Positions 1 to 64,000 of a stretch of 64,000 bases of DNA are shown piece by piece; position 1 is the stretch's first letter, and the number at the start of each line of letters is the position of its first letter. A program made the position numbers and the translations under genes. Source of the stretch: Aidingimonas halophila (GTDB taxonomy: Bacteria > Pseudomonadota > Gammaproteobacteria > Pseudomonadales > Halomonadaceae); NCBI RefSeq assembly GCF_900106955.1, contig NZ_FNNI01000010.1, forward strand, positions 1 through 64,000, given 5' to 3'. The notes below the pieces were generated by a model. That model was not told the DNA's origin. It made no database searches and saw only the letters and a list, made by a program, of their open reading frames with translations.

Positions 1-39
1 CTTCGCGGTCCATCGTTTGATGGGGTTGTCGTCGCTCAT
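1..39 (-). CDS. 5' end of a gene running off the left edge (possible IS OrfA)
   Basis: On the minus strand a strong ribosome binding site (AGGAGG, six bases before the start) precedes an ATG at 39-37. The thirteen visible codons read MSDDNPIKRWTAK. A short polar lead followed by KRWTAK resembles the N-terminus of small IS3-type transposase OrfA proteins, but thirteen residues cannot prove this. If correct, an insertion sequence borders the AT-rich accessory gene on its right. Confidence 0.35.
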   Translation of the reverse strand, partial: MSDDNPIKRWTAK

Positions 40-213
40 CCTGTCCTCCTGATGACTGCACTATACCCTGTGCAGCTATGGAGGGGGTCACTTCACTGGG
101 TCGTTAACTGCCAACTTAGATCTAGATCCGCTGCTGCAGTCCACACAAACTACAGTATTTTCGTAAAAAATTAAGTATTTTGATTTCTTTCTATGCCTAA
201 AAGTTTAAAAAAC

Positions 214-1581
214 TTACTCATACGGAAACCTTTGTGCAAACATAATAGCTATCATAACCAAGGCGATCTCTTCTAGTTTCTCGTATCCATTCTCATGTAT
301 GGATTTTTTAATTTCAGGCAGTACCATCTCTAAATCAGCAACGTGAAAGTGATGAACATCGTCTCCAACTTCCAAGACTGCCAACCTCGTCTCCATTGGC
401 CATTTTTTACTTTCTTTTTCTTTAAACACACTATAAACCACATTGTCGTCAAATGAGTAAACAGCCCCTGCCGGGATATGGTATCTAGTCCGAGGCTTAA
501 GCTGCCGAGGCGGTATCTCTCTTCTATCAGGATTTAGTGAAGCAGTCTCAAAGATCTCACAAAAATTCTTAGCGGCCCTAATTTCCTTTCTATTCGCACG
601 TTCTTTAAGCTTGTGGAATGAAGAAAACCTAGTGCTCACTGATGTAGGATGAGAAACTAACGAGGGGATATGAATTTGAAACCAATAATTAAAAATCCTC
701 TTCTTCATTCCGAAGTCTGACTTAGCCTCCAAGTGGCTAACCACTTTTTTTAAATCCTTTTGGATCGTATCTTTAGCATGATCACTAGTAAAAGCAAATG
801 TTAAACCATTATGTTTGTACGCAACTTTAGTTACATCAGCAGCAACGCAGCCAAAGACGTTCCTCCCATCACGTTTTGCGGGCATTCTTTTTTGCAGCTG
901 AACTTCAGCATCTCTTATTCTTTTGCTCAATTGTTTACTGCTGGCAATTCTCTTGCATTCAATATAAAAGGCTTCTTTTTTGGAAACAGCAATAACATCA
1001 GTTTCGGTAGTAAGATCAACATGGCAACCATATTGCAAAAAATAACTAGCGATCCTAAGCTCAAACTGAGCATTCCTAGAGTCGGAGTCTTTATCTAGTG
1101 CGGCAAAGTCACTTCCGCCTATCATGAGCTCCAACTTCTCATCACCACCTAAAGGCTCTTTGCATTTCAACCCCCTCAATATCCACATAAGCTCGTGAAC
1201 TTCCCGCAATACATAAAGCTCCCAATCTAATGGGCTTTCAAACGGTCCTGTCAAAGAATTTTTAAATACTCTCCAAGGATCTGAGTCTTCCTCCAAAACC
1301 AAAGAAAAATAGTCTAAATACCTCTCAATCCTTGTATTTTTTAATCTTATCCCTTTTAAAGAGAGGTATTCATTAAGTTCCACTAGGTCCTGAAAGTGAT
1401 GGGAGTACTCTAGTGATGGAAGCGTTTGCAATGGCAAGTTGTATGTTTTTTCTTTTTCCATGCTTTTCAAATCCTCAAACTTGGTACAATAATTAATCAA
1501 CAGTTTCAGGAAACCATGCAGCGGAATTGAGAAATTCTTCGTGTCCGCTTTGGGTCGAAAGTAGCCATCCAAGCAAACCAT
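214..1581 (-). CDS. AT-rich hypothetical protein with PD-(D/E)XK nuclease-like motif
   Basis: This 455-residue protein is not recognised as a named family. Around residues 190-210 it has an acidic residue in a beta-strand context (TETDVIAV) followed by FYIECKRI, the D-x(n)-E-x-K pattern of the PD-(D/E)XK nuclease fold used by restriction and repair enzymes. No membrane segment or signal peptide is evident. The gene is much richer in A and T than the following genes, which suggests recent transfer. The first twenty codons overlap a short repeat found at other module edges (near 1547-1576), so the true start may be a later ATG such as the one at 1461. A defence role is inference from the motif and from the Gabija genes about 7 kb away. 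Confidence 0.6.
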   Translation of the reverse strand: MVCLDGYFRPKADTKNFSIPLHGFLKLLINYCTKFEDLKSMEKEKTYNLPLQTLPSLEYSHHFQDLVELNEYLSLKGIRLKNTRIERYLDYFSLVLEEDSDPWRVFKNSLTGPFESPLDWELYVLREVHELMWILRGLKCKEPLGGDEKLELMIGGSDFAALDKDSDSRNAQFELRIASYFLQYGCHVDLTTETDVIAVSKKEAFYIECKRIASSKQLSKRIRDAEVQLQKRMPAKRDGRNVFGCVAADVTKVAYKHNGLTFAFTSDHAKDTIQKDLKKVVSHLEAKSDFGMKKRIFNYWFQIHIPSLVSHPTSVSTRFSSFHKLKERANRKEIRAAKNFCEIFETASLNPDRREIPPRQLKPRTRYHIPAGAVYSFDDNVVYSVFKEKESKKWPMETRLAVLEVGDDVHHFHVADLEMVLPEIKKSIHENGYEKLEEIALVMIAIMFAQRFPYE

Positions 1582-2006
1582 AACGATGCAGCTCCTCCAG
1601 ATCCCAAACCGGCATCAACGTTACAAAATTTATCCATTATGTCTCTTTTAGCAGACAATAATGCTTATGCCCACTTTTTCGGCACAGTTTTTTCGTCAAC
1701 CCGTAGTCAACGAGGCTGGTCGAGATGGCGTTGAAAAGGGTGGTGGGGAGACTGCTCCAGAGTTGGAGAGCGATGCACTGTATGCAGGCACTTACTCCCA
1801 GCCGATGGAGCGGCTTTGGCCTGTGTTATCGATCCGTTGGATGGCTTACCCCATCACCTATGGGAATAGCCTCGATGCCATGGGGGAGGAGTCCCTTTGT
1901 CAGGCTGGGTCGCTATTCATCGGTGGGTTTCGTGACTCGCGGTGGCAATATGCGCCTCCGGGGAGGCGCAATGGCAAAAGCTGCTTCCGGACGGGCGAAT
2001 TGACCG
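1582..2006. other. gene-free stretch, no convincing coding sequence
   Basis: Open frames of 92-123 codons exist on the plus strand, but they have no recognisable motif and no convincing ribosome binding site, and one runs into the end of the neighbouring transporter gene. The left end probably carries the promoter of the AT-rich gene. A hairpin at 1951-1970 is listed separately. Confidence 0.5.
1951..1970 (-). terminator. hairpin downstream of the DMT transporter
   Basis: TGCGCCTC and GAGGCGCA pair perfectly around a four-base loop, 37 bases past the transporter stop codon. No clear T-run follows, so termination is plausible but weakly supported. Confidence 0.35.
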
Positions 2007-2903
2007 CTATGGACTGCGGCACTCGCCGGTAGGCTGAGCCATTCGGCGGGTTGAGCTGCGTAGGCCCAGCCAGGCATTGACGAAGAGCGTCAACAGGATC
2101 AGGGAACCGCCGAGCAGCGTCGCTTGAGGTGGCTGCTCATCCAACCACCACCAGACCCACAGGGTGCCGAACACGGCCTCAATCAAATAGAACAGGGCAA
2201 CTTCCGCCGATGGCAGATAGCGGGTCGCGTTATCGATCAGTGCGGTGGCCAATGGCATCTGCAATAGACCCATCAGTGCCAGGACGCCGTAGCTTTGTGT
2301 TGTCAGGGCCAGTGGCGTTGCCATCGGCAAGGCAATCAATGCCGATAGTCCGCCCCCTATGGCGATGAGGGGAATTCTGTCCAGGTTGGGGTGGCGGCGC
2401 AGGAGGGTGAGGTTGCCCCCGACGGCGGCCGCTGCGATCACCGCATAGATATCGCCGAGCAAGCCTTCGCCGGATAGAGAACCCGAGAAGACGATCAACA
2501 TGCCGGCCATGGCCGCCACGATTGCCAGCCAGGTTCGCATGGCTACCGTCTCATGCAGAAAGCAACGCGTGAAGATGGCAGCAAACAGGGGGGCGGCACT
2601 CAGGATGACCACCACATTGGCGACCTTGGTGTTCATGACTGCGAGGACAAACAGGCTGGAGGTGATACCCAGCGTTATTGCAGAGAAGAGTGCAACGCCG
2701 GGATTCTCACGTAGCGTTGCCAACCGGCGCCCACCGAGGCACAGCAAGCCAAGCGATAGCGCCATCAGGGCACCTCGCCAGAAGATGACGTTCCATCCAT
2801 CTGTCGCTGCCAGCCGAACCAGCAGGCTGTCGAAGCTCAGGACCGTGACGCCTGCGGCCGCCATCGCCAGGCCGCGTCCGTGGCCATGTAGGGAGAAGAA
2901 CAT
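2007..2903 (-). CDS. DMT-superfamily (EamA) transporter
   Basis: The 298-residue protein is almost entirely hydrophobic, with about ten predicted membrane helices in two similar halves: the architecture of EamA/RhaT-type drug/metabolite transporters of the inner membrane. Conserved features include an early SFDSLLVR segment after the first helix, RGALMA in helix 2, and a proline-rich turn before the last helices. Length matches the family (about 290-310). The short basic tail after the last helix is usual. The substrate cannot be inferred. The gene stands alone. Confidence 0.85.
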   Translation of the reverse strand: MFFSLHGHGRGLAMAAAGVTVLSFDSLLVRLAATDGWNVIFWRGALMALSLGLLCLGGRRLATLRENPGVALFSAITLGITSSLFVLAVMNTKVANVVVILSAAPLFAAIFTRCFLHETVAMRTWLAIVAAMAGMLIVFSGSLSGEGLLGDIYAVIAAAAVGGNLTLLRRHPNLDRIPLIAIGGGLSALIALPMATPLALTTQSYGVLALMGLLQMPLATALIDNATRYLPSAEVALFYLIEAVFGTLWVWWWLDEQPPQATLLGGSLILLTLFVNAWLGLRSSTRRMAQPTGECRSP

Positions 2904-3233
2904 TCAAGGTGCTCCTGCTGTGGTGCGTGATGGCCCGATGTTTAGCCGTGGGTGATCATGAGGGTGTTAACAGCTTGCCTGCCAGGATATGGCCCCCGGT
3001 GGAGGAGGGCTGTTCTCTTCACGTCAGCCCGAAAGACTTCTGCGACACGCGCATGCCTCTGCATATCTATCCATTTATGCATAGCCACTCATACCTATCC
3101 GCTTATACCCTCCCATACTGCTCCACACCTCCTGAAGTCACCATCATCCATTGAATCCTGATATTCAATTCCTGCTGGTGGCCAGAAGCCGATCTTCCGC
3201 TGGCGGCGAGCCGATCAACGCCGACATTGTGAT
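2904..3233. other. gene-free stretch between two minus-strand genes
   Basis: No reading frame here has a ribosome binding site or known motif. The right half lies downstream of the CGNR gene and the left half should carry the promoter of the DMT transporter. Nothing else is seen. Confidence 0.5.
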
Positions 3234-3839
3234 TCAGGGCGCTGCGCCGCTGGTTCTTTTCCTGAACTGGGCCGCCTTGTAGCGGTTACCGCACAGGGCC
3301 ATGCTGCACCAGCGCCGCTTGCGTGCCTTGGTACGGTCATAGAACCACAGGATGCAGTCAGGGTGATCGCACTGTTTGACGAGGGTGAAGTTACCTTCCA
3401 CCAGTAACTGCGCCACCGACTCGGCGACCGGGCCAAGGAGGGATGCGATCGGCTCACCGCACGCCGTACGGGTCAACACCAGGTTGCCTTCGTCATCGCG
3501 TTCCAGGTGCGGGACGCTGGAGTAGGCGTGCAGGTGCTCGTTCAGGCCGCTGATATCACCCAACTGACCTTCCTTGCGCTGCGCGATGAGCTGACGCGCC
3601 AATGCCCGTAGTGCTTTCGCCTGGGCGAGCAGCTCTGCAAGATCAATTGCCTCGTCCTCCGGCGCCGAAACGACACCACTCCGCTCCAGCCAATGGAGCA
3701 CATCGCCGCCGCTGTTCCAGTATTCGATGACCTCGCCGTTGTCGCGCGCCTCGGTATTCAGCAGGTCCATCGCGAGATGGTCACCCACCATTGGCGCCTC
3801 GGCCAGGCTGCTGTTGCTCGGTATTTCTGCATCTGCCAT
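3234..3839 (-). CDS. ABATE/CGNR zinc-finger protein, putative regulator
   Basis: The 201-residue protein has an N-terminal ABATE-type region (LAMDLLNTEARDN near residues 23-35) and a C-terminal CGNR zinc finger with WFYDRTKARKRRWC and LCGNRYKAAQFRKR. The cysteine pairs and the basic patch are those proposed to bind DNA. Proteins of this layout are thought to be stress-linked transcription regulators. The gene is divergent from an alpha/beta hydrolase with about 130 bp between starts, so it may control that hydrolase and itself; this is inferred from position. Confidence 0.85.
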   Translation of the reverse strand: MADAEIPSNSSLAEAPMVGDHLAMDLLNTEARDNGEVIEYWNSGGDVLHWLERSGVVSAPEDEAIDLAELLAQAKALRALARQLIAQRKEGQLGDISGLNEHLHAYSSVPHLERDDEGNLVLTRTACGEPIASLLGPVAESVAQLLVEGNFTLVKQCDHPDCILWFYDRTKARKRRWCSMALCGNRYKAAQFRKRTSGAAP

Positions 3840-3968
3840 TTCGTAACCTCTAAAAAATAGTTTGACAGGTTATCAAGGGCTGGCTCATGCTCAATCTCGA
3901 GTAACCTATTTGGGTTGAGTATAGAGGTTATGTAGATTCCCACACCAGCTTTAACGTCGAGGAACACC

Positions 3969-4883
3969 ATGAGCACAAGAGAAATGCCATCTGCAGCCAC
4001 TGCCAACAGCACCGAGACCCCTGTGCAGGTCCACTACAGGACCATGGAGGTCCTGGGCACCAGTGTCTTCTATCGCGAAGCCGGGTCACCGGAGGCACCA
4101 GCCGTGTTGCTGCTGCACGGGTTTGCCGCGTCGTCGTACATGTTTCGCGACCTGATCCCGCAACTGGCCAGGAAGTATCATGTGATCGCTCCTGATCTGC
4201 CTGGCTTCGGGCAGACCACGGTCTTGCCGGGTGTTGAGTTCAACTACACCTTCGACAACCTGGCATCGGTGATTGATGACTTCACCGTGGACAAGGGGCT
4301 GGATCGCTTTGCCATGTACGTGTTTGATTACGGAGCTCCGGTCGGTTGGCGTCTGGCGGTTAAGCACCCGCAGAAGATCACCGCGATCGTGAGTCAGAAC
4401 GGCAACGCCTACGAAGAGGGTTTGAGTGAGGGTTGGGCAGATATGCGCAAGGCGTGGGCCGAGCCGACCGCTGAGAATCGCGAATCCCTGCGCCGGTTCA
4501 ACACCTTCGAGATGATCAAGTGGCAGTACATCGAAGGCGTCAGCGACACCTCGCTGATTCCGCCGGAGACATACCAGTTGGCCCATGCCGCCATCGAGCG
4601 TATTGGCGTCGAAGCGCAGATGGATCTGCTGCTGGACTATGGCGAGAACGTCAAGCAGTACACTCAGTTGCACGAGTTCTTCCGTCGCTACCAGCCCCCG
4701 ACACTGGCGATCTGGGGCGAGAACGATCCATTCTTCATACCGCCTGGTGCCGAAGCGTTCAAACGCGACAACCCGAACGCCGAGGTACGTTTCCTCGACT
4801 CCGGCCACTTCGCCATCGAAACCCATGGCAAGGAGATCGCAGAGGGCATGCTGGAGTTGTTGGATCGTAGCGTCACGACCTGA
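3969..4883 (+). CDS. alpha/beta hydrolase of the haloalkane dehalogenase/epoxide hydrolase type
   Basis: This 304-residue cytoplasmic enzyme shows the oxyanion motif LLLHGFAASS (about residues 47-56), then DLPGFGQT, and a nucleophile elbow FDYGAPVG in which the nucleophile is aspartate rather than serine. The acid is likely in ENDPFF and the catalytic histidine in SGHFAIE near the C-terminus. An Asp nucleophile points to haloalkane dehalogenases or epoxide hydrolases rather than esterases. The substrate is unknown. It is divergent from the CGNR protein gene. A GC-rich hairpin follows at 4904-4935. Confidence 0.85.
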   Translation: MSTREMPSAATANSTETPVQVHYRTMEVLGTSVFYREAGSPEAPAVLLLHGFAASSYMFRDLIPQLARKYHVIAPDLPGFGQTTVLPGVEFNYTFDNLASVIDDFTVDKGLDRFAMYVFDYGAPVGWRLAVKHPQKITAIVSQNGNAYEEGLSEGWADMRKAWAEPTAENRESLRRFNTFEMIKWQYIEGVSDTSLIPPETYQLAHAAIERIGVEAQMDLLLDYGENVKQYTQLHEFFRRYQPPTLAIWGENDPFFIPPGAEAFKRDNPNAEVRFLDSGHFAIETHGKEIAEGMLELLDRSVTT

Positions 4884-4903
4884 GCCACATCATCCTCACG
4901 ACA

Positions 4904-4935
4904 GCGGGCCTGGCCGGAGAGCTGGTCAGGCCCGC
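4904..4935 (+). terminator. hairpin after the alpha/beta hydrolase
   Basis: GCGGGCCTG pairs with CAGGCCCGC across a 14-base loop, about 20 bases after the stop codon. There is no immediate T-run. Confidence 0.45.
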
Positions 4936-5043
4936 ATGCTGTGGGGAAGGAAGGTATTGTTGTGGCGAGTGGTTGTTGGTGTTTGGGAATGGTTGCTTTC
5001 GGCCAAGAGCGGACATTGAGATCATGCTGATATAACGCTGCAA

Positions 5044-5784
5044 TCAGTCGCGCGAGGAACGAGCGTCGGCTGCATTGCCATTGTTAGGCTTATCACGCTC
5101 ACTCTCGGTCCGTGAATCAAAATTTGCACGCAAACCCGCAAAGCTGACTTCCATACTCTTCATTTTTAGCCTGCTTTCTTTCATGAGGACCGTGAGCAAG
5201 GCGGCCAGCACAGCAACCACCGCTGGAATAACCAAGAACAGAAGCTGTTTAGGCTCGGAAATCGGTCCTGAGTCTGTTGACGTAACAAACCCAACAACAG
5301 CAGTCATCATGCCCACCATCATGCTCATGGTCGCAACCAGTTGCCGACGATAGCGTGCTGCCTTCTGATAGTCCTCTGCTTCACCTTTATGCTCAAAACC
5401 CGTTATTTCCTCACGTATAACTGCCAGCTTTTCGCAGAACTCTTCCTTTGTTGCAGCCGAGATAAAACTTGAATCCATTACCTCTTTGGTAAGCTCGGCA
5501 CCAAAATCATTGAGGTCATAAAGAGCAGATCGATCTAGTCCATATCGGCGCGCCGTGGCGGTGGCTAGCCTTTGTAGCACATCATTGGTTGGAATGACGC
5601 CCTCAGATATGCCAGGCCTCACTGCATATAAAATTTCCTGATTGGCTTGGTCGACTCGTCGAACATATTCACGATTATCACGGCGTGAAAAAATCGATCT
5701 TGTTATCAACGCAACGACTAGGCTGCTTAGCACGCCGGCGCCAATGCCAACTACCCAAGGATTGTTTATAAACTCACTCATCAA
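5044..5784 (-). CDS. unknown three-helix membrane protein
   Basis: The 246-residue protein has one N-terminal membrane helix (residues 8-32), a soluble middle of about 110 residues rich in charged helices, then two closely spaced helices (about 150-168 and 180-203) and a polar tail rich in Asn, Asp and Arg. This is a helix/cytoplasmic domain/hairpin layout. No catalytic motif is visible and no function is proposed. Base composition is lower in GC than neighbours, and short boundary repeats occur on both sides (about 4990 and 5958), so it was probably acquired as its own module. An ATG one codon later (5781) is an equally good start. Confidence 0.7.
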   Translation of the reverse strand: MMSEFINNPWVVGIGAGVLSSLVVALITRSIFSRRDNREYVRRVDQANQEILYAVRPGISEGVIPTNDVLQRLATATARRYGLDRSALYDLNDFGAELTKEVMDSSFISAATKEEFCEKLAVIREEITGFEHKGEAEDYQKAARYRRQLVATMSMMVGMMTAVVGFVTSTDSGPISEPKQLLFLVIPAVVAVLAALLTVLMKESRLKMKSMEVSFAGLRANFDSRTESERDKPNNGNAADARSSRD

Positions 5785-6052
5785 TTTCCTACTGTATACC
5801 TAACAGGTATTAGACAGCGCACTCGTTGATTGACTTGAACGAGCGCGCGCGTTCAACATTCTTATGCCGCCACATAAACTCATTGATTTTTTGATGTATT
5901 TTCGTCGACATGGCTATATAACACCAATAAACGAGCATTCAGTCTTTGCCGGCATGTCGGCTTTGGGTCGTCCTGCGAATGGTAGCGAGGTCAGGCCCAC
6001 GCTAGGCATGGATTGAGCCACACTTTCCTCTCCACCTGTGGAGAACCATGCC

Positions 6053-6673
6053 ATGAATGCTTCAACAACTGCAATTCGAGAGCCCTGGAACAAAGGCAAG
6101 CTGGTCGGTCAGAAAACACCACTTCGCTTAAAAGATATCTGGGCCATTCGTGTTCGGCTGCAGCTCGCCGGGAAGACACGCGATCTAGCGCTATTTGATC
6201 TAGCGATAGATAGCAAGCTGAGGGCCTGCGACCTGGTCACTTTACGTGTCCGTGATATTTCTCATGGCGAGCGCGTGTCACCAAGGTCCATCGTAATGCA
6301 GCGGAAGACACAACAGCCAGTGCAATTTGAGATAACCGAGCAGACACGCGAGGCCTTAGCCGATTGGATTCAGCGCGCCCGGCTTCGAAGCGAGAACTAT
6401 TTGTTTCCGAGCCGCCTCAGTAGCTCAGAGCACCTGTCAACACGACAGTATGCTCGTATCGTCAAAGCTTGGGTAACCTCTATTGGCCTAGATCCTTCTA
6501 TCTATGGCACGCATACGCTGCGCCGTACCAAGGCATCGCTGATATACCGTCGGACGAAAAACCTGAGGGCCGTTCAACTGCTCTTGGGTCATACGAAGCT
6601 GGAAAGTACTGTCCGATACCTTGGGATAGAGGTAGATGATGCTTTGGAGATGGCTGAACAAACAGAAGCATAG
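6053..6673 (+). CDS. solo tyrosine recombinase (catalytic domain only)
   Basis: The 206-residue protein consists almost only of the catalytic domain of phage-integrase-type recombinases. The first catalytic arginine is in DSKLRACDLVTLRV, the HxxR box is GTHTLRRTK, the second histidine is in LLGHTKLEST, and the tyrosine nucleophile follows in VRYLGIE. The usual N-terminal arm-binding and core-binding domains are missing or very short, and the insert typical of integron integrases is absent. I chose the ATG at 6053 because GGAG lies nine bases upstream; a GTG at 6038 is possible. A strong hairpin follows. It probably mobilises, or once mobilised, the neighbouring accessory genes; this is inferred from position. 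Confidence 0.85.
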   Translation: MNASTTAIREPWNKGKLVGQKTPLRLKDIWAIRVRLQLAGKTRDLALFDLAIDSKLRACDLVTLRVRDISHGERVSPRSIVMQRKTQQPVQFEITEQTREALADWIQRARLRSENYLFPSRLSSSEHLSTRQYARIVKAWVTSIGLDPSIYGTHTLRRTKASLIYRRTKNLRAVQLLLGHTKLESTVRYLGIEVDDALEMAEQTEA

Positions 6674-6680
6674 CAAGAGC

Positions 6681-6707
6681 AGAGGCGGCCTGATTCGGGC
6701 CGCCTCT
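6681..6707 (+). terminator. hairpin after the recombinase gene
   Basis: AGAGGCGGCC and GGCCGCCTCT form a perfect ten-base-pair stem with a seven-base loop, seven bases after the recombinase stop. No T-run follows, but the stem is strong. Confidence 0.6.
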
Positions 6708-6955
6708 ACCGGCCAAAAGCTGCCTGTCGTTGCGAACTTCTGAGCGACGGCTTCAGACTGATCTCGGTCGTTCGTCATGATCACGCCGAACGACCGCCTA
6801 AACAGGTAACCGACATTCGTAACCGTCAATTTCTACTGCTTCACATGCCTTCCCCCGAACGCGGAAGGAGCAGGAGAAAAGGATCTAGGGTGTCGGTTGT
6901 CGACAGGTACACCAAGTCGCAGAATATCACCCGACTCCAGCATCGCTCTGATTTC

Positions 6956-8632
6956 CTATTGCTCATTTTTTAAAAACGGCGTGGCATAGCCAAAGTATTC
7001 ATTTTGAGCTGTGCGTTGCACATCCCAGCGCCTCGAATGTCCCGCTGGGCGCTCCCGTTGATCGGCATGCGTAAGGACCAAGCGATTCTTGGCACGAGAA
7101 ACCCCGACGAAATAGGCGCATCGGTTTTCATCCTGATCGCCAAAGAAGATTTCGTTGTCGACGGCCATGATGATGACTGAATCGAACTCAAGGCCCTTGC
7201 TCTTATGGATGGTCAGGATTCGTACGGCTTGGTCATCTGAGAATCGCTCAAGAGCCTTGGGTAAGTCAGACTCCAACTTTAGCAATTCCTCGATTCTGGC
7301 CTTGGTATCGCGAACCACCTCCTTCAACCGATCGCGTGACTCGTAGTCTGGGGAGAGCGACACCAGAGTTTCGATACTGACTTGCTTCAGAAATTCTCGA
7401 ACCAACTCCCACCAGCCGGAGTAGGGCTCATCGACCAACTCGGCAATGGCTATCTCTTTTCGTTGCTTCTTGACGAGTCGATCAAGGTCCTTGCGCGCGT
7501 TCGACTGAATCTCTTCATCAGCAAAAGGGATGAGTTGATTCATGAGCCGGATCCAGGCTTTTGGCTCGCGCTGGCCGTAGAGGCAGGAGAGATAGTCCAC
7601 GATCAGACGTGCAGCCGGCTCGACCGTAATGTCCTGCATATGCTGCTCGTTACGGAACGGGAGGCCACGTGTCTCCAACGCCGCCATCAGATGATCGGCG
7701 TACAGGTCGAGCTGATTACGAACCAGGACTGCTATCTCCGCAGGTGGCAACTGCTCGGTCCTTATCCAGCCTTCAATCAAGCCAGCGAGGTAGTCAGCCT
7801 CCTGACGACTATCTTCGAAGCGCCAGGCGAATACCTCACCTTCGTCGCCGGCAAGCTGCTCATCAGGCATGACGGAAGATGGGTCAAGCTTGCGAATGAT
7901 TTCGTTTTGCAGGCGAAGCAGTCTCGGCTTTGAACGAAAGTTGCGGTACATATTGAGCGGGGCGGCGGCAAAGTCGGCAACGAAAGTCGGAAAGATGCCG
8001 TCCAAGGCTCCTGCCCAGCCCATGATCTTCTGTTTAGTGTCGCCCACGGCGGTTAAGCGAATGCTCGTGCCTTGAAAGGCGAGCTTGAGTAGCTCGTACT
8101 GCAGGTTGGTGCAGTCTTGGAATTCGTCGAGGAAGACGTCGCTGTAGGTTTGACGGATGGCGTTCCGCGCGACCGCAGACTGCTGCAGAATCTCGATCGC
8201 AAACGGCACCAGGTCGGAAAATTCGATCAAAGTCCGTGATGGGGCAGGCTTTCTATCCGCAATCTTGTACCCTGCATCCAGCGCATATTCGCCCGTAAGA
8301 ACAGGGCGGAAACGGTCGATAATGCGCTTGGCGAAAGCATGAAAGGTATAGCTGTCAAACCGCGTGGCAAGCTCGGAACCACAGCGCCGCTTGACCCGCT
8401 CTTTTAGGTTACTACTGGCATCAACCTTAAACGAGATGGCCAGAATCCGTTTGGGATAACGACAGGTTCCTGTGCGCAGTAAAAAGTCTGCACGTTGCGC
8501 AAGCATTTCGGTTTTGCCAGCTCCAGGGCCTGCCGTAAGTGCGAGACTTCGCGCGCACTCTTTGGCTGCCAATAGTGCATTCGGTTCAAGAGTCAGCCCA
8601 TCTGCAGACTTCCAAGCATCGACCGCAATCAC
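6956..8632 (-). CDS. gajB: UvrD/Rep-like helicase, GajB-type subunit of a Gabija system
   Basis: The 558-residue protein is a superfamily 1A helicase: Walker A GPGAGKT at residues 35-41, Walker B DEFQD near 169-173, motif III-like VGDTKQKIMGWAG, YRNFRSKPRL (motif IV region), and the C-terminal pair ILTIHKSKGLEFD and FVGVSRAK. It overlaps the end of the upstream OLD-nuclease gene by four bases, so the two are co-translated. This OLD-TOPRIM plus UvrD-like pair defines Gabija anti-phage systems, in which GajB is thought to sense DNA ends or displaced strands and activate GajA. It is somewhat longer than the best-studied GajB (about 490 residues). Family assignment is firm; anti-phage activity is inferred. 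Confidence 0.85.
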   Translation of the reverse strand: MIAVDAWKSADGLTLEPNALLAAKECARSLALTAGPGAGKTEMLAQRADFLLRTGTCRYPKRILAISFKVDASSNLKERVKRRCGSELATRFDSYTFHAFAKRIIDRFRPVLTGEYALDAGYKIADRKPAPSRTLIEFSDLVPFAIEILQQSAVARNAIRQTYSDVFLDEFQDCTNLQYELLKLAFQGTSIRLTAVGDTKQKIMGWAGALDGIFPTFVADFAAAPLNMYRNFRSKPRLLRLQNEIIRKLDPSSVMPDEQLAGDEGEVFAWRFEDSRQEADYLAGLIEGWIRTEQLPPAEIAVLVRNQLDLYADHLMAALETRGLPFRNEQHMQDITVEPAARLIVDYLSCLYGQREPKAWIRLMNQLIPFADEEIQSNARKDLDRLVKKQRKEIAIAELVDEPYSGWWELVREFLKQVSIETLVSLSPDYESRDRLKEVVRDTKARIEELLKLESDLPKALERFSDDQAVRILTIHKSKGLEFDSVIIMAVDNEIFFGDQDENRCAYFVGVSRAKNRLVLTHADQRERPAGHSRRWDVQRTAQNEYFGYATPFLKNEQ

Positions 8633-10557
8633 TCCGGCAACTCCTCGAGTTTGGCGATGACGGCATCGGCCAAACGTCCGAAGGATTCGGGAATATTCGC
8701 GAGCAGGTCTGCATCGCTGAGATTGGCAAGCGCGTCAATGTGCGCGGCCGGCTTGCTTCCTAGCTTGAAGCTGCGGTGATAAGTGCTGAACAGTTGCTGT
8801 TCGTCCTCGCTATATTGGCTTGCATCCTGATGGTTCTTGCCGAGGACAGCCTTGATCGTTGACTCTTCGGGCGTTTCTTTCTCGGCATCGTAGGCAACCG
8901 GGTAGGCCAGCAGCATGGAAAAATCGAGATCCATGGGCGCCGAGAAAAACACTCCGCGATTCTCCAATTCGAGGAATACGCTTTTCTCGTCTTCAAAATA
9001 GTGATGTGTTCGGACTGGTTTTTCGACTGCATCCCATTTAGGTAGATCCCAATCATCAGGGAGCGCTTTTGTCGGCTCAAACTTCACGAGTTGATCATTC
9101 ACGTATTTGATCCGTCCCCAGCCGGCGGCATAACGAGCCACATCAAGATCCAACAGTGTCAAATACGGAATCTGCAGTGAAGAGAGCAGCCGCCAAAAGT
9201 GATTGACATGACGCCCCCCCAAGGGCGCTATCGAAACTGCTGACTCATCAACCGGAGCCCCTTTGGCCTGAAGTAGCCGTGGCAACACGATTTCTTCACT
9301 ATCACCCTCTCCCAGAACCACCAAGCGGGAGAAATAGACTTCAGGAAAGGCCTGTACGGCCTCACGCACAAATTTGTGTGCTTCGTCTCCGTTTTCCGGC
9401 AGTGGAATGTGCATGACGCGTGATGTTCGATTCCGGGTCAGCCGTAGATAGCGGATACGTTCCGGAGCGACGCGCCGCAACATCGTCGGCGCGTGGGTCG
9501 CAATCAGTGCTTGTGCGTCACCTTCGCTGGTCATCTTGTTGAGCGCATTGACGATCCGCCCAAGGTAGTGCGGAGAGAGGCTGTTTTCTGGCTCTTCGAC
9601 CGCCACCAGCGTAAACACGGGCGGACGCAGTTTTTCTGCGTCGAAAGAATCGTCATCTTCAGCTAGGACAGCGCGACCAATGGCTTGCGAGGACAGCACG
9701 AGGGACAGATACAGCATCGACTTCTGACCATCGCTCAGTCTCGAGAAGTCCACCAACTGCTCGTCATGGCCCGGCGTGAATGATACCGACATATGTCGCA
9801 GCAATGCTTCAATCTCGGACGTAGCAAATGTGAGCTTGGGGTCGACAAAGAAGCTTCCCTTGTGCAAAGTACTCCATGTCGATTTCAAGCTTTTGCTGAA
9901 CGTGTTGATTGATTGATTCGCCGCCAAGCTGTCGCTGATTTGGTCGGTCAGGCCCTTGATAACGGCTCGTTCTGCATCCCAGTTCACCGCACGCAGCATG
10001 CGTCCCAGCAATGCATTGGCGCCATAGGCAATGTGATCGGCAGGGTCACGGCGTGCGGGCAGGTAGTGAACGTGGATATGCTTGCGTTCAGATCGGGGAA
10101 CTTGAGCTGTGCTCAGCGGCGAGCCATCTGCATTGATGTCCAGCACATAGACCATGCTTTCTTCTATATCTCCATCCAAGCCCATGGTGGCGGTGAGGCG
10201 GAAACGCACTCGCGGTGTGCCGTCGATTTCGTCAAGGCGCATGTGGCCGAAATGAGGGGCTACCGTACTATTGTCGTCGTCATCCTCGTCGCCGAGTTCC
10301 GGGAACAGAAAGTCTGCCTCAATCCATAGCTGACGCTCATCTGGCGGTGCTTCCTCGTTGAATGGGACATGAAAATCCGAGCGCAAGATCCGGCGCAGTG
10401 ATGGCTCAAAGGCAAACAGACGGCACAGGGCTTGGAGTGCTGCTGTCTTGCCTGAGCCGTTATGGCCGATGAGATAAGTAATCTCCTCCAGCCAGATCTC
10501 GGTGGGCGCCGCTCCGAATGACTGGAAGTTCGAGAGCCGGATCGTTTGAAGCCTCAT
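8629..10557 (-). CDS. gajA: OLD-family ATPase/TOPRIM nuclease, GajA-type subunit of a Gabija system
   Basis: The 642-residue protein begins with an ABC/SMC-like ATPase: Walker A GHNGSGKT at 31-38, signature LSDGQKSM, Walker B FTLVAVEEPENSLSP, and an H-loop ATHAPTML. This is followed by a TOPRIM nuclease domain with VVLGEGDSEE (catalytic glutamate) and LLDLDVA (DxD metal site). This is the layout of class 2 OLD nucleases such as GajA, which nick or cleave phage DNA when nucleotide levels fall. It overlaps the helicase gene downstream by four bases. A polyacidic loop (EDDDDN) interrupts the ATPase part. Length is slightly above the usual 580-600. Confidence 0.87.
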   Translation of the reverse strand: MRLQTIRLSNFQSFGAAPTEIWLEEITYLIGHNGSGKTAALQALCRLFAFEPSLRRILRSDFHVPFNEEAPPDERQLWIEADFLFPELGDEDDDDNSTVAPHFGHMRLDEIDGTPRVRFRLTATMGLDGDIEESMVYVLDINADGSPLSTAQVPRSERKHIHVHYLPARRDPADHIAYGANALLGRMLRAVNWDAERAVIKGLTDQISDSLAANQSINTFSKSLKSTWSTLHKGSFFVDPKLTFATSEIEALLRHMSVSFTPGHDEQLVDFSRLSDGQKSMLYLSLVLSSQAIGRAVLAEDDDSFDAEKLRPPVFTLVAVEEPENSLSPHYLGRIVNALNKMTSEGDAQALIATHAPTMLRRVAPERIRYLRLTRNRTSRVMHIPLPENGDEAHKFVREAVQAFPEVYFSRLVVLGEGDSEEIVLPRLLQAKGAPVDESAVSIAPLGGRHVNHFWRLLSSLQIPYLTLLDLDVARYAAGWGRIKYVNDQLVKFEPTKALPDDWDLPKWDAVEKPVRTHHYFEDEKSVFLELENRGVFFSAPMDLDFSMLLAYPVAYDAEKETPEESTIKAVLGKNHQDASQYSEDEQQLFSTYHRSFKLGSKPAAHIDALANLSDADLLANIPESFGRLADAVIAKLEELPE

Positions 10558-10711
10558 TAAATGTCCTCACCTGAGTTTGTCGTTATGGGGAGATGAGTGG
10601 TCAATCTGCACCAAAGAGCGGCCGTTTGGCCGACAACCCCGACCGACAACAACCGCTGCGGAGCAGTCATCGGCCTTTCCTCATCGAACTTCCGCTTTGG
10701 GTCGATAGCCG

Positions 10712-11044
10712 TCATTCCACTATCTCCTCATAGAACGCCAGCCTCCCCTCTATCTCCTCCATTCCTTCCAACGGTCGCTCATAACTCCACGCCACATCGG
10801 CGTGCTCGCCAAACGAGAAATACGCGGCGTCGCCCTTGAATGGACAATGAGTCACGGTCTCGGAGGGGGTCAGCAGGTCCATTCGTACGTCGTCGCGGGG
10901 AATGTACTGGCGCGCCGGATAACCGCGTTCTCGGAGCTCGATGGCGCGGGTGGTGTCGGCGAGCGGTGTGCCATCGATGACGACACGCACCCGGCGGTCG
11001 TGCGGGTTCAGGGTGATGCGGGGTTCTGAGGAAGCCGGTGCCAT
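10712..11044 (-). CDS. DUF427 protein
   Basis: The 110-residue protein matches the DUF427 family: an N-terminal PHDRRVRVVIDG strand pair, YPARQYIPRDDV, and the conserved THCPFKGDAAYFS and VAWSYERP segments. The fold is a small beta barrel of unknown function, cytoplasmic. The gene stands alone between Gabija and the FrnE-like gene. A decayed partial copy of this gene, with its upstream region, lies near 26,350-26,585, showing that this segment was once duplicated. Confidence 0.9.
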   Translation of the reverse strand: MAPASSEPRITLNPHDRRVRVVIDGTPLADTTRAIELRERGYPARQYIPRDDVRMDLLTPSETVTHCPFKGDAAYFSFGEHADVAWSYERPLEGMEEIEGRLAFYEEIVE

Positions 11045-11260
11045 GGTGCCATCCCTTGCGTACGGGTTGTGTCGTTATGGTGTCATTGGGTTCAGCCTAG
11101 CACCGAAGGATGTTTTGCCCCATGCGTTGGATCAACGGAATGGCCGGGGCAGTACACTCAACACGGTGGCCCATGGTCAGGCATGCCGCGTCGATGAACC
11201 ACACCATGGCTCCTGGAGATGCTAGAGTTCGAGTGAACCCTTCCCAATGGCTCAGCGACC

Positions 11261-11902
11261 ATGTCCCACGTCGACATCACCGTGATCTCCGATGCCATCT
11301 GCCCATGGTGTTTCATCGGCAAGCGCCACCTCGATCTCGCCCTGGCCGAACTGCCCGAGGAAATCGGCGTGTCGGTGGCTTGGCATCCTTTCGAGCTCAA
11401 CCCCGACATGCCCGCCGAGGGGCTGTCGCGGCGCGACTACCGCACCGCCAAGTTCGGCTCGTGGGAGCGCTCCCAGGCTCTCGACGCCCAGGTTGAGGCG
11501 GCTGCCACCCAGGCCGGTCTCGAGATTCACCACGAGCGCATGACACGAACGCCCAACACCTTCAATGCCCACCGGCTGATCTGGCTCGCCGGGGAACATG
11601 GATTCCAGTCGGCCGTGGTCGACGCGCTCTTCCGGTACTACTTCGTCGAAGGGCAGGACATCGGTGACAGCGCGGTACTGGCCAACGCCGCCCTAGACGG
11701 TGGACTGGTGGGTATCGACATCCCCGCCTTCCTGGCGGGCGACCAGGGCCGCAGTGAGGTAAGAGCCGGCCTCGACGAGGCGCGGCGCCTGGGTGTGAGC
11801 GGCGTGCCCACCTTCATCATCGACGATACAGTCGATCTGTCGGGTGCCCAACCACCCGAGACACTGCGCCAGGCGATTCTCGAGACGACCGACAAGCGTT
11901 GA
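11261..11902 (+). CDS. DsbA-family oxidoreductase, FrnE-like
   Basis: The 213-residue protein has a CPWC active site at residues 15-18 in a thioredoxin fold with a long helical insert, and a cis-proline motif GVPTFIID near residue 182. There is no signal peptide, so it is cytoplasmic. This combination defines the FrnE branch of DsbA proteins (also related to 2-hydroxychromene-2-carboxylate isomerases), which act in disulfide chemistry or oxidative-stress defence. A thioredoxin 2 gene lies about 200 bp downstream on the other strand. Confidence 0.9.
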   Translation: MSHVDITVISDAICPWCFIGKRHLDLALAELPEEIGVSVAWHPFELNPDMPAEGLSRRDYRTAKFGSWERSQALDAQVEAAATQAGLEIHHERMTRTPNTFNAHRLIWLAGEHGFQSAVVDALFRYYFVEGQDIGDSAVLANAALDGGLVGIDIPAFLAGDQGRSEVRAGLDEARRLGVSGVPTFIIDDTVDLSGAQPPETLRQAILETTDKR

Positions 11903-12110
11903 GGGCCCCGCATCCCGACGATCTCGAGATTGGTTCCCACGGCAAGGAAAGCAGCAACGATGCGGCCTACCCTGCCCAAGCCATTAGCGTCTGGCTGAGC
12001 GACGCCACGGCCTTCTCCAGCTCGGCGAGGCCCTGATGCGTCGCCCGTTGATTTCCGAAGATCGACAGTGTAGACGCTGATCGCTCGCGGTATCGGAACG
12101 GTGCTTTAGC

Positions 12111-12548
12111 CTAGAGGAGGTACGGCTCGAGCCAGCGTCTCAGTTGCGCTCCCTGCATCAGCCCGGCCTGGCGGGCGATCTCGCGCCCGCCCTTCAAGAC
12201 GATCAGCGTGGGGATGCTGCGAATGCCGAAGCGCCCGGCCAGGTTAGGTTCTGCTTGGGTGTCGAGCTTAGCGAAGCGGATCCGCGGCTCCAGTTCGGCA
12301 GCCACCTGGGCGAAGACCGGCGCCATCATCTTGCAGGGTCCGCACCAGTCGGCCCAGAAATCCACCACCACCGGCAGCTCGCTGCGCTCGACCAAGGCCG
12401 CATAGTTGGCGCTGGTGAGCTCCAGCGGTGCGCCGGTGAACAGCGCTCGTTTACACTTGCCGCAGCGCGAGGCGTCGGCCAGCCGCGCCGTGGTCACGCG
12501 ATTGATGGCCAGACAATGGGGGCAGGCCACATGCAGGGAGTCGGTCAT
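12111..12548 (-). CDS. trxC: thioredoxin 2 (TrxC)
   Basis: The 145-residue protein carries an N-terminal zinc finger with two CxxC pairs (CPHC at about residues 9-12, CGKC about 29-32), then a thioredoxin domain with the active site WCGPC and the cis-Pro segment SIPTLIVL. These two parts together identify thioredoxin 2, a cytoplasmic disulfide reductase linked to oxidative stress. I chose the ATG at 12548 because it begins the conserved MTDSLHVACPHC and has GGAG upstream; the open frame extends further 5' without homology. Confidence 0.93.
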   Translation of the reverse strand: MTDSLHVACPHCLAINRVTTARLADASRCGKCKRALFTGAPLELTSANYAALVERSELPVVVDFWADWCGPCKMMAPVFAQVAAELEPRIRFAKLDTQAEPNLAGRFGIRSIPTLIVLKGGREIARQAGLMQGAQLRRWLEPYLL

Positions 12549-12971
12549 GGCAGGGCTCCAGGAAGGATGACATTGACGAGAATATGGAGGCGCCCGCCAT
12601 GAAAGCAAAGCCAAGACGCCCTTCTCGACATGATGAAACTCGCCATCTCCTGGCCTCAATGGTTTGGTAAGCTGCGGAAGGCGGGGCTTGGCCGCTGGCG
12701 TAACCGCGCAGCACGGTGTAACGCGTCACCTGCTCATCATCGAGCCCATGGTAAACCCGACGAGGCTGTCAATGGATGCACCGTGAATAGGCTCCCGCGT
12801 ACCATGCACAGAGAAGCGGTACACTGCGACGAAGCAAACCAATGGCAAGGCAAACAGCTCCGATGAGACGATCCGCTGCCCCTACGCATACCCGGCATTC
12901 GCGAGGCGACGCCAGGTCATGACTACAGACATGGCATTTTTCACTGAATACAGGACAGGGAGAGTCGGCCT
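12549..12971. other. intergenic stretch with a MTA-nucleosidase gene fragment
   Basis: No complete gene is present. From about 12,819 the sequence resembles the region upstream of and around the start of the MTA/SAH nucleosidase gene (16,104-16,190), listed separately. The rest appears to hold only the promoters of trxC and the GGDEF gene. Confidence 0.5.
12819..12930 (+). pseudogene. 5' fragment resembling the MTA/SAH nucleosidase gene
   Basis: A GCGGTACACTG promoter-like string is followed about 20 bases later by an ATG opening MARQTAPMRRSAAP and stopping at 26 codons. The nucleosidase gene at 16,131 has the same layout and begins MARQTVSMKHSPTP; 16 bases at the start are identical. Nearby CGGCATTCGCGAGG also matches an internal stretch of that gene (near 16,552). 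The simplest reading is a duplicated and internally deleted copy. It encodes no usable enzyme. Confidence 0.55.
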
Positions 12972-14177
12972 TTGTCGTCGCCAATAACGAGATACTCGCT
13001 CAACTGGCTGACCGGTCAGTTTCACGAGCCAAGCAGGGAAGCGATGTATCGCCGTGACATCGATTCCAGAGTTCGCCTCGAAACCTGCCTGGCCCTCAGC
13101 GTGGCTGCCCTGGTCTTTGGCATGTTTGCCATTTCGGACTACTACTATACCGGCGTGAGCACCGAGCTTTACCTGCTGCTCGCCATGCGAATCCTGGTGG
13201 TCGTCTCATGCCTGGCTCTGGCATTCGTGATCGGGCGCTGGGGAAACTGTTCACGCAAGGGCTGGCTGCATGCCTTGCCACTCTGGATACTGGCAACGGG
13301 CATCATCCTGATCGTTCCCTTGCGCCCCGAAAGCCTCTCGACACAGGTCACCGCCGTGGTGGTGGCCACCATGGCCTTCTACCTGCTGATTCCCAACCTG
13401 CTCCCCGTGGTGGCATTCGCCAGCCTCTATTTGAGCCTGGGCTTCCTGGCTTCAGCGATGATGGTGGCCGATATTCCTGCCGTGGTCGCACTGCGCATAT
13501 TGCTGTTGCTCATCATGACCAATGCCGTGGGGTTCTTCGCCTTGCTGCGTCTTGAAAAACTGCAACGAAAGCAGTTCGCGCTGCTGCAGGAAGAGCGCAT
13601 TCAGAACCGCCAGCTGGTCGAGGAAATCGCTCACCGAAAATCGCTGGAAACGCAGTTGCGCATGGTGGCCGAGCGGGATGCCTTGACGGGCCTGGACAGA
13701 CGAAGCCATTTCATGAAGCGCGCCGAGGCGCTGCTTCTACGGTCGCAGCTCGAGAAGACGCCCTTCAGCCTGTTCATGATCGACGTGGACCACTTCAAGG
13801 CCATCAACGACACCTGGGGGCACAGCCAGGGGGACCGGGTGCTGACCGCGATCGCGGGGACCTGCAAGCGATCCCTCAGGCCCCAGGACATGATCGGGCG
13901 CTTCGGCGGCGAAGAGTTCATCGTGGCCCTGCCGAATACTCACCTGAAAGACGCCCGAATGGTCGCGGAACGCGTGCAGAAGACGGTCGCCGAACTGCCG
14001 GCGATGGAGGAAATGCCCGACCATCGTCTGACCGTTACCATCGGCATCGCCGGGGTATTCGATGAAGAGACTGACTTACCCGCCCTGATCCAGCAGGCCG
14101 ACCAGGCCCTGTACGCCGGCAAGCACGGCGGAAGGAACCGGGTCGTGATGAGCCACGAAGGCACGAACGAGGCTTGA
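12972..14177 (+). CDS. membrane-bound diguanylate cyclase (GGDEF)
   Basis: The 401-residue protein has about six N-terminal membrane helices (roughly residues 35-205), a short coiled coil (about 205-235) and a C-terminal GGDEF domain. The active-site loop is GGEEF within RFGGEEFIVALP, a catalytically competent form, preceded by the metal-binding DVDHFKAIND, so the enzyme should make cyclic di-GMP at the inner membrane. No RxxD inhibitory site is obvious in the expected place. The start is a TTG with AGGGAGAG about eight bases upstream; an ATG at 13,044 is an alternative and would lose only a polar tail. Confidence 0.88.
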   Translation: MSSPITRYSLNWLTGQFHEPSREAMYRRDIDSRVRLETCLALSVAALVFGMFAISDYYYTGVSTELYLLLAMRILVVVSCLALAFVIGRWGNCSRKGWLHALPLWILATGIILIVPLRPESLSTQVTAVVVATMAFYLLIPNLLPVVAFASLYLSLGFLASAMMVADIPAVVALRILLLLIMTNAVGFFALLRLEKLQRKQFALLQEERIQNRQLVEEIAHRKSLETQLRMVAERDALTGLDRRSHFMKRAEALLLRSQLEKTPFSLFMIDVDHFKAINDTWGHSQGDRVLTAIAGTCKRSLRPQDMIGRFGGEEFIVALPNTHLKDARMVAERVQKTVAELPAMEEMPDHRLTVTIGIAGVFDEETDLPALIQQADQALYAGKHGGRNRVVMSHEGTNEA

Positions 14178-14313
14178 GGAAAAGGAGCGGGTACACACCG
14201 GCATCAGCCACGCACGGAACTGCCTCACTGTGGTGAAAAGCGGCCACGAAATGCTGGATGAAGCGGTGACGGGGGTAGCGAGGACGAGCACGGAGCAAGC
14301 CAGGGGCCGTTTC

Positions 14314-15018
14314 TCAGGTCGTCACCGCCGGCTCGCGGCTGGTTCGGTAGAGTTCCTGCAACCGGCCGATCAGTGCATCCACCCGGCGCTCTGCCGCCGC
14401 GATGGAGGCTGCCAACGGCTCTCCGCCCTCTTCCTGGTGCTCGATGGCCACCCGATGGATTCGAGTGATGCCGATGAATTCCAGCGCCGTGGACAGGCCG
14501 GGCTCCAGGTGATTCATGTGGGCCAGCTCGCCGCCGGGCTCGAAGCCGGCCCCGCCCCGTGACGACAGAACGATCGCGTGACGCGGGCGGTCGGCCAGGC
14601 GGGGCGTGAAGGGGTCGTCCGGCCGGCTCGGATCGTAGTCCACCGTGCGCCCCATGCGCACCACCAGGTCCACCCAGGCCTTCAGCGCCGCCGGCATGCC
14701 GAAGTTGTACAGCGGGGCGCCGATCACCACGACGTCGGCTGCCGTCAGCTCGTCGATCAGCCGATCACTCTCGGCGAGCACCTCCGCCATCCAGGGCTCC
14801 TGGCGTTCCAGGGGCGTGAAGGCGGCCTGGATCCAGCGCTGGTCGATGAAGGAGGGCGGGCTGCCGCCCACGTCGCGATGGGTCACGATGGCCTCCGGCT
14901 GACGGGCCTGCCAGCCGGTGACGAAGCGGTGGGTAAGGCGGCGGCTGAGGGAGCCGTGCTCGTCGGTGCCGGCGAGGCCGGGGCGGGCACTGGCGTCCAG
15001 CTGCAGGATATGGGTCAT
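14314..15018 (-). CDS. azoR: FMN-dependent NADH-azoreductase
   Basis: The 234-residue flavodoxin-fold protein starts MTHILQLDASARPG, the FMN phosphate loop, and has APLYNFGMPAALKAWVD and LSSRGG, all hallmarks of AzoR-type azo/quinone reductases. It acts in the cytosol, reducing quinones and azo compounds with NADH. I chose the ATG at 15,018 because AAGGAG lies upstream and homology begins there. It is divergent from a LysR-type regulator, with a perfect inverted repeat between them, so induction by that regulator is likely. It is a little longer than E. coli AzoR (about 200). Confidence 0.9.
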   Translation of the reverse strand: MTHILQLDASARPGLAGTDEHGSLSRRLTHRFVTGWQARQPEAIVTHRDVGGSPPSFIDQRWIQAAFTPLERQEPWMAEVLAESDRLIDELTAADVVVIGAPLYNFGMPAALKAWVDLVVRMGRTVDYDPSRPDDPFTPRLADRPRHAIVLSSRGGAGFEPGGELAHMNHLEPGLSTALEFIGITRIHRVAIEHQEEGGEPLAASIAAAERRVDALIGRLQELYRTSREPAVTT

Positions 15019-15035
15019 GTCAGGCTCCTTGTATT

Positions 15036-15050
15036 GTGAGTTGAACTCAC
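15036..15050. promoter_or_regulatory. inverted repeat between azoR and lysR, likely LysR operator
   Basis: GTGAGTT-G-AACTCAC is a perfect inverted repeat with one central base, about 18 bases upstream of azoR. Its position between divergent genes and its size suit a LysR-type recognition site. Confidence 0.55.
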
Positions 15051-15075
15051 TCATCGTTGAGGGGTGACTTGAGCC

Positions 15076-15081
15076 TATAAT
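15076..15081 (+). promoter_or_regulatory. -10 box of the lysR gene
   Basis: TATAAT, a perfect consensus -10 hexamer, lies 60 bases upstream of the LysR start; the -35 region is poorly conserved. Confidence 0.45.
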
Positions 15082-15140
15082 CCAGGTATTGGGGCCACAA
15101 ACGATGAATATTTGCCGGTATAGATGAGCCTAACTCAACC

Positions 15141-16073
15141 ATGAGCCCTCGCCGACTCCCTTCACTTTCTGCCCTGCGGGCGTTCGAGGCCGCCGCCCGC
15201 CACCAGAGCGCCAAGCAGGCAGCCAATGAGCTGTCCGTCACGGCCACGGCCATCAGTCATCACATCCGGGGGTTGGAGGATGCCCTGGAGGTGGAACTCT
15301 TCGTGCGCAAGCCTCGGCAGCTGGTGCTCACGCCGCAGGGACGGGAGCTCTTCCAGACTCTGGAAGCGGCGTTCGACAGCATCGGAGAGGCCGTTGCGCG
15401 CTTGAAGACGCCGCCCGTCCGTCAGGCGGCCACCCTCTCCACCACCCCGGCGGTGGCCGTGCGCTGGCTGCTGCCCTGGGTGTGCCTGCTGAGGGACTCG
15501 CATCCGGACATCGACCTGCGAATCCACGCCTCCCACGAGCCGGTGGCACTGGACGGCGTGACCGCGGATCTGGCAATTCGCTATGGCGACGGCCAGTGGC
15601 CGGGACTGGTGGTGGAAAAGCTGTTCGACAACACCTTCATCCCGGCCTGCAGCCCCCACCTGAACCTGAACGATCCGTCTGAGCTGCCCGATCATCCGCT
15701 GATTCACTTTCGGCCCCAGAACGCCTCGGTAACGCCCGCAGACTGGGCCGGCTGGCAGAAGCGGGCCAAGGTGGAGGGGCTGGATGTCGGCGCCGGGCTG
15801 GTATTTTCCGACGAGACCCACGCCATTTCCGCTGCCATCGGCGGTCAGGGAGTGGCCCTGATGAGTCGCCCGCTGATCGCCGATGAACTGGCGGAGGGGC
15901 GCCTGGTCCAGCCCTTCGGGCCGGAGTTGGAGGGCAAGCCGTTCTATCTGGTCTATCCGGAAAGCCGGCGCGATACGCCGACGATACGAGCGATCCGCGA
16001 CTGGGTGATGAGGGTGCCGGGAGGACTTTACCAGCTTTCGGACAGCACTCGAGGAAATGCCAATGGCGTTTGA
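15141..16073 (+). CDS. LysR-family regulator, GcvA-like
   Basis: The 310-residue protein has an N-terminal winged HTH (RLPSLSALRAFEAAARHQS and the recognition helix around SVTATAISHHIRGLE), then a periplasmic-binding-like effector domain. The conserved YGDGQWPGL segment near residue 150 is typical of the GcvA/AmpR branch. It is divergent from azoR across a short region with a perfect palindrome, so it probably controls azoR and its own expression. Confidence 0.9.
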   Translation: MSPRRLPSLSALRAFEAAARHQSAKQAANELSVTATAISHHIRGLEDALEVELFVRKPRQLVLTPQGRELFQTLEAAFDSIGEAVARLKTPPVRQAATLSTTPAVAVRWLLPWVCLLRDSHPDIDLRIHASHEPVALDGVTADLAIRYGDGQWPGLVVEKLFDNTFIPACSPHLNLNDPSELPDHPLIHFRPQNASVTPADWAGWQKRAKVEGLDVGAGLVFSDETHAISAAIGGQGVALMSRPLIADELAEGRLVQPFGPELEGKPFYLVYPESRRDTPTIRAIRDWVMRVPGGLYQLSDSTRGNANGV

Positions 16074-16130
16074 TCCTGCCCAGCCGCGGTAGCCGGCCCG
16101 CCAAGGCGGTACACTGGGGCGACCTCACTC

Positions 16131-16832
16131 ATGGCAAGGCAAACAGTATCGATGAAACACTCTCCTACTCCTGACACTCGTACCGATGGAATCGGTGAGC
16201 CCCCGCTGACGGCACTCGGCGGCAGCTACATTCTCTTCGCGATGGCGGCCGATGCCGAATACGGCCCGCATCTCAGGCAGCGAATCGAGCCGCTCATGAC
16301 CGGCGTAGGCCCGGTCGAGGCGGCCGTCGAGCTCACCGCGGCCCTGGCCACCCTCACCCAGCGCGGGCGTCTACCGGACCTGGTGGTGTCGCTGGGCTCG
16401 GCGGGCAGCCCGGTGCTCGAGCAGACCGAGATCTATCAGGCGACTGCCGTGTCCTACCGTGACATGGACGCCACCTCGCTGGGCTTCGAGGCGGGCGCTA
16501 CACCCTTTCTCGACCTGCCGGCCTCTCTCCCGCTGCCCTTGCGCATTCCCGGCATTCGCGAGGCCACGCTGTCGACCGGCGCCAATATCGTCTCAGGCGC
16601 AGCCTATGACGCCATCGCCGCCGACATGGTGGACATGGAAAGTTATGCCTGCCTGCGCGCCTGCATGCGTTTCGAGGTGCCGCTGGTCGTGCTGCGCGGC
16701 ATTTCGGACGGCAAGGCCGAGCTGCACCACGTAGATGACTGGACGCAGTATCTCCACGTCATCGACGAGAGGCTGGCCATGACCGTCGACCGTCTTGGCG
16801 AGGCGCTCGCCGAAGGCCTGTTGAAGCACTGA
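16131..16832 (+). CDS. 5'-methylthioadenosine/S-adenosylhomocysteine nucleosidase
   Basis: The 233-residue protein matches the Pfs/MTAN nucleosidase family: a substrate loop after FAMAADAEYG, the glycine-rich VVSLGSAGSP, and VDMESYACLRAC with the conserved Met-Glu for ribose binding. The catalytic aspartate is probably in RGISDGKAE. It hydrolyses MTA and SAH to adenine plus a thiopentose, serving methionine salvage and methyl-donor recycling. The first 25 residues are extra compared with the E. coli protein. TACACT about 20 bases upstream may be a -10 box. A truncated look-alike of the gene start is found at 12,819. Confidence 0.85.
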   Translation: MARQTVSMKHSPTPDTRTDGIGEPPLTALGGSYILFAMAADAEYGPHLRQRIEPLMTGVGPVEAAVELTAALATLTQRGRLPDLVVSLGSAGSPVLEQTEIYQATAVSYRDMDATSLGFEAGATPFLDLPASLPLPLRIPGIREATLSTGANIVSGAAYDAIAADMVDMESYACLRACMRFEVPLVVLRGISDGKAELHHVDDWTQYLHVIDERLAMTVDRLGEALAEGLLKH

Positions 16833-16948
16833 GATCTGGCGGCGGCTGCGGAAGGTCCTTCTCTGCAGCGTCGTTTGACACGGCCGGGTGTACTGTATTT
16901 ATATAGCTTTTTATTTAGATAGATCGGTCTATACAGGAACGACAGTCG

Positions 16949-17515
16949 ATGCCAGCTTCCAAACGCGACCAGTTGCTCGCCACGGCCGAGCGCCTCTTCT
17001 ATGACCAGGGGTTCCATGCCACGGGGATCGACCGCATCGTGACGGCCGCCGGCGTGGTGCGTATGACGCTTTACAACCACTTCGCCTCCAAGGAGGCCCT
17101 GGTGATGGCCGTACTGAAGGCTCGTCACGAACGCTTCATGGCCAGTCTGGATACGGCAGCGGCCGCCGCCTCGCCGGGCCAGGCGACACTCGCCCTGGTC
17201 GAGGCGCATGGCCACTGGCTGGAGCAGTACAGCCAGCATGGCTGCATCATGGCCCAGGCGATGGGCGAGTACGCCGAGCACAGCGCCGAGATCCATGCCC
17301 TGGCGACTGCCGCCAAGACCGACCTGCTGGCTCGCCTCGAGACCGCCGTGGCCCGCGACGGGCTGGACCATCACACCCGTCTGGCACGACGCCTCTTCCT
17401 GATGCTGGAAGGCAGCAATACGGCGGTGGCGGTGCTGGGTGCGGAAGTGGCCCTGGCCGACACCCGGGCTGCGGCCGACGCCCTGCTCTCAGCGGCCTGG
17501 AGCGAGACCCCATGA
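16949..17515 (+). CDS. TetR/AcrR-family regulator
   Basis: The 188-residue protein begins with a classic TetR HTH: RDQLLATAERLFYDQGFH, then GIDRIVTAAGVVRMTLYNHF. The C-terminal ligand domain is all-helical and alanine rich. Its last four bases overlap the start of the downstream MFS transporter gene (ATGA), so the two form an operon and the regulator likely represses the exporter until a ligand binds. Confidence 0.92.
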   Translation: MPASKRDQLLATAERLFYDQGFHATGIDRIVTAAGVVRMTLYNHFASKEALVMAVLKARHERFMASLDTAAAAASPGQATLALVEAHGHWLEQYSQHGCIMAQAMGEYAEHSAEIHALATAAKTDLLARLETAVARDGLDHHTRLARRLFLMLEGSNTAVAVLGAEVALADTRAAADALLSAAWSETP

Positions 17516-18735
17516 AGACCCTGTCCCCGCTCGGCATGGCGACCCTCGGCAGCGGTGTCATTGCCATCACCTACGGACTGGCCCGCTTCGTGTTCGGGCT
17601 TTTCCTGCCCGCGATGCGCGACGAACTGACGATCTCGCCGACCATGGCGGGAGTGATCGGTGCTCTGCCCTTCCTGAGCTTCGTCTTCGCGATCCTCGCC
17701 GCCCCCTGGGTGACGCGCTACCTCGGCATTCGCCGCGCAGGAGTCGCGGCCGCCGGTCTGGCAGGGGTCGGGCTGATGACGATCGCGCAGGCACCTTCCT
17801 CGCTGGCACTGGCCACCGGCGTGCTCATCTGCGGGATCAGCACCGGGCTGTCGTCGCCGGTGATGGCGCAGGCGGTGCACCGAGTCGTGCCGCCCGGCCT
17901 GCGCGGGCGGGTCAACGCCATCATCAATGCGGGCACGAGCCTGGGGATTGCGCTCGCCATGCCCGCGGTGCTGATCTGGGCGGAGGCCTGGCGCAGCGCC
18001 TATGTCGGCTTCGCCGCCCTCGCGGCTCTGGGCGTCGTGGGGGCCCTCTGCTACCTGCCGCGGGATGAGCAGCGCGCCTCACCCTCGCGACCCAGTACGG
18101 CCGCCGTGCCGGTGAGTCGGACACAATGGCTCGCCATCGGCAGGTTGAGCGGCATGGCCGGCGTCATGGGCTGCGTGAGCGCAGCCTACTGGGTGTTTGC
18201 CCCCGATGCAGTGATCACCGCCGGGGGGCTCGCATCGAGCCAGACTGCCTGGATGTGGCTGGCGGTCGGCCTCGGGGGACTCGCGGGAGGTGGCGCCGGC
18301 GACCTTATCGCGCGCTTGGGACCGGCCCTGAGCCATGCCGCCGGCCTCACCGTGATGTCCACAGCCATTGCGCTGCTGACCGTCGATCCCGCTGACTTCG
18401 CCCTCGTCCTGACCTCCGCGGCCCTGTTCGGCGCCGGCTACATGATCCTCACCGGCTTCTACCTGGTCAGGAGCACCCAGATCATGACCCAGGCACCCGC
18501 CTTCGCCCCGGTGCTGCCGCTGCTCGCTACTTCGGTGGGCCAGGTCGCCGGCTCTCCGCTGGCCGGCTGGCTGGTCGGGGCCGAGGGCCATACCATCGCC
18601 TTCGTGCTCTTCGCCATCCTGGGCATTGCTGTCGCCTGGCTAGGGTCGTGGTGGCTGAACGAGCGAGGCGCACCGGCCGTAGACGAGGCTCGACCACTCG
18701 AAGCCGTTGATCGGGATGACCCGGCGGACCGCTAG
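17512..18735 (+). CDS. MFS transporter
   Basis: The 407-residue protein has twelve predicted membrane helices in two halves and a family-typical loop after helix 2 containing AAPWVTRYLGIRRAG. YGLARFVFGLFLPAMRDEL in helix 1 resembles the YbfB-like branch of the major facilitator superfamily. It starts inside the last codon of the TetR gene (ATGA overlap), so expression is coupled. Substrate unknown; export of a toxic compound is the common role of such pairs. Confidence 0.88.
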   Translation: MKTLSPLGMATLGSGVIAITYGLARFVFGLFLPAMRDELTISPTMAGVIGALPFLSFVFAILAAPWVTRYLGIRRAGVAAAGLAGVGLMTIAQAPSSLALATGVLICGISTGLSSPVMAQAVHRVVPPGLRGRVNAIINAGTSLGIALAMPAVLIWAEAWRSAYVGFAALAALGVVGALCYLPRDEQRASPSRPSTAAVPVSRTQWLAIGRLSGMAGVMGCVSAAYWVFAPDAVITAGGLASSQTAWMWLAVGLGGLAGGGAGDLIARLGPALSHAAGLTVMSTAIALLTVDPADFALVLTSAALFGAGYMILTGFYLVRSTQIMTQAPAFAPVLPLLATSVGQVAGSPLAGWLVGAEGHTIAFVLFAILGIAVAWLGSWWLNERGAPAVDEARPLEAVDRDDPADR

Positions 18736-18822
18736 CCATATCGAACCCACGCCACGCCTCGGACAGCTCCCCGGCGCTGGCCTTCACTGCCGATTCCGGC
18801 GAGTCAGGTGGCATGGAAGCGA

Positions 18823-18828
18823 TATACT
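18823..18828 (+). promoter_or_regulatory. -10 box of the ada-alkA gene
   Basis: TATACT lies so that transcription would begin near 18,835, after the ATG at 18,813 but before the GTG at 18,858. This supports the GTG as the start of the downstream gene. Confidence 0.5.
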
Positions 18829-18857
18829 GGAGATCACAGAGCTTCGAGGAGACCGAT

Positions 18858-20228
18858 GTGCTCGATCCGCAACGCTGCCGTCAGGCACGCCTGGCCCGGG
18901 ATGCCCGTTTCGATGGTCGCTTCTTCACTGCGGTGACGAGCACCGGTATCTACTGTCGGCCCATCTGCCCGGCCACCCCACCGCAGGAACGTAACGTCCG
19001 TTATTTCGAGAGCGCAGTGGCTGCCGCCGAGGCCGGCTTTCGCCCCTGTCTCCGGTGCCGGCCGGACAGCGCTCCCGGCTCACCCGCCTGGAAAGGCGTC
19101 GATACCACGCTGGAACGAGCACTGCGGCTGATCGATGGCGGCGCCCTACAGCAAGGCTCGCTCAGTGAACTGTGCGCACGCCTGGGGATCGGCGATCGCT
19201 ATCTGCGCCACCTGTTCCACGGTCGCTTTGGCGTGTCGCCCAAGAGCTACGCTCTCTATCAGCAGTGCTTGTTTGCCAAACAACTGCTGCACCAGACCAG
19301 TCTGCCGGTGACCGACGTGGCCTATGCCAGCGGTTTTCGCAGCCTGCGCCGCTTCAACGACGCCTTCAAGACACGCGTCGGCCTAGCACCGCGAGAACTG
19401 CGGCGTCGCGTCGGCGCCCCATCGGCCGCACTGAGTCTCGAACTCGCCTACCGCCCACCCTATGCCTGGCAGACACTACGCGACTTTTATGCCAGTCGCG
19501 CCATCGACGGTCTGGAATGGATCGACGACGATGTGTATGGACGCACCATCACCTGGGGCACGACCCAAGGCCACTTCACCGCGATACATCGCCCCGAGCG
19601 GCATGTCTTCGACGTGGCGCTGACATTGAACGACCTGGGCTCATTGGCGCCGATCGTGCGTCGCATCCGGCGCCTTCTCGACCTCGATGCCGACAGTACG
19701 CTCATCGAAGCGCACCTGGCCAAGGCCCTGCCGGATCTGCCACTGGTGGAAGGACTGCGCCTGCCAGGGATCTGGAATCCATTCGAAGCCGGGGTGAGGG
19801 CGATTCTCGGCCAGCAGGTTTCGGTGACCGCCGCCCGGGGGTTAACCACCAGGCTGGTCGCCGAACTCGGCGAAACCGCCGGTGATATCGATGGCAAGCC
19901 TTGCCGACACTTTCCGGAGCCAGCCACCATCGCCGCCAGCCCTCTCGACTTTCTCGGCATGCCTGACACCCGTCGCCAGACGCTACAGCGCTTTGCTGCC
20001 TGGTACGCCGGTGCCGAGGCCAACGACGACACTCATGCCTGGACGGCCCTCAAAGGCATCGGCCAATGGACCGCCGACTATGCCGCCATGCGTGGCCATT
20101 CGCACCCGGATATCTGGCTCGCCGGCGACCTGGGCATCCAGAAAGCCCTGCCTGCCCTGCACAACGCCGATCCACAGTGCGCCGCTCCCTGGCGCAGCTA
20201 TCTCACCTTGCAACTATGGAGCCACTGA
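18858..20228 (+). CDS. Ada-AlkA fusion: methyl-phosphotriester sensor and 3-methyladenine glycosylase
   Basis: The 456-residue protein joins an Ada N-terminal zinc domain (YCRPICPA and CLRCRPD supply the four cysteines, one being the methyl acceptor), an AraC-type HTH ([31 protein letters not shown]), and an AlkA glycosylase (AlkA_N, then the helix-hairpin-helix [14 protein letters not shown] with catalytic aspartate in [11 protein letters not shown]). It should sense methylated DNA, activate its own operon and excise alkylated bases. The GTG start has CGAGGAG six bases upstream; an ATG 45 bases earlier lies upstream of the likely transcription start. The methyltransferase gene follows after one base. 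Confidence 0.92.
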
Positions 20229-20229
20229 G

Positions 20230-20754
20230 ATGTCTTCACTCGACGCACTCGACTATTACCTCCCCGCCGACGACGAACCGCTTGGCCCGATCCGTCTGCG
20301 CGCCAACGAGCACGGCCTCACCGAGATCGCTTTCGTCACGGCCGACGACGAACCGCCCAGGCCCAACCCGCATACCCGGCGCGGCCAACAGCAGTTGGCG
20401 GAGTACTTTGCCGGCCAGCGGCAATCGTTCGACCTGCCCCTGGCTCCTCAGGGCACGCCCTTCCAGCAGCGCGTCTGGCAGGCATTGCTCAGCATTCCTT
20501 TCGGGAGTACCGCCAGTTACGCCGAGATCGCCGCACATCTCGACGATCCCAAGGCGGTACGGGCAGTGGGAGCGGCCAACGGACGCAATCCACTGGCCAT
20601 CGTGGTGCCCTGCCACAGGGTGATCGGCAGCGACGGCAGCCTGACCGGCTATGCCGGCGGTCTGGAGCGCAAGCGCTGGTTACTGGCGTTCGAGGCAGGT
20701 GAAATGCCTTTCAGATTGGACCTGGCCGACCCTGCCTCGCTTCACGACACTTGA
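20230..20754 (+). CDS. ogt: methylated-DNA-protein-cysteine methyltransferase (Ogt/MGMT)
   Basis: The 174-residue protein has the methyltransferase active site VVPCHRVIG with the acceptor cysteine, preceded by the DNA-binding helix region [11 protein letters not shown] and [10 protein letters not shown]. It transfers alkyl groups from O6-alkylguanine or O4-alkylthymine to itself. It starts one base after the Ada-AlkA stop, so the pair is a compact alkylation-repair operon. The open frame extends further upstream but homology begins at [10 protein letters not shown]. Confidence 0.93.
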
Positions 20755-20948
20755 GGCTGGCCAGCGGCGCCGGCGCCGAAGTGCGTGAAGCACTGGGCAC
20801 CGCGGTGTTCGCCGGCATGATCGGCGTGACCCTGTTCGGACTCTTCCTCACGCCGGTGTTCTACGTGGCGCTGCGCAAACTGGTCGAGCGTGGCCACCGC
20901 GAGCCGCAGGCAAGCGACCAGCCGGCAGGAAGCGAGTACAAGGCGTGA
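20754..20948 (+). pseudogene. C-terminal scar of an RND efflux permease
   Basis: About 64 codons match the last part of AcrB/MexF-type pumps: LASGAGAEVREALGTAVFAG, then GVTLFGLFLTPVFYV, the final membrane helix, and a polar tail. The remaining roughly 1,000 codons are missing. The fragment begins right at the end of ogt, so a deletion probably joined the two. It cannot make a functional pump. Confidence 0.8.
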
Positions 20949-21120
20949 GCGGCTGCCGAAAGCGCTGGCATCGACTTATCCCGATGCCGATATCGAGCAT
21001 GACATGAAATGTACATGAACGTGCGTCGTTTGACTGGATACAACATAGCAATTATGTCCAAGCATCAGGCGGTCGATCCGGCCTATGCTGTGCAAAGTCA
21101 ACAGGCAGGAGAAACGCGGC

Positions 21121-21954
21121 ATGACGGAACAGTCGAGCCGGTTTCGGTTCACCAAGAGCCCCCATGTACCGGCACTGACAGTGCTTCAGGCAGCGATGCA
21201 CGATTTCAGCTATGATCGCCACGCCCATGAAGAGTATGCCTTCGGTGTCACGCTGGCGGGACGCCAGGACTTCTTCAGCGGCGGTGAGTTTCATCGCAGC
21301 CCGCCCGGCAACGTGATTCTGTTCAACCCCGAAGAGGTTCACGACGGCCAGCCAGGCGGCGGAGAGACACTGGACTATGTCATGGTCTACGCACACCCGC
21401 GACAACTGGAAGCGCTGTTCGCCGACGCCCTCGGCCATGAGGCGGCGACCGATTTCCGCATCAACGAGACGTTGATTCAGGACCCGGTCCTGCGCCGGGA
21501 CATCCTGGAACTGGTGCGCCTGGTCACGACCCAGGTCGGCAGTTGCATTGACCAGGAAAACGCTCTCTACCGGCTCATTGCGCGATCCGTTCAACTCGCC
21601 GGCGCCTTACAACCGAACCACGTCGCCAGCCGACCCGATACCCTGCTCGGCTTCGCCAGGGAGTACATCCACTCCCACCTCAGCGAGGATGTCTCGCTGG
21701 ACGACATCAGCCAGGCGGCCCACCTCTCGAAATACCATTTCCTGAGGCTGTTTCGCCGGCAGTTCGGCATGACCCCACACCAGTATGTGATCAATTGTCG
21801 GGTCAATGCCGCGCGTGCGGCACTGGACGCCGGCACATCGCTCAATGAGGTTGCCTTCCAGTATGGCTTTGCCGATCTCAGCCATTTCAACCGGCGTTTC
21901 AAGCGCATCTATGGCATGACACCCCGCCAGTATCAGAGCCATATCACCACCTGA
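21121..21954 (+). CDS. AraC-family regulator
   Basis: The 277-residue protein has an N-terminal cupin-like sensing domain (HDFSYDRHAHEEYAFGV, with metal-type histidines) and a C-terminal AraC double HTH (VSLDDISQAAHLSKYHFLRL, then FGFADLSHFNRRFKRIYGM-like). I chose the ATG at 21,121 because AGGAGA lies nine bases upstream. A LysE exporter gene starts 14 bases after it, a common pairing in which the regulator controls amino-acid export. Confidence 0.9.
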   Translation: MTEQSSRFRFTKSPHVPALTVLQAAMHDFSYDRHAHEEYAFGVTLAGRQDFFSGGEFHRSPPGNVILFNPEEVHDGQPGGGETLDYVMVYAHPRQLEALFADALGHEAATDFRINETLIQDPVLRRDILELVRLVTTQVGSCIDQENALYRLIARSVQLAGALQPNHVASRPDTLLGFAREYIHSHLSEDVSLDDISQAAHLSKYHFLRLFRRQFGMTPHQYVINCRVNAARAALDAGTSLNEVAFQYGFADLSHFNRRFKRIYGMTPRQYQSHITT

Positions 21955-21968
21955 GCCGAGGTCTCTCC

Positions 21969-22574
21969 ATGTTGGGAATCGTCGCCTATGCCCTGGGCGT
22001 CATGTACACGCCTGGGCCGGTAAATTTTCTGGGCCTGACCGCCGGACTCAACGGGCAAGCCAGAGCGTCACTGGGGTTCTGCCTCGGCGTCGGCACGGCC
22101 ATGCTGGTGTTATTCCTGGGGTTCGGCTGGGCCGGTGCCGCCTGGGTGCAGGGCGATATACTGGCGGTGATCGGCGCACTGGGCTGCGGCTACATCCTCT
22201 ATCTCGCCGTTCGCATTGCCCGAACCCGCATTGATCTGGGCAACGTTGATCATGCCCCGCGCGTCCTGCGCTTTCGCGATGGCCTGATCATGCAACTGTT
22301 CAATCCCAAGGGCGTGGTCGCCACGCTACCGATCGCCACGATCCAGTTTCCCGCCGAAGGCATCCACGGTATCCCCCTGGTGATCTGGTCACTCGGGCTG
22401 GCCGCATTAGCCATCGGCGCGCCGGGAAGCTATGCGATGCTGGGCAACCTGGTCGGAAGCCGAATCAGGAACCCCCGATGGTTCAGATATTTCAACCTGA
22501 CTATGGCGGCACTGCTCGCCGGAGTGGCGATATCGATCGGCTATGAGCACGTCTGGTTGCCGTTCATGTCTTGA
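21969..22574 (+). CDS. LysE-family amino-acid exporter
   Basis: The 201-residue membrane protein has five to six helices and the LysE/RhtB start YTPGPVNFLGL, where the proline pair in helix 1 is diagnostic. The loop FRDGLIMQLFNPKGVVA is the second family signature. It sits in the inner membrane and exports amino acids or related metabolites. It is co-transcribed with the AraC gene. The left end of the cassette-like array begins about 130 bp downstream. Confidence 0.9.
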   Translation: MLGIVAYALGVMYTPGPVNFLGLTAGLNGQARASLGFCLGVGTAMLVLFLGFGWAGAAWVQGDILAVIGALGCGYILYLAVRIARTRIDLGNVDHAPRVLRFRDGLIMQLFNPKGVVATLPIATIQFPAEGIHGIPLVIWSLGLAALAIGAPGSYAMLGNLVGSRIRNPRWFRYFNLTMAALLAGVAISIGYEHVWLPFMS

Positions 22575-22706
22575 AGGCGGCAAGGCCGGAGCGTCATTTC
22601 AGGACTGACAGCACGGCGCTCACGCGATCATTCATTGACTGACTGGTGAGAGCCCCAAAGCTTCGGTCAACCCGGATGCGCCACTGATCGTTTCTTGGAA
22701 ATGATT

Positions 22707-22773
22707 GCATAACGCCTACAGCATGCGCGCCCTTGTAATGGAAGGGGCGTCGCCGTGCCTGCACCGATTATGC
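22707..22773 (-). repeat. attC-like palindrome at the end of the VOC cassette
   Basis: GCATAAC at one end and ATTATGC at the other frame a 67-bp imperfect palindrome: CAGCATGCGCGCCCTT pairs with AAGGGGCGTCGCCGTGCCTG with a few unpaired bases around a short loop. The VOC stop codon lies in the right end. Unpaired bases on one side of an otherwise palindromic stem are typical of integron attC sites. Confidence 0.6.
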
Positions 22774-23157
22774 ATTTAGCACCTGAACAAGCACTAACTT
22801 GTTTCCATATAAGTCTGAGAAATGGGCGGATATTGCACCTTCAACCGTTATCGGCTTCTCCAAGAATCGAACGCCCGCTTCTTGGAGTCGATCAAACTCA
22901 TCGTAAAAGCTATCAGTATAGAGAACTCCGATAGGCTGATCGCCCGTTTGTTGACCAACAGCAGCTACATCTCTTTCGGTTTCAGCTTTCAAAAGCCAGA
23001 CACCTACATCCTTTCGGCTTGGAAAGGTCAAATGGATGAAGCGACGCTCCCCCGCCTCAACATCCGTCGACAGCTCTAGGCCAAGCTTTTCAACATAAAA
23101 ATTGAGCGCATCCTCATAATCTTCGACAAGAATGACCATCCTTCCAAAAGAGACCAT
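22768..23157 (-). CDS. VOC/glyoxalase-superfamily protein (cassette gene)
   Basis: The 129-residue protein is a vicinal-oxygen-chelate fold: GRMVILVEDYEDALNFYVEK opens the first beta-alpha-beta module, and HFSDLYGNKLVLVQ closes the second with a metal-type acidic pattern. Substrate unknown; relatives act in glyoxalase or antibiotic-resistance-like reactions. I chose the ATG at 23,157 because AAAGGAG lies upstream and homology begins there; the longer open frame runs through the neighbouring palindrome. It is visibly less GC-rich than the LysE gene and lies between two attC-like palindromes. Confidence 0.85.
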   Translation of the reverse strand: MVSFGRMVILVEDYEDALNFYVEKLGLELSTDVEAGERRFIHLTFPSRKDVGVWLLKAETERDVAAVGQQTGDQPIGVLYTDSFYDEFDRLQEAGVRFLEKPITVEGAISAHFSDLYGNKLVLVQVLNA

Positions 23158-23184
23158 GACTTCTCCTTTCAAGTCTCTATATTT

Positions 23185-23323
23185 GCATAATCGGGATAGA
23201 GGGACGCCTCCCGGATCAGTCGCTGCCGGATACCCGGCCAGTGCTGGCACAGATACGCCGGTCGCCCGGCATTCAGTCCTTTCTCTAGACAACGGTTCAG
23301 GTGTCTGCTGCAGCGCATTATTC
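23185..23323 (-). repeat. attC-like palindrome at the end of the 5'-nucleotidase cassette
   Basis: This 139-bp element runs from GCATAAT to ATTATTC and carries the nucleotidase stop codon in its right end. The centre pairs GCCGGATACCCGG with CCGGTCGCCCGGC, and TAGAG/CTCTA arms lie further out. It is long for an attC but within the known range. Its left end sits 28 bases before the VOC start, as expected for tandem cassettes. Confidence 0.5.
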
Positions 23324-24250
23324 GACCGACTCGTTCGCCAAGCCGAAGGGGATATGCACCATAGGAATGCTTCCACCTTCGGACTCCAAATGGGTTCGTT
23401 GATCATCAAAGAATATATGGGGTTTCAGTACCTTCAATATTCGGTCTTTCTGCATGCCACCGAGAAAGAAGACCTCATTTGCGCTGACACCCCAGTGTTC
23501 CAGTGTCGTCACGACACGCTCATGCGAAGGCGCATTTCTTGCCGTGACAATCGCAGTTCGGAGAATGCGTTGGTAGCCGGGATCTTTTTGAACGGCACGA
23601 TCCTCCAGGTTCTGCATGAATGCCAGCTTTTGAAAAAGGTCAGCCAAGGGGCCAGGGCTATGCGGGATGTGCGATCTTGAGCTTTCATGCTCATGGAAAT
23701 CATCAAGCTCGCCCTCTTTATAGACACGTTCAGAGGCGTCATCCGCGATAACACCATCGAAATCGAATGCAACCCGCAGTTCTGAATCCGCTATGTCATC
23801 GACAACATCGGTTGGCAAGACCGTCCCAGCCGGGTACCCGTAATCAATTGCCTGCGATACGTCCGCCTCATTTGCGGAGAGAAACAGGGACGCATTGAAG
23901 GCCGGGATGTAGGAGTACGGTGACTTACCTTCTAGAAATGCAGCGCGCGATATATCGAGTCCATGATGAACAATCGAACGGAATACCCGTTTGCCCGTTA
24001 TGGCCGAATTCCGGGAAAGAAGGACCACTTCCACAGGCCGCTCTTCGCTGAAACGTTCGTTGATATCAAGAAAGCGTCGAACGAAGGGAAACGCGACACC
24101 TTTGTCAAGAGGCTCATCTAAATGCGCCTCTTGATGCTCTCGGTACGCCTTAGGGCCCTCTTCCCGGAAGACCCGGTCCGACGCGCGCAGATCAAAAAGC
24201 GCGCTAGAGGCGACAGCAATTACGAATTTTCGGTCAATCGGATATGGCAT
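23318..24250 (-). CDS. 5'-nucleotidase, cytosolic cN-I-like family (cassette gene)
   Basis: The 310-residue protein resembles cytosolic 5'-nucleotidase I-like proteins. It has an N-terminal RKFVIAVASSALFDL strand, VVLLSRNSA, and a HAD-type loop VAFDFDGVIADDASE near residue 180 with the two catalytic aspartates, followed later by IVTARNAPSHERV and IFFDDQRTHLE (acidic metal site). It should dephosphorylate nucleoside monophosphates in the cytosol. Enzymes of this size are unusual but known as cassette cargo. Start chosen at MPYPIDRKF, where homology begins. Confidence 0.8.
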   Translation of the reverse strand: MPYPIDRKFVIAVASSALFDLRASDRVFREEGPKAYREHQEAHLDEPLDKGVAFPFVRRFLDINERFSEERPVEVVLLSRNSAITGKRVFRSIVHHGLDISRAAFLEGKSPYSYIPAFNASLFLSANEADVSQAIDYGYPAGTVLPTDVVDDIADSELRVAFDFDGVIADDASERVYKEGELDDFHEHESSRSHIPHSPGPLADLFQKLAFMQNLEDRAVQKDPGYQRILRTAIVTARNAPSHERVVTTLEHWGVSANEVFFLGGMQKDRILKVLKPHIFFDDQRTHLESEGGSIPMVHIPFGLANESVE

Positions 24251-24285
24251 TTCTATCTCGGTCCGTCGAAACGCGGAGGTTTGCG

Positions 24286-24343
24286 GCAATTTAGGAGCCG
24301 CGCAGCAGTGTAAGAATTGTCCGGCAACAGCGGCTGGTTATGC
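24286..24343 (-). repeat. attC-like palindrome following the GFA cassette
   Basis: The left arm GCAATTTAGGAGCCGC pairs with GCGGCTGGTTATGC around a central loop; the right end is GTTATGC, a consensus-like core. Length is 58 bp, the classic size. The left end lies 35 bases before the nucleotidase start. The left core is poorly conserved and the GFA stop codon lies about 55 bases outside the palindrome. Confidence 0.5.
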
Positions 24344-24398
24344 ATTATTCGTGCTTCTCGAACGGAGGCGGCTTGCGGAACGCAACTTGATTGACTGG

Positions 24399-24800
24399 TT
24401 AAATGTCGTCACGCCATTCTCTATGCTTGCGTACCCTCTCGTACTCAAGCCATGGTGCGTCATGCGAAACCCAAATATGAGCCTCTGGCCTCAATTCAGG
24501 ATCACCGTCCAGAGTAGCTACGCGAACGATTACATGTGGCTGCGCCGGCCTCTCTGCCACTAAATGAGAACCACAGCGTTTGCAAAAATGACGCAATTTC
24601 CCAGGCGAGGATTCGAACGTAGAAATGAAACTCGCGCCCTTAAGCCAACGGAAATTCTCGCGCTTTACGCCAGCCGTAGAGGCAAACTGAGCCGCGTGGG
24701 CTTTACGACAAGTTTGGCAGTGGCAATGCACAATGGGCATATCCACAGAGTCTATTTCGTAACTTATCTCGCCACACAAACAGCTTCCCTTCAGCCCCAT
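24399..24800 (-). CDS. GFA-family zinc protein (cassette gene)
   Basis: The 133-residue protein is a GFA/CENP-V-type zinc-binding domain: GSCLCGEISYE, HCHCQTCRKAHAA and FCKRCGSHL supply the seven conserved cysteines. Relatives were first described as glutathione-dependent formaldehyde-activating enzymes, but most have unproven roles. Start chosen at MGLKGSCLCG, with AAGGAG upstream. This family is frequent in integron cassettes. Confidence 0.88.
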   Translation of the reverse strand: MGLKGSCLCGEISYEIDSVDMPIVHCHCQTCRKAHAAQFASTAGVKRENFRWLKGASFISTFESSPGKLRHFCKRCGSHLVAERPAQPHVIVRVATLDGDPELRPEAHIWVSHDAPWLEYERVRKHREWRDDI

Positions 24801-24829
24801 AGAGGGATCTCCTTCCATACATTTAATTG

Positions 24830-25015
24830 TTAAGCATTTTTACACCGTGCGGAGCATGGCAGATAAATGCCTGTTGGGCTAAGCCGCCCATCAGGCTCCG
24901 ATACCACAGCTTCTATAGGGTATTGTATTGGCCGACGTGCAGCCTGAGGCATCCGGTCGCGAGGGTACAGGCCTGTGATGTCGCGTTCGGGCCGTGAGAT
25001 TGACCATGTTTTCAC
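24830..25015 (-). CDS. small hypothetical ORF inside the cassette array
   Basis: A 61-codon frame starts with GTG 14 bases after an attC-like end, with GAAGAGG upstream, and its TAA stop lies in GCTTAAC, a perfect RYYYAAC core. The protein, rich in Arg and Pro, has no recognisable motif. A second core-like GTTGGGC lies inside it (24,873-24,879). It may be a tiny cassette gene or simply palindrome remnants being read by chance. Confidence 0.3.
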   Translation of the reverse strand: MKTWSISRPERDITGLYPRDRMPQAARRPIQYPIEAVVSEPDGRLSPTGIYLPCSARCKNA

Positions 25016-25028
25016 CCCTCTTCGAACC

Positions 25029-25087
25029 GTCCAACGCCGAAGCGCACCGGTGACTTTAACGTATCGAAGCGGAGCGCCCGGTTAGCT
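25029..25087 (-). repeat. attC-like palindrome at the end of the toxin-antitoxin cassette
   Basis: GTCCAAC, a perfect RYYYAAC core, and GTTAGCT, a near GTTRRRY core, bound a 59-bp element, the exact size of the classic 59-base element. The arms (AACGCCGAAGCGC... and ...GGAGCGCCCGGTT) are imperfectly complementary. The toxin stop codon is inside the right end. Confidence 0.6.
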
Positions 25088-25384
25088 GTCCCCAAGCATG
25101 TACGCACGAAGCTGCCGCTCCTCTCGCATGACATAGAGGACGAGAACCCGACTGACATCCTCACGATAAAAAATGCGACACGGTGGAACCACTAACTCCC
25201 TGTATACCGAATCAGGAAGCTCTGGGGGAATCCGTCCGGATTGGGGGAAGTCTTCCAAACGCTCGGTCGTATCGCAAACTTCCTGGACCAGATGACTTGC
25301 GGCAGAAGGATTATCCAGAGCAATGTACTCAGCGATGGCATCCAGTTCCTGAAGGGCGGACTCCGTCCAGATTACTTCAGCCAT
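25082..25384 (-). CDS. RelE/ParE-family toxin
   Basis: The 100-residue protein has the RelE/ParE start VIWTESALQELDAIAEYI, the middle RLEDFPQSGRIPPEL, and the end RIFYREDVSRVLVLYVMREE, the basic/hydrophobic core of the fold. Such toxins cleave ribosome-bound mRNA or poison gyrase. It overlaps the upstream antitoxin gene by 13 bases. Toxin-antitoxin pairs are common in integron arrays, where they are thought to stabilise the array. Confidence 0.9.
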   Translation of the reverse strand: MAEVIWTESALQELDAIAEYIALDNPSAASHLVQEVCDTTERLEDFPQSGRIPPELPDSVYRELVVPPCRIFYREDVSRVLVLYVMREERQLRAYMLGDS

Positions 25385-25629
25385 TTACTCATTTTCTCCC
25401 TGGCCTCACTTTGGCTGTACGTTCTTCCCTCGAGTACAGCACGCTCTCCCCTTGAGAGCCCCTCAAGCAGCTCAAGTCGGCGCTGCATGAACTCATAATC
25501 CTGCACATCGACAAGGTATGCGGATGGCTGACCATGCTCCGTGATCAGTATCGGCTCTTTAGACAAGTGCAGATCTGCCAGAATCTTTGTTGCTTGACGC
25601 TTAAGGTTCGTAACAAGCTCGACTTTCAT
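25372..25629 (-). CDS. Phd/YefM-family antitoxin
   Basis: The 85-residue protein has the Phd/YefM N-terminal DNA-binding fold (VTNLKRQATKILADLH, then EPILITEHGQPSAYLVDV) and a disordered, charged C-terminal tail that should wrap the toxin. The gene precedes the toxin and overlaps it, the usual order. Direct repeats of TAGTGACACTATAGTATCAC just upstream (25,648-25,672) may be its autoregulatory operator. Confidence 0.9.
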   Translation of the reverse strand: MKVELVTNLKRQATKILADLHLSKEPILITEHGQPSAYLVDVQDYEFMQRRLELLEGLSRGERAVLEGRTYSQSEAREKMSKWLK

Positions 25630-25692
25630 GGACTCACCCTGAATCGGACTAATAGTGACACTATAGTATCACTTTTCTGGTGAGGCAATCAT

Positions 25693-25746
25693 AGCTAACG
25701 TTTGAGCTGAGGCGAAGGGTTAGGCGTCACTTGGATCGGGTTAAGA
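25693..25746 (-). repeat. attC-like palindrome at the end of the SnoaL-like cassette
   Basis: AGCTAAC and GTTAAGA bound a 54-bp element with an inner GTTAGGC. GAGCTGAGGCG roughly pairs with GGCGTCACTTG with unpaired bases. The stop codon of the SnoaL-like gene is in the right core. Confidence 0.5.
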
Positions 25747-26133
25747 TAGTAGTTGAGCTTCGATTGCAGCCTTGTCAATGACTGACCAGACTTGGGCGAT
25801 TCTCCGGTCAAGGAACTCATAGAAGACGTTCTCGGCAAACGAGACCTTCACTCCGTTAACGTCGAGGTTGAGGAATTTCTCTCTTGGCGTGCAGTTGAAG
25901 CGCAGCCGGCTTGCTACGTACGGTGGCTCGGCAACTAGCAACTCAATGTTGAAGTGCAGGTCGGGAATATCGGTGAAGTCTCTCTCCAGCATTTCGCGAT
26001 AGCCTGTCACCCCAATTTGATTGCCGTTATGCCTCACTTCTTCATGAACGAAACGCCCCAAAGTCGACCAATCTTGCTCATTTAGACAGGCAATGTAGTC
26101 CCGGTAGACGCTCGCTAGTTCGGATTTGGTCAT
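25741..26133 (-). CDS. SnoaL-like/ester-cyclase-type protein (cassette gene)
   Basis: The 130-residue protein has the NTF2-like fold typical of SnoaL-type cyclases: ASVYRDYIACLNEQDW at the start, then HEEVRHNGNQIG, the conserved FTDIPDLHFNIE strand, and FAENVFYEFLDRRIAQVWSV at the end. Substrate is unknown. I chose the ATG at 26,133 with AAAGGG upstream. Such proteins are common cassette cargo. Confidence 0.82.
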   Translation of the reverse strand: MTKSELASVYRDYIACLNEQDWSTLGRFVHEEVRHNGNQIGVTGYREMLERDFTDIPDLHFNIELLVAEPPYVASRLRFNCTPREKFLNLDVNGVKVSFAENVFYEFLDRRIAQVWSVIDKAAIEAQLLS

Positions 26134-26230
26134 CGGTGACCCTTTCTGTACCGCGAAGGTGCGGATGCGCGTTGTGGGTGCCCAAGAGTAAGCAGTGGAC
26201 GCCATTGATGGAAGTGAGCTTGCGCGTGAT

Positions 26231-26352
26231 GCCTAACACCAATAAACGCGCCAATTGCATTTGGTGGAGAGTCTGCTTGAGACGACAGCTTTCCCGTAAT
26301 CGCTTCCAGCGACTCAAGTGGCTGTTCTTTACTCCATACCGCGTCGTTATGC
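26231..26352 (-). repeat. possible attC-like end at the right edge of the array
   Basis: GCCTAAC (perfect RYYYAAC) and GTTATGC lie 122 bp apart, with a CACCAA/TTGGTG stem near the left end. The internal complementarity is weaker than in the other elements. The right core touches the decayed DUF427 copy, so this may be the array boundary. A 14-base string here (26,235-26,248) recurs at 5,920-5,933. Confidence 0.35.
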
Positions 26353-26487
26353 TTGTTGCTGGAGTAGTCACGGGCACCGCCCTGGAAAGGCAGTGGGACA
26401 CGGTCATAGAAAGTGTCGGCAGGTCCATCCGCCCCGACGGTCGTGCGAGTGCGGTGTGATTCAGGGCTCTGAGGAAGCCGATGTCAT
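26350..26487 (-). pseudogene. decayed partial copy of the DUF427 gene
   Basis: On the minus strand the sequence starts MTSASSEP, then a stop, then ITPHSHDRR, matching MAPASSEPRITLNPHDRR of the intact gene at 10,712. After a deletion of about 100 bases and a frameshift, RMDLPTLSMTVSHC matches RMDLLTPSETVTHC. The upstream region (26,488-26,585) also matches that of the intact gene, including GGTTCAGCCTAGCA. It cannot be expressed. Confidence 0.8.
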
Positions 26488-26626
26488 AAGACCATCCCAT
26501 GCGTATCGGTTATCTCATTATGATGTCATGAGGTTCAGCCTAGCATTCGACGCGGATCACCAACCACGTTCCGGATCAACGGCGACTCATAGCAAGATAT
26601 GATTACCTGCCCGAAAAGGCTTTAAA

Positions 26627-26797
26627 CAACCGACCGAGGCGAATCATCGAGGTGAGCGGCACCAGCAGCACGACGGCGAATATCGAGCGCCCGGCAATGA
26701 GCCCATCCAGTGGGACCGTATCGGCGAAAAACTTGATGAAGGCATCCCCTGTCGCCATGGCCGTGACCGCCGCAATGATGGCCAGGGTTCCCTGTGT
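26627..26797 (-). pseudogene. internal fragment of an EamA-type transporter gene
   Basis: About 57 codons (QGTLAIIAAVTAMATGDAFI... and IAGRSIFAVVLLVPL) match the first two helices of DMT transporters, but both ends are missing. The 5' side is joined directly to an SDR gene fragment on the other strand. It is not functional. Confidence 0.7.
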
Positions 26798-26798
26798 A

Positions 26799-26975
26799 GT
26801 GGAATCGGAACTGGCCGACACCATCACCGACGCCAGCGCCGCCGAAGCGATGCAAGCCTACCGCCAGATCGCCCTCAAGCCCGAAGCCATTGCCGCCGCG
26901 ATAGCCCATGTGATCGATCAGCCCAGCGATGTCGATACCAGTGAGATCGTGGTTCGCCCCACCGCCAGTGCCTAA
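26799..26975 (+). pseudogene. C-terminal fragment of an SDR oxidoreductase gene
   Basis: In the plus frame, VVESELADTITDASAAEAMQ and later DVDTSEIVVRPTASA followed by a stop match the last fifty or so residues of YdfG-like short-chain dehydrogenases. The catalytic and cofactor parts are missing. The fragment abuts the EamA fragment, so two deletions or an insertion event met here. Confidence 0.75.
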
Positions 26976-27086
26976 ACGCCGACGATCGTGTGAGGAAAAC
27001 GAGATGATGCCGGTGCAGACCGGTGCAGTTGCCGCAATGGCGACCAGCCGAGCCGAACATACGGGCATGCCGTCTTATCGCCCCGG

Positions 27087-27857
27087 TTACAGCATCGCCC
27101 CGCCATCGACGGCATAGACGGCACCCGTGGTATAGGCGGATTCGTCCGAGGAGAGATGGACCGCCAGGGCGGCAATCTCCTCGGGACGGCCCAGTCGACC
27201 CATCGGCTGGCGGTTGATGAAGGCCTCACGCGCCGCCTGGGCATCGCCGGTGGCATGCATCCGGTCGACCAACGACGGGCTTTCGACCGTGCCGGGACAG
27301 ATGACGTTGGCCCGGATGCCGTCGCGAATGAAGTCCATGGCCAGCGACCTGGTCATACCGACGACGGCAGCCTTGGTGGCCGAATAGGCGAACCGCCGCG
27401 GCACGCCCTTGAGCGGCCCGGCGACCGAGGCGATATTGAGGATGTTGCCGCTGCCACGCTCGAGCATGCCCGGCAGGAAGGCGCGACAGGTCGCATACAC
27501 GGCCCGCGCGTTGATGTCGAACGAGCGTTCCCAGTCGTCCGGCTCGGTATCCAGGATCGTGCCGTCATGGACATAGCCGGCCACATTGGCCAGCACATCG
27601 ATCGGACCGATACGCGCCGCCAGGGCCGCAATGGCCTGGTCGTCGGCGACATCGAGCTGATGCGATTCCACGCGGGCGAATTGTTCCGCCAGTGCGTCGA
27701 CCGGCGCCAGGGTGCGACTGGTGGCGATCACCCGCCCCCCTTCGGCGGCCAACTGCTCGACCACCGCGCGCCCGATCCCCTGGCCCGCGCCGGTGACCAG
27801 GATCGTCTTGCCGGCGACCCGCCCGGGGCGCGTCACCTGATCGTTGCTGTCCGTCAT
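27087..27857 (-). CDS. SDR dehydrogenase, 2-keto-3-deoxy-L-fuconate dehydrogenase-like
   Basis: The 256-residue protein is a short-chain dehydrogenase: cofactor loop TGAGQGIGRA near residue 22, NVAG, catalytic Ser in IASVAG, YSATKAA for Tyr and Lys, and ICPGTVESPSL. The last segment and the ending SSDESAYTTGAVYAVDGG match sugar-acid dehydrogenases such as 2-keto-3-deoxy-L-fuconate dehydrogenase. It is closely similar to the SDR at 47,611. Its first base overlaps the last of the upstream SDR gene, so the two are one operon, divergent from the TAXI-TRAP genes. Exact substrate is inferred. Confidence 0.85.
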   Translation of the reverse strand: MTDSNDQVTRPGRVAGKTILVTGAGQGIGRAVVEQLAAEGGRVIATSRTLAPVDALAEQFARVESHQLDVADDQAIAALAARIGPIDVLANVAGYVHDGTILDTEPDDWERSFDINARAVYATCRAFLPGMLERGSGNILNIASVAGPLKGVPRRFAYSATKAAVVGMTRSLAMDFIRDGIRANVICPGTVESPSLVDRMHATGDAQAAREAFINRQPMGRLGRPEEIAALAVHLSSDESAYTTGAVYAVDGGAML

Positions 27858-28618
27858 CAGATGCCTCCCGCCAGATAGCCACCATCGACACTGATATCCG
27901 TACCGGTCACGAAACCGGACTCCTCGGATGCCAGAAACAGCGCCGCACCGACGAGTTCGTCCACTTCGCCGAAGCGGTTATACGGGGTTCGCGTCAGCGC
28001 GGCCTGTTTACGCTCGGCCGGCATACGGTCGCGGTTGAGTTCGGTGAGGAAGAATCCCGGCGAGATCGAGTTGACCCGCACGCCCTGCTCGGCCCATTCC
28101 GCGGCCAGGGTCCGGGTCAGTCCCAGGATACCGTGCTTGCTGATCGAATAGGCGCAGGCATTGGGCCACCCCCGATGGGCCGCCAGCGAGGCGATATTGA
28201 TGATGGCGCCCTGGCCACGGTCGAGCATCAAGCCACCCAACACCGTGCTCGTGAAATAGACACTCTTGAGGTTGGTATCCAGCACCTGATCGAATTCCGC
28301 TTCCGAGACCTCCGTGGCGGGCTTGATGACGGTGGTGCCCTGGCAGTTCACCAGGATGTCCAGGGTCCCCATGTCACGGGACACATCGGTCGCGAGCCTG
28401 TCGATCGCCTGTCTTTCGGTGACGTCGACGGTATAGCCGAGCGCCGAGGAGTCGCTCTCGCGCAACCGTTCAGTGACCCTTGAGACCTTATCGGTGGTGC
28501 GTGCCGCTATGGCAACGCGCGCGCCTTCTCGTTGAAAGCCTTCGGCGAGGGTCTGCCCGATCCCGCTGGACCCACCGATCACCAGGGCATTCAGTCCTGA
28601 CAGTCGTGCAGTCGGCAT
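27857..28618 (-). CDS. SDR dehydrogenase, gluconate 5-dehydrogenase-like
   Basis: The 253-residue protein has the SDR cofactor loop GGSSGIGQTLAEGF, the catalytic IASLAAHRGWPNACAYSISK with Ser, Tyr and Lys, and SPGFFLTELNRD. Its second half resembles gluconate 5-dehydrogenase/KduD-like enzymes that oxidise sugar acids with NAD(P). The gene is the first of a two-gene operon. About 140 bp separate it from the divergent TAXI binding-protein gene, and that interval contains a perfect 30-bp palindrome. Confidence 0.87.
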   Translation of the reverse strand: MPTARLSGLNALVIGGSSGIGQTLAEGFQREGARVAIAARTTDKVSRVTERLRESDSSALGYTVDVTERQAIDRLATDVSRDMGTLDILVNCQGTTVIKPATEVSEAEFDQVLDTNLKSVYFTSTVLGGLMLDRGQGAIINIASLAAHRGWPNACAYSISKHGILGLTRTLAAEWAEQGVRVNSISPGFFLTELNRDRMPAERKQAALTRTPYNRFGEVDELVGAALFLASEESGFVTGTDISVDGGYLAGGI

Positions 28619-28683
28619 GGCTGTTCTCCTTGTCGTTCGCCGGCGTTGGATTGACGTACTTGCATCACTGGGTATTCTAGCCT

Positions 28684-28713
28684 AAATGTATATGTGTATA
28701 CACATATACATTT
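28684..28713. promoter_or_regulatory. perfect 30-bp palindrome between SDR and TAXI-TRAP operons
   Basis: Two 15-base arms (AAATGTATATGTGTA and its exact complement) meet without a spacer, giving the core GTGTATACAC. It is AT-rich in a GC-rich region and lies between divergent operons. GntR/FCD regulators bind such sites; the GntR gene at 31,837 is the likely partner. Confidence 0.75.
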
Positions 28714-28759
28714 CATACAACAACAAGATCCGGTACGCACTCTCAGAGGAGCAACGCCA

Positions 28760-29716
28760 ATGTACAAAACGCTGATAACCCTGAGTCTCGGTGCTCTCCC
28801 GTTCGTCATGGTTCCCACGACGTCGCTAGCCCAGGAGGAGTTCATCCGCATCGCCACCGCCGGTTCCGGCGGCAACTACTATCGCCTCGGCGGTGGTCTG
28901 GCATCGATCTATAACGACCGGATCGATGGCGTGGAGGCTTCCATTCAAGCCACCGGCGGCACCGTCGAGAATCTCGACCTGCTGGCCGACCAGGAAGTCG
29001 AGCTGGCCTATCTGTCCGGCGGGATCGGCCAGGAGGCCTACGAAAACACGGGACAATTCGAACAGCGGCCGGAAGGGCGATACGAGGGACTGCGCGCCAT
29101 CGCCACGGTCTATCCCAACCCTCAGTGGTTCATCGCCATCGATGAGGACATCGAGTCGGTCAAGGATCTCGAAGGCATGCGCGTGTCGGTGGGTACCCAG
29201 GGCGGCGCGGGCGAGACCTGGTGGCGCTCGATCATGGAACATCTGGACTGGACCTATGAAGACATCCAACCCGAGTTCACGGTCCACGATTCCGCGATCG
29301 ATCAGGTCCGCAATCGCCAGATCGACGCCCTGATCTGGCCGGACGCCCCCGGCTCATCGAGCATCCAGCAGATCGCCGACACCGATCGTGGCCGCGCCCT
29401 CGATATCGACGAGGACATCATCGAGTACATGGCCGACCAGGGGCTCGATTACGCTTATACTCTCGATGCCGATGACAATCCGTTCGGCGATGAGGACATC
29501 CAGACCTTTGCCTCACCGATCACGCTGGCATCCCATGAAGGCGTTTCCGAAGAGCGGGTCTACGAAATGACCAAGGCCATGTTCGAGAACAAGGAAGAGT
29601 TGATCGGTGTGCATCCCCTCGCCGAGTACATGGAGCTCGAGGACGCTGCGGAAAATCTGCCTTTCCCTCTGCATCCGGGTGCGGAACGCTATTACGAGGA
29701 ACAGGGCGTTCTGTAA
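28760..29716 (+). CDS. TAXI-type TRAP solute-binding protein
   Basis: The 318-residue protein has a Sec signal peptide (about 25 residues, ending ...TTSLAQ) and the TAXI motif IRIATAGSGGNYYRLGGGLA, followed by a binding-protein fold with ISVGTQGGAGETWW-like substrate loop (VSVGTQGGAGET). It acts in the periplasm and delivers its ligand to the fused permease encoded just downstream. The start is set by AGAGGAG upstream of 28,760. A strong hairpin follows the stop codon. Neighbouring SDR genes suggest a sugar-acid-like ligand. Confidence 0.9.
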   Translation: MYKTLITLSLGALPFVMVPTTSLAQEEFIRIATAGSGGNYYRLGGGLASIYNDRIDGVEASIQATGGTVENLDLLADQEVELAYLSGGIGQEAYENTGQFEQRPEGRYEGLRAIATVYPNPQWFIAIDEDIESVKDLEGMRVSVGTQGGAGETWWRSIMEHLDWTYEDIQPEFTVHDSAIDQVRNRQIDALIWPDAPGSSSIQQIADTDRGRALDIDEDIIEYMADQGLDYAYTLDADDNPFGDEDIQTFASPITLASHEGVSEERVYEMTKAMFENKEELIGVHPLAEYMELEDAAENLPFPLHPGAERYYEEQGVL

Positions 29717-29744
29717 GTCGTCGTTCGTCACGCTACTACCGATA

Positions 29745-29773
29745 ATCGGGGCTGTTCTCATCACAGCCCCGAT
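29745..29773 (+). terminator. intercistronic hairpin after the TAXI binding-protein gene
   Basis: ATCGGGGCTGT and ACAGCCCCGAT pair perfectly (11 bp) around a seven-base loop, between the binding-protein and permease genes, with no T-run. It probably stabilises the binding-protein mRNA or terminates partially, raising its level above that of the permease. Confidence 0.6.
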
Positions 29774-29796
29774 GATGCCAACGGGGGAAATCTATC

Positions 29797-31797
29797 ATGG
29801 CCGGATCGCATGATGACGAGTCGCGTCGGCAGCACGACTCGGATGCCCAATGGGAGCGTCCCGACCTCGAAGGGGAAGGCGTCATCGATGTCGATGCGCT
29901 CAGTTCCCAGTCAGAGGTCAAGAGTGATACCCGCTCGCTGGCAGGCTGGTGGGCAACGTTATTCGCAATGGTCGCCGTTGCCTCGTCGCTGTTCCATTTC
30001 TACACCGCCGGTTACCGCCCATTACCGGCCATGGAACAACGCCCCATCCACCTGGCCTTCATGCTGTTCCTGTGCTTTCTCATCTATCCGGCGACCCGTG
30101 CCGGTGCCGACCGCCGCCCCAGCCTGATCGACGTGGCCCTTGCCATTACGGGCGCGATCACGTCCTATTATCTGGCCTTTTATTATCAGGATATCGTCAT
30201 GCGTGGCGGATTCCCGACGCAGACCGATATCATCGTCGGCACGATCTTCTGCCTGGTCATCCTCGAAGCCGCCCGCCGCACCATGGGCATGTTCCTGGTC
30301 GTGCTGTCGCTCGTCTTTCTGGGGTATCTGGCGCTGGGCCCGTATCTCCCCGGCATGCTCGCCCACGGCGGCTTCAGCTTCGAGCGCATCATCAGGCAGA
30401 TGTACATGTCCACCGAGGGCATCTACGGCATTGCCGTCGGGGTCTCATCCACTTACGTGTACCTGTTCATCCTCTTCGGCGCCTTCCTGCAGAAATCGGG
30501 CACCACCACCTTCTTCACCAACCTGGCGTTTGCCGCGGCCGGGCAAAGCCCCGGCGGGCCGGCCAAGGTCGGCATCCTGGCCAGCGGCATGATGGGCATG
30601 ATCCAGGGCTCGTCGGCCGCCAACGTGGCATCGACCGGGGTTTTCACGATTCCCCTGATGAAAAGCCTGGGGTTCAAGGGCTATTTCGCCGCTGCCGTGG
30701 AAGCCGTCGCCTCCTGCGGCGGACAGTTCCTGCCACCGGTCATGGGAGCGTCGGCCTTCATCATGGCCGAGTACCTTCAAATGCCATACAGCTATGTGGC
30801 GCTGGGCGCCATCATCCCGGCCGCCCTTTACTATGGCGCTGTCTATCTGCAGGTTCATCTGCGCGCCAGGAAACTCGGCATGGAAGGGCTACCCCGCAAC
30901 CGACTGCCCAAGGTCAAGGCCGTCATCCTCTCGCGCGGCCACCTGGTGCTACCGATTTTCCTGTTGATCGGCATGCTGGTCTTTGGCTTCACTGCGCTGT
31001 TCTCGGCGTTCTTTTCAATCATCGCCATCGTCGTGATCAGTGCCTTGCGCCGTGAGACTCGCATGAGCCTGCGAGACATTTATGACGCGCTCGTGCTGGG
31101 GGCCCGCAACACGATTTCCACGGCAATTGCCTGTGCCGCCGTCGGATTCATCGTCGGCACGGTGGCGCTGTCGGGTATCGGGCTATTGTTCACCCAATCC
31201 ATCCTGGGTGTCGCCGACGGCAACCTGCTGCCCGCCCTGCTGCTGGCCGCAGCGGCCTCGCTATTCCTGAGCTTCGGGCTACCGACCACCTCGGTCTACA
31301 TCATCACGGCGACGCTGGTCGCTCCGAGCCTGGTGGAAATGGGCGTCGCACCCCTGGTAGCACACCTGTTCTGTTACTACTGGGGTGGCGTGTCGTCGAT
31401 CACACCGCCGGTGGCGCTGGCTGCCTATGTCGGTGCTGGCATCGCCAACGCACCGGTCATGAAAACCGGCTTCACGGCCATGCGCCTGGGAATGGCCGCC
31501 TATCTAGTCCCGTTCATCTTCGTCTACTGGCCAGCGCTCGTACAGTGGCAGGATGCCAGTCCTTGGCAATTGGCCATCGCCCTGGTGGGCGGTGTTCTGG
31601 CCGTCGTATGCATGGCCGGCATTGGCGAACGCTTTCTGACTCGTGGCCTGGCGCATTACAAGGTCATCGCACTGGCAGGATGCATTCTGCTGATCATGTA
31701 CCCGGCCTTGTGGGCCAACCTGGCAGCCCTGGTCATTGCCGGCGCGATCTTTGTCATCGAATACCGTGCCAGACCAGGCAAGCTGGTCCCGTCATGA
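29797..31797 (+). CDS. fused TRAP transporter permease (4TM/12TM)
   Basis: The 666-residue protein joins the small (DctQ-like, first four helices) and large (DctM-like) TRAP membrane subunits, the usual form in TAXI systems. DctM hallmarks include GGPAKVGILASGMMGMIQGSS-type loops and FGLPTTSVYIITATLVAPSL. A polar, acidic 45-residue N-terminal tail precedes the first helix. It is an inner-membrane, sodium- or proton-driven importer working with the TAXI protein encoded 80 bases upstream. Confidence 0.92.
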   Translation: MAGSHDDESRRQHDSDAQWERPDLEGEGVIDVDALSSQSEVKSDTRSLAGWWATLFAMVAVASSLFHFYTAGYRPLPAMEQRPIHLAFMLFLCFLIYPATRAGADRRPSLIDVALAITGAITSYYLAFYYQDIVMRGGFPTQTDIIVGTIFCLVILEAARRTMGMFLVVLSLVFLGYLALGPYLPGMLAHGGFSFERIIRQMYMSTEGIYGIAVGVSSTYVYLFILFGAFLQKSGTTTFFTNLAFAAAGQSPGGPAKVGILASGMMGMIQGSSAANVASTGVFTIPLMKSLGFKGYFAAAVEAVASCGGQFLPPVMGASAFIMAEYLQMPYSYVALGAIIPAALYYGAVYLQVHLRARKLGMEGLPRNRLPKVKAVILSRGHLVLPIFLLIGMLVFGFTALFSAFFSIIAIVVISALRRETRMSLRDIYDALVLGARNTISTAIACAAVGFIVGTVALSGIGLLFTQSILGVADGNLLPALLLAAAASLFLSFGLPTTSVYIITATLVAPSLVEMGVAPLVAHLFCYYWGGVSSITPPVALAAYVGAGIANAPVMKTGFTAMRLGMAAYLVPFIFVYWPALVQWQDASPWQLAIALVGGVLAVVCMAGIGERFLTRGLAHYKVIALAGCILLIMYPALWANLAALVIAGAIFVIEYRARPGKLVPS

Positions 31798-31836
31798 CCC
31801 GCGCTTGAAGCCTCTCATCCCGGGGCTTGATAATGT

Positions 31837-32889
31837 GTGGCAGATGGCACGGTGACGACGATGAACGAGAGGTCTATGGCGATCGGCAACGGCAGTGATC
31901 CAACGGGGCGAGCCCCGCGTTTGCACGAACAAATAGCCAGTGAGTTGCAGCGCCGGATCGCCAGGGGCCGTTTCCAGCAGGGTGACCGGCTGACAGAGGT
32001 CGGCATCGCCAACGATTTCGGCGTCAGCCGGGCGACGGTCCGCAATGCCTTCAAGTCGCTCGAACGCCTCGGCGTGCTCAATCGCACCGAGCACCGTGGT
32101 GTAACAGTGGCCCCGACAGCCCAACCGGCATTCCAGGCGAATCAGGACGATGATGCCCCGGACGAGCACGCCGCCCTGATCAATACCGCCAGTTGGGAAA
32201 GCATCTATCAGGACGTATCGCGTCAGGCGGTCGCTCGCTCGGCCTACGGTGCCTGGCGGATCATCGAGACCGAGCTGGCCGCCAGCTATGGCGTCAGCCG
32301 CACGGTGGCACGGGAAGTGCTCGCACGGCTGGAACATGTCGGTATCCTGCGCAAGGACCAGCGAGGGCGCTGGTTGCTCCCCCGCTTGACCGCCGAGCGC
32401 ATCACCCAGCTTTATGAAATGCGCTGGATCCTCGAACCCAAGGCCCTGCGCCACGCGGCACCGAACCTGCCCCGCCGGCTCCTCGACGACATGCAGCACG
32501 AACTCGATGCAGTACTCAGCCAACCTGAAATCGTGCTTCCCCAGGAGTATGACCGGCTGGAGAAACGGCTGCACGTGGAACTGCTCTCGTACGGCGACAA
32601 CCAGATCCTGATCGAGACGCTGCAGCATTATCATGCCCTGCTGATCGCCAACGCCCACCTCTACGACACAACGCCCTCCGCCTACGACGTCGACCCTTTC
32701 ATGGAAGAACACCTGGCGATCGTCCAGACACTCCAGGCGGGTCAGCCGGATAACGCCGCCGGGCTCCTCGAAGATCACCTACGCGGCGCACTGGATCGGG
32801 TGCTCGGCCGTATCGACTACATGGTCCGCCACAAATCGTTCGACCCGCTGCCCTACCTCAAACCACTCTCGGATGGGACTGCGACGTGA
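31837..32889 (+). CDS. GntR-type regulator with two apparent HTH domains and an FCD domain
   Basis: The 350-residue protein has one winged HTH at about residues 27-80 (LTEVGIANDFGVSRATVRNA) and a second at about 118-175 (ELAASYGVSRTVAREVLARL), then an FCD-type ligand domain (ITQLYEMRWILEPKAL, later ANAHLYD, EEHLAIV). Normal GntR/FCD proteins have one HTH. It lies just after the TAXI-TRAP genes and probably represses them through the palindrome at 28,684. The end MVRHKSFDPLPYLKPLSD is matched by a gene scar at 37,420. The start is uncertain; ATGs at 31,861 and 31,876 are alternatives. Confidence 0.85.
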   Translation: MADGTVTTMNERSMAIGNGSDPTGRAPRLHEQIASELQRRIARGRFQQGDRLTEVGIANDFGVSRATVRNAFKSLERLGVLNRTEHRGVTVAPTAQPAFQANQDDDAPDEHAALINTASWESIYQDVSRQAVARSAYGAWRIIETELAASYGVSRTVAREVLARLEHVGILRKDQRGRWLLPRLTAERITQLYEMRWILEPKALRHAAPNLPRRLLDDMQHELDAVLSQPEIVLPQEYDRLEKRLHVELLSYGDNQILIETLQHYHALLIANAHLYDTTPSAYDVDPFMEEHLAIVQTLQAGQPDNAAGLLEDHLRGALDRVLGRIDYMVRHKSFDPLPYLKPLSDGTAT

Positions 32890-33089
32890 GAGGTCACTCG
32901 GCATTCCTCTACGCAAGTGTGTCTTCTTGACCTTCTCTCACTTGATGTCGGCATCGCTGACCTCCATAGCAGTTAGCGATAAGTGTCCATTCTTATCCAC
33001 TGAAGAGAGTGCCCCCTGAATGGATAGCATATATTAGCGCTAGACAGCCCCTTAATATTTTCGGTCACCTGTAAGACTCCAGGCTCGAA

Positions 33090-34445
33090 TCACATGTGCT
33101 GCGTCACTCGTAGCGTGCGATATTTCCTTACATGCAGCCAGGTCAGCAACAACATCCCCGCCAAAGCGGAAACAATGGAGGCGAGAAAAATCCCGAGCTT
33201 AGCGCTATTGATGAGACTTTCACTAAAGGCCAGGCCTGCAATGAACAATGCCATTGTGAAACCGATTCCAGAGAGCAGACTGCCACCTGCAATCAGGCCC
33301 CACGTGAGCTCGGCTGGACGAGTGGCGATGTACAAACGCACAGCTAGCCAACTGAAAAGTAACACACCGATGGGTTTTCCGAGGACAAAACCTAAAAAGA
33401 CTGCCACGGTGACCGAACTTCCAAAGTCACTCAAGGAAAGTAATAATCCGGCATTGGCAAATGCAAAAAGCGGCATGATAAAAAAACCGACCCATGGGTG
33501 TAACGCAATTTCGAGACGTTCTAAAGGCGACAATGACTCGCGTGCCGCAACCGAAGCCACCTGTAATGTTTCCCTGTCTTGCGTGTCTCTATTGCTTTCA
33601 CTACTGGTTGGATGAGCAACGACCTGTCCTAATATAGCGTATAGTCGCTCATCACTGACCCAGCGGCGTGCGGGTGTCATCAAGCCAAGTATGACGCCGG
33701 TGATAGTAGGATGAATTCCTGAGGCATCAACGGCTAACCATATAGCCGCCCCAACAAAAAAGTAGAGAGGAAAACCGCGCAAGCCGAGCAGAGCCATTGC
33801 TCGTACCGTGAATAAACCGATCATGGCTAACAACAATGCATTCCAGCTAATATTGCTACTGTAGCCAATAGCAACGACCAGAATAGCGCCGATATCGTCC
33901 ATAATCGCCAGCGACAACATGAACAAGCGTAAACTTTGTGGGATACGGGGCCCCAACAAGGCGAGACAGCCGATGACAAAGGCTGTATCGGTAGCCATGA
34001 CCGTACCCCAACCATTCTGACCAGGTTGTCCTGCTTGCAAGGTCAAGTAGCACAAAGCGGGGATGGCCATACCACCCAAAGCGGCGATTATCGGCAAAGC
34101 GGCCATTCGCGGTCTACTAAGTTCTCCAAGTACCAGCTCTCGCTTGAGTTCCAATGCGACAAGAAAGAAAAACAGGGTCATCAAACCATCGTTGATCCAC
34201 TCGCGCAGCGGCCGCGAAAATTCCAGCGAGTCAATGTGAATACCTACCGGGGTCATCCATATATTTTCGAAAGCACTTGCCCATGGTGAGTTAGATAACG
34301 AAAGGGCAAGTATCGTGAATAAAAGTAGTAGTCCTCCCCCAGCTGACTCAATGCGCAAAAATCTTGAGAAAGGTCTCGTAATTCGGTCTACGTATCCCTT
34401 GGGAAGTGGTGTGTGATGTAGATCTATTTTATGATCCTGAACCAT
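33090..34445 (-). CDS. nhaA: NhaA-type Na+/H+ antiporter
   Basis: The 451-residue membrane protein has about twelve helices and NhaA hallmarks: ESAGGGLLLLFTILAL, LREWINDGLMTLFFFLVALE, and MATDTAFVIGCLALLG followed by LAIMDDIGAILVVAI with the paired aspartates of the ion site. It exports sodium in exchange for protons at the inner membrane. An extra loop of about 45 residues after helix 8 (around RDTQDRETLQV) is unusual. The gene is less GC-rich than its neighbours and stands alone, suggesting transfer. Start chosen at MVQDHKIDL. Confidence 0.9.
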   Translation of the reverse strand: MVQDHKIDLHHTPLPKGYVDRITRPFSRFLRIESAGGGLLLLFTILALSLSNSPWASAFENIWMTPVGIHIDSLEFSRPLREWINDGLMTLFFFLVALELKRELVLGELSRPRMAALPIIAALGGMAIPALCYLTLQAGQPGQNGWGTVMATDTAFVIGCLALLGPRIPQSLRLFMLSLAIMDDIGAILVVAIGYSSNISWNALLLAMIGLFTVRAMALLGLRGFPLYFFVGAAIWLAVDASGIHPTITGVILGLMTPARRWVSDERLYAILGQVVAHPTSSESNRDTQDRETLQVASVAARESLSPLERLEIALHPWVGFFIMPLFAFANAGLLLSLSDFGSSVTVAVFLGFVLGKPIGVLLFSWLAVRLYIATRPAELTWGLIAGGSLLSGIGFTMALFIAGLAFSESLINSAKLGIFLASIVSALAGMLLLTWLHVRKYRTLRVTQHM

Positions 34446-34672
34446 GAAACTGCATCCTAGTGATAAGAACACTTACCAGGTCCCGGATGGTTATCACGCG
34501 CTTGGGAATACCTCCGGGCCTTCAAGTGACCAAGCTTTCATCATTGCTACAGGCAGTTAATGGTACATGGCCTTTGGCATGCCGGAAGGACGACCAGCCA
34601 GGCCCCGCAGCACCGTCATTCTCATTGCAAACCAAGGCAGCGGCTTCGCTAGCTCATTCGGTCATCCGATAC

Positions 34673-36115
34673 CTACTGATACGCCCGTTCAATCATCGAA
34701 AGTCGGAACCAGTGACGTGTCGGAACATCCCCTTTGGCAATCGCCAACAGGCTGGCGAGCCGTGCTTCGAAAGCGAGCAGATCGTAGCAACTGCCGTCGA
34801 GAGAGTTGTCGTCCATTGAATAGTCGATCGACAGGAGTTGACGCTCGGGATCGAAAAGGAAGGTAAAATCCATTTCCAGCGCCATCCGGCGAGCAGTGTC
34901 GGCGACCTGTCTATATCGTGCCTGCAGCCGGAATAGCGAGGCGGCCTTGCCGAATGTTTTCCGGTCGCGGCAATGCTCGGCCACCGACTTACGCAAGGCT
35001 CCGATCCAGAACAGGAGCTCTTCAGCCCACGAGGCTTCGACATCTCGCAGGGTGTCATGAACCATGCGCGTGGTTTGATCAACGAATCGTTTCAGAGCCG
35101 GCAACCAATCCGCGAACAGAGTATCGCCCTTCAAACGTGCCTCGATCTCGTCCAGACGCTCCTTGAGCGCAGCGACATCGGCGTCATGACTCATGGGTAC
35201 CGTGCGGAGGGTGTCACGGACGAGACGCAGGTTATCCGCGATACCCGGGCTCGGGTCAGACAAAAGTTCGGCTTCCGACCAGACCTCACAGGCATTGGCG
35301 ACAACCAGAAGGTGACCGGCGAGGCTGCCACTATCGACCAAAGAGATATATCCAGGATCCAGGCCACGCAAGCGTTTGGCCAACTGGGCGACAAACGGAC
35401 CAGCCAGGGGACTCATGCCGCGCATCCATGTCTTGGCGTCAAGCGAGGAACGTTCCCCCTCGGGGACGAGCCATCGCGTCGCCAGGGTGTCAGCGTCGTT
35501 GCGCGCTGCCTGTTCGCTGATCATCTGGTCGGCAAGTCGTCGCAGGTTCTCGACGAGCACGATACGCAGGGTGATCGCCACTGCCCACAACTCCCCGATA
35601 GTCAGCGGTTGAACGCGTTGATAGGCAGCAATGAAACCACGCAAGTTATCGGGATTGAGATGGCTATCGGTGTGAGCAATGAATGCCCAGGCTACCCCGA
35701 AAACGCGAGGGTAGCCCGCCAAGGGGCCCGTTCCCAATTTCGGTAATTGCCGATAATAGCCGGGAGGCAGATCGCCACGTATCTCGCGGATCTGGGCTTC
35801 GATGAGATGGTAATTGTCGAGCAGCCAGGCCGCAGCGGGAACGATATCGCGCCCCTCGGCCACTTCCGCGGCACTCGCGTGATACGCTGCCAGCAGAACC
35901 TTGGCATTGTCCTCCAGTCGTCTTGCCAACGGCAGGACCCTGGGCGGCGTATCAGTGACACACTGAGCCGAAGCAAGGCTGCCGGCATGCTGCTCAAGCC
36001 GTTCGATACTGAACAACTCGTCCCGCACAGGGGCCGTATCATTCCAAGGCGATGACGAGGTAGAGGCCCAGCCTAGAATACCGAGAAGCGAATCCACAAG
36101 CACTATCCTGGTCAA
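34673..36115 (-). pseudogene. N-terminal fragment of a cyclic beta-1,2-glucan synthase (NdvB-type)
   Basis: About 470 codons match the start of NdvB-like GT84/GH94 proteins: WNDTAPVRDELFSIERLEQH, PLARRLEDNAKVLLAAYHA, REIRGDLPPGYYRQLPKL, YQRVQPLTIGELWAVAITLR, and FEARLASLLAIAKGDVPTRH near the break. The full protein is near 2,800 residues, so about five sixths is missing. Similarity ends at WFRL, after which eight unrelated codons lead to a stop. The 5' part is intact, so a soluble stub might still be made, without the glycosyltransferase or phosphorylase domains. Confidence 0.85.
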
Positions 36116-36596
36116 GGCGTGTTACCCATTGGGGCAGGCGATACTGCGTTTCCAGAATAATGCAAAAGGTCCGGGCACTTGTCGGTTCGCTAGCGTACAG
36201 TCCCCTCTCCAGAACGGGCCGATGGGAGGGAGAAAATGGGGCTTATGCGCGCCAGCGCACCGAACGCTCGGGTTGATTAGTGCAACATGACATCGCTGCT
36301 GTCATGCATTTCGCGGATGGCGTCACCAAGGTCACTCCCATGAAAAATCTCAGCGACCTCCCTATCAGCGCCGGTACTCCAAGGCCCTGGCACCCAATCA
36401 TTGCGCGGCGTCCCGACCACGAGCCGGCCGTATTGGGTACACTCATGTACGTTCACGTTCCTCTCTGCGATAACCAGGGTGAGCCTTTACAAGCGGCTCG
36501 CGGTGACGACGAACTCATGAGTATGGAGCCCGGCCAAACCTGAATGGTCCCGGCGGGTCTACGCCCGCCATTTTCTGCAACGCCCCATCGCGTCGG
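36116..36596. other. gene-free stretch beside the truncated glucan synthase
   Basis: An 87-codon plus-strand frame (36,280-36,543) and a 67-codon minus-strand frame exist but show no motif and no good ribosome binding site. It may be unrecognisable debris like the rest of this zone. Confidence 0.45.
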
Positions 36597-37319
36597 TCAT
36601 TGCAGGATTGTGCCATAGGGCATCAGGCGATCGCTTTCCTTCTTGACCACGGCGTAACACTCGCAGCTAAGTTGCTCGAGTCGCGCCCTGTCGAGTACCG
36701 TAATATGCCCGCGCCGATATTCGATCACGCCCATTTTATGTAGCTTGCCGGCCGCCTCGGTGACTCCCTCACGACGGACCCCCAACATGTTGGCGATCAG
36801 TTCCTGGGTCATGTTCAATTGGTTGCCCGGCAACCGGTCCAAGGACAACAGCAACCAGCGGCATAGCTGCTGATCGATCGAGTGATGGCGATTACATACC
36901 GCCGTTTGTGCCATCTGTGTGATCAGTGCCTGAGTATAGCGCAACAACAGGTTCAGCATTTCTCCATGGCGATTGAATTCCTTCTTGAGCTGATTCACCG
37001 GCAGCCGCAACGCGTGGCCGGCACTTTGCACGATCGCGCGGTTGGTAGTGCTTTCGCCCCCCATGAAGACAGCGATACCGACCAGACCTTCATTCCCTAC
37101 TACCGAGATTTCCGCGGATGCCCCGTTCTCTGTCACGTAGAGAAGCGACACAATCGCATCGATCGGGAAATAGACATGACTCAGTAACCCGCCCGCCTCG
37201 TGCAGCACCTGCCCAAGGGACAGATATACGGGCTCAAGAAGAGACGATACGCGTTGCTTGGCCTCGTCTGGCAAAGCAGCAAGCAGTTGGTTTTGATCAT
37301 GTGAGTGACTTTCGGTCAT
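36597..37319 (-). CDS. Crp/Fnr-family regulator
   Basis: The 240-residue protein has an N-terminal cyclic-nucleotide-binding-like beta roll (DAIVSLLYVTENGASAEISV, VGNEGLVGIAVFMGG) and a C-terminal Crp-type HTH (NMTQELIANMLGVRREGVTE). It lacks the cysteine cluster of Fnr and the cAMP-contact pattern of Crp, so the signal is unknown. Start chosen at MTESHSHDQ, with GGGGGGA upstream. The surrounding genes are mostly remnants, so targets cannot be inferred. Confidence 0.85.
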   Translation of the reverse strand: MTESHSHDQNQLLAALPDEAKQRVSSLLEPVYLSLGQVLHEAGGLLSHVYFPIDAIVSLLYVTENGASAEISVVGNEGLVGIAVFMGGESTTNRAIVQSAGHALRLPVNQLKKEFNRHGEMLNLLLRYTQALITQMAQTAVCNRHHSIDQQLCRWLLLSLDRLPGNQLNMTQELIANMLGVRREGVTEAAGKLHKMGVIEYRRGHITVLDRARLEQLSCECYAVVKKESDRLMPYGTILQ

Positions 37320-37419
37320 GTGTTGTCCCCCCTGGATAGGGTCTCGTCCTTGCTGACTATCAATATATGCGTCCTCATTGGGCATCGTTCAGTGTGACCT
37401 TCCTCGATCATGCCGTCTC

Positions 37420-37491
37420 ATGGCCCGCTACGAATCGTTCGAGCCACGACTGCCCTATCTCAAGCCATTGTCGGATCCGGCGGGGCCGTGA
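37420..37491 (+). pseudogene. C-terminal scar of a GntR-type regulator gene
   Basis: Twenty-three codons read MARYESFEPRLPYLKPLSDP and then AGP and a stop, matching the end of the regulator at 31,837 (MVRHKSFDPLPYLKPLSDGTAT). Nothing recognisable precedes it. It is the trace of a second, related regulator locus. Confidence 0.7.
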
Positions 37492-37517
37492 GCGATCAAG
37501 CGTTCGGCGTTGAAGTT

Positions 37518-37712
37518 GGTTCCACACTCTGCCGGTGGCGTAGGGACGGGACGCTCGAGTAATCCCCCGTGAATCCCTTCCGTGTCGATTCGCCAGTAGG
37601 GAATCGGCAACCCCGCCTGTTTCTCGAACTCCCAGCCGAACACATCCCGGTAGCAATGCATTGCCGCTTCGGGGTTGGTTGCTTGAATCTCGAAATATGC
37701 AACCGCGTTCAC
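37518..37712 (-). pseudogene. N-terminal fragment of a VOC-family gene
   Basis: About 65 codons (MNAVAYFEIQATNPEAAMHC, then GWEFEKQAGLPIPYWRIDTE, GGLLERP, AECGTN) match the first half of glyoxalase/VOC proteins. Similarity stops after ECGTN, where the second metal-binding half should begin, and the frame runs into the GntR scar on the other strand. Confidence 0.75.
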
Positions 37713-37782
37713 ATGACCTCCTGTCGATTTAAAACCCCAGCCTCAGGGAGGCCGTCCACGGGAGCATCCCCTGCAAGCCCCG

Positions 37783-38145
37783 TCAGGCCGATTCTTCGAG
37801 CGGACGGAGCTCGGATTCACCTTCGAACTCCGGCCAATGAATGCGATGGAGTTCCATGAATTGCCTCGCCAAAGCGACCGCGTCGGCGTGCGTCTTCGCC
37901 TCAATCAGGGCATAGCCGCCCACCACCTCCTTGGTCTCTGTGAATGGACCGTCCGTGACGCTGATCTCCCCGCCTGCCAGGCGAACGCGAGTGCCCTTGG
38001 CGAGCGGTTGTAAACCTGCGCCATCGAGGAACACGCCGCTTTTGATCTGCTCCTCCACGAATTCTCCCATCGCCTCGTAGAGCTCGGGCGGTACTTCCGT
38101 ATCGCCATAGTCACTGGGATGTTTGATGAATATCAAGTACCGCAT
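37783..38145 (-). CDS. YciI-related protein
   Basis: The 120-residue protein has the YCII fold: MRYLIFIKHPSDYG at the start, GAGLQPLAKGTRVRLAGG in the middle, and DGPFTETKEVVGGYALIEA with conserved residues of the active-site-like cleft. Function is unknown; members often partner sigma factors or act as small dioxygenase-like proteins. Start chosen at the conserved MRYL. Confidence 0.85.
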   Translation of the reverse strand: MRYLIFIKHPSDYGDTEVPPELYEAMGEFVEEQIKSGVFLDGAGLQPLAKGTRVRLAGGEISVTDGPFTETKEVVGGYALIEAKTHADAVALARQFMELHRIHWPEFEGESELRPLEESA

Positions 38146-38260
38146 AGTCGTGCCTCTCGTGGTGAATGGATTCCGGAGCCCGCGGGCGGCTCTCCCGACA
38201 GGAACTCGGTGTCGCACGCGGCTACGCCCTTAATCGAATGGCAGGTGCGGAAATCGACAG

Positions 38261-39094
38261 CTAGCCCGCCGTCGCTACTGTGCGGGTGCCTACCGTCAGA
38301 AGGTATCGGTTCTCGACAACCGCCGAGCCGTCCGTCGCACGGTTGTAGCGATCGAATACCGCACGCAGGTCACTACGCAGACTTTCCCTGGTTTCATCAT
38401 CCGACGCACTGGCCGCCCGCATGGCCGGGCCGAAATAGTTGAGAAACACCTCGACTGCGTGGTCAACCGAGCGGTAGTACTGCAGCGCCGTACGCTCCTC
38501 GCTGTCGACGGCGCTGGTGCCGGATCCAAGCAATTCCTTGAGACCGGCTTCAGTGCCCCAATGCATCGGCGGCCTGAGCCCAGGCGGTGGAGGCATATAC
38601 TTCGCGTTGGTGGCGAAGAAGTCCCCGCTCCAGCCCTGCGGGAGTGGCGTCGCTAGCCCGATCTTTCCGCCCGGGCGACAGACTCGCAACATCTCCGACG
38701 CCGCTCGTTCTTGGTCCGGTGCGAACTGCACCCCGTAGACGGACAAGACTGCGTCGAAGCTGGCATCCGGAAACGGCAAGGTCTGTGCATCAGCCACGCG
38801 GAAGTCGATCCCGAATCCCTCCGCGGCAGCTCGCCGCTTGGCACGTTCGATCAACGCCGGCACGTAGTCGATACCGGTAACCTCACAGTATCTCCGCGCT
38901 GCCACCAGTGCGGCAGTCCCACTCCCGCAGGCAACGTCCAGCACTCGGTCACCTCCGCGAGGATCGACCGCCGCACAGAGAGCTTCGGCCATCACCACAT
39001 TCTGCCGTGCGATTTCGTGAAAATCCCCTGTGGCCCAGGCTTCCTGCTGACGTGCGGTGACGGCCCCGTAATCAACGCTCGCATTCTGGTTCAT
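38261..39094 (-). CDS. class I SAM-dependent methyltransferase
   Basis: The 277-residue protein has the SAM-binding motif I VLDVACGSGTAALVAAR near residue 50, motif II GIDYVPALIERAKRRA, VADAQTLPFPDASFD, and RVCRPGGKIGLAT. It is UbiE/BioC-like in outline but with an unknown acceptor. Start chosen at MNQNASVDYG with GGAAGGAG upstream; the long 5' extension of the frame has no homology. It stands alone. Confidence 0.87.
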   Translation of the reverse strand: MNQNASVDYGAVTARQQEAWATGDFHEIARQNVVMAEALCAAVDPRGGDRVLDVACGSGTAALVAARRYCEVTGIDYVPALIERAKRRAAAEGFGIDFRVADAQTLPFPDASFDAVLSVYGVQFAPDQERAASEMLRVCRPGGKIGLATPLPQGWSGDFFATNAKYMPPPPGLRPPMHWGTEAGLKELLGSGTSAVDSEERTALQYYRSVDHAVEVFLNYFGPAMRAASASDDETRESLRSDLRAVFDRYNRATDGSAVVENRYLLTVGTRTVATAG

Positions 39095-39258
39095 GAGTTT
39101 TCTCCTTCCACCGATGGGAAGTCCCCATGGACATCGACAAGGCGGGGTTACCCAACCCCGGATGCAGTTGTCCATGTAGAGCGAAGCAGAACATTTGTCA
39201 GACAGCAGCGCATGATTAGGCTGTCTCGCCCGCAGAGTGAATGTGGCCTGTGTCCTTG

Positions 39259-39501
39259 CTAGCGATCGTTCGTGCCCTTTCCCGCGAGGACATTGGGGAT
39301 ACACTTCTCGGTATGTGCGATACGCGTCTTAGACTGCTTCGCCTCTGTGAAGTGTAGGACGTAACCTCTCCGTGACCGAGCGCCAGCGCATGAAAATGCC
39401 TTCGCGAGCCTGCGGTTCTTGTTCAAGATCTGGGTCAGTGCTTCCGGAAGCTCCAGCTCACGCTTCGCCTTGAAGTCGACCTTCAGTCCCGGCCTGCTCA
39501 C
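39259..39501 (-). pseudogene. C-terminal fragment of a YdeI/OmpD-associated protein gene
   Basis: About 75 codons match the end of YdeI-family proteins: LELPEALTQILNKNRRLAKA, RRGYVLHFTEAKQSKTR and EKCIPNVLAGKGTNDR before the stop. The N-terminal DUF1801-like half is missing. The ATG is probably fortuitous. Confidence 0.7.
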
Positions 39502-39612
39502 CGCTAGCGCTCAGCGATGCGTGTCCACGGCAGTGTGGGAAGTCCGCAGCATTGGAATGGGCCGATACAGCCGGGTGTGCGAGCGTACCGACGATGACTA
39601 ACCTCCAAGCTG

Positions 39613-40383
39613 TCATAGCCTGGATAGCTGACGGGCGGTGGAAATCAACAGACTCGACAGGTTTTGTTCCAATTCCTCAGGCATACTCCGCACACGAGAC
39701 ATCGAGATGCTGACAGCTGCGCGAGGGCGATTGTGTCTATCCAGCACCGGGGCAGCGATGGAGATATCGGAAAGAAAATATTCCTCTATCGACAAGGCAT
39801 ATCCCTGACGCCTGCACTGCACCAAGCGCTCCATGATGGCAGGTAACTCGTGCACGGTGTTCGACGTGTAACACTTCCTGTCCGTGCGCTCCAGGATATC
39901 CCTGGCTTCCCCCGCTTCCAGTTGGGACAACATCGCCAGCCCAGGGGCCGTACAGAATGCCGGTAGGCGAGAGCCAATGGTGATGTCCGTATCCAGCATG
40001 TTGCGACTCAACATGCGAGAAAGGTAAACCACATCCGGCCCGTCCAGAATCGTCAAACTGACCGAGCCTTCCGTTTCCTTGCTCAGGTTCAGCAGATAGG
40101 GGCGCACCTTATCGACCAGTGGGTGGGCATGAAGATAGTGTGCGGCAATATCCAACGTTCGCACGCTCGGCTCTATCAGCTGGGTTTCTTCGTTGCGCTG
40201 CAAGTAGCCTAGCTGCGTCAACGTGTGGATGAAGCGCTGCGCGGCACTCCGGTCCATATCGCATCGCTCTGCCAACTGCTTGACGCTCATCGCCGGATGC
40301 TCGGCATCGAAGACTTCGAGGATTCGAAATGCCTTTACCACGCTCTTGACCATTAAGCGGTCCACTTTTTCCTGTTCACTCAA
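39613..40383 (-). CDS. IclR-family regulator
   Basis: The 256-residue protein has an N-terminal winged HTH (VVKAFRILEVFDAEHPAMSV, LAERCDMDRSAAQRFIHTL) and a C-terminal IclR effector domain (RLPAFCTAPGLAMLSQL; SIEEYFLSDISIAAPVLD). It is divergent from the acyl-CoA/TRAP operon, with two perfect inverted repeats between them, so it is the likely regulator of that operon and itself. Confidence 0.92.
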   Translation of the reverse strand: MSEQEKVDRLMVKSVVKAFRILEVFDAEHPAMSVKQLAERCDMDRSAAQRFIHTLTQLGYLQRNEETQLIEPSVRTLDIAAHYLHAHPLVDKVRPYLLNLSKETEGSVSLTILDGPDVVYLSRMLSRNMLDTDITIGSRLPAFCTAPGLAMLSQLEAGEARDILERTDRKCYTSNTVHELPAIMERLVQCRRQGYALSIEEYFLSDISIAAPVLDRHNRPRAAVSISMSRVRSMPEELEQNLSSLLISTARQLSRL

Positions 40384-40467
40384 TGCCTTACCCCTCCCTA
40401 GCGGTCGCCACGCCTAAACAATGGCATATCTTGTGTCAATTTTCCGCTTTACAATAATCTCAATTCA

Positions 40468-40486
40468 ACTACATTGATTAAATGTA
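40468..40486. promoter_or_regulatory. inverted repeat upstream of the acyl-CoA/TRAP operon (site 1)
   Basis: CTACATT and AATGTAG are exact complements separated by GATTA. Together with a second palindrome nine bases further on, it may be a binding site for the divergent IclR regulator. Confidence 0.5.
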
Positions 40487-40494
40487 GATCATTA

Positions 40495-40511
40495 GTGATT
40501 GCATTGCAATC
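40495..40511. promoter_or_regulatory. inverted repeat upstream of the acyl-CoA/TRAP operon (site 2)
   Basis: TGATTGCA-T-TGCAATCA is a perfect 17-base palindrome, 28 bases before the enoyl-CoA hydratase start. Size and place suit an IclR-type operator. Confidence 0.6.
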
Positions 40512-40538
40512 ATAAGCACAAATAATCTAGAGGCCATC

Positions 40539-41300
40539 ATGTCCGACCACATACTCACTCACAAGCAAGGCCGCGTAGGCGTCATCACCCTCAACCGTCC
40601 CGAGGTCCTCAATGCCTGGCACAGCGAGATGCGTCAGCAGTTGATAGCGGCACTGGCGACGTTCTCCAACGATGATGCCATTGGTGCCATCGTACTGACC
40701 GGAGCGGGTGATCGGGCCTTCAGTGCCGGGCAGGATCTCAATGAAACCCGTGACTTCGATGCGGAACGGGCAAAGCGTTGGGTCGGTGAATGGGAAGCCC
40801 TTTATGACAAGCTTCGCAGCAGCCCCAAGCCGATCATTGCCGCACTCAACGGGGTCGCTGCAGGGTCCGCCTTCCAAGTGTCCTTGTTGTGTGATTTTCG
40901 CATCGCCCACAGCGACGTGCGCATGGGGCAGCCCGAAATCAATTCCGGTATCGCCAGTACGACCGGTCCCTGGATCATGCGGGAGCACCTCGGGCTCGCG
41001 CGCACCATCGACCTGACCCTGAGCGGCCGACTGATGAATGCTGATGAAGCGTATGCGCTTGGCCTCATCAACCGTCTGGTTGACGCCGAGCAGGTACTCC
41101 CCGAGGCGCTGTCACTGGGTGAAGAACTCGCTGACAAGCCTCCTGTAGCGATGCGCCTGGACCGCCAGCGTTTCAAGGAAATTACCGAACCCGGTTTTCG
41201 TGACTGCCTTGAGGCGGGAGCGCGTATCCAGGCCGAAGCCTACGCCTCGGGCGAACCCGCTCGCATGATGGAAGCGTTCCTCAATCGACGCAGTGGCTGA
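40539..41300 (+). CDS. enoyl-CoA hydratase/isomerase
   Basis: The 253-residue protein is a crotonase-fold enzyme: VGVITLNRPEVLNAWHSEMR, the oxyanion segment FSAGQDLNE, and AALNGVAAGSAFQVSLLCDF. The MGQPEINSGI segment carries a glutamate at the catalytic position. It hydrates or isomerises an acyl-CoA in the cytosol. It is the first gene of an operon with an acyl-CoA ligase and a dctPQM transporter, so it likely acts on the CoA ester of the imported acid. Confidence 0.9.
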   Translation: MSDHILTHKQGRVGVITLNRPEVLNAWHSEMRQQLIAALATFSNDDAIGAIVLTGAGDRAFSAGQDLNETRDFDAERAKRWVGEWEALYDKLRSSPKPIIAALNGVAAGSAFQVSLLCDFRIAHSDVRMGQPEINSGIASTTGPWIMREHLGLARTIDLTLSGRLMNADEAYALGLINRLVDAEQVLPEALSLGEELADKPPVAMRLDRQRFKEITEPGFRDCLEAGARIQAEAYASGEPARMMEAFLNRRSG

Positions 41301-41363
41301 TACACGGCAGTTGAGACCTGTCACCGGAGAGACGTGCCTATACAAAAGGACCATCGGATTACC

Positions 41364-42902
41364 ATGAGATTCAGCCTAGAAGATCCCAGTTTCATTCTCG
41401 CCCTGCGCGATATCGCCGCGCGCGAGCCGGAAAGCGTGTTCGGGACTTTCGACCATCAGCCCCTGACGTTCGGCACCCTTGATCGCCAGGCGGAGGCACT
41501 CGCGGTCCACCTTCGTCAGGGACTGGGCATTCAGCCGGGCGAGCGTGCGGCGGTCATGATGAATAATGGCCCCGAGGCCATATCCATTCTCTTCGCCTTG
41601 GCCAAGGCCGGTATCGTCTGGGTGCCGGTCAACGCCCGTCAGCGCGGCCGTGGATTGAAGTACATCATCGAGCACTGCGACCCCGCCCTGCTCTTTGCCG
41701 ATGCCAACCTGATGCCGGTCATCGACGACAGTGGTGCGGAAATTGCCGGCCAGACTCTGCTGCTGGGAGGCGAGAACGACGCCGTTTCCGACATCCTGGC
41801 TGGTGACGCCAGGCTGGAAGCCCCCGCTCCCGCCATGTCGGCTCTTTATGCCTTGATGTACACCTCCGGCACGACCGGCAAGCCGAAAGGGGTTCGCGTC
41901 ACGCACGCAATGATGGCTTATGCCCTCAAAAGCGTCGAATTGCTTTGCTCCATCAAACCGGGAGATGTCTTCTTCCAATGGGAGCCCTTCTATCACATTG
42001 GTGGTGCCCAGATGCTGTTGTTGCCATTGTTCTTCGATGTGCGGCTCAGCCTGACCGAACGCTTCAGCGCCAGCCGCTTCTGGGAGCAAGTCAGTGCCAG
42101 CGGGGCAACCCATATCCATTACCTGGGAGGCGTGCTGCAAATATTGCTGAAGCAGCCACCCAGTGACCTGGAAACTCGCCATAACGTGCGCATTGCCTGG
42201 GGTGGCGGGTGTCCAAGCGAGATTTGGCCGGCTCTGCAAGAGCGTTTCGGGTTCGAAATTCGCGAGTGCTACGGCATGACGGAAGCCTCTAGCCTGACCA
42301 CCTGCAATGCCGAAGGAAGGCAAGGCTCCGTGGGGCGGACCGTTCCCTGGCTGGATATCGCCATTCACGACGAACATGGCCACCTCATGCCGACCGGCGA
42401 GCCCGGCCAGATCGTGGTCCGCGAAACGCAGCCCGGCGTGCTGTTCGATGGGTATTTTCGCAATGCCGAGGCCTCCGAAAAGGCCATGACGAATGGCAGG
42501 TTAAACACCGGCGACCGCGGATGGCTCGATGCGGATGGCTATCTCTACTTCCTCGGGCGCATTACCGACAGCGTTCGCTGCCGAGGCGAAAACGTATCGG
42601 CCTGGGAAGTGGAAACCGTCACGCAGCAACACCCGGATGTCGAGGAGTGTGCAATGATCGGGGTCGAGGCAGAGATCGGCGAACAAGACATCAAGCTCTT
42701 TCTCAAGCCCAAGACCGGCCACATGATCGAGCCCAATGAGCTCTACCACTGGCTGCAGAAACGTCTGGCCTCCTATCAGTGCCCACGCTACTTGACCGTC
42801 GTGGACGAGTTCGAACGAACACCCAGCCACCGCATCGTCAAGCACCGCCTCCCTACCTCTGTACACGAGGCCTGGGATAGCCAACAGCAACTGTCACCCT
42901 GA
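41364..42902 (+). CDS. AMP-forming acyl-CoA synthetase, CaiC-like
   Basis: The 512-residue protein has the ATP loop YTSGTTGKPKGVRVTHAMM near residue 172, YGMTEASSLTT, NTGDRGWLDADGYLYFLGR with the hinge aspartate, and a C-terminal domain whose catalytic lysine is likely in RTPSHRIVKHRLP. It resembles carnitine/aryl-acid CoA ligases. It activates a carboxylic acid with ATP and CoA, before the hydratase encoded upstream. Start is uncertain: the ATG at 41,364 is preferred; a GTG at 41,334 has GGAGA close upstream. Confidence 0.87.
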   Translation: MRFSLEDPSFILALRDIAAREPESVFGTFDHQPLTFGTLDRQAEALAVHLRQGLGIQPGERAAVMMNNGPEAISILFALAKAGIVWVPVNARQRGRGLKYIIEHCDPALLFADANLMPVIDDSGAEIAGQTLLLGGENDAVSDILAGDARLEAPAPAMSALYALMYTSGTTGKPKGVRVTHAMMAYALKSVELLCSIKPGDVFFQWEPFYHIGGAQMLLLPLFFDVRLSLTERFSASRFWEQVSASGATHIHYLGGVLQILLKQPPSDLETRHNVRIAWGGGCPSEIWPALQERFGFEIRECYGMTEASSLTTCNAEGRQGSVGRTVPWLDIAIHDEHGHLMPTGEPGQIVVRETQPGVLFDGYFRNAEASEKAMTNGRLNTGDRGWLDADGYLYFLGRITDSVRCRGENVSAWEVETVTQQHPDVEECAMIGVEAEIGEQDIKLFLKPKTGHMIEPNELYHWLQKRLASYQCPRYLTVVDEFERTPSHRIVKHRLPTSVHEAWDSQQQLSP

Positions 42903-42983
42903 AATGGAGACGACATGGATAACAACGACAACAGGAACGCCCTATCGACCCCCTGTCCAACTAGAACAAAGGAAACCAGCACC

Positions 42984-43964
42984 ATGGTTAACGTACTGAT
43001 CAAGACGGCCGCCATTGGCACACTGACCCTTGGGTTGGGTAGTCTCGCCCATGCCGAAACTTGGGACCTGCCCTCCCCGCAACCCTCGGATAACTACATT
43101 ACCGAAAACGTGAGTTGGTTCGCCGAGCAAGTTCATGAAGCGACCGATGGCGAACTCGATATTAATGTTCATCCGAGTGGCTCGCTCTTCCCCGGCGATC
43201 AAATCAAGCGTGCCGTGCAACGAGACCAGGCTCAGATTGGCGTACATGTGCTCTCGGCGCACCAGAACGAGAATGTCCTGTACGGTATCGATTCCGTTCC
43301 TTTCCTGGCGGACTCTTTTGAGGAATCCAACCGACTTTGGGAAGTGACCAAGCCCGCATTGGATGAAGACATGGCCGAGCAAAACCTGCAATTGCTCTAT
43401 CACATTCCCTGGCCCCCACAAGGCCTCTTTTTCGATCGTGAGATCCACTCTCCCGATGATGCAGAGGGCCTGAAGTTTCGCGCCTACAACACAGCGACGG
43501 CCCGCTTTGCTGAGCTGATGGGCATGACGCCCACTCAGATCGAGGAAGCCGAGCTGTCCCAGGCTGCCGCCACCGGCATGGTGCAGTCGCTCATTTCGTC
43601 GGGGGACCCGGTGTATAATCACCAGCTCTGGGATGACTTGCCCCACTTCTACGATGCGAAAGCCTGGTTGGTCCTCAGTCATATTTTTGTCAACAAGGAC
43701 CGGTGGGACGCCCTTGATGAAGACACCAGGCAGGAGGTGCTGGCCATAGCCGAGGAAGCCGAACAGCGCGGTGAAGAACAGGCCAGGGACCTTACCGATA
43801 CGCTCAAGGACCGGTTGAGTGAGAAAGGTGTTACGATCCACCAGCCCAATGACGCATTACAGGCGGAATTCAGCCGCATTGGTGAAGAGATGCAGGAAGA
43901 ATGGCTGGAGGAAGCCGGTGAAGAAGGTCAGCGCCTGGTAGAAGAATATCGCGTATCACAATAA
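42984..43964 (+). CDS. TRAP transporter solute-binding protein (DctP family)
   Basis: The 326-residue protein has a Sec signal peptide (MVNVLIKTAAIGTLTLGLGS, cleaved after AHA) and the DctP fold: WFAEQVHEATDGELDINVHP, GSLFPGDQIKRAVQRDQAQI, and FRAYNTATARFAELMG with the conserved arginine that binds a carboxylate. It works in the periplasm and delivers an organic acid to the DctQM pair downstream. AAGGAA precedes the ATG at 42,984. A hairpin follows the stop codon. Confidence 0.9.
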   Translation: MVNVLIKTAAIGTLTLGLGSLAHAETWDLPSPQPSDNYITENVSWFAEQVHEATDGELDINVHPSGSLFPGDQIKRAVQRDQAQIGVHVLSAHQNENVLYGIDSVPFLADSFEESNRLWEVTKPALDEDMAEQNLQLLYHIPWPPQGLFFDREIHSPDDAEGLKFRAYNTATARFAELMGMTPTQIEEAELSQAAATGMVQSLISSGDPVYNHQLWDDLPHFYDAKAWLVLSHIFVNKDRWDALDEDTRQEVLAIAEEAEQRGEEQARDLTDTLKDRLSEKGVTIHQPNDALQAEFSRIGEEMQEEWLEEAGEEGQRLVEEYRVSQ

Positions 43965-43977
43965 CAGTAGCCTTCAT

Positions 43978-44001
43978 GTCCCCATTCCTCGGGATGGGGA
44001 C
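43978..44001 (+). terminator. intercistronic hairpin after the IclR-linked dctP
   Basis: GTCCCCATTCC pairs with GGGATGGGGAC (one G-T pair) around a two-base loop, 13 bases after the dctP stop and before dctQ. Without a T-run it likely acts as an mRNA stabiliser or partial terminator. Confidence 0.55.
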
Positions 44002-44035
44002 TCCGCCTGGTTAGACGGAAACAGGGATAACTCCC

Positions 44036-44575
44036 ATGAATACCTTTTCCTCTAAAGCAGCCCTGTGGCTGGAACGCCTTTATCGAGCCTGCGGGTACCT
44101 CGCCGCATTATGTATTTTCGTCATGCTGATCGTGATCGTCATCCAGGTCGTATTGCGCTGGAGCGGCATGACCTTCCCTGGTGCCTCCAACTATGCAGGT
44201 TACCTGATGGGCACCGGCACCTTTCTGGCCCTGGCCTACACGTTTCATGAAGGTGGCCATATCCGTGTCAGCCTATTGCTGGATCGCCTGGGACGCTTAC
44301 GTCCCCTCGGGGAACTGTGGTGCCTGCTGGCTGCCGCTGGCATTGTCGGATTCATTACCTGGCACGCCGCCGACGCTGCCTATTGGTCGTATCAATTTGG
44401 CGATGTCTCTTCGGGGCAGGACGCGATGCCTCTATGGATTCCCCAGTCGCTGCTGGCATTTGGCGCCATGACCTTCACTCTGTCGATACTCGATCACTTC
44501 CTTCGCAGGCTGGCCACCATGCTTCGTTCCAAACGCGCCAATCATCACGCGACTCACGCCGCAAGGAGCCATTGA
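44036..44575 (+). CDS. TRAP transporter small permease (DctQ)
   Basis: The 179-residue protein has four membrane helices with the DctQ pattern: FVMLIVIVIQVVLRW in helix 1, FPGASNYAGYLMGTGTFLAL, HEGGHIRVSLLLD, and a last helix near residue 135. The short basic tail KRANHHATHAARSH is usual. Its stop overlaps the start of the DctM gene by one base (TGATG), so translation is coupled. Confidence 0.9.
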   Translation: MNTFSSKAALWLERLYRACGYLAALCIFVMLIVIVIQVVLRWSGMTFPGASNYAGYLMGTGTFLALAYTFHEGGHIRVSLLLDRLGRLRPLGELWCLLAAAGIVGFITWHAADAAYWSYQFGDVSSGQDAMPLWIPQSLLAFGAMTFTLSILDHFLRRLATMLRSKRANHHATHAARSH

Positions 44576-45882
44576 TGGATTTCACCGAGCTGGCCATTGT
44601 CCTGCTGTTTGTCCTGTTCCTGCTTTTGGGGTCCGGCGTTTGGGTCGCATTATCCCTGGTTGGCGTTGCCATCGTCGGTATGGCGTTGTTTACGGACCGT
44701 CCTATCGGGGCGTCGATGTACAGCACGCTATGGACATCATCGACCAGTTGGACCCTGACCGCACTCCCGTTATTTATCTGGATGGGGGAGATTCTCTACC
44801 GCACACGACTTTCCGAAAGTCTGTTTCGCGGGTTGAGCCCTTGGCTGAACTGGCTTCCCGGGCGACTCATGCACACCAATGTCATCGGGTGCACGTTATT
44901 CGCTGCGGTCTCTGGATCATCGGCCGCCACATTGACCACCGTGGGCAAGATGTCCATGCCTGAACTCCGCAAACGTGGTTACCCCGATTTCATGAGTGTC
45001 GGGACGCTGGCCGGAGCCTCCACCCTGGGCCTGATGATTCCACCCTCATTGACCATGATCGTGTACGGCGTCATCACCAATCAGTCCATCCCCAAGCTCT
45101 TCATCGCCGGGATTATTCCGGGATTGATACTGGCAGCATTATTCATGGGCTATGTCGTGATCTGGGACATAGTGAAAAAGCCAGGGATCACGAAAGAGCC
45201 GGCCATGTCGATGAAGCAGCGTCTGCATGAATCTCGCTTATTGATTCCGGTCGCGCTGTTGATCATTACCGTGATCGGCTCCATGTATTCCGGACTCGCC
45301 ACCGCAACCGAAGCCGCCGCCCTTGGTGTCGTAGGTGCCTTGCTGCTGGCCGCCATACAACGGAGCCTGACCTTTGGCTCACTGGTGGAAAGCTTACTGG
45401 GTACCGTTAAAACCTCATGCATGATCGCCTTGATCCTGGCTGGCGCCTCATTCCTGACGCTGGCGATGGGCTTTACCGGGCTCCCGCGCGGCTTGGCCGA
45501 ATGGGTGGGATCGCTGGACCTCTCCCCCTTCATGCTCCTGGTGGCGTTAATGCTCGTCTACATCGTGCTGGGTTGCTTTCTCGACGGTATCTCGGCAGTG
45601 GTGCTGACCATGGCAGTCGTCACGCCCATGCTCAATGACGCCGGGATCAATTTGATCTGGTTCGGTATTTTCGTGCTGGTCATGGTGGAAATGGCCCAGA
45701 TAACGCCCCCCGTCGGTTTCAACCTCTTCGTCATGAAAGGACTGACCAATCACAGCCTAGGATTCATCGCCAAAGCAGCCGCCCCGATGTTCTTGATCAT
45801 GGCATTGATGGCATTCCTGCTGATCGCCTTTCCGAATCTGGCCACATTCCTGCCCAGCTACATGAATGAAGCCACAATGTAA
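44575..45882 (+). CDS. TRAP transporter large permease (DctM)
   Basis: The 435-residue protein has about twelve helices and DctM hallmarks: GSSAATLTTVGKMSMPELRK, STLGLMIPPSLTMIVYGV, LGCFLDGISAVVLTMAVVTP and QITPPVGFNLFVMKG. It forms the transport path with DctQ, driven by sodium or proton gradient. It closes the five-gene operon that begins with the enoyl-CoA hydratase. No regulator or other enzyme follows on the same strand. Confidence 0.93.
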   Translation: MDFTELAIVLLFVLFLLLGSGVWVALSLVGVAIVGMALFTDRPIGASMYSTLWTSSTSWTLTALPLFIWMGEILYRTRLSESLFRGLSPWLNWLPGRLMHTNVIGCTLFAAVSGSSAATLTTVGKMSMPELRKRGYPDFMSVGTLAGASTLGLMIPPSLTMIVYGVITNQSIPKLFIAGIIPGLILAALFMGYVVIWDIVKKPGITKEPAMSMKQRLHESRLLIPVALLIITVIGSMYSGLATATEAAALGVVGALLLAAIQRSLTFGSLVESLLGTVKTSCMIALILAGASFLTLAMGFTGLPRGLAEWVGSLDLSPFMLLVALMLVYIVLGCFLDGISAVVLTMAVVTPMLNDAGINLIWFGIFVLVMVEMAQITPPVGFNLFVMKGLTNHSLGFIAKAAAPMFLIMALMAFLLIAFPNLATFLPSYMNEATM

Positions 45883-45946
45883 TCGGCCAATCTGGGTAAC
45901 CATTTCACCGGGTCAGCCATGCAGGTTGCCCCGGTGGCAAACCTGA

Positions 45947-46363
45947 TCAGTCACCGATCGACTTTCCCGGCTCCAGCACCCAGCATCGCTCGTTATGCGT
46001 GTACTTCAAGTGAGCGTAGTACGTACTGGCCTCGGGGGCAGCGATCAGGATCAGCTTGCACCGAGGGCCCAACTGCGTTTGCGTGATCGCTTGCAGTCTT
46101 TTGCCAATTCCCGACTGTTGATAATCGCGATGCACTGCCAGGTCCGAGAGATAGCAGGCATAGTGAAAGTCAGTGACACTACGGGCAATACCGATGAGTG
46201 AGGATCCGTCCCAGGCACTGACGACAAGGTTGGAATTGGCGATCATCCCTGCCATGCAGATATGGTCTTCAAGCGGTCTGCGCTCTCCCAGCGTGGAGCT
46301 TTCCAGTAAATCGATAAACTGATCCGCGGTGACAGGGGCATTGATGGAGTAATCGATGGTCAT
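45947..46363 (-). CDS. GNAT-family acetyltransferase
   Basis: The 138-residue protein has the GNAT fold: the strand ACYLSDLAVHRDYQ followed by the acetyl-CoA loop QQSGIGKRLQ, and a C-terminal ILIAAPEASTYYAHLKY. Substrate is unknown. It is convergent with the dctM gene and ends 65 bases from it. Confidence 0.88.
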   Translation of the reverse strand: MTIDYSINAPVTADQFIDLLESSTLGERRPLEDHICMAGMIANSNLVVSAWDGSSLIGIARSVTDFHYACYLSDLAVHRDYQQSGIGKRLQAITQTQLGPRCKLILIAAPEASTYYAHLKYTHNERCWVLEPGKSIGD

Positions 46364-46653
46364 ATCCGTCTCATGAAAATCCGCACTGGCAAGACAAACT
46401 GATTGGGGTACCAGAAGATACTAGCGTCTATCGGATACCTGTTACATATTGAATCCTTTTTCGATGGCGCCAGAGACAATGTCTCCTGTCCCGGCAACTC
46501 GGCGCCTCTGTCCCGTCACCATGCCGACACGGTGTTGTCGTAGGTCCAGGTCTCTGGAACTCATGCAGCAACCCTCCTGTCACGGCAGATGCAGAGCTTA
46601 TCGCGGCCTGAGCCACTTAAGTCACTCACGACCCGATTCAAGGGAGGAATCCC

Positions 46654-46980
46654 ATGAAAGCGATCACCCGTGATGACCTCAAAACCATGAACGAAACCGA
46701 GCACGAAGACTTTGTGCTGCTCAACGTACTACCGCGGGAAGCCTTCAACAAGGAGCACATTCGCACCTCGGTGAACGTGCCTGTCGGCGACCCCGAGTTC
46801 GTCGAAAAGGTCGAGGCGCTAGCCGGTCATAAGGATCGCAAGATCGTCGTATATTGCGCCGACTTCGATTGCGACGCTTCAGCCAATGCAGCCAAGAAGC
46901 TTGAGGAAGCCGGTTTCAGTCACGTCTACGACTATGAAGGGGGCACAAAGGACTGGTTCGAGAAACGGCAGGCGGCTTGA
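46654..46980 (+). CDS. rhodanese-like domain protein
   Basis: The 108-residue protein is a single rhodanese domain: FVLLNVLPREAFNKEHIRTS at the N-terminal half and the active-site loop VVYCADFDCDAS, in which the first cysteine is the persulfide carrier. It may transfer sulfur or sense thiols. The start is well supported by AGGGAGGA upstream. The upstream 290 bp hold no gene. Confidence 0.88.
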   Translation: MKAITRDDLKTMNETEHEDFVLLNVLPREAFNKEHIRTSVNVPVGDPEFVEKVEALAGHKDRKIVVYCADFDCDASANAAKKLEEAGFSHVYDYEGGTKDWFEKRQAA

Positions 46981-47232
46981 TGGCAGATAACCGCCTGTTT
47001 CAATGAACCATCATCAATCCAACAAACGGGTCTTATCGTCAGCCGCCATGGCGAACGTCCGCCATGGCGGTGTCGTGTGGTCCCGGTTTAGATTGCCCAT
47101 CGCACGCGGGCGCACTCCCTATCGGCACTTTTCGATTACGATGATGGCTGGCAAACAGCGCCAGCCTTAATCCAGGTATATGCCATCCAACAAGACGCTG
47201 ATACCCCATTCGAAACCACCAAGGAGCGTATT

Positions 47233-47475
47233 GTGAACCCCGACGACCTTGAGAAGCTGGTCATTCGCAAGATGCCATTCGGCAAGTACGAGGGCCGGTT
47301 GATTGCCGACCTGCCCGGTCCCTACCTCAACTGGTTTGCCCGGGAGGGGTTGCCGTCGGGCGAGATCGGCCGGTTGTTGAACCTGATGCATGAGATCGAC
47401 CACAACGGCCTGAGCTCGCTGCTCGATCCATTGCGTGAAAAACATGGTGGCAAAGCGCACGACGAATCGCCATGA
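47233..47475 (+). CDS. DUF3820 protein
   Basis: The 80-residue protein has the DUF3820 signature KMPFGKYEGRLIADLPGPYL and NWFAREGLPSGEIGRLL. The start is a GTG with AAGGAG about seven bases upstream. The function is unknown; the family is small and cytoplasmic. The gene stands alone. Confidence 0.85.
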   Translation: MNPDDLEKLVIRKMPFGKYEGRLIADLPGPYLNWFAREGLPSGEIGRLLNLMHEIDHNGLSSLLDPLREKHGGKAHDESP

Positions 47476-47542
47476 CATGCGGCACTCGCTGGAGTTGGCA
47501 AGCCCTTCAAACTGTTCCATACTCGAGATGACAGTCAGGCTA

Positions 47543-47556
47543 GTATCCTGTCATAC
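47543..47556. promoter_or_regulatory. shared GTAT/ATAC motif upstream of the SDR-FAH-UxaA operon
   Basis: GTATCCTGTCATAC lies 55 bases before the SDR start. The same outer GTAT and ATAC half-sites, with a spacer one base longer, occur at 55,942 and 59,015. It is a candidate operator for the FadR-type regulator at 50,972. Confidence 0.5.
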
Positions 47557-47610
47557 AATACAGCAATCACTAATCAACCATTCATAACAACGCCAAGGAA
47601 TGGTTCTGCC

Positions 47611-48360
47611 ATGCGACTCAAAGACAAGACAGCCTTGATCACTGCCGCCGGTCAGGGCATCGGGCGCGCCACTGCCGAACGCTTCGCCGCCGAAGGCGCC
47701 CGGGTCATCGCGACCGATATCAATACCGAAGCCCTCACTGAACTGGCCACGGTACCGGGTATCGAGACACAGCCCCTGGATGTGCTGGATACCAATGCCA
47801 TCGACGCCCTCGCCGCTTCGCTGTCGGCACCGGATATCCTGTTCAATTGTGCGGGGCATGTCGCCGGTGGCTCGTTGCTGGAATGCGACGAGCGTGACCT
47901 GGAGTTTTCCCTCTCGCTCAACGTCATGGCCATGTATCGCATGATACGGGCGTTCCTGCCGGGCATGGTCGCCCATGGGGGTGGGAGTATCATCAACATG
48001 GCGTCGGTGGCGTCCAGCCTGAAGGGCGTGCCCAACCGCTTCGCCTACGGCACCACCAAGGCGGCGGTCATCGGCTTGACCAAATCGGTAGCCGCCGACT
48101 ATATCGGCCAGGGCATTCGCTGCAACGCCATCTGCCCCGGCACGGTGGAATCGCCATCGCTGAAGGCGCGCATTGCCGAGCAGGCCCGACAGCAAGGGCG
48201 CGATGAAACCGACGTCCACCGGGAGTTCATCGCCCGGCAACCTTTGGGGCGCCTGGGCAAGCCCGCAGAAATCGCGGCGCTCGCCACTTATCTGGCAGCC
48301 GACGAATCCGCCTATACCACCGGTACCGCCCAGATCATCGATGGCGGCTGGTTGAACTGA
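47611..48360 (+). CDS. SDR dehydrogenase, 2-keto-3-deoxy-L-fuconate dehydrogenase-like
   Basis: The 249-residue protein has the cofactor loop TAAGQGIGRATAERFAAEGA, NCAGHV, catalytic Ser in MASVASSLKG, YGTTKAAVIGL, and ICPGTVESPSLKARIAEQA. The family's sugar-acid members oxidise 2-keto-3-deoxy-L-fuconate or -rhamnonate to the 2,4-diketo acid. The next gene encodes a FAH-type hydrolase that would cleave that product, and an L-fuconate dehydratase gene lies at 60,294, which together support this assignment. It is closely similar to the SDR at 27,087. Confidence 0.85.
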   Translation: MRLKDKTALITAAGQGIGRATAERFAAEGARVIATDINTEALTELATVPGIETQPLDVLDTNAIDALAASLSAPDILFNCAGHVAGGSLLECDERDLEFSLSLNVMAMYRMIRAFLPGMVAHGGGSIINMASVASSLKGVPNRFAYGTTKAAVIGLTKSVAADYIGQGIRCNAICPGTVESPSLKARIAEQARQQGRDETDVHREFIARQPLGRLGKPAEIAALATYLAADESAYTTGTAQIIDGGWLN

Positions 48361-48377
48361 TAGAGGACCTACTGACG

Positions 48378-49229
48378 ATGAAACTGTTGCGTTTCGGCCC
48401 GCGCGGCCATGAAAAGCCCGGTCTACTGGACGATCAGGGTATCATTCGCGATCTCTCCGCCCATATCAATGATCTTGCCGGTGACCATCTAAGCCGCGAT
48501 CAATTGGCCGGGCTGGCTGAACTCGATCCTGCCAGCCTGCCGGCCGTCGATGCGAGTGAACGTCTTGGCCCATGCGTGGGTCACGTAGGCAAATTCATCT
48601 GCATTGGCCTCAACTACTCCGACCATGCCGCCGAAACCGGCGCTGAAGTACCGGCCGAACCGGTGCTCTTCAACAAGTGGACCAGTGCCATTTGCGGCCC
48701 CAATGACGACGTCATCATCCCGCGCGGGTCGAAAAAGACGGATTGGGAAGTGGAACTCGGCGTGGTGATCGGAACGGAAGCTCGCTACGTCGATGAAAGC
48801 GAGGCGATGAACCATGTTGCCGGGTTCTGCGTGATCAACGATGTCTCGGAGCGGGAATTCCAGCTCGAGCGCTGCGGCAACTGGGACAAGGGCAAGGGGT
48901 GCGACACCTTCGGCCCGATGGGCCCCTGGCTGGTCACCCCCGATGAGATCAGCAATCCCCATGAACTCGCGATGTGGCTGGAAGTCGATGGCAAGCGCTA
49001 TCAAAACGGCAGCACCAATACCATGGTCTATCAGGTGCCTTTCCTGATCAGTTATCTGAGTCGGTTCATGAGCCTGCAACCCGGCGATGTCATCTCGACG
49101 GGAACGCCGCCGGGTGTCGGCATGGGACAGAAACCCCAGGTCTATCTCCAGCCGGGCCAACGCATGCGCCTCGGCATCGAGGGACTTGGCGAACAGAGCC
49201 AGAACGTGATCGCCGAGCCCGGTGCCTGA
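48378..49229 (+). CDS. FAH-family hydrolase, 2,4-diketo-3-deoxy-L-fuconate hydrolase-like
   Basis: The 283-residue protein has the FAH signature: GKFICIGLNYSDHAAETGAE, TDWEVELGVVIGTEARYVDE with metal-binding glutamates, and GDVISTGTPPGVGMGQKP. Close relatives hydrolyse acylpyruvates such as 2,4-diketo-3-deoxy-L-fuconate to pyruvate plus lactate; others are ureidoglycolate lyases. The SDR gene 18 bases upstream favours the first role. Confidence 0.87.
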   Translation: MKLLRFGPRGHEKPGLLDDQGIIRDLSAHINDLAGDHLSRDQLAGLAELDPASLPAVDASERLGPCVGHVGKFICIGLNYSDHAAETGAEVPAEPVLFNKWTSAICGPNDDVIIPRGSKKTDWEVELGVVIGTEARYVDESEAMNHVAGFCVINDVSEREFQLERCGNWDKGKGCDTFGPMGPWLVTPDEISNPHELAMWLEVDGKRYQNGSTNTMVYQVPFLISYLSRFMSLQPGDVISTGTPPGVGMGQKPQVYLQPGQRMRLGIEGLGEQSQNVIAEPGA

Positions 49230-49282
49230 TCCCTACGCGCCCGGCGCCATCGACACATCAGGAAATAGCAGGAGTCATGGAC

Positions 49283-50926
49283 ATGAGTCGAACGATTGCC
49301 AGCGACACATTCCAACAATCCAGCCTGCGTGTCCATGTCGACGACAATGTGCGTGTGGCGCTCAAGGATCTCAAGCCCGATACCGAGATCGAGGATAACG
49401 GGCGGATCATCCGTATCGCCCGGCCTATTCGTCGCAAGCACAAGTTCGCCCTGCAAGATCTGGCCGAGGGTGACACGGTGGTCATGTATGGCGTCACCGT
49501 GGGACGCGCCACCTGCCCGATCGCCACGGGCGAGGCCATTACCACCACCAACACCGAGCACTCCACCGACAACAGCCAGCCACAGGCCCGTCGCGACCAG
49601 TGGCAGGCGCCGGACGTGAGCGAGTTCGAGGGCGTCACCTTTGATGGCTATCATCGCCCCGACGGTCAGGTGGGAACGGCCAACTACTGGTTGGTCGTGC
49701 CATTGGTATTCTGTGAAAACCGCAATATCGAAGTACTGCGCCAGTGCGTGGCCGATGCACTGGGCGACGACCCCTACCGCGACTACAAGCGCATGGCCCG
49801 GGCGATGTTGCGAGGCGAACCGGTTGATACCACTTCCAGTGACGCCGGCCAGGAGCGGTTGTTTCCCCATGTCGATGGTGTGCGTTTCCTGACCCACACC
49901 CACGGTTGCGGCGGAACCGACGACGACGCTCAAGCGTTGTGTCGTTTGCTTGCCGGTTATATCTGCCACCCCAATGTGGCAGGCGCCACGGTGCTGAGTC
50001 TCGGTTGCCAGAAATCCCAGATGGACATGCTCAGCCGTGCCATCGAGGAACGCGATCCCCAGGGATTGCGACCGGTACACTACTTCGAACAGCAGGCCAC
50101 CCACAGCGAAACGGATCTGATTCGCCAGGCGCTGACGACCATCTTCGACGGCCTGGCCGATGCCAACCGTTGCGAACGGGCCCCGGCGCCACTCTCGAAA
50201 CTGACCATCGGGGTCGAGTGCGGCGGGTCCGACGGATTCTCGGGTCTGTCGGCCAACCCTATGGTGGGCGCGACCATCGATCGGCTGGTTGCGCTGGGTG
50301 GCAGTGGCATTCTCAGTGAGTTTCCCGAGCTGTGCGGTGTCGAGCACGAGTTGCTGGCCCGTTGCCGCGATGATCAGGTCGGCGAACGATTCCAGCAGTT
50401 GATGGAGGCCTATCAACGCCATGCCGATGCCGTCGGCGCCAGCTTCTCGATGAATCCGTCGCCGGGCAACATCCGCGACGGTTTGATCACCGATGCCATG
50501 AAATCGGCGGGTGCCGCCAAGAAAGGCGGCGACAGTCCGATCGTCGGCGTGCTCGACTATACTGAGCCGCAGCGTCAGCAGGGCCTGAACCTGCTCTGTT
50601 CACCGGGTAATGATGTCGAGTCGACGACGGCGCTGGTGGGCTCCGGCGCCAATCTGGTGATCTTTACTACTGGTCTGGGCACGCCGACCGGCAACCCGAT
50701 CGCGCCGGTACTGAAGGTCGCCAGCAATAGCGAACTGGCCAAGCGAATGCCGGATGTTATCGATTTCGATGCCGGACCGATCATTAGGGGCGAAGCGCAA
50801 ATCGAGGAACTGGCCGAAAGAATGCTGCAGTTGTGCATCGACACGGCCTCGGGCCGCTATCGTCCGCGGGCCGTGCAACTTGAACAACTCGATTTCATTC
50901 CCTGGAAACGCGGGGTTTCACTGTAA
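49283..50926 (+). CDS. UxaA-family altronate/sugar-acid dehydratase
   Basis: The 547-residue protein has an N-terminal SAF domain (about residues 15-90, ending ATCPIATGEAIT) and the UxaA core: VPLVFCENRNIEVLRQ, LTHTHGCGGTDDDAQALCRL, GVECGGSDGFSGLSANPMVG and NPSPGNIRDGLITDAMKSAG, with cysteines for the metal centre. Members dehydrate altronate or galactarate to 2-keto-3-deoxy acids. The ATG at 49,283 has AGGAG eight bases upstream; one six bases earlier is also possible. The gene follows the FAH gene after 53 bases. Its substrate need not be altronate here. Confidence 0.88.
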   Translation: MSRTIASDTFQQSSLRVHVDDNVRVALKDLKPDTEIEDNGRIIRIARPIRRKHKFALQDLAEGDTVVMYGVTVGRATCPIATGEAITTTNTEHSTDNSQPQARRDQWQAPDVSEFEGVTFDGYHRPDGQVGTANYWLVVPLVFCENRNIEVLRQCVADALGDDPYRDYKRMARAMLRGEPVDTTSSDAGQERLFPHVDGVRFLTHTHGCGGTDDDAQALCRLLAGYICHPNVAGATVLSLGCQKSQMDMLSRAIEERDPQGLRPVHYFEQQATHSETDLIRQALTTIFDGLADANRCERAPAPLSKLTIGVECGGSDGFSGLSANPMVGATIDRLVALGGSGILSEFPELCGVEHELLARCRDDQVGERFQQLMEAYQRHADAVGASFSMNPSPGNIRDGLITDAMKSAGAAKKGGDSPIVGVLDYTEPQRQQGLNLLCSPGNDVESTTALVGSGANLVIFTTGLGTPTGNPIAPVLKVASNSELAKRMPDVIDFDAGPIIRGEAQIEELAERMLQLCIDTASGRYRPRAVQLEQLDFIPWKRGVSL

Positions 50927-50971
50927 GACGGGCAAACGCCATGGCTGCCGGTATCGATTGATGTCGACGGG

Positions 50972-51697
50972 TCACTCGGGTACGTGGGACAGTCGCTTCT
51001 TGAGTTCCATGTAGGTGCCATAGTGCCGGTCCAGATGGCGACGCATGGCCGCCTCGGCCGCGTCGGGGTCACGCGATTCGATGGCTTCGACGATCTCGGT
51101 ATGGGCCTGGAACGCCGCCTGGTCTTCACCTTCCTGCTGTAATGCTTCGGCGCGACGGTCATCGAGCCATTCGGATAGCGCTTCGTGGATTGCATCGAAG
51201 ATGGGATTACAGGCAATCGATGCCAGTACGCCGTGAAAATCGTTGTCGGAGCGCTTGAAGCGCGCTTCATGCCCCAGAGCAACGCGATTGTCCTCCAGGG
51301 CAGCGCGCAACCGTGCGAGATCGTCGTCGGTCGCATGGCGGGCGGCATAACGGGCCAGCGAAATCTCGAACATGGCCCGTGCTTCCTGGAAGTACTGCTG
51401 TCCTTCCGATTTGACCAACAGCTGCCGTGTCACGCCGGAGAGTCGAGCCATCACGGCTTCGGCAGTGGGACGGATCACTCGCGCCCGCGTACCGCTGTTG
51501 ATGGCGATCAATCCCAGACGCTGTAGATAGAACAAGGCTTCCCGCACCGCCGGACGCCCCACGCCGAACTGCTCCATCAACTCCCGCTCTGTCGGCAGTT
51601 GATCGTCTTCTTTCAAGCGACCTTCGAGAATATCCACTTCCAACTGCTCGGCCACCTGTTCGGAGAGCGTCTTACGCTCCACCTTGTATCGGCTCAT
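50972..51697 (-). CDS. FadR-type GntR regulator (FCD domain)
   Basis: The 241-residue protein has a GntR winged HTH (LPTERELMEQFGVGRPAVRE, LFYLQRLGLIAI) and an FCD domain with metal-site residues (FEISLARYAARHATDDDLAR; FHGVLASIACNPIFDAIHE; HTEIVEAIESRDPDAAEAAM). Such regulators respond to sugar acids or other carboxylates. It is convergent with the UxaA operon and follows the dctPQM-ldh genes on the same strand. It is the best candidate to bind the shared GTAT/ATAC motifs. Strong AGGAG upstream. Confidence 0.9.
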   Translation of the reverse strand: MSRYKVERKTLSEQVAEQLEVDILEGRLKEDDQLPTERELMEQFGVGRPAVREALFYLQRLGLIAINSGTRARVIRPTAEAVMARLSGVTRQLLVKSEGQQYFQEARAMFEISLARYAARHATDDDLARLRAALEDNRVALGHEARFKRSDNDFHGVLASIACNPIFDAIHEALSEWLDDRRAEALQQEGEDQAAFQAHTEIVEAIESRDPDAAEAAMRRHLDRHYGTYMELKKRLSHVPE

Positions 51698-51768
51698 TCG
51701 TTGCCACTCCTCGATACGGCTATCTGCTGCCCTATCTTACTGTATTCGCCCCTTATCGTGCGCCTCTG

Positions 51769-52851
51769 TCATGAGCGTCTCACGGCGAGTGGCGTCAATC
51801 CCAGTTCCTCGGCCAAGCGCTCGTAAGCCGCCAGGTTGGCAGCATCCAGGGGGATACCTTGCGCATCGCGACGCGCCTGGCAGCGCCATTCGCGATCCCC
51901 CGGTGCCATCACCTCAGTCCCGTCGAGAGCCGGCTGCGATCGCAGGTCGTCCAGATACGTGCGCATGCTGGCCTGATAGGTCTCACGATCGCTGAAGGCA
52001 TCTGGCCGCATGGCCAGGAAAAAATGACCGACACCGCGAGGGGTCGACATGTCGGGCCCTCCCATGGGCAGCAACCGGAAACCGTTCTGCATGCCGGTCA
52101 GCGTGGAACTCAGCACTTCCACCATGCCCGCCAGACCGGCGCCCTTGAAGCCGAAGTCAGCCCCGCCCAGTGGTAGCAACGAGGCCACTTCTGCAGGGTC
52201 GCACGTCACTTTTCCCGTCGCATCAGCGGCCACATCCGGTGGCAATGCACGACCGATGGCGCCATATTGCTGCACCCGGTTCCAGGGAATGGAACTGGAC
52301 GCCATGTCGAGCAGATAGGGAGGTTGCCCCTCGACCGGCGCCGAAAAAGCAATCGGATTCGTGCCATGGAACGGTGCCTTGCCATCATGCAGGCGAACGA
52401 AGGGATCGGAATTGCATACGGTCATGCCTATCAAGCCCCGTTCGGCGGCAGCGAGAGCGTAACACCCCGCCGCCCCGAAGTGCGAGGAGTGGCCGACCGC
52501 CACGGCCCCCATACCGACCTCATCGGCCATCGAGCAGGCATGATCCATCGCCGTGTAACCGGCCAGGTGCCCGAAACCGTCGTCAGCGTCCAGATAGCCG
52601 ATCGCCGGCAATGGCTGGGTGAAACGCATCGACGGACGCGCCGTGATACGTCCACCGCGCACCGCATTGACATAATGTGGCAGTAAACGAAGACCGTGAC
52701 TGTCCACTCCCATGCTCGAGGCCGTCAGCAAGGCCCGGGATACCGCCTCGGCGCTGGGGGTATCGACATCGCAGCGCCGTAGTACGTCATGCATGAAGGC
52801 TTGCAGGTCGGCCGCATCGACGCGAGCCACATCATCGTTTTCCGCTTTCAT
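51769..52851 (-). CDS. Ldh-family NAD(P)-dependent dehydrogenase
   Basis: The 360-residue protein is a malate/L-lactate dehydrogenase-family oxidoreductase (type 2, not Rossmann): SSMGVDSHGLRLLPHYVNAV with the catalytic histidine, GHSSHFGAAGCYAL, NSDPFVRLHDGKAPFHGTNP, and FGFKGAGLAGMVE-like substrate loop. Relatives reduce or oxidise 2-oxo/2-hydroxy acids such as 2,3-diketo-L-gulonate. The second ATG at 52,851 has AAGGG six bases upstream; the first ATG two codons earlier is alternative. It is directly downstream of dctM, so it probably acts on the imported acid. Confidence 0.87.
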   Translation of the reverse strand: MKAENDDVARVDAADLQAFMHDVLRRCDVDTPSAEAVSRALLTASSMGVDSHGLRLLPHYVNAVRGGRITARPSMRFTQPLPAIGYLDADDGFGHLAGYTAMDHACSMADEVGMGAVAVGHSSHFGAAGCYALAAAERGLIGMTVCNSDPFVRLHDGKAPFHGTNPIAFSAPVEGQPPYLLDMASSSIPWNRVQQYGAIGRALPPDVAADATGKVTCDPAEVASLLPLGGADFGFKGAGLAGMVEVLSSTLTGMQNGFRLLPMGGPDMSTPRGVGHFFLAMRPDAFSDRETYQASMRTYLDDLRSQPALDGTEVMAPGDREWRCQARRDAQGIPLDAANLAAYERLAEELGLTPLAVRRS

Positions 52852-52860
52852 CGTCATCCC

Positions 52861-54240
52861 TTATCGATACACCAGCGTTGGCAGCCACATGGAAATGGCT
52901 GGAATGAAAGTCACCAGCAGCAGCGCGACTACCAGCGGTATCAAAAACGGTAACGTACCGCGCATGCACTTCTCGAAGGAGATGTTCGACACCCGCGACA
53001 GCACATACAGCACCATGCCCACCGGCGGAGTCAGCAAGCCAATCATCAGGTTCAGCACCATGATGACGCCGAAGTGCACCGGGTCCACACCGACGCCGAC
53101 CGCCATGGGCAACAGCACGGGCACCAGAATGGTGATGGCGGCGATCGTTTCCATGAAGCAGCCCACGATGATCAACACCATATTGATGAGCAGCAACACG
53201 GCAATCGGGTCATCCGCATACGGTCCCAGTAGCCCGATGAGGTGTTGGGTCACCTGGTTGCTGGTCAGGATCCAGGCGAAGATCGAGGCACCGGCAACAA
53301 TCATCAGGATCACGGCCGTCGTCTCGATGGTTTCCATGCTCACCTTGAGCAAGCGCCGCCAGGTCAGCGTGCGGTAGACGACCCCACCGAGAAACAGTGC
53401 ATAGACGACGGCGGCAATCGCCGCTTCCGTCGGTGTGAAGGCGCCGGAGAGAATCCCGCCCACGATGATCACCGGAGTCAGCAACGACAGGAATGCCCCG
53501 GCGAAGGTACGCCTCAGTATCGGCAATGCGAAGGTGGCATCCCGCGGATAGCCACGCCGGCGCGCCAGCATGGTGATCATCAACATCAGGACGACACCCA
53601 TCAATAGACCGGGAATCAGGCCGGCCACGAATAGCTGCCCGACCGATGCAGAGGCCATGACGCCATAGATGACCATCGGCAGACTCGGTGGAATGATGGG
53701 TCCAATGGTCGATGACGCCGCGGTGATTCCCACGGCGAACTCCTGATCATAACCGGCGTCACGCATCGCCTTGATCTCGATGGTGCCCAGCCCACCGGCA
53801 TCGGCGACCGCCGCCCCGGACATGCCGGAAAACACGATACTGGCGCCGACGTTGACGTGGCCCAGCCCGCCACGCATCCAGCCCATCAACGCCTTGGCGA
53901 AGTCGAAGATGCGACTGGTGATGCCGGCATTATTCATCAGGTTGCCGGCCAGGATAAAGAAGGGAATCGCCAGTAGCGGGAAGCTATCGACCCCGTTGAT
54001 CATGCGGTGGATGACGACCACATCCGGTATCCGTCCCACCAGGAGGATATACATCAGGCAGGAACCGGCCAGGGCAATGGCGATGGGGACACCGAGCACC
54101 AACATGGTGAACAGCGACACGAAAAGAAAAGCTAGGTAGTGGCCCAGCAAGGCCAACACGATACAGCCGGTAACCGCTATGGCGGCGATGATGGGAGGAA
54201 CGATAGCGCCTCGCCAACGCGTGACCGGGACATGGGGCAT
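52861..54240 (-). CDS. TRAP transporter large permease (DctM)
   Basis: The 459-residue protein has about twelve helices and the DctM motifs: IPFFILAGNLMNNAGIT, GGLGHVNVGASIVFSGMSGA, STIGPIIPPSLPMVIYGVMA, and GLLTPPVGMVLYVLSRVSNI. An extra N-terminal stretch of about 30 residues forms one more hydrophobic segment. It is encoded between dctQ (26 bases upstream) and the Ldh gene. Confidence 0.93.
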   Translation of the reverse strand: MPHVPVTRWRGAIVPPIIAAIAVTGCIVLALLGHYLAFLFVSLFTMLVLGVPIAIALAGSCLMYILLVGRIPDVVVIHRMINGVDSFPLLAIPFFILAGNLMNNAGITSRIFDFAKALMGWMRGGLGHVNVGASIVFSGMSGAAVADAGGLGTIEIKAMRDAGYDQEFAVGITAASSTIGPIIPPSLPMVIYGVMASASVGQLFVAGLIPGLLMGVVLMLMITMLARRRGYPRDATFALPILRRTFAGAFLSLLTPVIIVGGILSGAFTPTEAAIAAVVYALFLGGVVYRTLTWRRLLKVSMETIETTAVILMIVAGASIFAWILTSNQVTQHLIGLLGPYADDPIAVLLLINMVLIIVGCFMETIAAITILVPVLLPMAVGVGVDPVHFGVIMVLNLMIGLLTPPVGMVLYVLSRVSNISFEKCMRGTLPFLIPLVVALLLVTFIPAISMWLPTLVYR

Positions 54241-54266
54241 GGCTGTGACTCCAGAAAGCGGGGGAA

Positions 54267-54812
54267 TTAGCGTTTATCGTCGGTGAACATCAATTCACTG
54301 GTCCCTTCTCGCCAGTGTCGGATCATCGCCTGGACAGCGCGAAATATCATCAGCACATAGCCGATGAGGACCACGTAATAAAGCAGGCTCTTGGGGATAT
54401 CAACGGACACCATCATCGAGTCGGTTTGATTCGCCAGTTTGAACGTGACCCAGCCAATCGCCAGGTAGAACGCAATACTGACGAGATCCACCAGTGTTGA
54501 CATGGTGCGGCCCACGATGCCCGGCATGTAGCGATAGAAGAACTCCACCGCGATGTGCGAGCATTTCCTGACCGCCATGGCACTGCCGAGAAACCCCACG
54601 ATCACCAGCAGGTATCGGGCCATTTCCTCGGTCCAGGCGATCGAATTGCCCAACACATAGCGGCTGAAGAACTGCAGAAAGACATCGAAAGCAAGTACCC
54701 AGAAGACGGCCAGTGTGACGTAGTCTTCCGGCGCATACGCCTTGGCATCGAACACATCGTCGTCGGGAACGTCGAACGTCACCTCATCAGTCGACCGATG
54801 ATCCTCGGACAT
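54267..54812 (-). CDS. TRAP transporter small permease (DctQ)
   Basis: The 181-residue protein has four helices with the DctQ pattern: LQFFSRYVLGNSIAWTEEMA near residue 48, GSAMAVRKCSHIAVEFFYRY, and a last hydrophobic stretch at YYVVLIGYVLMIFRAV. An acidic 28-residue N-terminal tail is longer than usual. It is co-transcribed with dctP (upstream, across a hairpin) and dctM. Confidence 0.9.
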   Translation of the reverse strand: MSEDHRSTDEVTFDVPDDDVFDAKAYAPEDYVTLAVFWVLAFDVFLQFFSRYVLGNSIAWTEEMARYLLVIVGFLGSAMAVRKCSHIAVEFFYRYMPGIVGRTMSTLVDLVSIAFYLAIGWVTFKLANQTDSMMVSVDIPKSLLYYVVLIGYVLMIFRAVQAMIRHWREGTSELMFTDDKR

Positions 54813-54827
54813 AAAAACCTCCTAGAC

Positions 54828-54856
54828 ACACCATCCCTCATAACGAGGGATGGTGT
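54828..54856 (-). terminator. intercistronic hairpin between dctP and dctQ
   Basis: ACACCATCCCTC and GAGGGATGGTGT form a perfect 12-bp stem with a five-base loop in the dctP-dctQ gap. It probably stabilises dctP mRNA or partially terminates, so that the binding protein is made in excess. Confidence 0.65.
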
Positions 54857-54872
54857 AGTGACATTGGAATGG

Positions 54873-55871
54873 TTACTTTCCGAGTTCCTGAACGCGGTCG
54901 TAGGTTTCCTGATCCCAGTCGACATCCTCGCCGGTGTGATAGGGAATTACGGCTTCGCGGAACGGTTCGGTATCCACTTCATTGACGGTGGTACCTTGCT
55001 CCTCGAACCATTCAACCAACTCGTCTTCCTGTTGACGGATGTCCTCGGTGATGCGCTCACCCGCTTCGATGTAGACCTCCCGGAAGATTTCGCGGTCCTC
55101 TTCGGAGAGACGCTCCCAGAGCGGCCCACCAGCGATGGTGATCAGTGAATCGGTGATATGACCGGTCAGATTGATGTAGTCCTGCACTTCATAGAACGCC
55201 TTGGCCCGAATGGTCGGCAAGGGGTTCTCCTGGGCATCGACCGTCCCTTGCTGCAGGGCCAGATAGACCTCGGAGAAAGCGATCGGCGTCGGATTGGCGC
55301 CCACGGCCTCGGGGAACATCATGTACAACGGCGCGTTGGGCGTGCGGATCTTGAGATCCTCCATGTCCTCCGGCGTGTTGATCGGCTCGTTGGACGTCAC
55401 GTGACGCCGGCCGTAGTAGTTCATCGCCAGCGGTACGTTGCCAGTTTCATCCTCATAGCCCTGTGCGATTTCATCGAACAGATCACTCTCGGCATAGGCC
55501 TGCCAGTGGTCGAAGTCGCGGAACATGTAGGGCGCGCCGGCGATACCGATCGGGCCGTAGGAACGGCCGGCAAACTGATTGCCGGTATAGATCAGGTCGA
55601 CGGTACCAAGCCCAAGGCCTTCGTTGATATCCGCTTCCTTACCCAGCGAGGAGGCTGGATGGACCTCGATCTCGTAGCGCCCATCGGTACGTTCCTCAAT
55701 CTCGTCAGCCGCCCACAGAGCCCACTCATGGTATGGCTCCGAGGTCTCATAGACGTGAGCGAAATTGAGGGTCTCGGCATGCGCCGCTCCTGCCATACTG
55801 ACTCCTGCTGCCAGCAGTGTCATCGAAAACCACTGTAGGGGGCGACGCTGGCTCGTGCTCGTGTTACCCAT
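54873..55871 (-). CDS. TRAP transporter solute-binding protein (DctP family)
   Basis: The 332-residue protein has a Sec signal peptide (basic SQRRPLQW, then MTLLAAGVSMAGAAHA) and the DctP fold: WALWAADEIEERTDGRYEIE, SSLGKEADINEGLGLGTVDL, and IRTPNAPLYMMFPEAVGANP with the carboxylate-binding arginine. The mature protein is strongly acidic, as in halophiles. I chose the second ATG (55,871), which has GGAG nine bases upstream. It opens the dctPQM-ldh operon and lies next to the kinase/PdxA2 operon; a sugar acid is the likely ligand. Confidence 0.9.
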   Translation of the reverse strand: MGNTSTSQRRPLQWFSMTLLAAGVSMAGAAHAETLNFAHVYETSEPYHEWALWAADEIEERTDGRYEIEVHPASSLGKEADINEGLGLGTVDLIYTGNQFAGRSYGPIGIAGAPYMFRDFDHWQAYAESDLFDEIAQGYEDETGNVPLAMNYYGRRHVTSNEPINTPEDMEDLKIRTPNAPLYMMFPEAVGANPTPIAFSEVYLALQQGTVDAQENPLPTIRAKAFYEVQDYINLTGHITDSLITIAGGPLWERLSEEDREIFREVYIEAGERITEDIRQQEDELVEWFEEQGTTVNEVDTEPFREAVIPYHTGEDVDWDQETYDRVQELGK

Positions 55872-55941
55872 CTTTTTGTTCTCCATGCATGAGAAGAATG
55901 CAATGTCTCGACTTCATGACGAGTTGAACGATGGTCGTTGT

Positions 55942-55956
55942 GTATACGTGTCATAC
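55942..55956. promoter_or_regulatory. shared GTAT/ATAC motif upstream of dctPQM
   Basis: GTATACGTGTCATAC lies about 70 bases upstream of dctP, within a wider ATGGT...ACCAT frame. It shares its half-sites with the motifs at 47,543 and 59,015. Confidence 0.55.
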
Positions 55957-56009
55957 CATCATAAAGAAACCTAGCCACTACCGGCTCGGTACGCAACCTC
56001 CAACCGCGA

Positions 56010-57152
56010 TCAGAGGCCTTCCACTTTGGTGGTGTAGCGATACAACGCCACCAACGCCTCGTCATCACCGAACCCCCCGGCCTTGGTGACGATCGGTCGT
56101 GCGCCATCCAGATAACCGCACACCATCCCAGGCGCCCATTCACCGACCACATCGATCCTGGAGGCACCATAGCGCACCATCACCGCCATGGCCGTGTCGC
56201 CTCCGCTCAGGCACCAGGCGCGCCCCGGCGAAGAATCGCCACTATCGCTGGTGATAAGTACCTCGGCCATGCGAGCCGCCACCCCATGCGCCGACCAGGA
56301 CTCACTACTCTGCCCGGGGATCAGCAAGACATTGCCTCTCGGAAGCGTCGCGTCTGATTCCAGCGCACTGACGACAGGCAATTCGGGACACGATGTCCGG
56401 CAACGGTGAATCTGTTGCTGGGCCTGAGGGCTACGGGAACCGATCGCCAGCACCAGCCCATTCACCGGCAGCGGCGGCCGTTCGATCGGTTCCCCATAAC
56501 GGCGCTGGGCTACCGCTCCCGTGAGACCGGCCGCCCCTACGGCCAACCAGCAATCGGTTGCGGCCAGCAAGGTCGCGGCCACCGCATCCAGGGACCCGGC
56601 GTCGGCGGCGTCGACAATGCAGTCCGTTTCCGCCGTCGGTACCCCCGGATCGGCACGGCAGGACATGGACACACCGCCCCGGCCGAACAGCGCGACCAGG
56701 TCTCCACCCTGTGCCGGCGAACAAGCATCAGTGGCGTAAGCGGTGGTTTCGAGAGGTTCATCATGGACGAACACTCGCCCTCGATGCGTCGTCCGTCCCT
56801 GAGCCGGTACCGCCGGAGCGACCAGCAGTGCGCGGTCGAGACAACGGCGTGCCGCCAGGCACTCGGCGATGACCTGCCCCCGCAAGGTGGAATCAACTTT
56901 TTTGATCCAGAGCTCGGGGGCCAGTGCCTGCGCCGCATGAATCGCCTCGCTCACACGCTCGGCAGCCGCCGAGGCAGACAGGTGTCGCGACTCCGTCGTT
57001 ATCGCAACGACCTCGGGAGGCGGACTTTCGCCCAGCGTGGCGAGTCCCGGCAGCGACGTCACCACCCGGGTCACCGCACCGCGTGCGGCAAATGGCGCCG
57101 CGGCATCCAGCGCCCCGGTCAGATCATCGGCAATAATGACGATATCAGCCAT
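56010..57152 (-). CDS. four-carbon acid sugar kinase (DUF1537 family)
   Basis: The 380-residue protein starts with the DUF1537 motif [18 protein letters not shown] and has [26 protein letters not shown], and the C-terminal nucleotide-binding [16 protein letters not shown]. The family (OtnK, DtnK) phosphorylates C4 sugar acids such as D-threonate or 3-oxotetronate. It overlaps the PdxA2 gene by eight bases; kinase plus PdxA2 is the known route from D-threonate or D-erythronate to dihydroxyacetone phosphate. It is somewhat shorter than typical members (about 420). Confidence 0.88.
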
Positions 57153-58152
57153 GGTTGCGAACCAGACGCCAGGCGTGGTCGATCGCAGCTCGCATGTTGG
57201 TGGCATCGGCACGACCCTGCCAGGCAATATCGAAGGCCGTGCCATGATCCACCGACGTACGCTGGATCGGCAGTCCCAGACTCACATTGACTGTCGTGTC
57301 GAAGGCGATCAGCTTGACAGGGATGTGCCCCTGGTCGTGATACTGCGCCACCACCAGATCGAACTCACCCCGACTGGCCCGATAGAAGACCGTGTCCGCG
57401 GATATCGGCCCCTGAACCTCCCAGCCGCGTTTTTGCAGTTGCATCACGGCCGGTGCGATGACTCGGTCATCTTCATCGCCGAATATGCCCCCCTCGCCGC
57501 AGTGCGGGTTGAGACCCGCCACGGCGATACGCGGCGCCTCTATTCCCAATCGCCGCAGATGATCGTATCCGGCAGCCACGGTTGCCGTGACCCGCTCGAC
57601 GGTCACTCGGTCAATCGCGTCACGTAACGACACATGCGTCGACACATGAATGGTCGACAACTGCTCGGAGGCCAGCAGCATGAAAGACGATGGCGCGCCT
57701 GTCAGCGATGCCAGCATGCCAGTATGGCCATCGTAGTAGCGTTCGGCGGCATGCAACGCGGCCTTGTTGAGCGGCGCCGTCACGATCACTCCGGCCCGAC
57801 CGTCCTGGACCAGTTCGACGGCACGTTCGATACAGCGAAAGGCTGCCTCGCCCGCCGCTGCACTGATCTCGCCGGGCGGAATATCCCCTGACGGCATCTC
57901 AATCTGCGCCACTGCGACGCAACCGGCCACCTCGGCATCCCGCTCCACAGCACAGAACGACAGATCGACATCGGTCACTTGCGCCGCCCGTGCGAAGGTG
58001 TCGCGATCGCCAACCAACAGAATGGCCGCTCGCTCGCTTGCTGTCAGGCCGGCCAGCGACCGGCAGATGATTTCCGGGCCGATTCCCGCCGGATCGCCCA
58101 TGGTGATAGCCAGGGAGTAGGCAGGGACGGCATGTGAATGGATTGCACTCAT
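57145..58152 (-). CDS. PdxA2-type 4-phosphotetronate dehydrogenase
   Basis: The 335-residue protein is a PdxA-family NAD enzyme: [53 protein letters not shown], and [20 protein letters not shown], with histidines of the metal site. In vitamin B6 synthesis PdxA stands with other pdx genes; here it is between a DUF1537 kinase and an SDR, with overlaps at both ends, which marks it as PdxA2, oxidatively decarboxylating a 4-phospho-threonate or -erythronate. Confidence 0.88.
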
Positions 58153-58913
58153 GGCATCAACTGCCCGCCGTTGACTTCGATGACCTGCCCGGTCACGTAA
58201 CCGCTCATGCCATCGCTGATCAGAAACAGATACGCCCCGACGCAATCCTCGGCGGTGCCCAATCGACCCTGCGGGATCGTCGCCCTGGCGGCCTCCAACT
58301 GAGCTTCATTGGAATAGCGCTCGTGGAAATCGGTGGCGATGGTCCCGGGTGCAACGGCATTGACACGAATATTGTCACCCGCCAGTTCCTTGGCCATGTT
58401 ACGTGTCAGGGTACTGACGAAGCCCTTGGCCGAAGCATAGAAACCGGCTCCTGGCCCGCCGCCGTTACGCGCGGCGATCGAACTGGTATGGACGATGCTG
58501 CCTCCCCCCGAGCGGCGCAGGTACGGCAAGGCAGCGTGGCTCGCGGTCACTACCGAGCGAACATTGAGATCCATCACCCGGTCATAATGCGCATCGTCGA
58601 TCTCGTCGAGTTTGACGCGCCCGAGCATGTCGCCGGCGTTGTTGACCAGGACATCGAGTCCTCCCAATTGTTCGGCGGCACTATCGACCACCGCGCTGGC
58701 TTCATCGGAACGGCTGACATCCCCCTTGACCATTACGGCGTTGCCACCACTCTCGACGATGGCATCACGAACCTCGCGCGCCCTGGCCTCGCTGGAGTGG
58801 TAGTGAACCGCCACATGGGCCCCGAATGCCCCCAGGCGCCGGGCAACTGCCGCTCCGATCCCTCGGCTTGCACCGGTGACCAGCACGCGTTTACCTGCCA
58901 ATTCGTCGAACAT
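58149..58913 (-). CDS. SDR oxidoreductase in the kinase/PdxA2 operon
   Basis: The 254-residue protein has the cofactor loop [30 protein letters not shown], catalytic [20 protein letters not shown] with Ser and Tyr, and [17 protein letters not shown]. It overlaps PdxA2 by four bases and is first in the operon, so it probably converts a sugar or sugar acid into the kinase substrate. Known L-threonate routes use an HIBADH-type dehydrogenase here, so an SDR is a variation. The substrate is not known. Confidence 0.87.
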
Positions 58914-59009
58914 AGAACATCTCTCCTTCGGCTTGTCGTTAGACTTGTCTATCAGGGGCTGCGCTTCTGGAACGGAATGAGTCGAGCGCTAGAGCCGCTG
59001 GCCTCTCAC

Positions 59010-59029
59010 TGATAGTATACCTATCATAC
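59010..59029. promoter_or_regulatory. shared GTAT/ATAC motif between divergent operons
   Basis: TGATAGTATACCTATCATAC contains both a perfect TGATAG/CTATCA inverted repeat (centre TATAC) and the GTAT-7-ATAC motif. It lies between the SDR-PdxA2-kinase operon and the FAH-dehydratase operon and could control both. Confidence 0.6.
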
Positions 59030-59110
59030 ATAACGACAAGCATAGCCAAGTCGAGGCTGAATGCCATGACATCATCTTGCCCCTTACCGCATTAGCCACC
59101 GGAGTTCGAT

Positions 59111-60274
59111 ATGTTTTCTGATACGAGTCATTTGCTGCCTGCCGATCATGACAGTGCGTTACTGGTCGGTCGGGTATGGCACCCAGCTCCTGATGACACC
59201 CCATCTCTCGTCATCGTTCGACAGGGCGAAGTAATCGATATCAGTGCTACCTGCAACTGCATGGCCGACCTGCTGGACCAGGACGATCCCGCCGGCTTCG
59301 TACGATCCGCATCGGGTGAGTCACTGGGCTCGGTTACCGACCTGCTGACCCGCTCTCTGGAAAGCGCCTCGTCAGGTCCCTATCTACTGGCGCCCTGTGA
59401 TGTACAAGCGATCAAGGCGTGTGGCGTGACCTTTGCCGTCAGCCTGCTGGAACGGGTGATCGAAGAGCAGGCCGCCGGCGACCCCGCCAAAGCCAGCGAG
59501 CTACGCCAGGAATTGCAGTCGATGATCGGCGCAGACTTGTCGAAGATCGAGCCCGGCTCGGACGCCGCGATGTCCCTCAAGGAGGCCCTGCAAGCACGTG
59601 GTGCCTGGTCGCAGTACATGGAAGTCGGTATCGGTCCCGATGCCGAGGTCTTCAGCAAGGCACAACCGCTCTCCTCGGTCGGTTTCGGGGCCTCGGTCGG
59701 GCTACATCCGGCATCCCAATGGAACAATCCCGAACCGGAGATCGTCCTGGCCGTCGATTCGAAGGGGAATATCAAGGGAGCCACGCTGGGGAACGACGTC
59801 AACCTGCGCGACATCGAGGGGCGTAGTGCCCTGCTGTTAAGCAAGGCCAAGGACAATAATGCCTCCTGCGCCATCGGTCCCTTCATTCGCCTGTTCGATG
59901 ACGGCTTCTCTCTGGACACGCTGCGCCAGGCTCAGGTATCGCTGCGCATCGACGGCGAGGATGACAGCTTCGTGCTGGAAGACAGCAGTGACATGCGAGA
60001 AATCAGCCGCGATCCGGCCAATCTCGTATCGCAGACCATTGGCGCCCACCACCAGTACCCCGATGGGTTCATGCTGTTCCTCGGCACCATGTTCTCGCCG
60101 ATCCAGGACCGCGACGGCGCCGGTCAGGGCTTTACCCACCATATCGGCGATACCGTAACGATCGCCACCCCGTCACTGGGCGCTCTGGTCAACCGGGTCG
60201 ACCGCTCGGACAAGCTGCCGCCCTGGACCTTCGGCATCCGTCAATGGCATGCCAGCCAGACACGCCAGCGATAA
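59111..60274 (+). CDS. FAH-family protein, 2-keto-3-deoxy-sugar-acid dehydratase-like
   Basis: The 387-residue protein has a long N-terminal domain and a C-terminal FAH fold: MEVGIGPDAEVFSKAQPLSS, NPEPEIVLAVDSKGNIKGAT with metal-binding glutamates, and GNDVNLRDIEGRSALLLSKA. This length and layout resemble 2-keto-3-deoxy-arabinonate/pentonate dehydratases. The L-fuconate dehydratase gene begins 20 bases downstream; such enzymes also accept D-arabinonate, so the pair could convert a pentonate to 2-oxoglutarate semialdehyde. That substrate is inference. Confidence 0.8.
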   Translation: MFSDTSHLLPADHDSALLVGRVWHPAPDDTPSLVIVRQGEVIDISATCNCMADLLDQDDPAGFVRSASGESLGSVTDLLTRSLESASSGPYLLAPCDVQAIKACGVTFAVSLLERVIEEQAAGDPAKASELRQELQSMIGADLSKIEPGSDAAMSLKEALQARGAWSQYMEVGIGPDAEVFSKAQPLSSVGFGASVGLHPASQWNNPEPEIVLAVDSKGNIKGATLGNDVNLRDIEGRSALLLSKAKDNNASCAIGPFIRLFDDGFSLDTLRQAQVSLRIDGEDDSFVLEDSSDMREISRDPANLVSQTIGAHHQYPDGFMLFLGTMFSPIQDRDGAGQGFTHHIGDTVTIATPSLGALVNRVDRSDKLPPWTFGIRQWHASQTRQR

Positions 60275-60293
60275 CACACTGTGGAGACCCACC

Positions 60294-61592
60294 ATGACAA
60301 CGATCACCCATCTCGACGTTCAGGACATCCGCTTCCCCACCTCGCGGTCGCTGGATGGGTCGGATGCAATGAATGCCGCACCCGACTATTCCGCTACTTA
60401 CGTCATCCTGCACACCGATGACAGCCACGAAGGCCACGGCCTGACCTTTACCATCGGTCGCGGCAATGAAATCTGCGTCGCTGCGGTCAAGTCACTCGCT
60501 TATCTGGTCGAAGGCCGTAGCCTGGCATCGATTACCGATAACATGGGCGCCTTCTGGCGCCAGATCACTGGCGACAGCCAACTACGCTGGATCGGCCCCG
60601 ACAAAGGCGCCATCCATCTGGCTACCGCCGCCATCGTCAATGCAGTCTGGGATCTATGGGCCAAGGCGGAAGGCAAGCCAGTCTGGAAACTGCTGGCCGA
60701 CATGTCGCCCGAGGCGCTGGTGCGCTGTCTCGACTTCCGCTTCGTCACCGATGCACTGACACCCGAAGAAGCCATCGCCATGTTGCGGCGCAAGCAGGAC
60801 GGCAAGGCGCAACGTGAGTCGGAAATGCGTCAACGCGGTTATCCCGGTTACACCACCTCGGCAGGCTGGCTCGGCTACTCGGACGACAAGGTACGCCAAC
60901 TGGCCCGCGAAGCCCTGGCCGAAGGCTGGACGCACTTCAAGCAGAAGGTTGGTGGTAATCTGGAGGAAGACTGCCGACGTGCGCGCCTGCTGCGCGAGGA
61001 GATTGGCTGGGAACGTCCACTGATGATGGATGCCAATCAGATGTGGGACGTCGACGAAACCGTGGCCAACATGCGCAAACTGGCCGAGTTCGATCCGTTG
61101 TGGATCGAGGAACCCACTAGCCCCGACGACATTCTCGGCCACGCCGAAATCCGTCACCGACTCGCGCCCATCGGTGTAGCAACCGGCGAACATTGCCATA
61201 ACAAAGTCATGTTCAAGCAGTTCCTGCAGGCCGATGCGCTGGACTACTGCCAGATCGACTCGGCGCGGCTCGGGGGACTCAACGAAGTGATCCTGGTATT
61301 GCTGCTGGCGGCCAAGTTCGATGTCCCGGTCTGCCCCCATGCCGGCGGAGTCGGCCTGTGCGAGTATGTGCAGCATATCTCGCTGTTCGACTATATTGCC
61401 GTGTCAGGCTCCCTGGACGGTCGCATTCTCGAGTATGTCGACCATCTCCACGAGCACTTCGTCGATCCGGTCGTGATCCAGAACGGCCACTACCAGGTAC
61501 CCACGGCACCGGGCTACAGTATCACCATGCATCCCCAATCCCTGGCGCGCCACCGTTATCCCGACGGGGCAGCCTGGCAAGAGGACGCATGA
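60294..61592 (+). CDS. L-fuconate dehydratase, enolase superfamily
   Basis: The 432-residue protein matches L-fuconate dehydratases: DIRFPTSRSLDGSDAMN near the start, GYTTSAGWLGYSDDKVRQ, the acid/base WTHFKQKVGGN, metal ligands in LMMDANQMWDVDE, WIEEPTSPDD and ATGEHCHNKVMF, and CPHAGGVGLCEYVQ with the catalytic histidine. It dehydrates L-fuconate, and often related acids such as D-arabinonate, to 2-keto-3-deoxy acids. Start set at MTTITHLDVQDI. Its product could feed the SDR at 47,611 or the FAH enzyme encoded upstream. Confidence 0.92.
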   Translation: MTTITHLDVQDIRFPTSRSLDGSDAMNAAPDYSATYVILHTDDSHEGHGLTFTIGRGNEICVAAVKSLAYLVEGRSLASITDNMGAFWRQITGDSQLRWIGPDKGAIHLATAAIVNAVWDLWAKAEGKPVWKLLADMSPEALVRCLDFRFVTDALTPEEAIAMLRRKQDGKAQRESEMRQRGYPGYTTSAGWLGYSDDKVRQLAREALAEGWTHFKQKVGGNLEEDCRRARLLREEIGWERPLMMDANQMWDVDETVANMRKLAEFDPLWIEEPTSPDDILGHAEIRHRLAPIGVATGEHCHNKVMFKQFLQADALDYCQIDSARLGGLNEVILVLLLAAKFDVPVCPHAGGVGLCEYVQHISLFDYIAVSGSLDGRILEYVDHLHEHFVDPVVIQNGHYQVPTAPGYSITMHPQSLARHRYPDGAAWQEDA

Positions 61593-61634
61593 CCGGGCAA
61601 CCTGATACAGCGACAACGGCAGTAGGGAGCAAGC

Positions 61635-63056
61635 ATGACAACAGACAAGGCCGGCATCGTGGAAACCCTGGTCTCCCGACTGGGTGACAGCGGCGTATTG
61701 CGAGACGACGACGCGTTGTCGCGCTATACCCATGACTGGGCCGGCGATGCCCTGGGCACCCCCTTGGCCGTGGTACGACCACGCACGACCGATGAGGTCG
61801 CCGATATCGTCAGGCTATGCAACGAGCATGACCTGCGCATGGTCCCCCAGGGCGGTCATACCGGTCTGGTCGGCGGTGCGTTTCCCGACCGCGATCAGGA
61901 CGAGCTGATCATCAGCCTGGAGCGCATGAACCGCATCCGCGACCTGGACCCAGTCAATTTCAGCATGACGGTGGATGCCGGATGCATCCTTGAAGAGGTC
62001 AAGCAGGCCGCCGACACCGAGGACTGCGACTTCCCGTTGTCGCTGGGGGCGCAAGGCAGCTGTCAGATCGGTGGCAACATCGCCACCAATGCCGGCGGGC
62101 TCAACGTCCTCCGTTACGGCATGATGCGGGAGCTGGTACTGGGGCTGGAAGTGGTATTACCCAACGGCGAGATCTGGGACGGCCTGAGTGCCCTGCACAA
62201 GGATAATCGCGGCTATGATCTGGCCCAGCTGTTTCTGGGCAGCGAGGGGACTCTGGGTATCGTCACCGGTGCCGTACTCAAGCTCGTGCCCAAAGCGGAA
62301 CAGACGCGCACGGCATTGTTGGGCCTGCCCTCGGTCGCGGCGGTGATCGAACTCTATACTCTGGCACGCCGCGGTTGCAGCGACCTGCTTTCGGCCTTTG
62401 AACTGATCCCGCGCCGCTGCATCGAACTCGCCATGGAAGCCTCGCCGCAACTCAGCGATCCACTGGATGAGGCTTACCCCTGGTACGTACTGATGGAAGT
62501 CGCCGCTACCGGACCGATCGATCTCAGCGAGATGCTCGAGCGACTACTGGAAAACGGCATGGAGAAGGACCTGGTGCTGGACGGTGCGCTGGCCAGCAGT
62601 GACGCGCAGTCTCAGAATCTCTGGCAATTCCGCGAGAGCATGCTGGAAGGACAACGGCTCAAGGGCAAGCATTTGCGGACCGATGTCTCGGTACCGATCT
62701 CCGCGATCCCGGATTTCGTCGATCGGGCCGCGGTCATGGTATCGGACGTCTCGCCCGATTCCACAGTGATTGCCTACGGTCATATCGGCGATGGCAACCT
62801 GCACTTCAATATCCTGCCGCCGCCGGACACCTCGAACGAGGAAAGGCGGGTACTGCTCCATGACCTCGAGCAGCGCCTGTTCGCGATCCTCGACGAGTTC
62901 CGTGGCAGCATCAGTGCCGAGCACGGCATCGGCAGGACGAAGCAGGCCGCGTACCTGGCCAGACTCTCCCCCACGGAGCGGGAACTGATGCAGGGTATCA
63001 AGTCGCTCTTCGACCCGAAGGGTGTGATGAGTCGCGGCCGTATCCTGCCGGAATAA
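61635..63056 (+). CDS. FAD-binding oxidoreductase, D-2-hydroxyacid dehydrogenase type
   Basis: The 473-residue protein has the PCMH FAD domain (RMVPQGGHTGLVGGAFPD, SLGAQGSCQIGGNIATNAGG, LFLGSEGTLGIVTGAVLKL) and a C-terminal oxidase-type domain ending YGHIGDGNLHFNILPPP and SAEHGIGRTKQAAYL with the metal-type histidines. It resembles D-2-hydroxyglutarate and D-lactate dehydrogenases that pass electrons to a flavoprotein or quinone. It is third in the operon, and could oxidise a 2-hydroxy acid made in the pathway. Confidence 0.88.
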   Translation: MTTDKAGIVETLVSRLGDSGVLRDDDALSRYTHDWAGDALGTPLAVVRPRTTDEVADIVRLCNEHDLRMVPQGGHTGLVGGAFPDRDQDELIISLERMNRIRDLDPVNFSMTVDAGCILEEVKQAADTEDCDFPLSLGAQGSCQIGGNIATNAGGLNVLRYGMMRELVLGLEVVLPNGEIWDGLSALHKDNRGYDLAQLFLGSEGTLGIVTGAVLKLVPKAEQTRTALLGLPSVAAVIELYTLARRGCSDLLSAFELIPRRCIELAMEASPQLSDPLDEAYPWYVLMEVAATGPIDLSEMLERLLENGMEKDLVLDGALASSDAQSQNLWQFRESMLEGQRLKGKHLRTDVSVPISAIPDFVDRAAVMVSDVSPDSTVIAYGHIGDGNLHFNILPPPDTSNEERRVLLHDLEQRLFAILDEFRGSISAEHGIGRTKQAAYLARLSPTERELMQGIKSLFDPKGVMSRGRILPE

Positions 63057-63073
63057 CGACGTCTTGAAACGAC

Positions 63074-63105
63074 TGTGCCGGCACGGTGTTCGCCGTGCCG
63101 GCACA
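63074..63105. terminator. bidirectional terminator hairpin
   Basis: TGTGCCGGCACGG and CCGTGCCGGCACA form a perfect 13-bp stem with loop TGTTCG, between two convergent genes. No T-run follows on either side but the stem is very stable. Confidence 0.7.
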
Positions 63106-63132
63106 GAAGTCACTTCCGGACCGGTTTGCGTA

Positions 63133-64000
63133 TCAGGCGTGCTGACGACGCTTCACCGGGCCATTGTCATCATGGCGACGACGCGGCGGACGGCCGAGGT
63201 CTTCGCTGATTTCCAGCGCCTGACCGGCAACACGTGCCCGTGCCATCTTGGCCAGGACACCCGCCGGCAGCGAATTCGGCAATTCGACGGTGGAAAAGCC
63301 GTCCCGAATATCGATGCGACCGATCCGGTTGCCTTCGATACCCCCTTCATTGGCCAGCGCCCCCACCAATTGGCCGGGCTTGATGCCGTCCTTGTGGCCG
63401 ACAGCGACACGGTAACGTGTCATGCCTTCACGCGGACCACGGTCATCACGGCGACGCGCCGGCTTACCTTCACGCGGCGCGCGCTCCTTGCGCGGCGCCT
63501 GCAAGCGACCGATGGGCGGCTCGTCCGCACGTGCCATGGAAGCGAAGGCGCAGGCCAGCTCTACCGGGTCATGGCCTTCTTCGATCAATCTTTCAATCAG
63601 CGCTCGCTGTTCTTCGGCGCCGTTAGTGACCGTCCCGAGAGCACGCGCATGGAACACTTCATCACGATGCGCCCGGATAGCGGACTCATCGGGGAGCGCC
63701 ATCTCCGACATGTGCTGTCCGGTGGCTTGCTCCAGCCAGCGTACCTTGCGCGTTTCACGGGCACCGGCAAAGGTGATCGCCACGCCACTACGCCCGGCCC
63801 GACCGGTACGACCGATACGGTGGGTATAGGCTTCGCTGTCCTGGGGCAGATCATAGTTGATGACATGCGTGATACGTGCCACATCCAGGCCGCGTGCGGC
63901 GACATCGGTAGCAATCAGCACATCGACCTTGCCGCGCTTGAGACGGGTCACCGTACGTTCACGCAGGCTCTGGTCGAGATCGCCGGACAACGCCGCTGCG
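63133..64000 (-). CDS. DEAD-box RNA helicase, C-terminal part (DeaD/CsdA-like)
   Basis: The gene runs off the right edge, so only the last 289 codons are visible. They hold the second helicase domain ([20 protein letters not shown], motif [16 protein letters not shown], motif VI), a charged linker, and a C-terminal DbpA-type RNA-binding fold ([36 protein letters not shown]) followed by a basic tail. This order is that of DeaD/CsdA, the cold-shock and ribosome-assembly helicase. Arg-Pro-Lys-rich runs around [15 protein letters not shown] are typical of the linker. Confidence 0.9.

Follow-up and report, generated by a model that had tools for sequence, protein, structure and literature searches.

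A Halomonadaceae locus joining an L-fuconate/D-arabinonate-type branch with a D-threonate-kinase-like arm, probably under one GntR regulator

The D-threonate pathway, as Zhang reportedly described it in 2016, is said to consist of a DUF1537 kinase and PdxA2 and not to need a HIBADH-type dehydrogenase. For longer acids, an L-fuconate/L-galactonate locus with Lgo/Lfo TRAP transport and the regulator FucR was predicted in 2017 for Halomonas HL-48 and HL-93 (PMC5507952). The main text of that paper contains no occurrence of threonate, PdxA, COG3395 or DUF1537, and the kinase arm is not treated in it. In Herbaspirillum huttiense, the non-phosphorylative routes II and III for D-arabinose and L-fucose, as outlined in PMC6336799, employ a UxaA-family dehydratase encoded beside COG3970 and COG1028 genes, an SDR 4-dehydrogenase and an FAH hydrolase, which lead to pyruvate and glycolate or lactate.

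These systems were compared with a gene region (47611–63056) in a 64,000-nucleotide stretch of contig NZ_FNNI01000010.1 of the halophilic bacterium Aidingimonas halophila, referred to as the window. According to the parts of PMC5507952 that describe it, the HL-48/HL-93 locus comes from the same family and, like the window, combines enzymes of COG0179 and COG1028 with uxaA, a TRAP operon and sites predicted for a regulator; unlike it, the window has no LgoD- or UxaB-like gene. The HL-48 locus of our set (L075) is syntenic with the window, and we infer that it is the one drawn in Figure 3 of PMC5507952. Enzymes of the families used in the H. huttiense routes are also encoded in the window, whereas those routes include aldose dehydrogenases, are spread over several clusters and, in the description given in PMC6336799, have no kinase/PdxA2 arm. 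Most of the gene set, namely the L-fuconate/L-galactonate part, had been predicted earlier; its link to a four-carbon route apparently had not.

The first operon, on the forward strand, begins with SDR1 (47611–48360), a predicted L-2-keto-3-deoxyfuconate/D-2-keto-3-deoxypentonate 4-dehydrogenase (336 bits to 8y4j/8xwk/8y11). In the alignment to 8y4j, Arg143, Thr178, Arg187 and Arg209 correspond to Arg148, Thr183, Arg192 and Arg214 of the H. huttiense enzyme, and Ser132-Tyr146-Lys150 to Ser137-Tyr151-Lys155, with a numbering offset of five; the reference residues are those reported for C785_RS13675 (PMC11199699). The R-T-R-R ligand set and Ser-Tyr-Lys were invariant in 30 sequences, the window included, and by these residues SDR1 is classified as a putative L-2-keto-3-deoxyfuconate (L-KDF) 4-dehydrogenase of type 1. 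Next is FAH1 (48378–49229), probably a 2,4-diketo-3-deoxy-sugar-acid hydrolase releasing pyruvate and a 2-hydroxy acid, which scored 421 bits with NF053535 (L-rhamnonate enzyme; curated cut-off 500) and 301 bits to 8gsr. Across 34 sequences its His83 and Glu86 do not vary; they are putatively catalytic, bearing the same numbers as the catalytic His83 and Glu86 that PMC6336799 names for C785_RS20550. The operon ends with a UxaA/GarD-family aldonate dehydratase (49283–50926; PF20629, PF04295, PF08666), in which Cys144, 209, 242 and 313, all invariant in 31 sequences, agree with membership of the family; its best plasmid relatives are 47–55% identical and have no recorded assays in the table used.

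Another forward operon contains FAH2 (59111–60274), L-fuconate dehydratase (LfuD, 60294–61592) and a GlcD-like FAD 2-hydroxyacid dehydrogenase (61635–63056; PF01565 and PF02913; 267 bits with TIGR00387, below its cut-off of 568). The enolase-superfamily protein LfuD gave 610 bits to 4ip4 and 560 bits to 1yey/2hxt, the 1yey match covering the full length, versus 131 bits for the first chain outside the group, which places it closer to the L-fuconate dehydratases than to other enolase dehydratases as judged by similarity scores. FAH2, probably of the COG3970 class, is considered a candidate 2-keto-3-deoxy-pentonate dehydratase because its solved relatives are 9kkt (416 bits) and the 2-keto-3-deoxy-D-arabinonate dehydratase 2q18 (65 bits). 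All genes named in the original prediction proved to be open reading frames with matching domains at the right positions; its inventory held for the genes it listed and missed FAH2, the second FAH-family gene. It had also proposed an unknown mixed or branched sugar acid as the substrate. This was not supported: the longer branch consists of enzymes that fit the D-arabinonate/L-fuconate chemistry described in PMC6336799, and the homologous Halomonas locus was ascribed to L-fuconate and L-galactonate in the account of PMC5507952.

The genes between these operons lie on the reverse strand. The DUF1537 kinase (56010–57152, predicted start; PF07005 and PF17042) scored 166 bits with NF047819 (D-threonate kinase, DtnK) versus 50 bits with NF043035 (3-oxo-tetronate kinase), and fits the former model better. 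As the curated cut-off of NF047819 is 450, the protein is called only D-threonate-kinase-like. The neighbouring product (57145–58152), D-threonate 4-phosphate dehydrogenase-like, is closer to PdxA2 (298 bits to 6e85) than to PdxA1 (184 bits to a PdxA1 chain); it passes the general PdxA model TIGR00557 (359 bits over 290) and reaches 320 bits with NF002891 (D-threonate 4-phosphate dehydrogenase), the cut-off of which is 583. Since both proteins are below the D-threonate cut-offs, D-threonate is a candidate C4 substrate only. The adjacency of kinase and PdxA2 is shared with the D-threonate pathway; here, however, the kinase is diverged, is preceded by an SDR and is tied to a longer-chain branch. 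That SDR, SDR2 (58149–58913), has 4-deoxy-L-erythro-5-hexoseulose uronate reductases as its best solved relatives (225 bits), overlaps the start of PdxA2 by four bases and is absent at loci L062 and L068. Three of 163 plasmid records with SDR2 relatives were inspected, one of which adjoins a TRAP system and two of which are in unrelated settings, and these neighbourhoods did not help to find its function. Kinases from such settings formed one clade of 17 (support 0.956) in a tree that sampled 11 Halomonadaceae copies; the clade also includes L084, where the downstream genes show no partner and the upstream side ends at the contig end; in the PdxA2 tree, copies from these settings were not set apart (support 0.53).

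To evaluate linkage, 36 distinct Halomonadaceae loci were considered, all retrieved via the kinase, so that the presence of the kinase itself is by construction. L052, L053, L064 and L066 were left out as duplicates of L034, L037, L040 and L041, and no further pair shared more than 3 kb at 97%. PdxA2, DctP, DctQ, DctM, Ldh2 and GntR genes were present in 36/36 loci, and in all 36 the kinase/PdxA2/TRAP/Ldh2/GntR block was accompanied by one or more genes from the other branch; SDR1 and FAH1 both lay within the same stretch in 28. In three Desulfuromonadia genomes (L078, L081, L149), both branches are on one strand, in operons containing Ldh2, DctPQM, PdxA2, kinase, FAH1, UxaA, SDR1, UxuA and GntR, together with an LgoD-like Zn dehydrogenase and a tagaturonate-reductase-like protein; SDR2 occurs in L081 only. 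The two pathways are therefore truly joined, as the original prediction had suggested, and the recurrence of the block goes beyond chance.

The same applies, with more caution, to its proposal of a single candidate regulator. The GntR/FCD gene (50972–51697, reverse strand; PF00392 and PF07729), a candidate for all three operons, is found at 80% identity or more in 36/36 loci. One candidate operator, TGTATGACAGGATA, lies on the reverse strand at 47544–47557, 53 bases upstream of the SDR1 start, and another (59010–59030, reverse strand) is located in the intergenic region from which SDR2 and FAH2 diverge, with the inverted repeat TGATAG-5-CTATCA at 59010–59026. The element TGTATGACAGG was found within one mismatch in 35/35 SDR2/FAH2 promoters and in 23/24 SDR1 promoters, the window being counted in both and the artefactual rows of L036 and L041 having been removed from the SDR1 set before counting. 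A further 8 matches occurred in 797,016 bases, 7 of them preceding cluster genes, and shuffled promoters contained the element in 7 of 1360 cases. When one mismatch is allowed, each of nine whole genomes contains its 17-base form just once, at this cluster. In the A. halophila genome, contigs C16 and C19 also match, each with two mismatches; such matches numbered 8 over the nine genomes versus 7 for the pattern read backwards and were therefore treated as chance. Points against are that, for the window taken by itself, 11 of 100 shuffles also reached two matches, and that the Desulfuromonadia operons have a different GntR, with no enrichment of the element in L081 (4 two-mismatch matches versus 3.2 expected). 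The occurrence of the same element in both promoter types makes it likely that both branches belong to one GntR regulon, with the regulator presumably binding the element in response to a sugar-acid ligand.

We tentatively prefer, at somewhat less than even confidence, the reading that this regulon lets several aldonates sharing a 2S,3R head be used side by side, rather than serving a single exotic branched acid. With the 2-hydroxyl on the left and the 3-hydroxyl on the right in Fischer projection, the series would comprise D-threonate (C4), D-arabinonate (C5), and L-fuconate, L-galactonate and D-altronate (C6), all imported by the TRAP system. UxaA or fuconate dehydratase would convert the C5/C6 acids into 2-keto-3-deoxy acids, SDR1 would oxidize these at C4, and FAH1 would split the 2,4-diketo acids into pyruvate and a second product (glycolate, lactate or glycerate) that could be oxidized by GlcD and the Ldh2-family 2-hydroxyacid dehydrogenase (51769–52857, reverse strand; PF02615). 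For 2-keto-3-deoxy-D-pentonate, dehydration by FAH2 may be an alternative, with alpha-ketoglutarate semialdehyde as the product. The C4 acid, having no secondary alcohol at C4 for the SDR1/FAH1 route, would go to the kinase and then to PdxA2, giving DHAP and CO2, and SDR2, perhaps with Ldh2, could turn a related acid such as the C2 epimer into the kinase substrate. In favour of this reading are the conserved linkage, the shared element, the SDR1 residues, the better fit of the kinase to the D-threonate model and the kinase clade. Gene content, linkage, the DNA element and the SDR1 active site are computed results, whereas the substrates, the ligand and binding of the regulator, the stereochemical rule and the part played by SDR2 are deduced. 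Several observations count against this reading. One partial query (E cut-off 1e-60) detected no alpha-ketoglutarate semialdehyde dehydrogenase in the A. halophila genome, and there was no match inside the window at 1e-5, so FAH2 is left without a next step. The kinase and PdxA2 scores below the D-threonate cut-offs, the PdxA2 tree, the place of L084 in the kinase clade and the absence of SDR2 at L062 and L068 also weigh against it, as does the distribution of LfuD and UxaA over the loci (both 13, LfuD only 9, UxaA only 12, neither 2), which showed no significant mutual exclusion (Fisher p 0.14). The Desulfuromonadia operons include mannonate dehydratase, and D-mannonate is outside the series. 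In addition, the results given in PMC6336799 include a UxaA-family enzyme with a strong preference for D-arabinonate and one product spectrum that differed from that expected of dehydration.

It is rather unlikely that the locus serves L-fuconate/L-galactonate only and that the kinase/PdxA2/SDR2 arm handles another compound sharing the transporter or regulator. The assignment of the HL-48/HL-93 locus, the kinase score far under the D-threonate cut-off and the LgoD-like genes of the Desulfuromonadia operons and of 7/36 loci (an eighth match is a 40-residue piece) speak for it. However, PdxA2, like the transporter, occurs at every locus, which is not so for LgoD-like genes; none of the latter occurs in the window or the next 12 kb, and the kinase arm begins at the promoter carrying the shared element.

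Separate pathways brought together by chance in a sugar-acid island, with different inducers, seem improbable. Such a view could draw on the variable members, namely LfuD (22/36), UxaA (25/36) and FAH2 (29/36), and on G013, where a UxaA-FAH1-SDR1 operon lies further along the contig, about 9 kb past its GntR gene; yet the element is common to both promoters and also precedes this displaced SDR1, and in the three Desulfuromonadia genomes the two branches share a strand. Very doubtful is a linear route for an unreported C7 acid, in which import, dehydration, oxidation at C4 by SDR1 and cleavage by FAH1 would yield pyruvate and a tetronate, adjusted by SDR2 and Ldh2 before kinase and PdxA2 produce DHAP, so that non-phosphorylative and tetronate pathways are fused: it would account for the co-location at once, but the dehydratases and SDR1 are from families known for C5/C6 acids, the relative of SDR1 is described in PMC11199699 as binding their furanosyl hemiketal, and 7/36 loci have the kinase arm with no FAH1 in the stretch (the G013 operon being displaced and G033 having an SDR1-like gene, 67% identical, on another contig).

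If the reading of an aldonate series is true, these acids would be one nutrient class recognized by a common head, with chain length deciding which of two chemistries each acid enters. This would also assign a role to a kinase clade whose scores fall far short of the present model, provide a rule of TRAP specificity that can be tested and account for a linkage recurring in two phyla.

The transporter genes, on the reverse strand, encode DctM (52861–54240; TIGR00786, 458 bits), DctQ (54267–54812), which is assigned by its position between DctP and DctM (NF007374, 33 bits, below the cut-off of 260), and the binding protein DctP (54873–55886; PF03480). The structure model of DctP (pLDDT 88) has TRAP binding proteins as its nearest solved folds, but does not point to a ligand, with binders of sialic acid, pantoate and sugar acids at similar ranks. 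Sialic acid was considered as a substrate for the likeness of DctP to SiaP and the regulator's match to the NanR model NF003011 (272 bits, cut-off 260), and was set aside because family scans revealed no sialic-acid enzyme among those of the region. KDO (C8), which would give D-arabinonate after SDR1 and FAH1, was likewise considered and left without support. A second TRAP system, without the shared element, lies directly outside the region (42915–45882).

Finally, an SDR had been thought to replace a HIBADH-type dehydrogenase, which misframes the arm: the HIBADH-type enzyme and 3-oxo-tetronate kinase make up a different route. Both are encoded on contig C14 of the same genome, namely an L-threonate dehydrogenase (436 bits, cut-off 350) and a 3-oxo-tetronate kinase (593 bits, cut-off 350), and another PdxA is encoded on contig C10.

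All the genes named in the original prediction were found in the region (47611–63056), which additionally contains a second FAH-family protein (FAH2; 59111–60274) that had been overlooked there. Open reading frames and family scans placed the short-chain dehydrogenase SDR1, the FAH-family protein FAH1 and UxaA in a run on the forward strand (47611–50926). Family scans gave two further runs diverging from a 197-base gap, namely SDR2-PdxA2-kinase-DctP-DctQ-DctM-Ldh2-GntR on the reverse strand (58913 down to 50972) and FAH2-LfuD-GlcD on the forward strand (59111–63056). In these runs, the kinase is of the DUF1537 type, DctP, DctQ and DctM form the TRAP importer, GntR is the candidate regulator and LfuD is L-fuconate dehydratase. 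The region is bordered on the left by a rhodanese-domain gene (46654–46977) and on the right by a helicase with a DbpA domain. The locus is a real, conserved, two-armed aldonate locus and is probably co-regulated.

The best solved match of SDR1 was the Herbaspirillum huttiense L-2-keto-3-deoxyfuconate 4-dehydrogenase (8y4j/8xwk/8y11; 336 bits). Compared with the residues named in PMC11199699, SDR1 carries the Ser-Tyr-Lys triad and the type-1 ligand set R-T-R-R (Arg143, Thr178, Arg187 and Arg209, each five positions lower than in that paper), both invariant in 30 sequences. The top match of FAH1 was L-2,4-diketo-3-deoxyrhamnonate hydrolase (8gsr; 301 bits), and its score was under the cut-off of the family model for this hydrolase (421 vs. 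500). Its invariant His83 and Glu86 are the residues that PMC6336799 names for its own hydrolase. Solved relatives of FAH2 were 9kkt (416 bits) and 2-keto-3-deoxy-D-arabinonate dehydratase 2q18 (65 bits); the nearest solved chain to LfuD was 4ip4 (610 bits), followed by L-fuconate dehydratase 1yey (560 bits). UxaA contains the four superfamily cysteines. PMC6336799 describes a UxaA-family D-arabinonate dehydratase whose relative activities towards D-altronate, L-fuconate and L-galactonate are 12%, 5.6% and 2.4%, respectively, and for which one weak substrate gave an unexpected product spectrum. It also describes an SDR active on D-KDP and L-KDF, a hydrolase yielding glycolate or lactate, and FAH-superfamily dehydratases yielding alpha-ketoglutarate semialdehyde.

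In the C4 arm, the kinase has both DUF1537 domains, the match to the second beginning no earlier than position 107 (of 168). Its best-fitting model was D-threonate kinase, although the score of 166 bits is far from the cut-off (450); its motifs are retained in eight relatives, and it is conserved less than PdxA2 (identity of 41–64% vs. 71–90%). PdxA2 resembles D-threonate 4-phosphate dehydrogenase (298 bits) more closely than it does PdxA1 (184 bits). Of the two family models, however, it passes the general PdxA one (359 vs. 290) and misses the D-threonate one (320 vs. 583). A further PdxA is encoded on contig C10 of the same genome. The original prediction had an SDR replacing the HIBADH-type dehydrogenase; however, L-threonate dehydrogenase and 3-oxo-tetronate kinase, the HIBADH-route enzymes, are located separately on contig C14, and the arm in the window is therefore not that route with one part swapped.

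A kinase search of 58 genomes revealed nine (own included) with E-values of 2.5e-70 or better, all from the same family. Eight 20-kb neighbourhoods had the gene order of the window with losses: LfuD was missing in L039–L041, and the stretches of L035 and L040 lacked UxaA-FAH1-SDR1. Scanning of genome contigs with the kinase alignment gave at least 79 loci, and removal of four duplicates left 36 distinct Halomonadaceae loci, in all of which the kinase is present by construction since it was used to pick them. Members were counted by identity thresholds in stretches bounded by contig ends or by a distance of 10 kb to the kinase, which makes the presence counts lower bounds. PdxA2, DctP, DctQ, DctM, Ldh2 and GntR were each found in 36/36 loci, SDR2 in at least 34, GlcD in at least 30, FAH1 and FAH2 each in at least 29, SDR1 in at least 28, UxaA in at least 25 and LfuD in at least 22. 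Additional members were an HpcH/HpaI aldolase (19/36), an aldehyde dehydrogenase (7/36), an LgoD-like zinc dehydrogenase (7/36, plus one 40-residue piece) and a tagaturonate-reductase-like protein (3/36); neither the window nor the 12 kb following it contained a match to any of these. The aldolase may be a third way of cleaving the 2-keto-3-deoxy acid.

Two-branch linkage outside Halomonadaceae is rare: both branches were found on a single strand in L078 (Geobacteraceae MAG), L081 (Desulfuromonas MAG) and L149 (genome G885). The PdxA2 cut-off was passed by 2/194 genomes of the class of L081, its own among them, and the kinase cut-off by 2/369 Gammaproteobacteria, both in the window's family. 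The trees sampled the window and 10 Halomonadaceae loci out of the 36. In the midpoint-rooted kinase tree, Halomonadaceae, Desulfuromonadia and the two SDR2-linked contigs L076 and L082 fell into a 17-member clade (support 0.956), which also includes L084, a locus with no partner gene downstream of the kinase; the PdxA2 tree contained no corresponding clade (support 0.53).

Word counts in upstream regions revealed CCTGTCATAC as common to the two sets of promoters. When up to one mismatch was allowed, TGTATGACAGG was present in 35/35 SDR2/FAH2 promoters and 23/24 SDR1 promoters (window in both counts); L060 reaches it only with two mismatches. The remaining sequence of the same 797,016 bases contained eight further matches: two at the loci that lack SDR2 (L062, L068), in each case between FAH2 and PdxA2, one before FAH1 in L044, four before the HpcH/HpaI aldolase (L056, L057, L062, L069) and one, unassigned, in L068 at 4713. 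In the shuffled-promoter control, the element occurred in 7/1360. The SDR2 site in its 17-base form matched (at most one mismatch) once per genome in nine whole genomes, always at the cluster, a scan that tests rarity and not existence because the element was defined from cluster sites. The two sites in the window are its only matches in 64 kb; 11/100 shuffles also reach two, so the weight of the element rests on conservation. The site at 59010–59026 includes a perfect inverted repeat, and the displaced SDR1 operon of genome G013 keeps its site. The element was not enriched in L081, whose GntR differs from that of the window (29–31% or no match). Linkage suggests that the window GntR binds the element. 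This GntR (50972–51697) scored over the NCBI NanR subfamily cut-off (272 vs. 260) and would probably be named NanR by automatic annotation, even though the region yielded no sialic-acid enzyme.

L-fuconate is the 6-deoxy form of L-galactonate; D-threonate has the configuration of these aldonates at C2 and C3. The C2–C4 configuration of D-arabinonate is common to D-altronate and L-galactonate, as stated in PMC6336799. The importer and regulator could read a common aldonate head, and chain length would select the arm because a tetronate cannot give a 2,4-diketo acid. Such a scheme joins the constant genes, the roles of SDR2 and Ldh2 in it being assumed; a mannonate dehydratase, present in the Desulfuromonadia operons, is at odds with it. 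One head-recognised aldonate regulon with two arms is tentatively proposed, at somewhat under even chances; the score of PdxA2 under its D-threonate cut-off and the lack of SDR2 at two of the loci count against it. That the locus serves only L-fuconate and its relatives, the kinase arm handling another compound, appears rather unlikely.

The longer branch is already known and its regulation already predicted, and the locus was mostly predicted before; new here are the constant C4 arm, the fact that it recurs in a second phylum, and how strong the shared element is. PMC5507952 assigned a homologous Halomonas locus to L-fuconate and L-galactonate, and its main text contains zero occurrences of threonate, PdxA or COG3395. 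In a literature search of open-access main texts, no publication was found with D-threonate, D-arabinonate and "gene cluster" together, and none of the matches listed joins both arms.

Another SDR (27087–27857, reverse strand) has 54% identity to SDR1 and, by eye, the R-T-R-R pattern. Beside it are one more SDR, a regulator of the GntR/FCD type, and a large TRAP-like permease together with its NMT1-type (TAXI) binding protein; these surroundings possibly represent a second 2-keto-3-deoxy-acid or a cis-4-hydroxyproline route. At 40539–45882, an enoyl-CoA hydratase and an acyl-CoA ligase of the AMP-binding type are followed by a second TRAP system, which lacks the shared element. In seven betaproteobacterial-type loci (L072, L073, L074, L077, L080, L086, L095), a related kinase and PdxA2 lie behind a protein similar to FAH1 (30–34%) and, by eye, near a ferredoxin-type reductase. 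At 7.0–13.2 kb of L072, the FAH1-similar frame has no Pfam match at 1e-6, and a BKACE gene is present. The setting of the seven loci is perhaps aromatic degradation.
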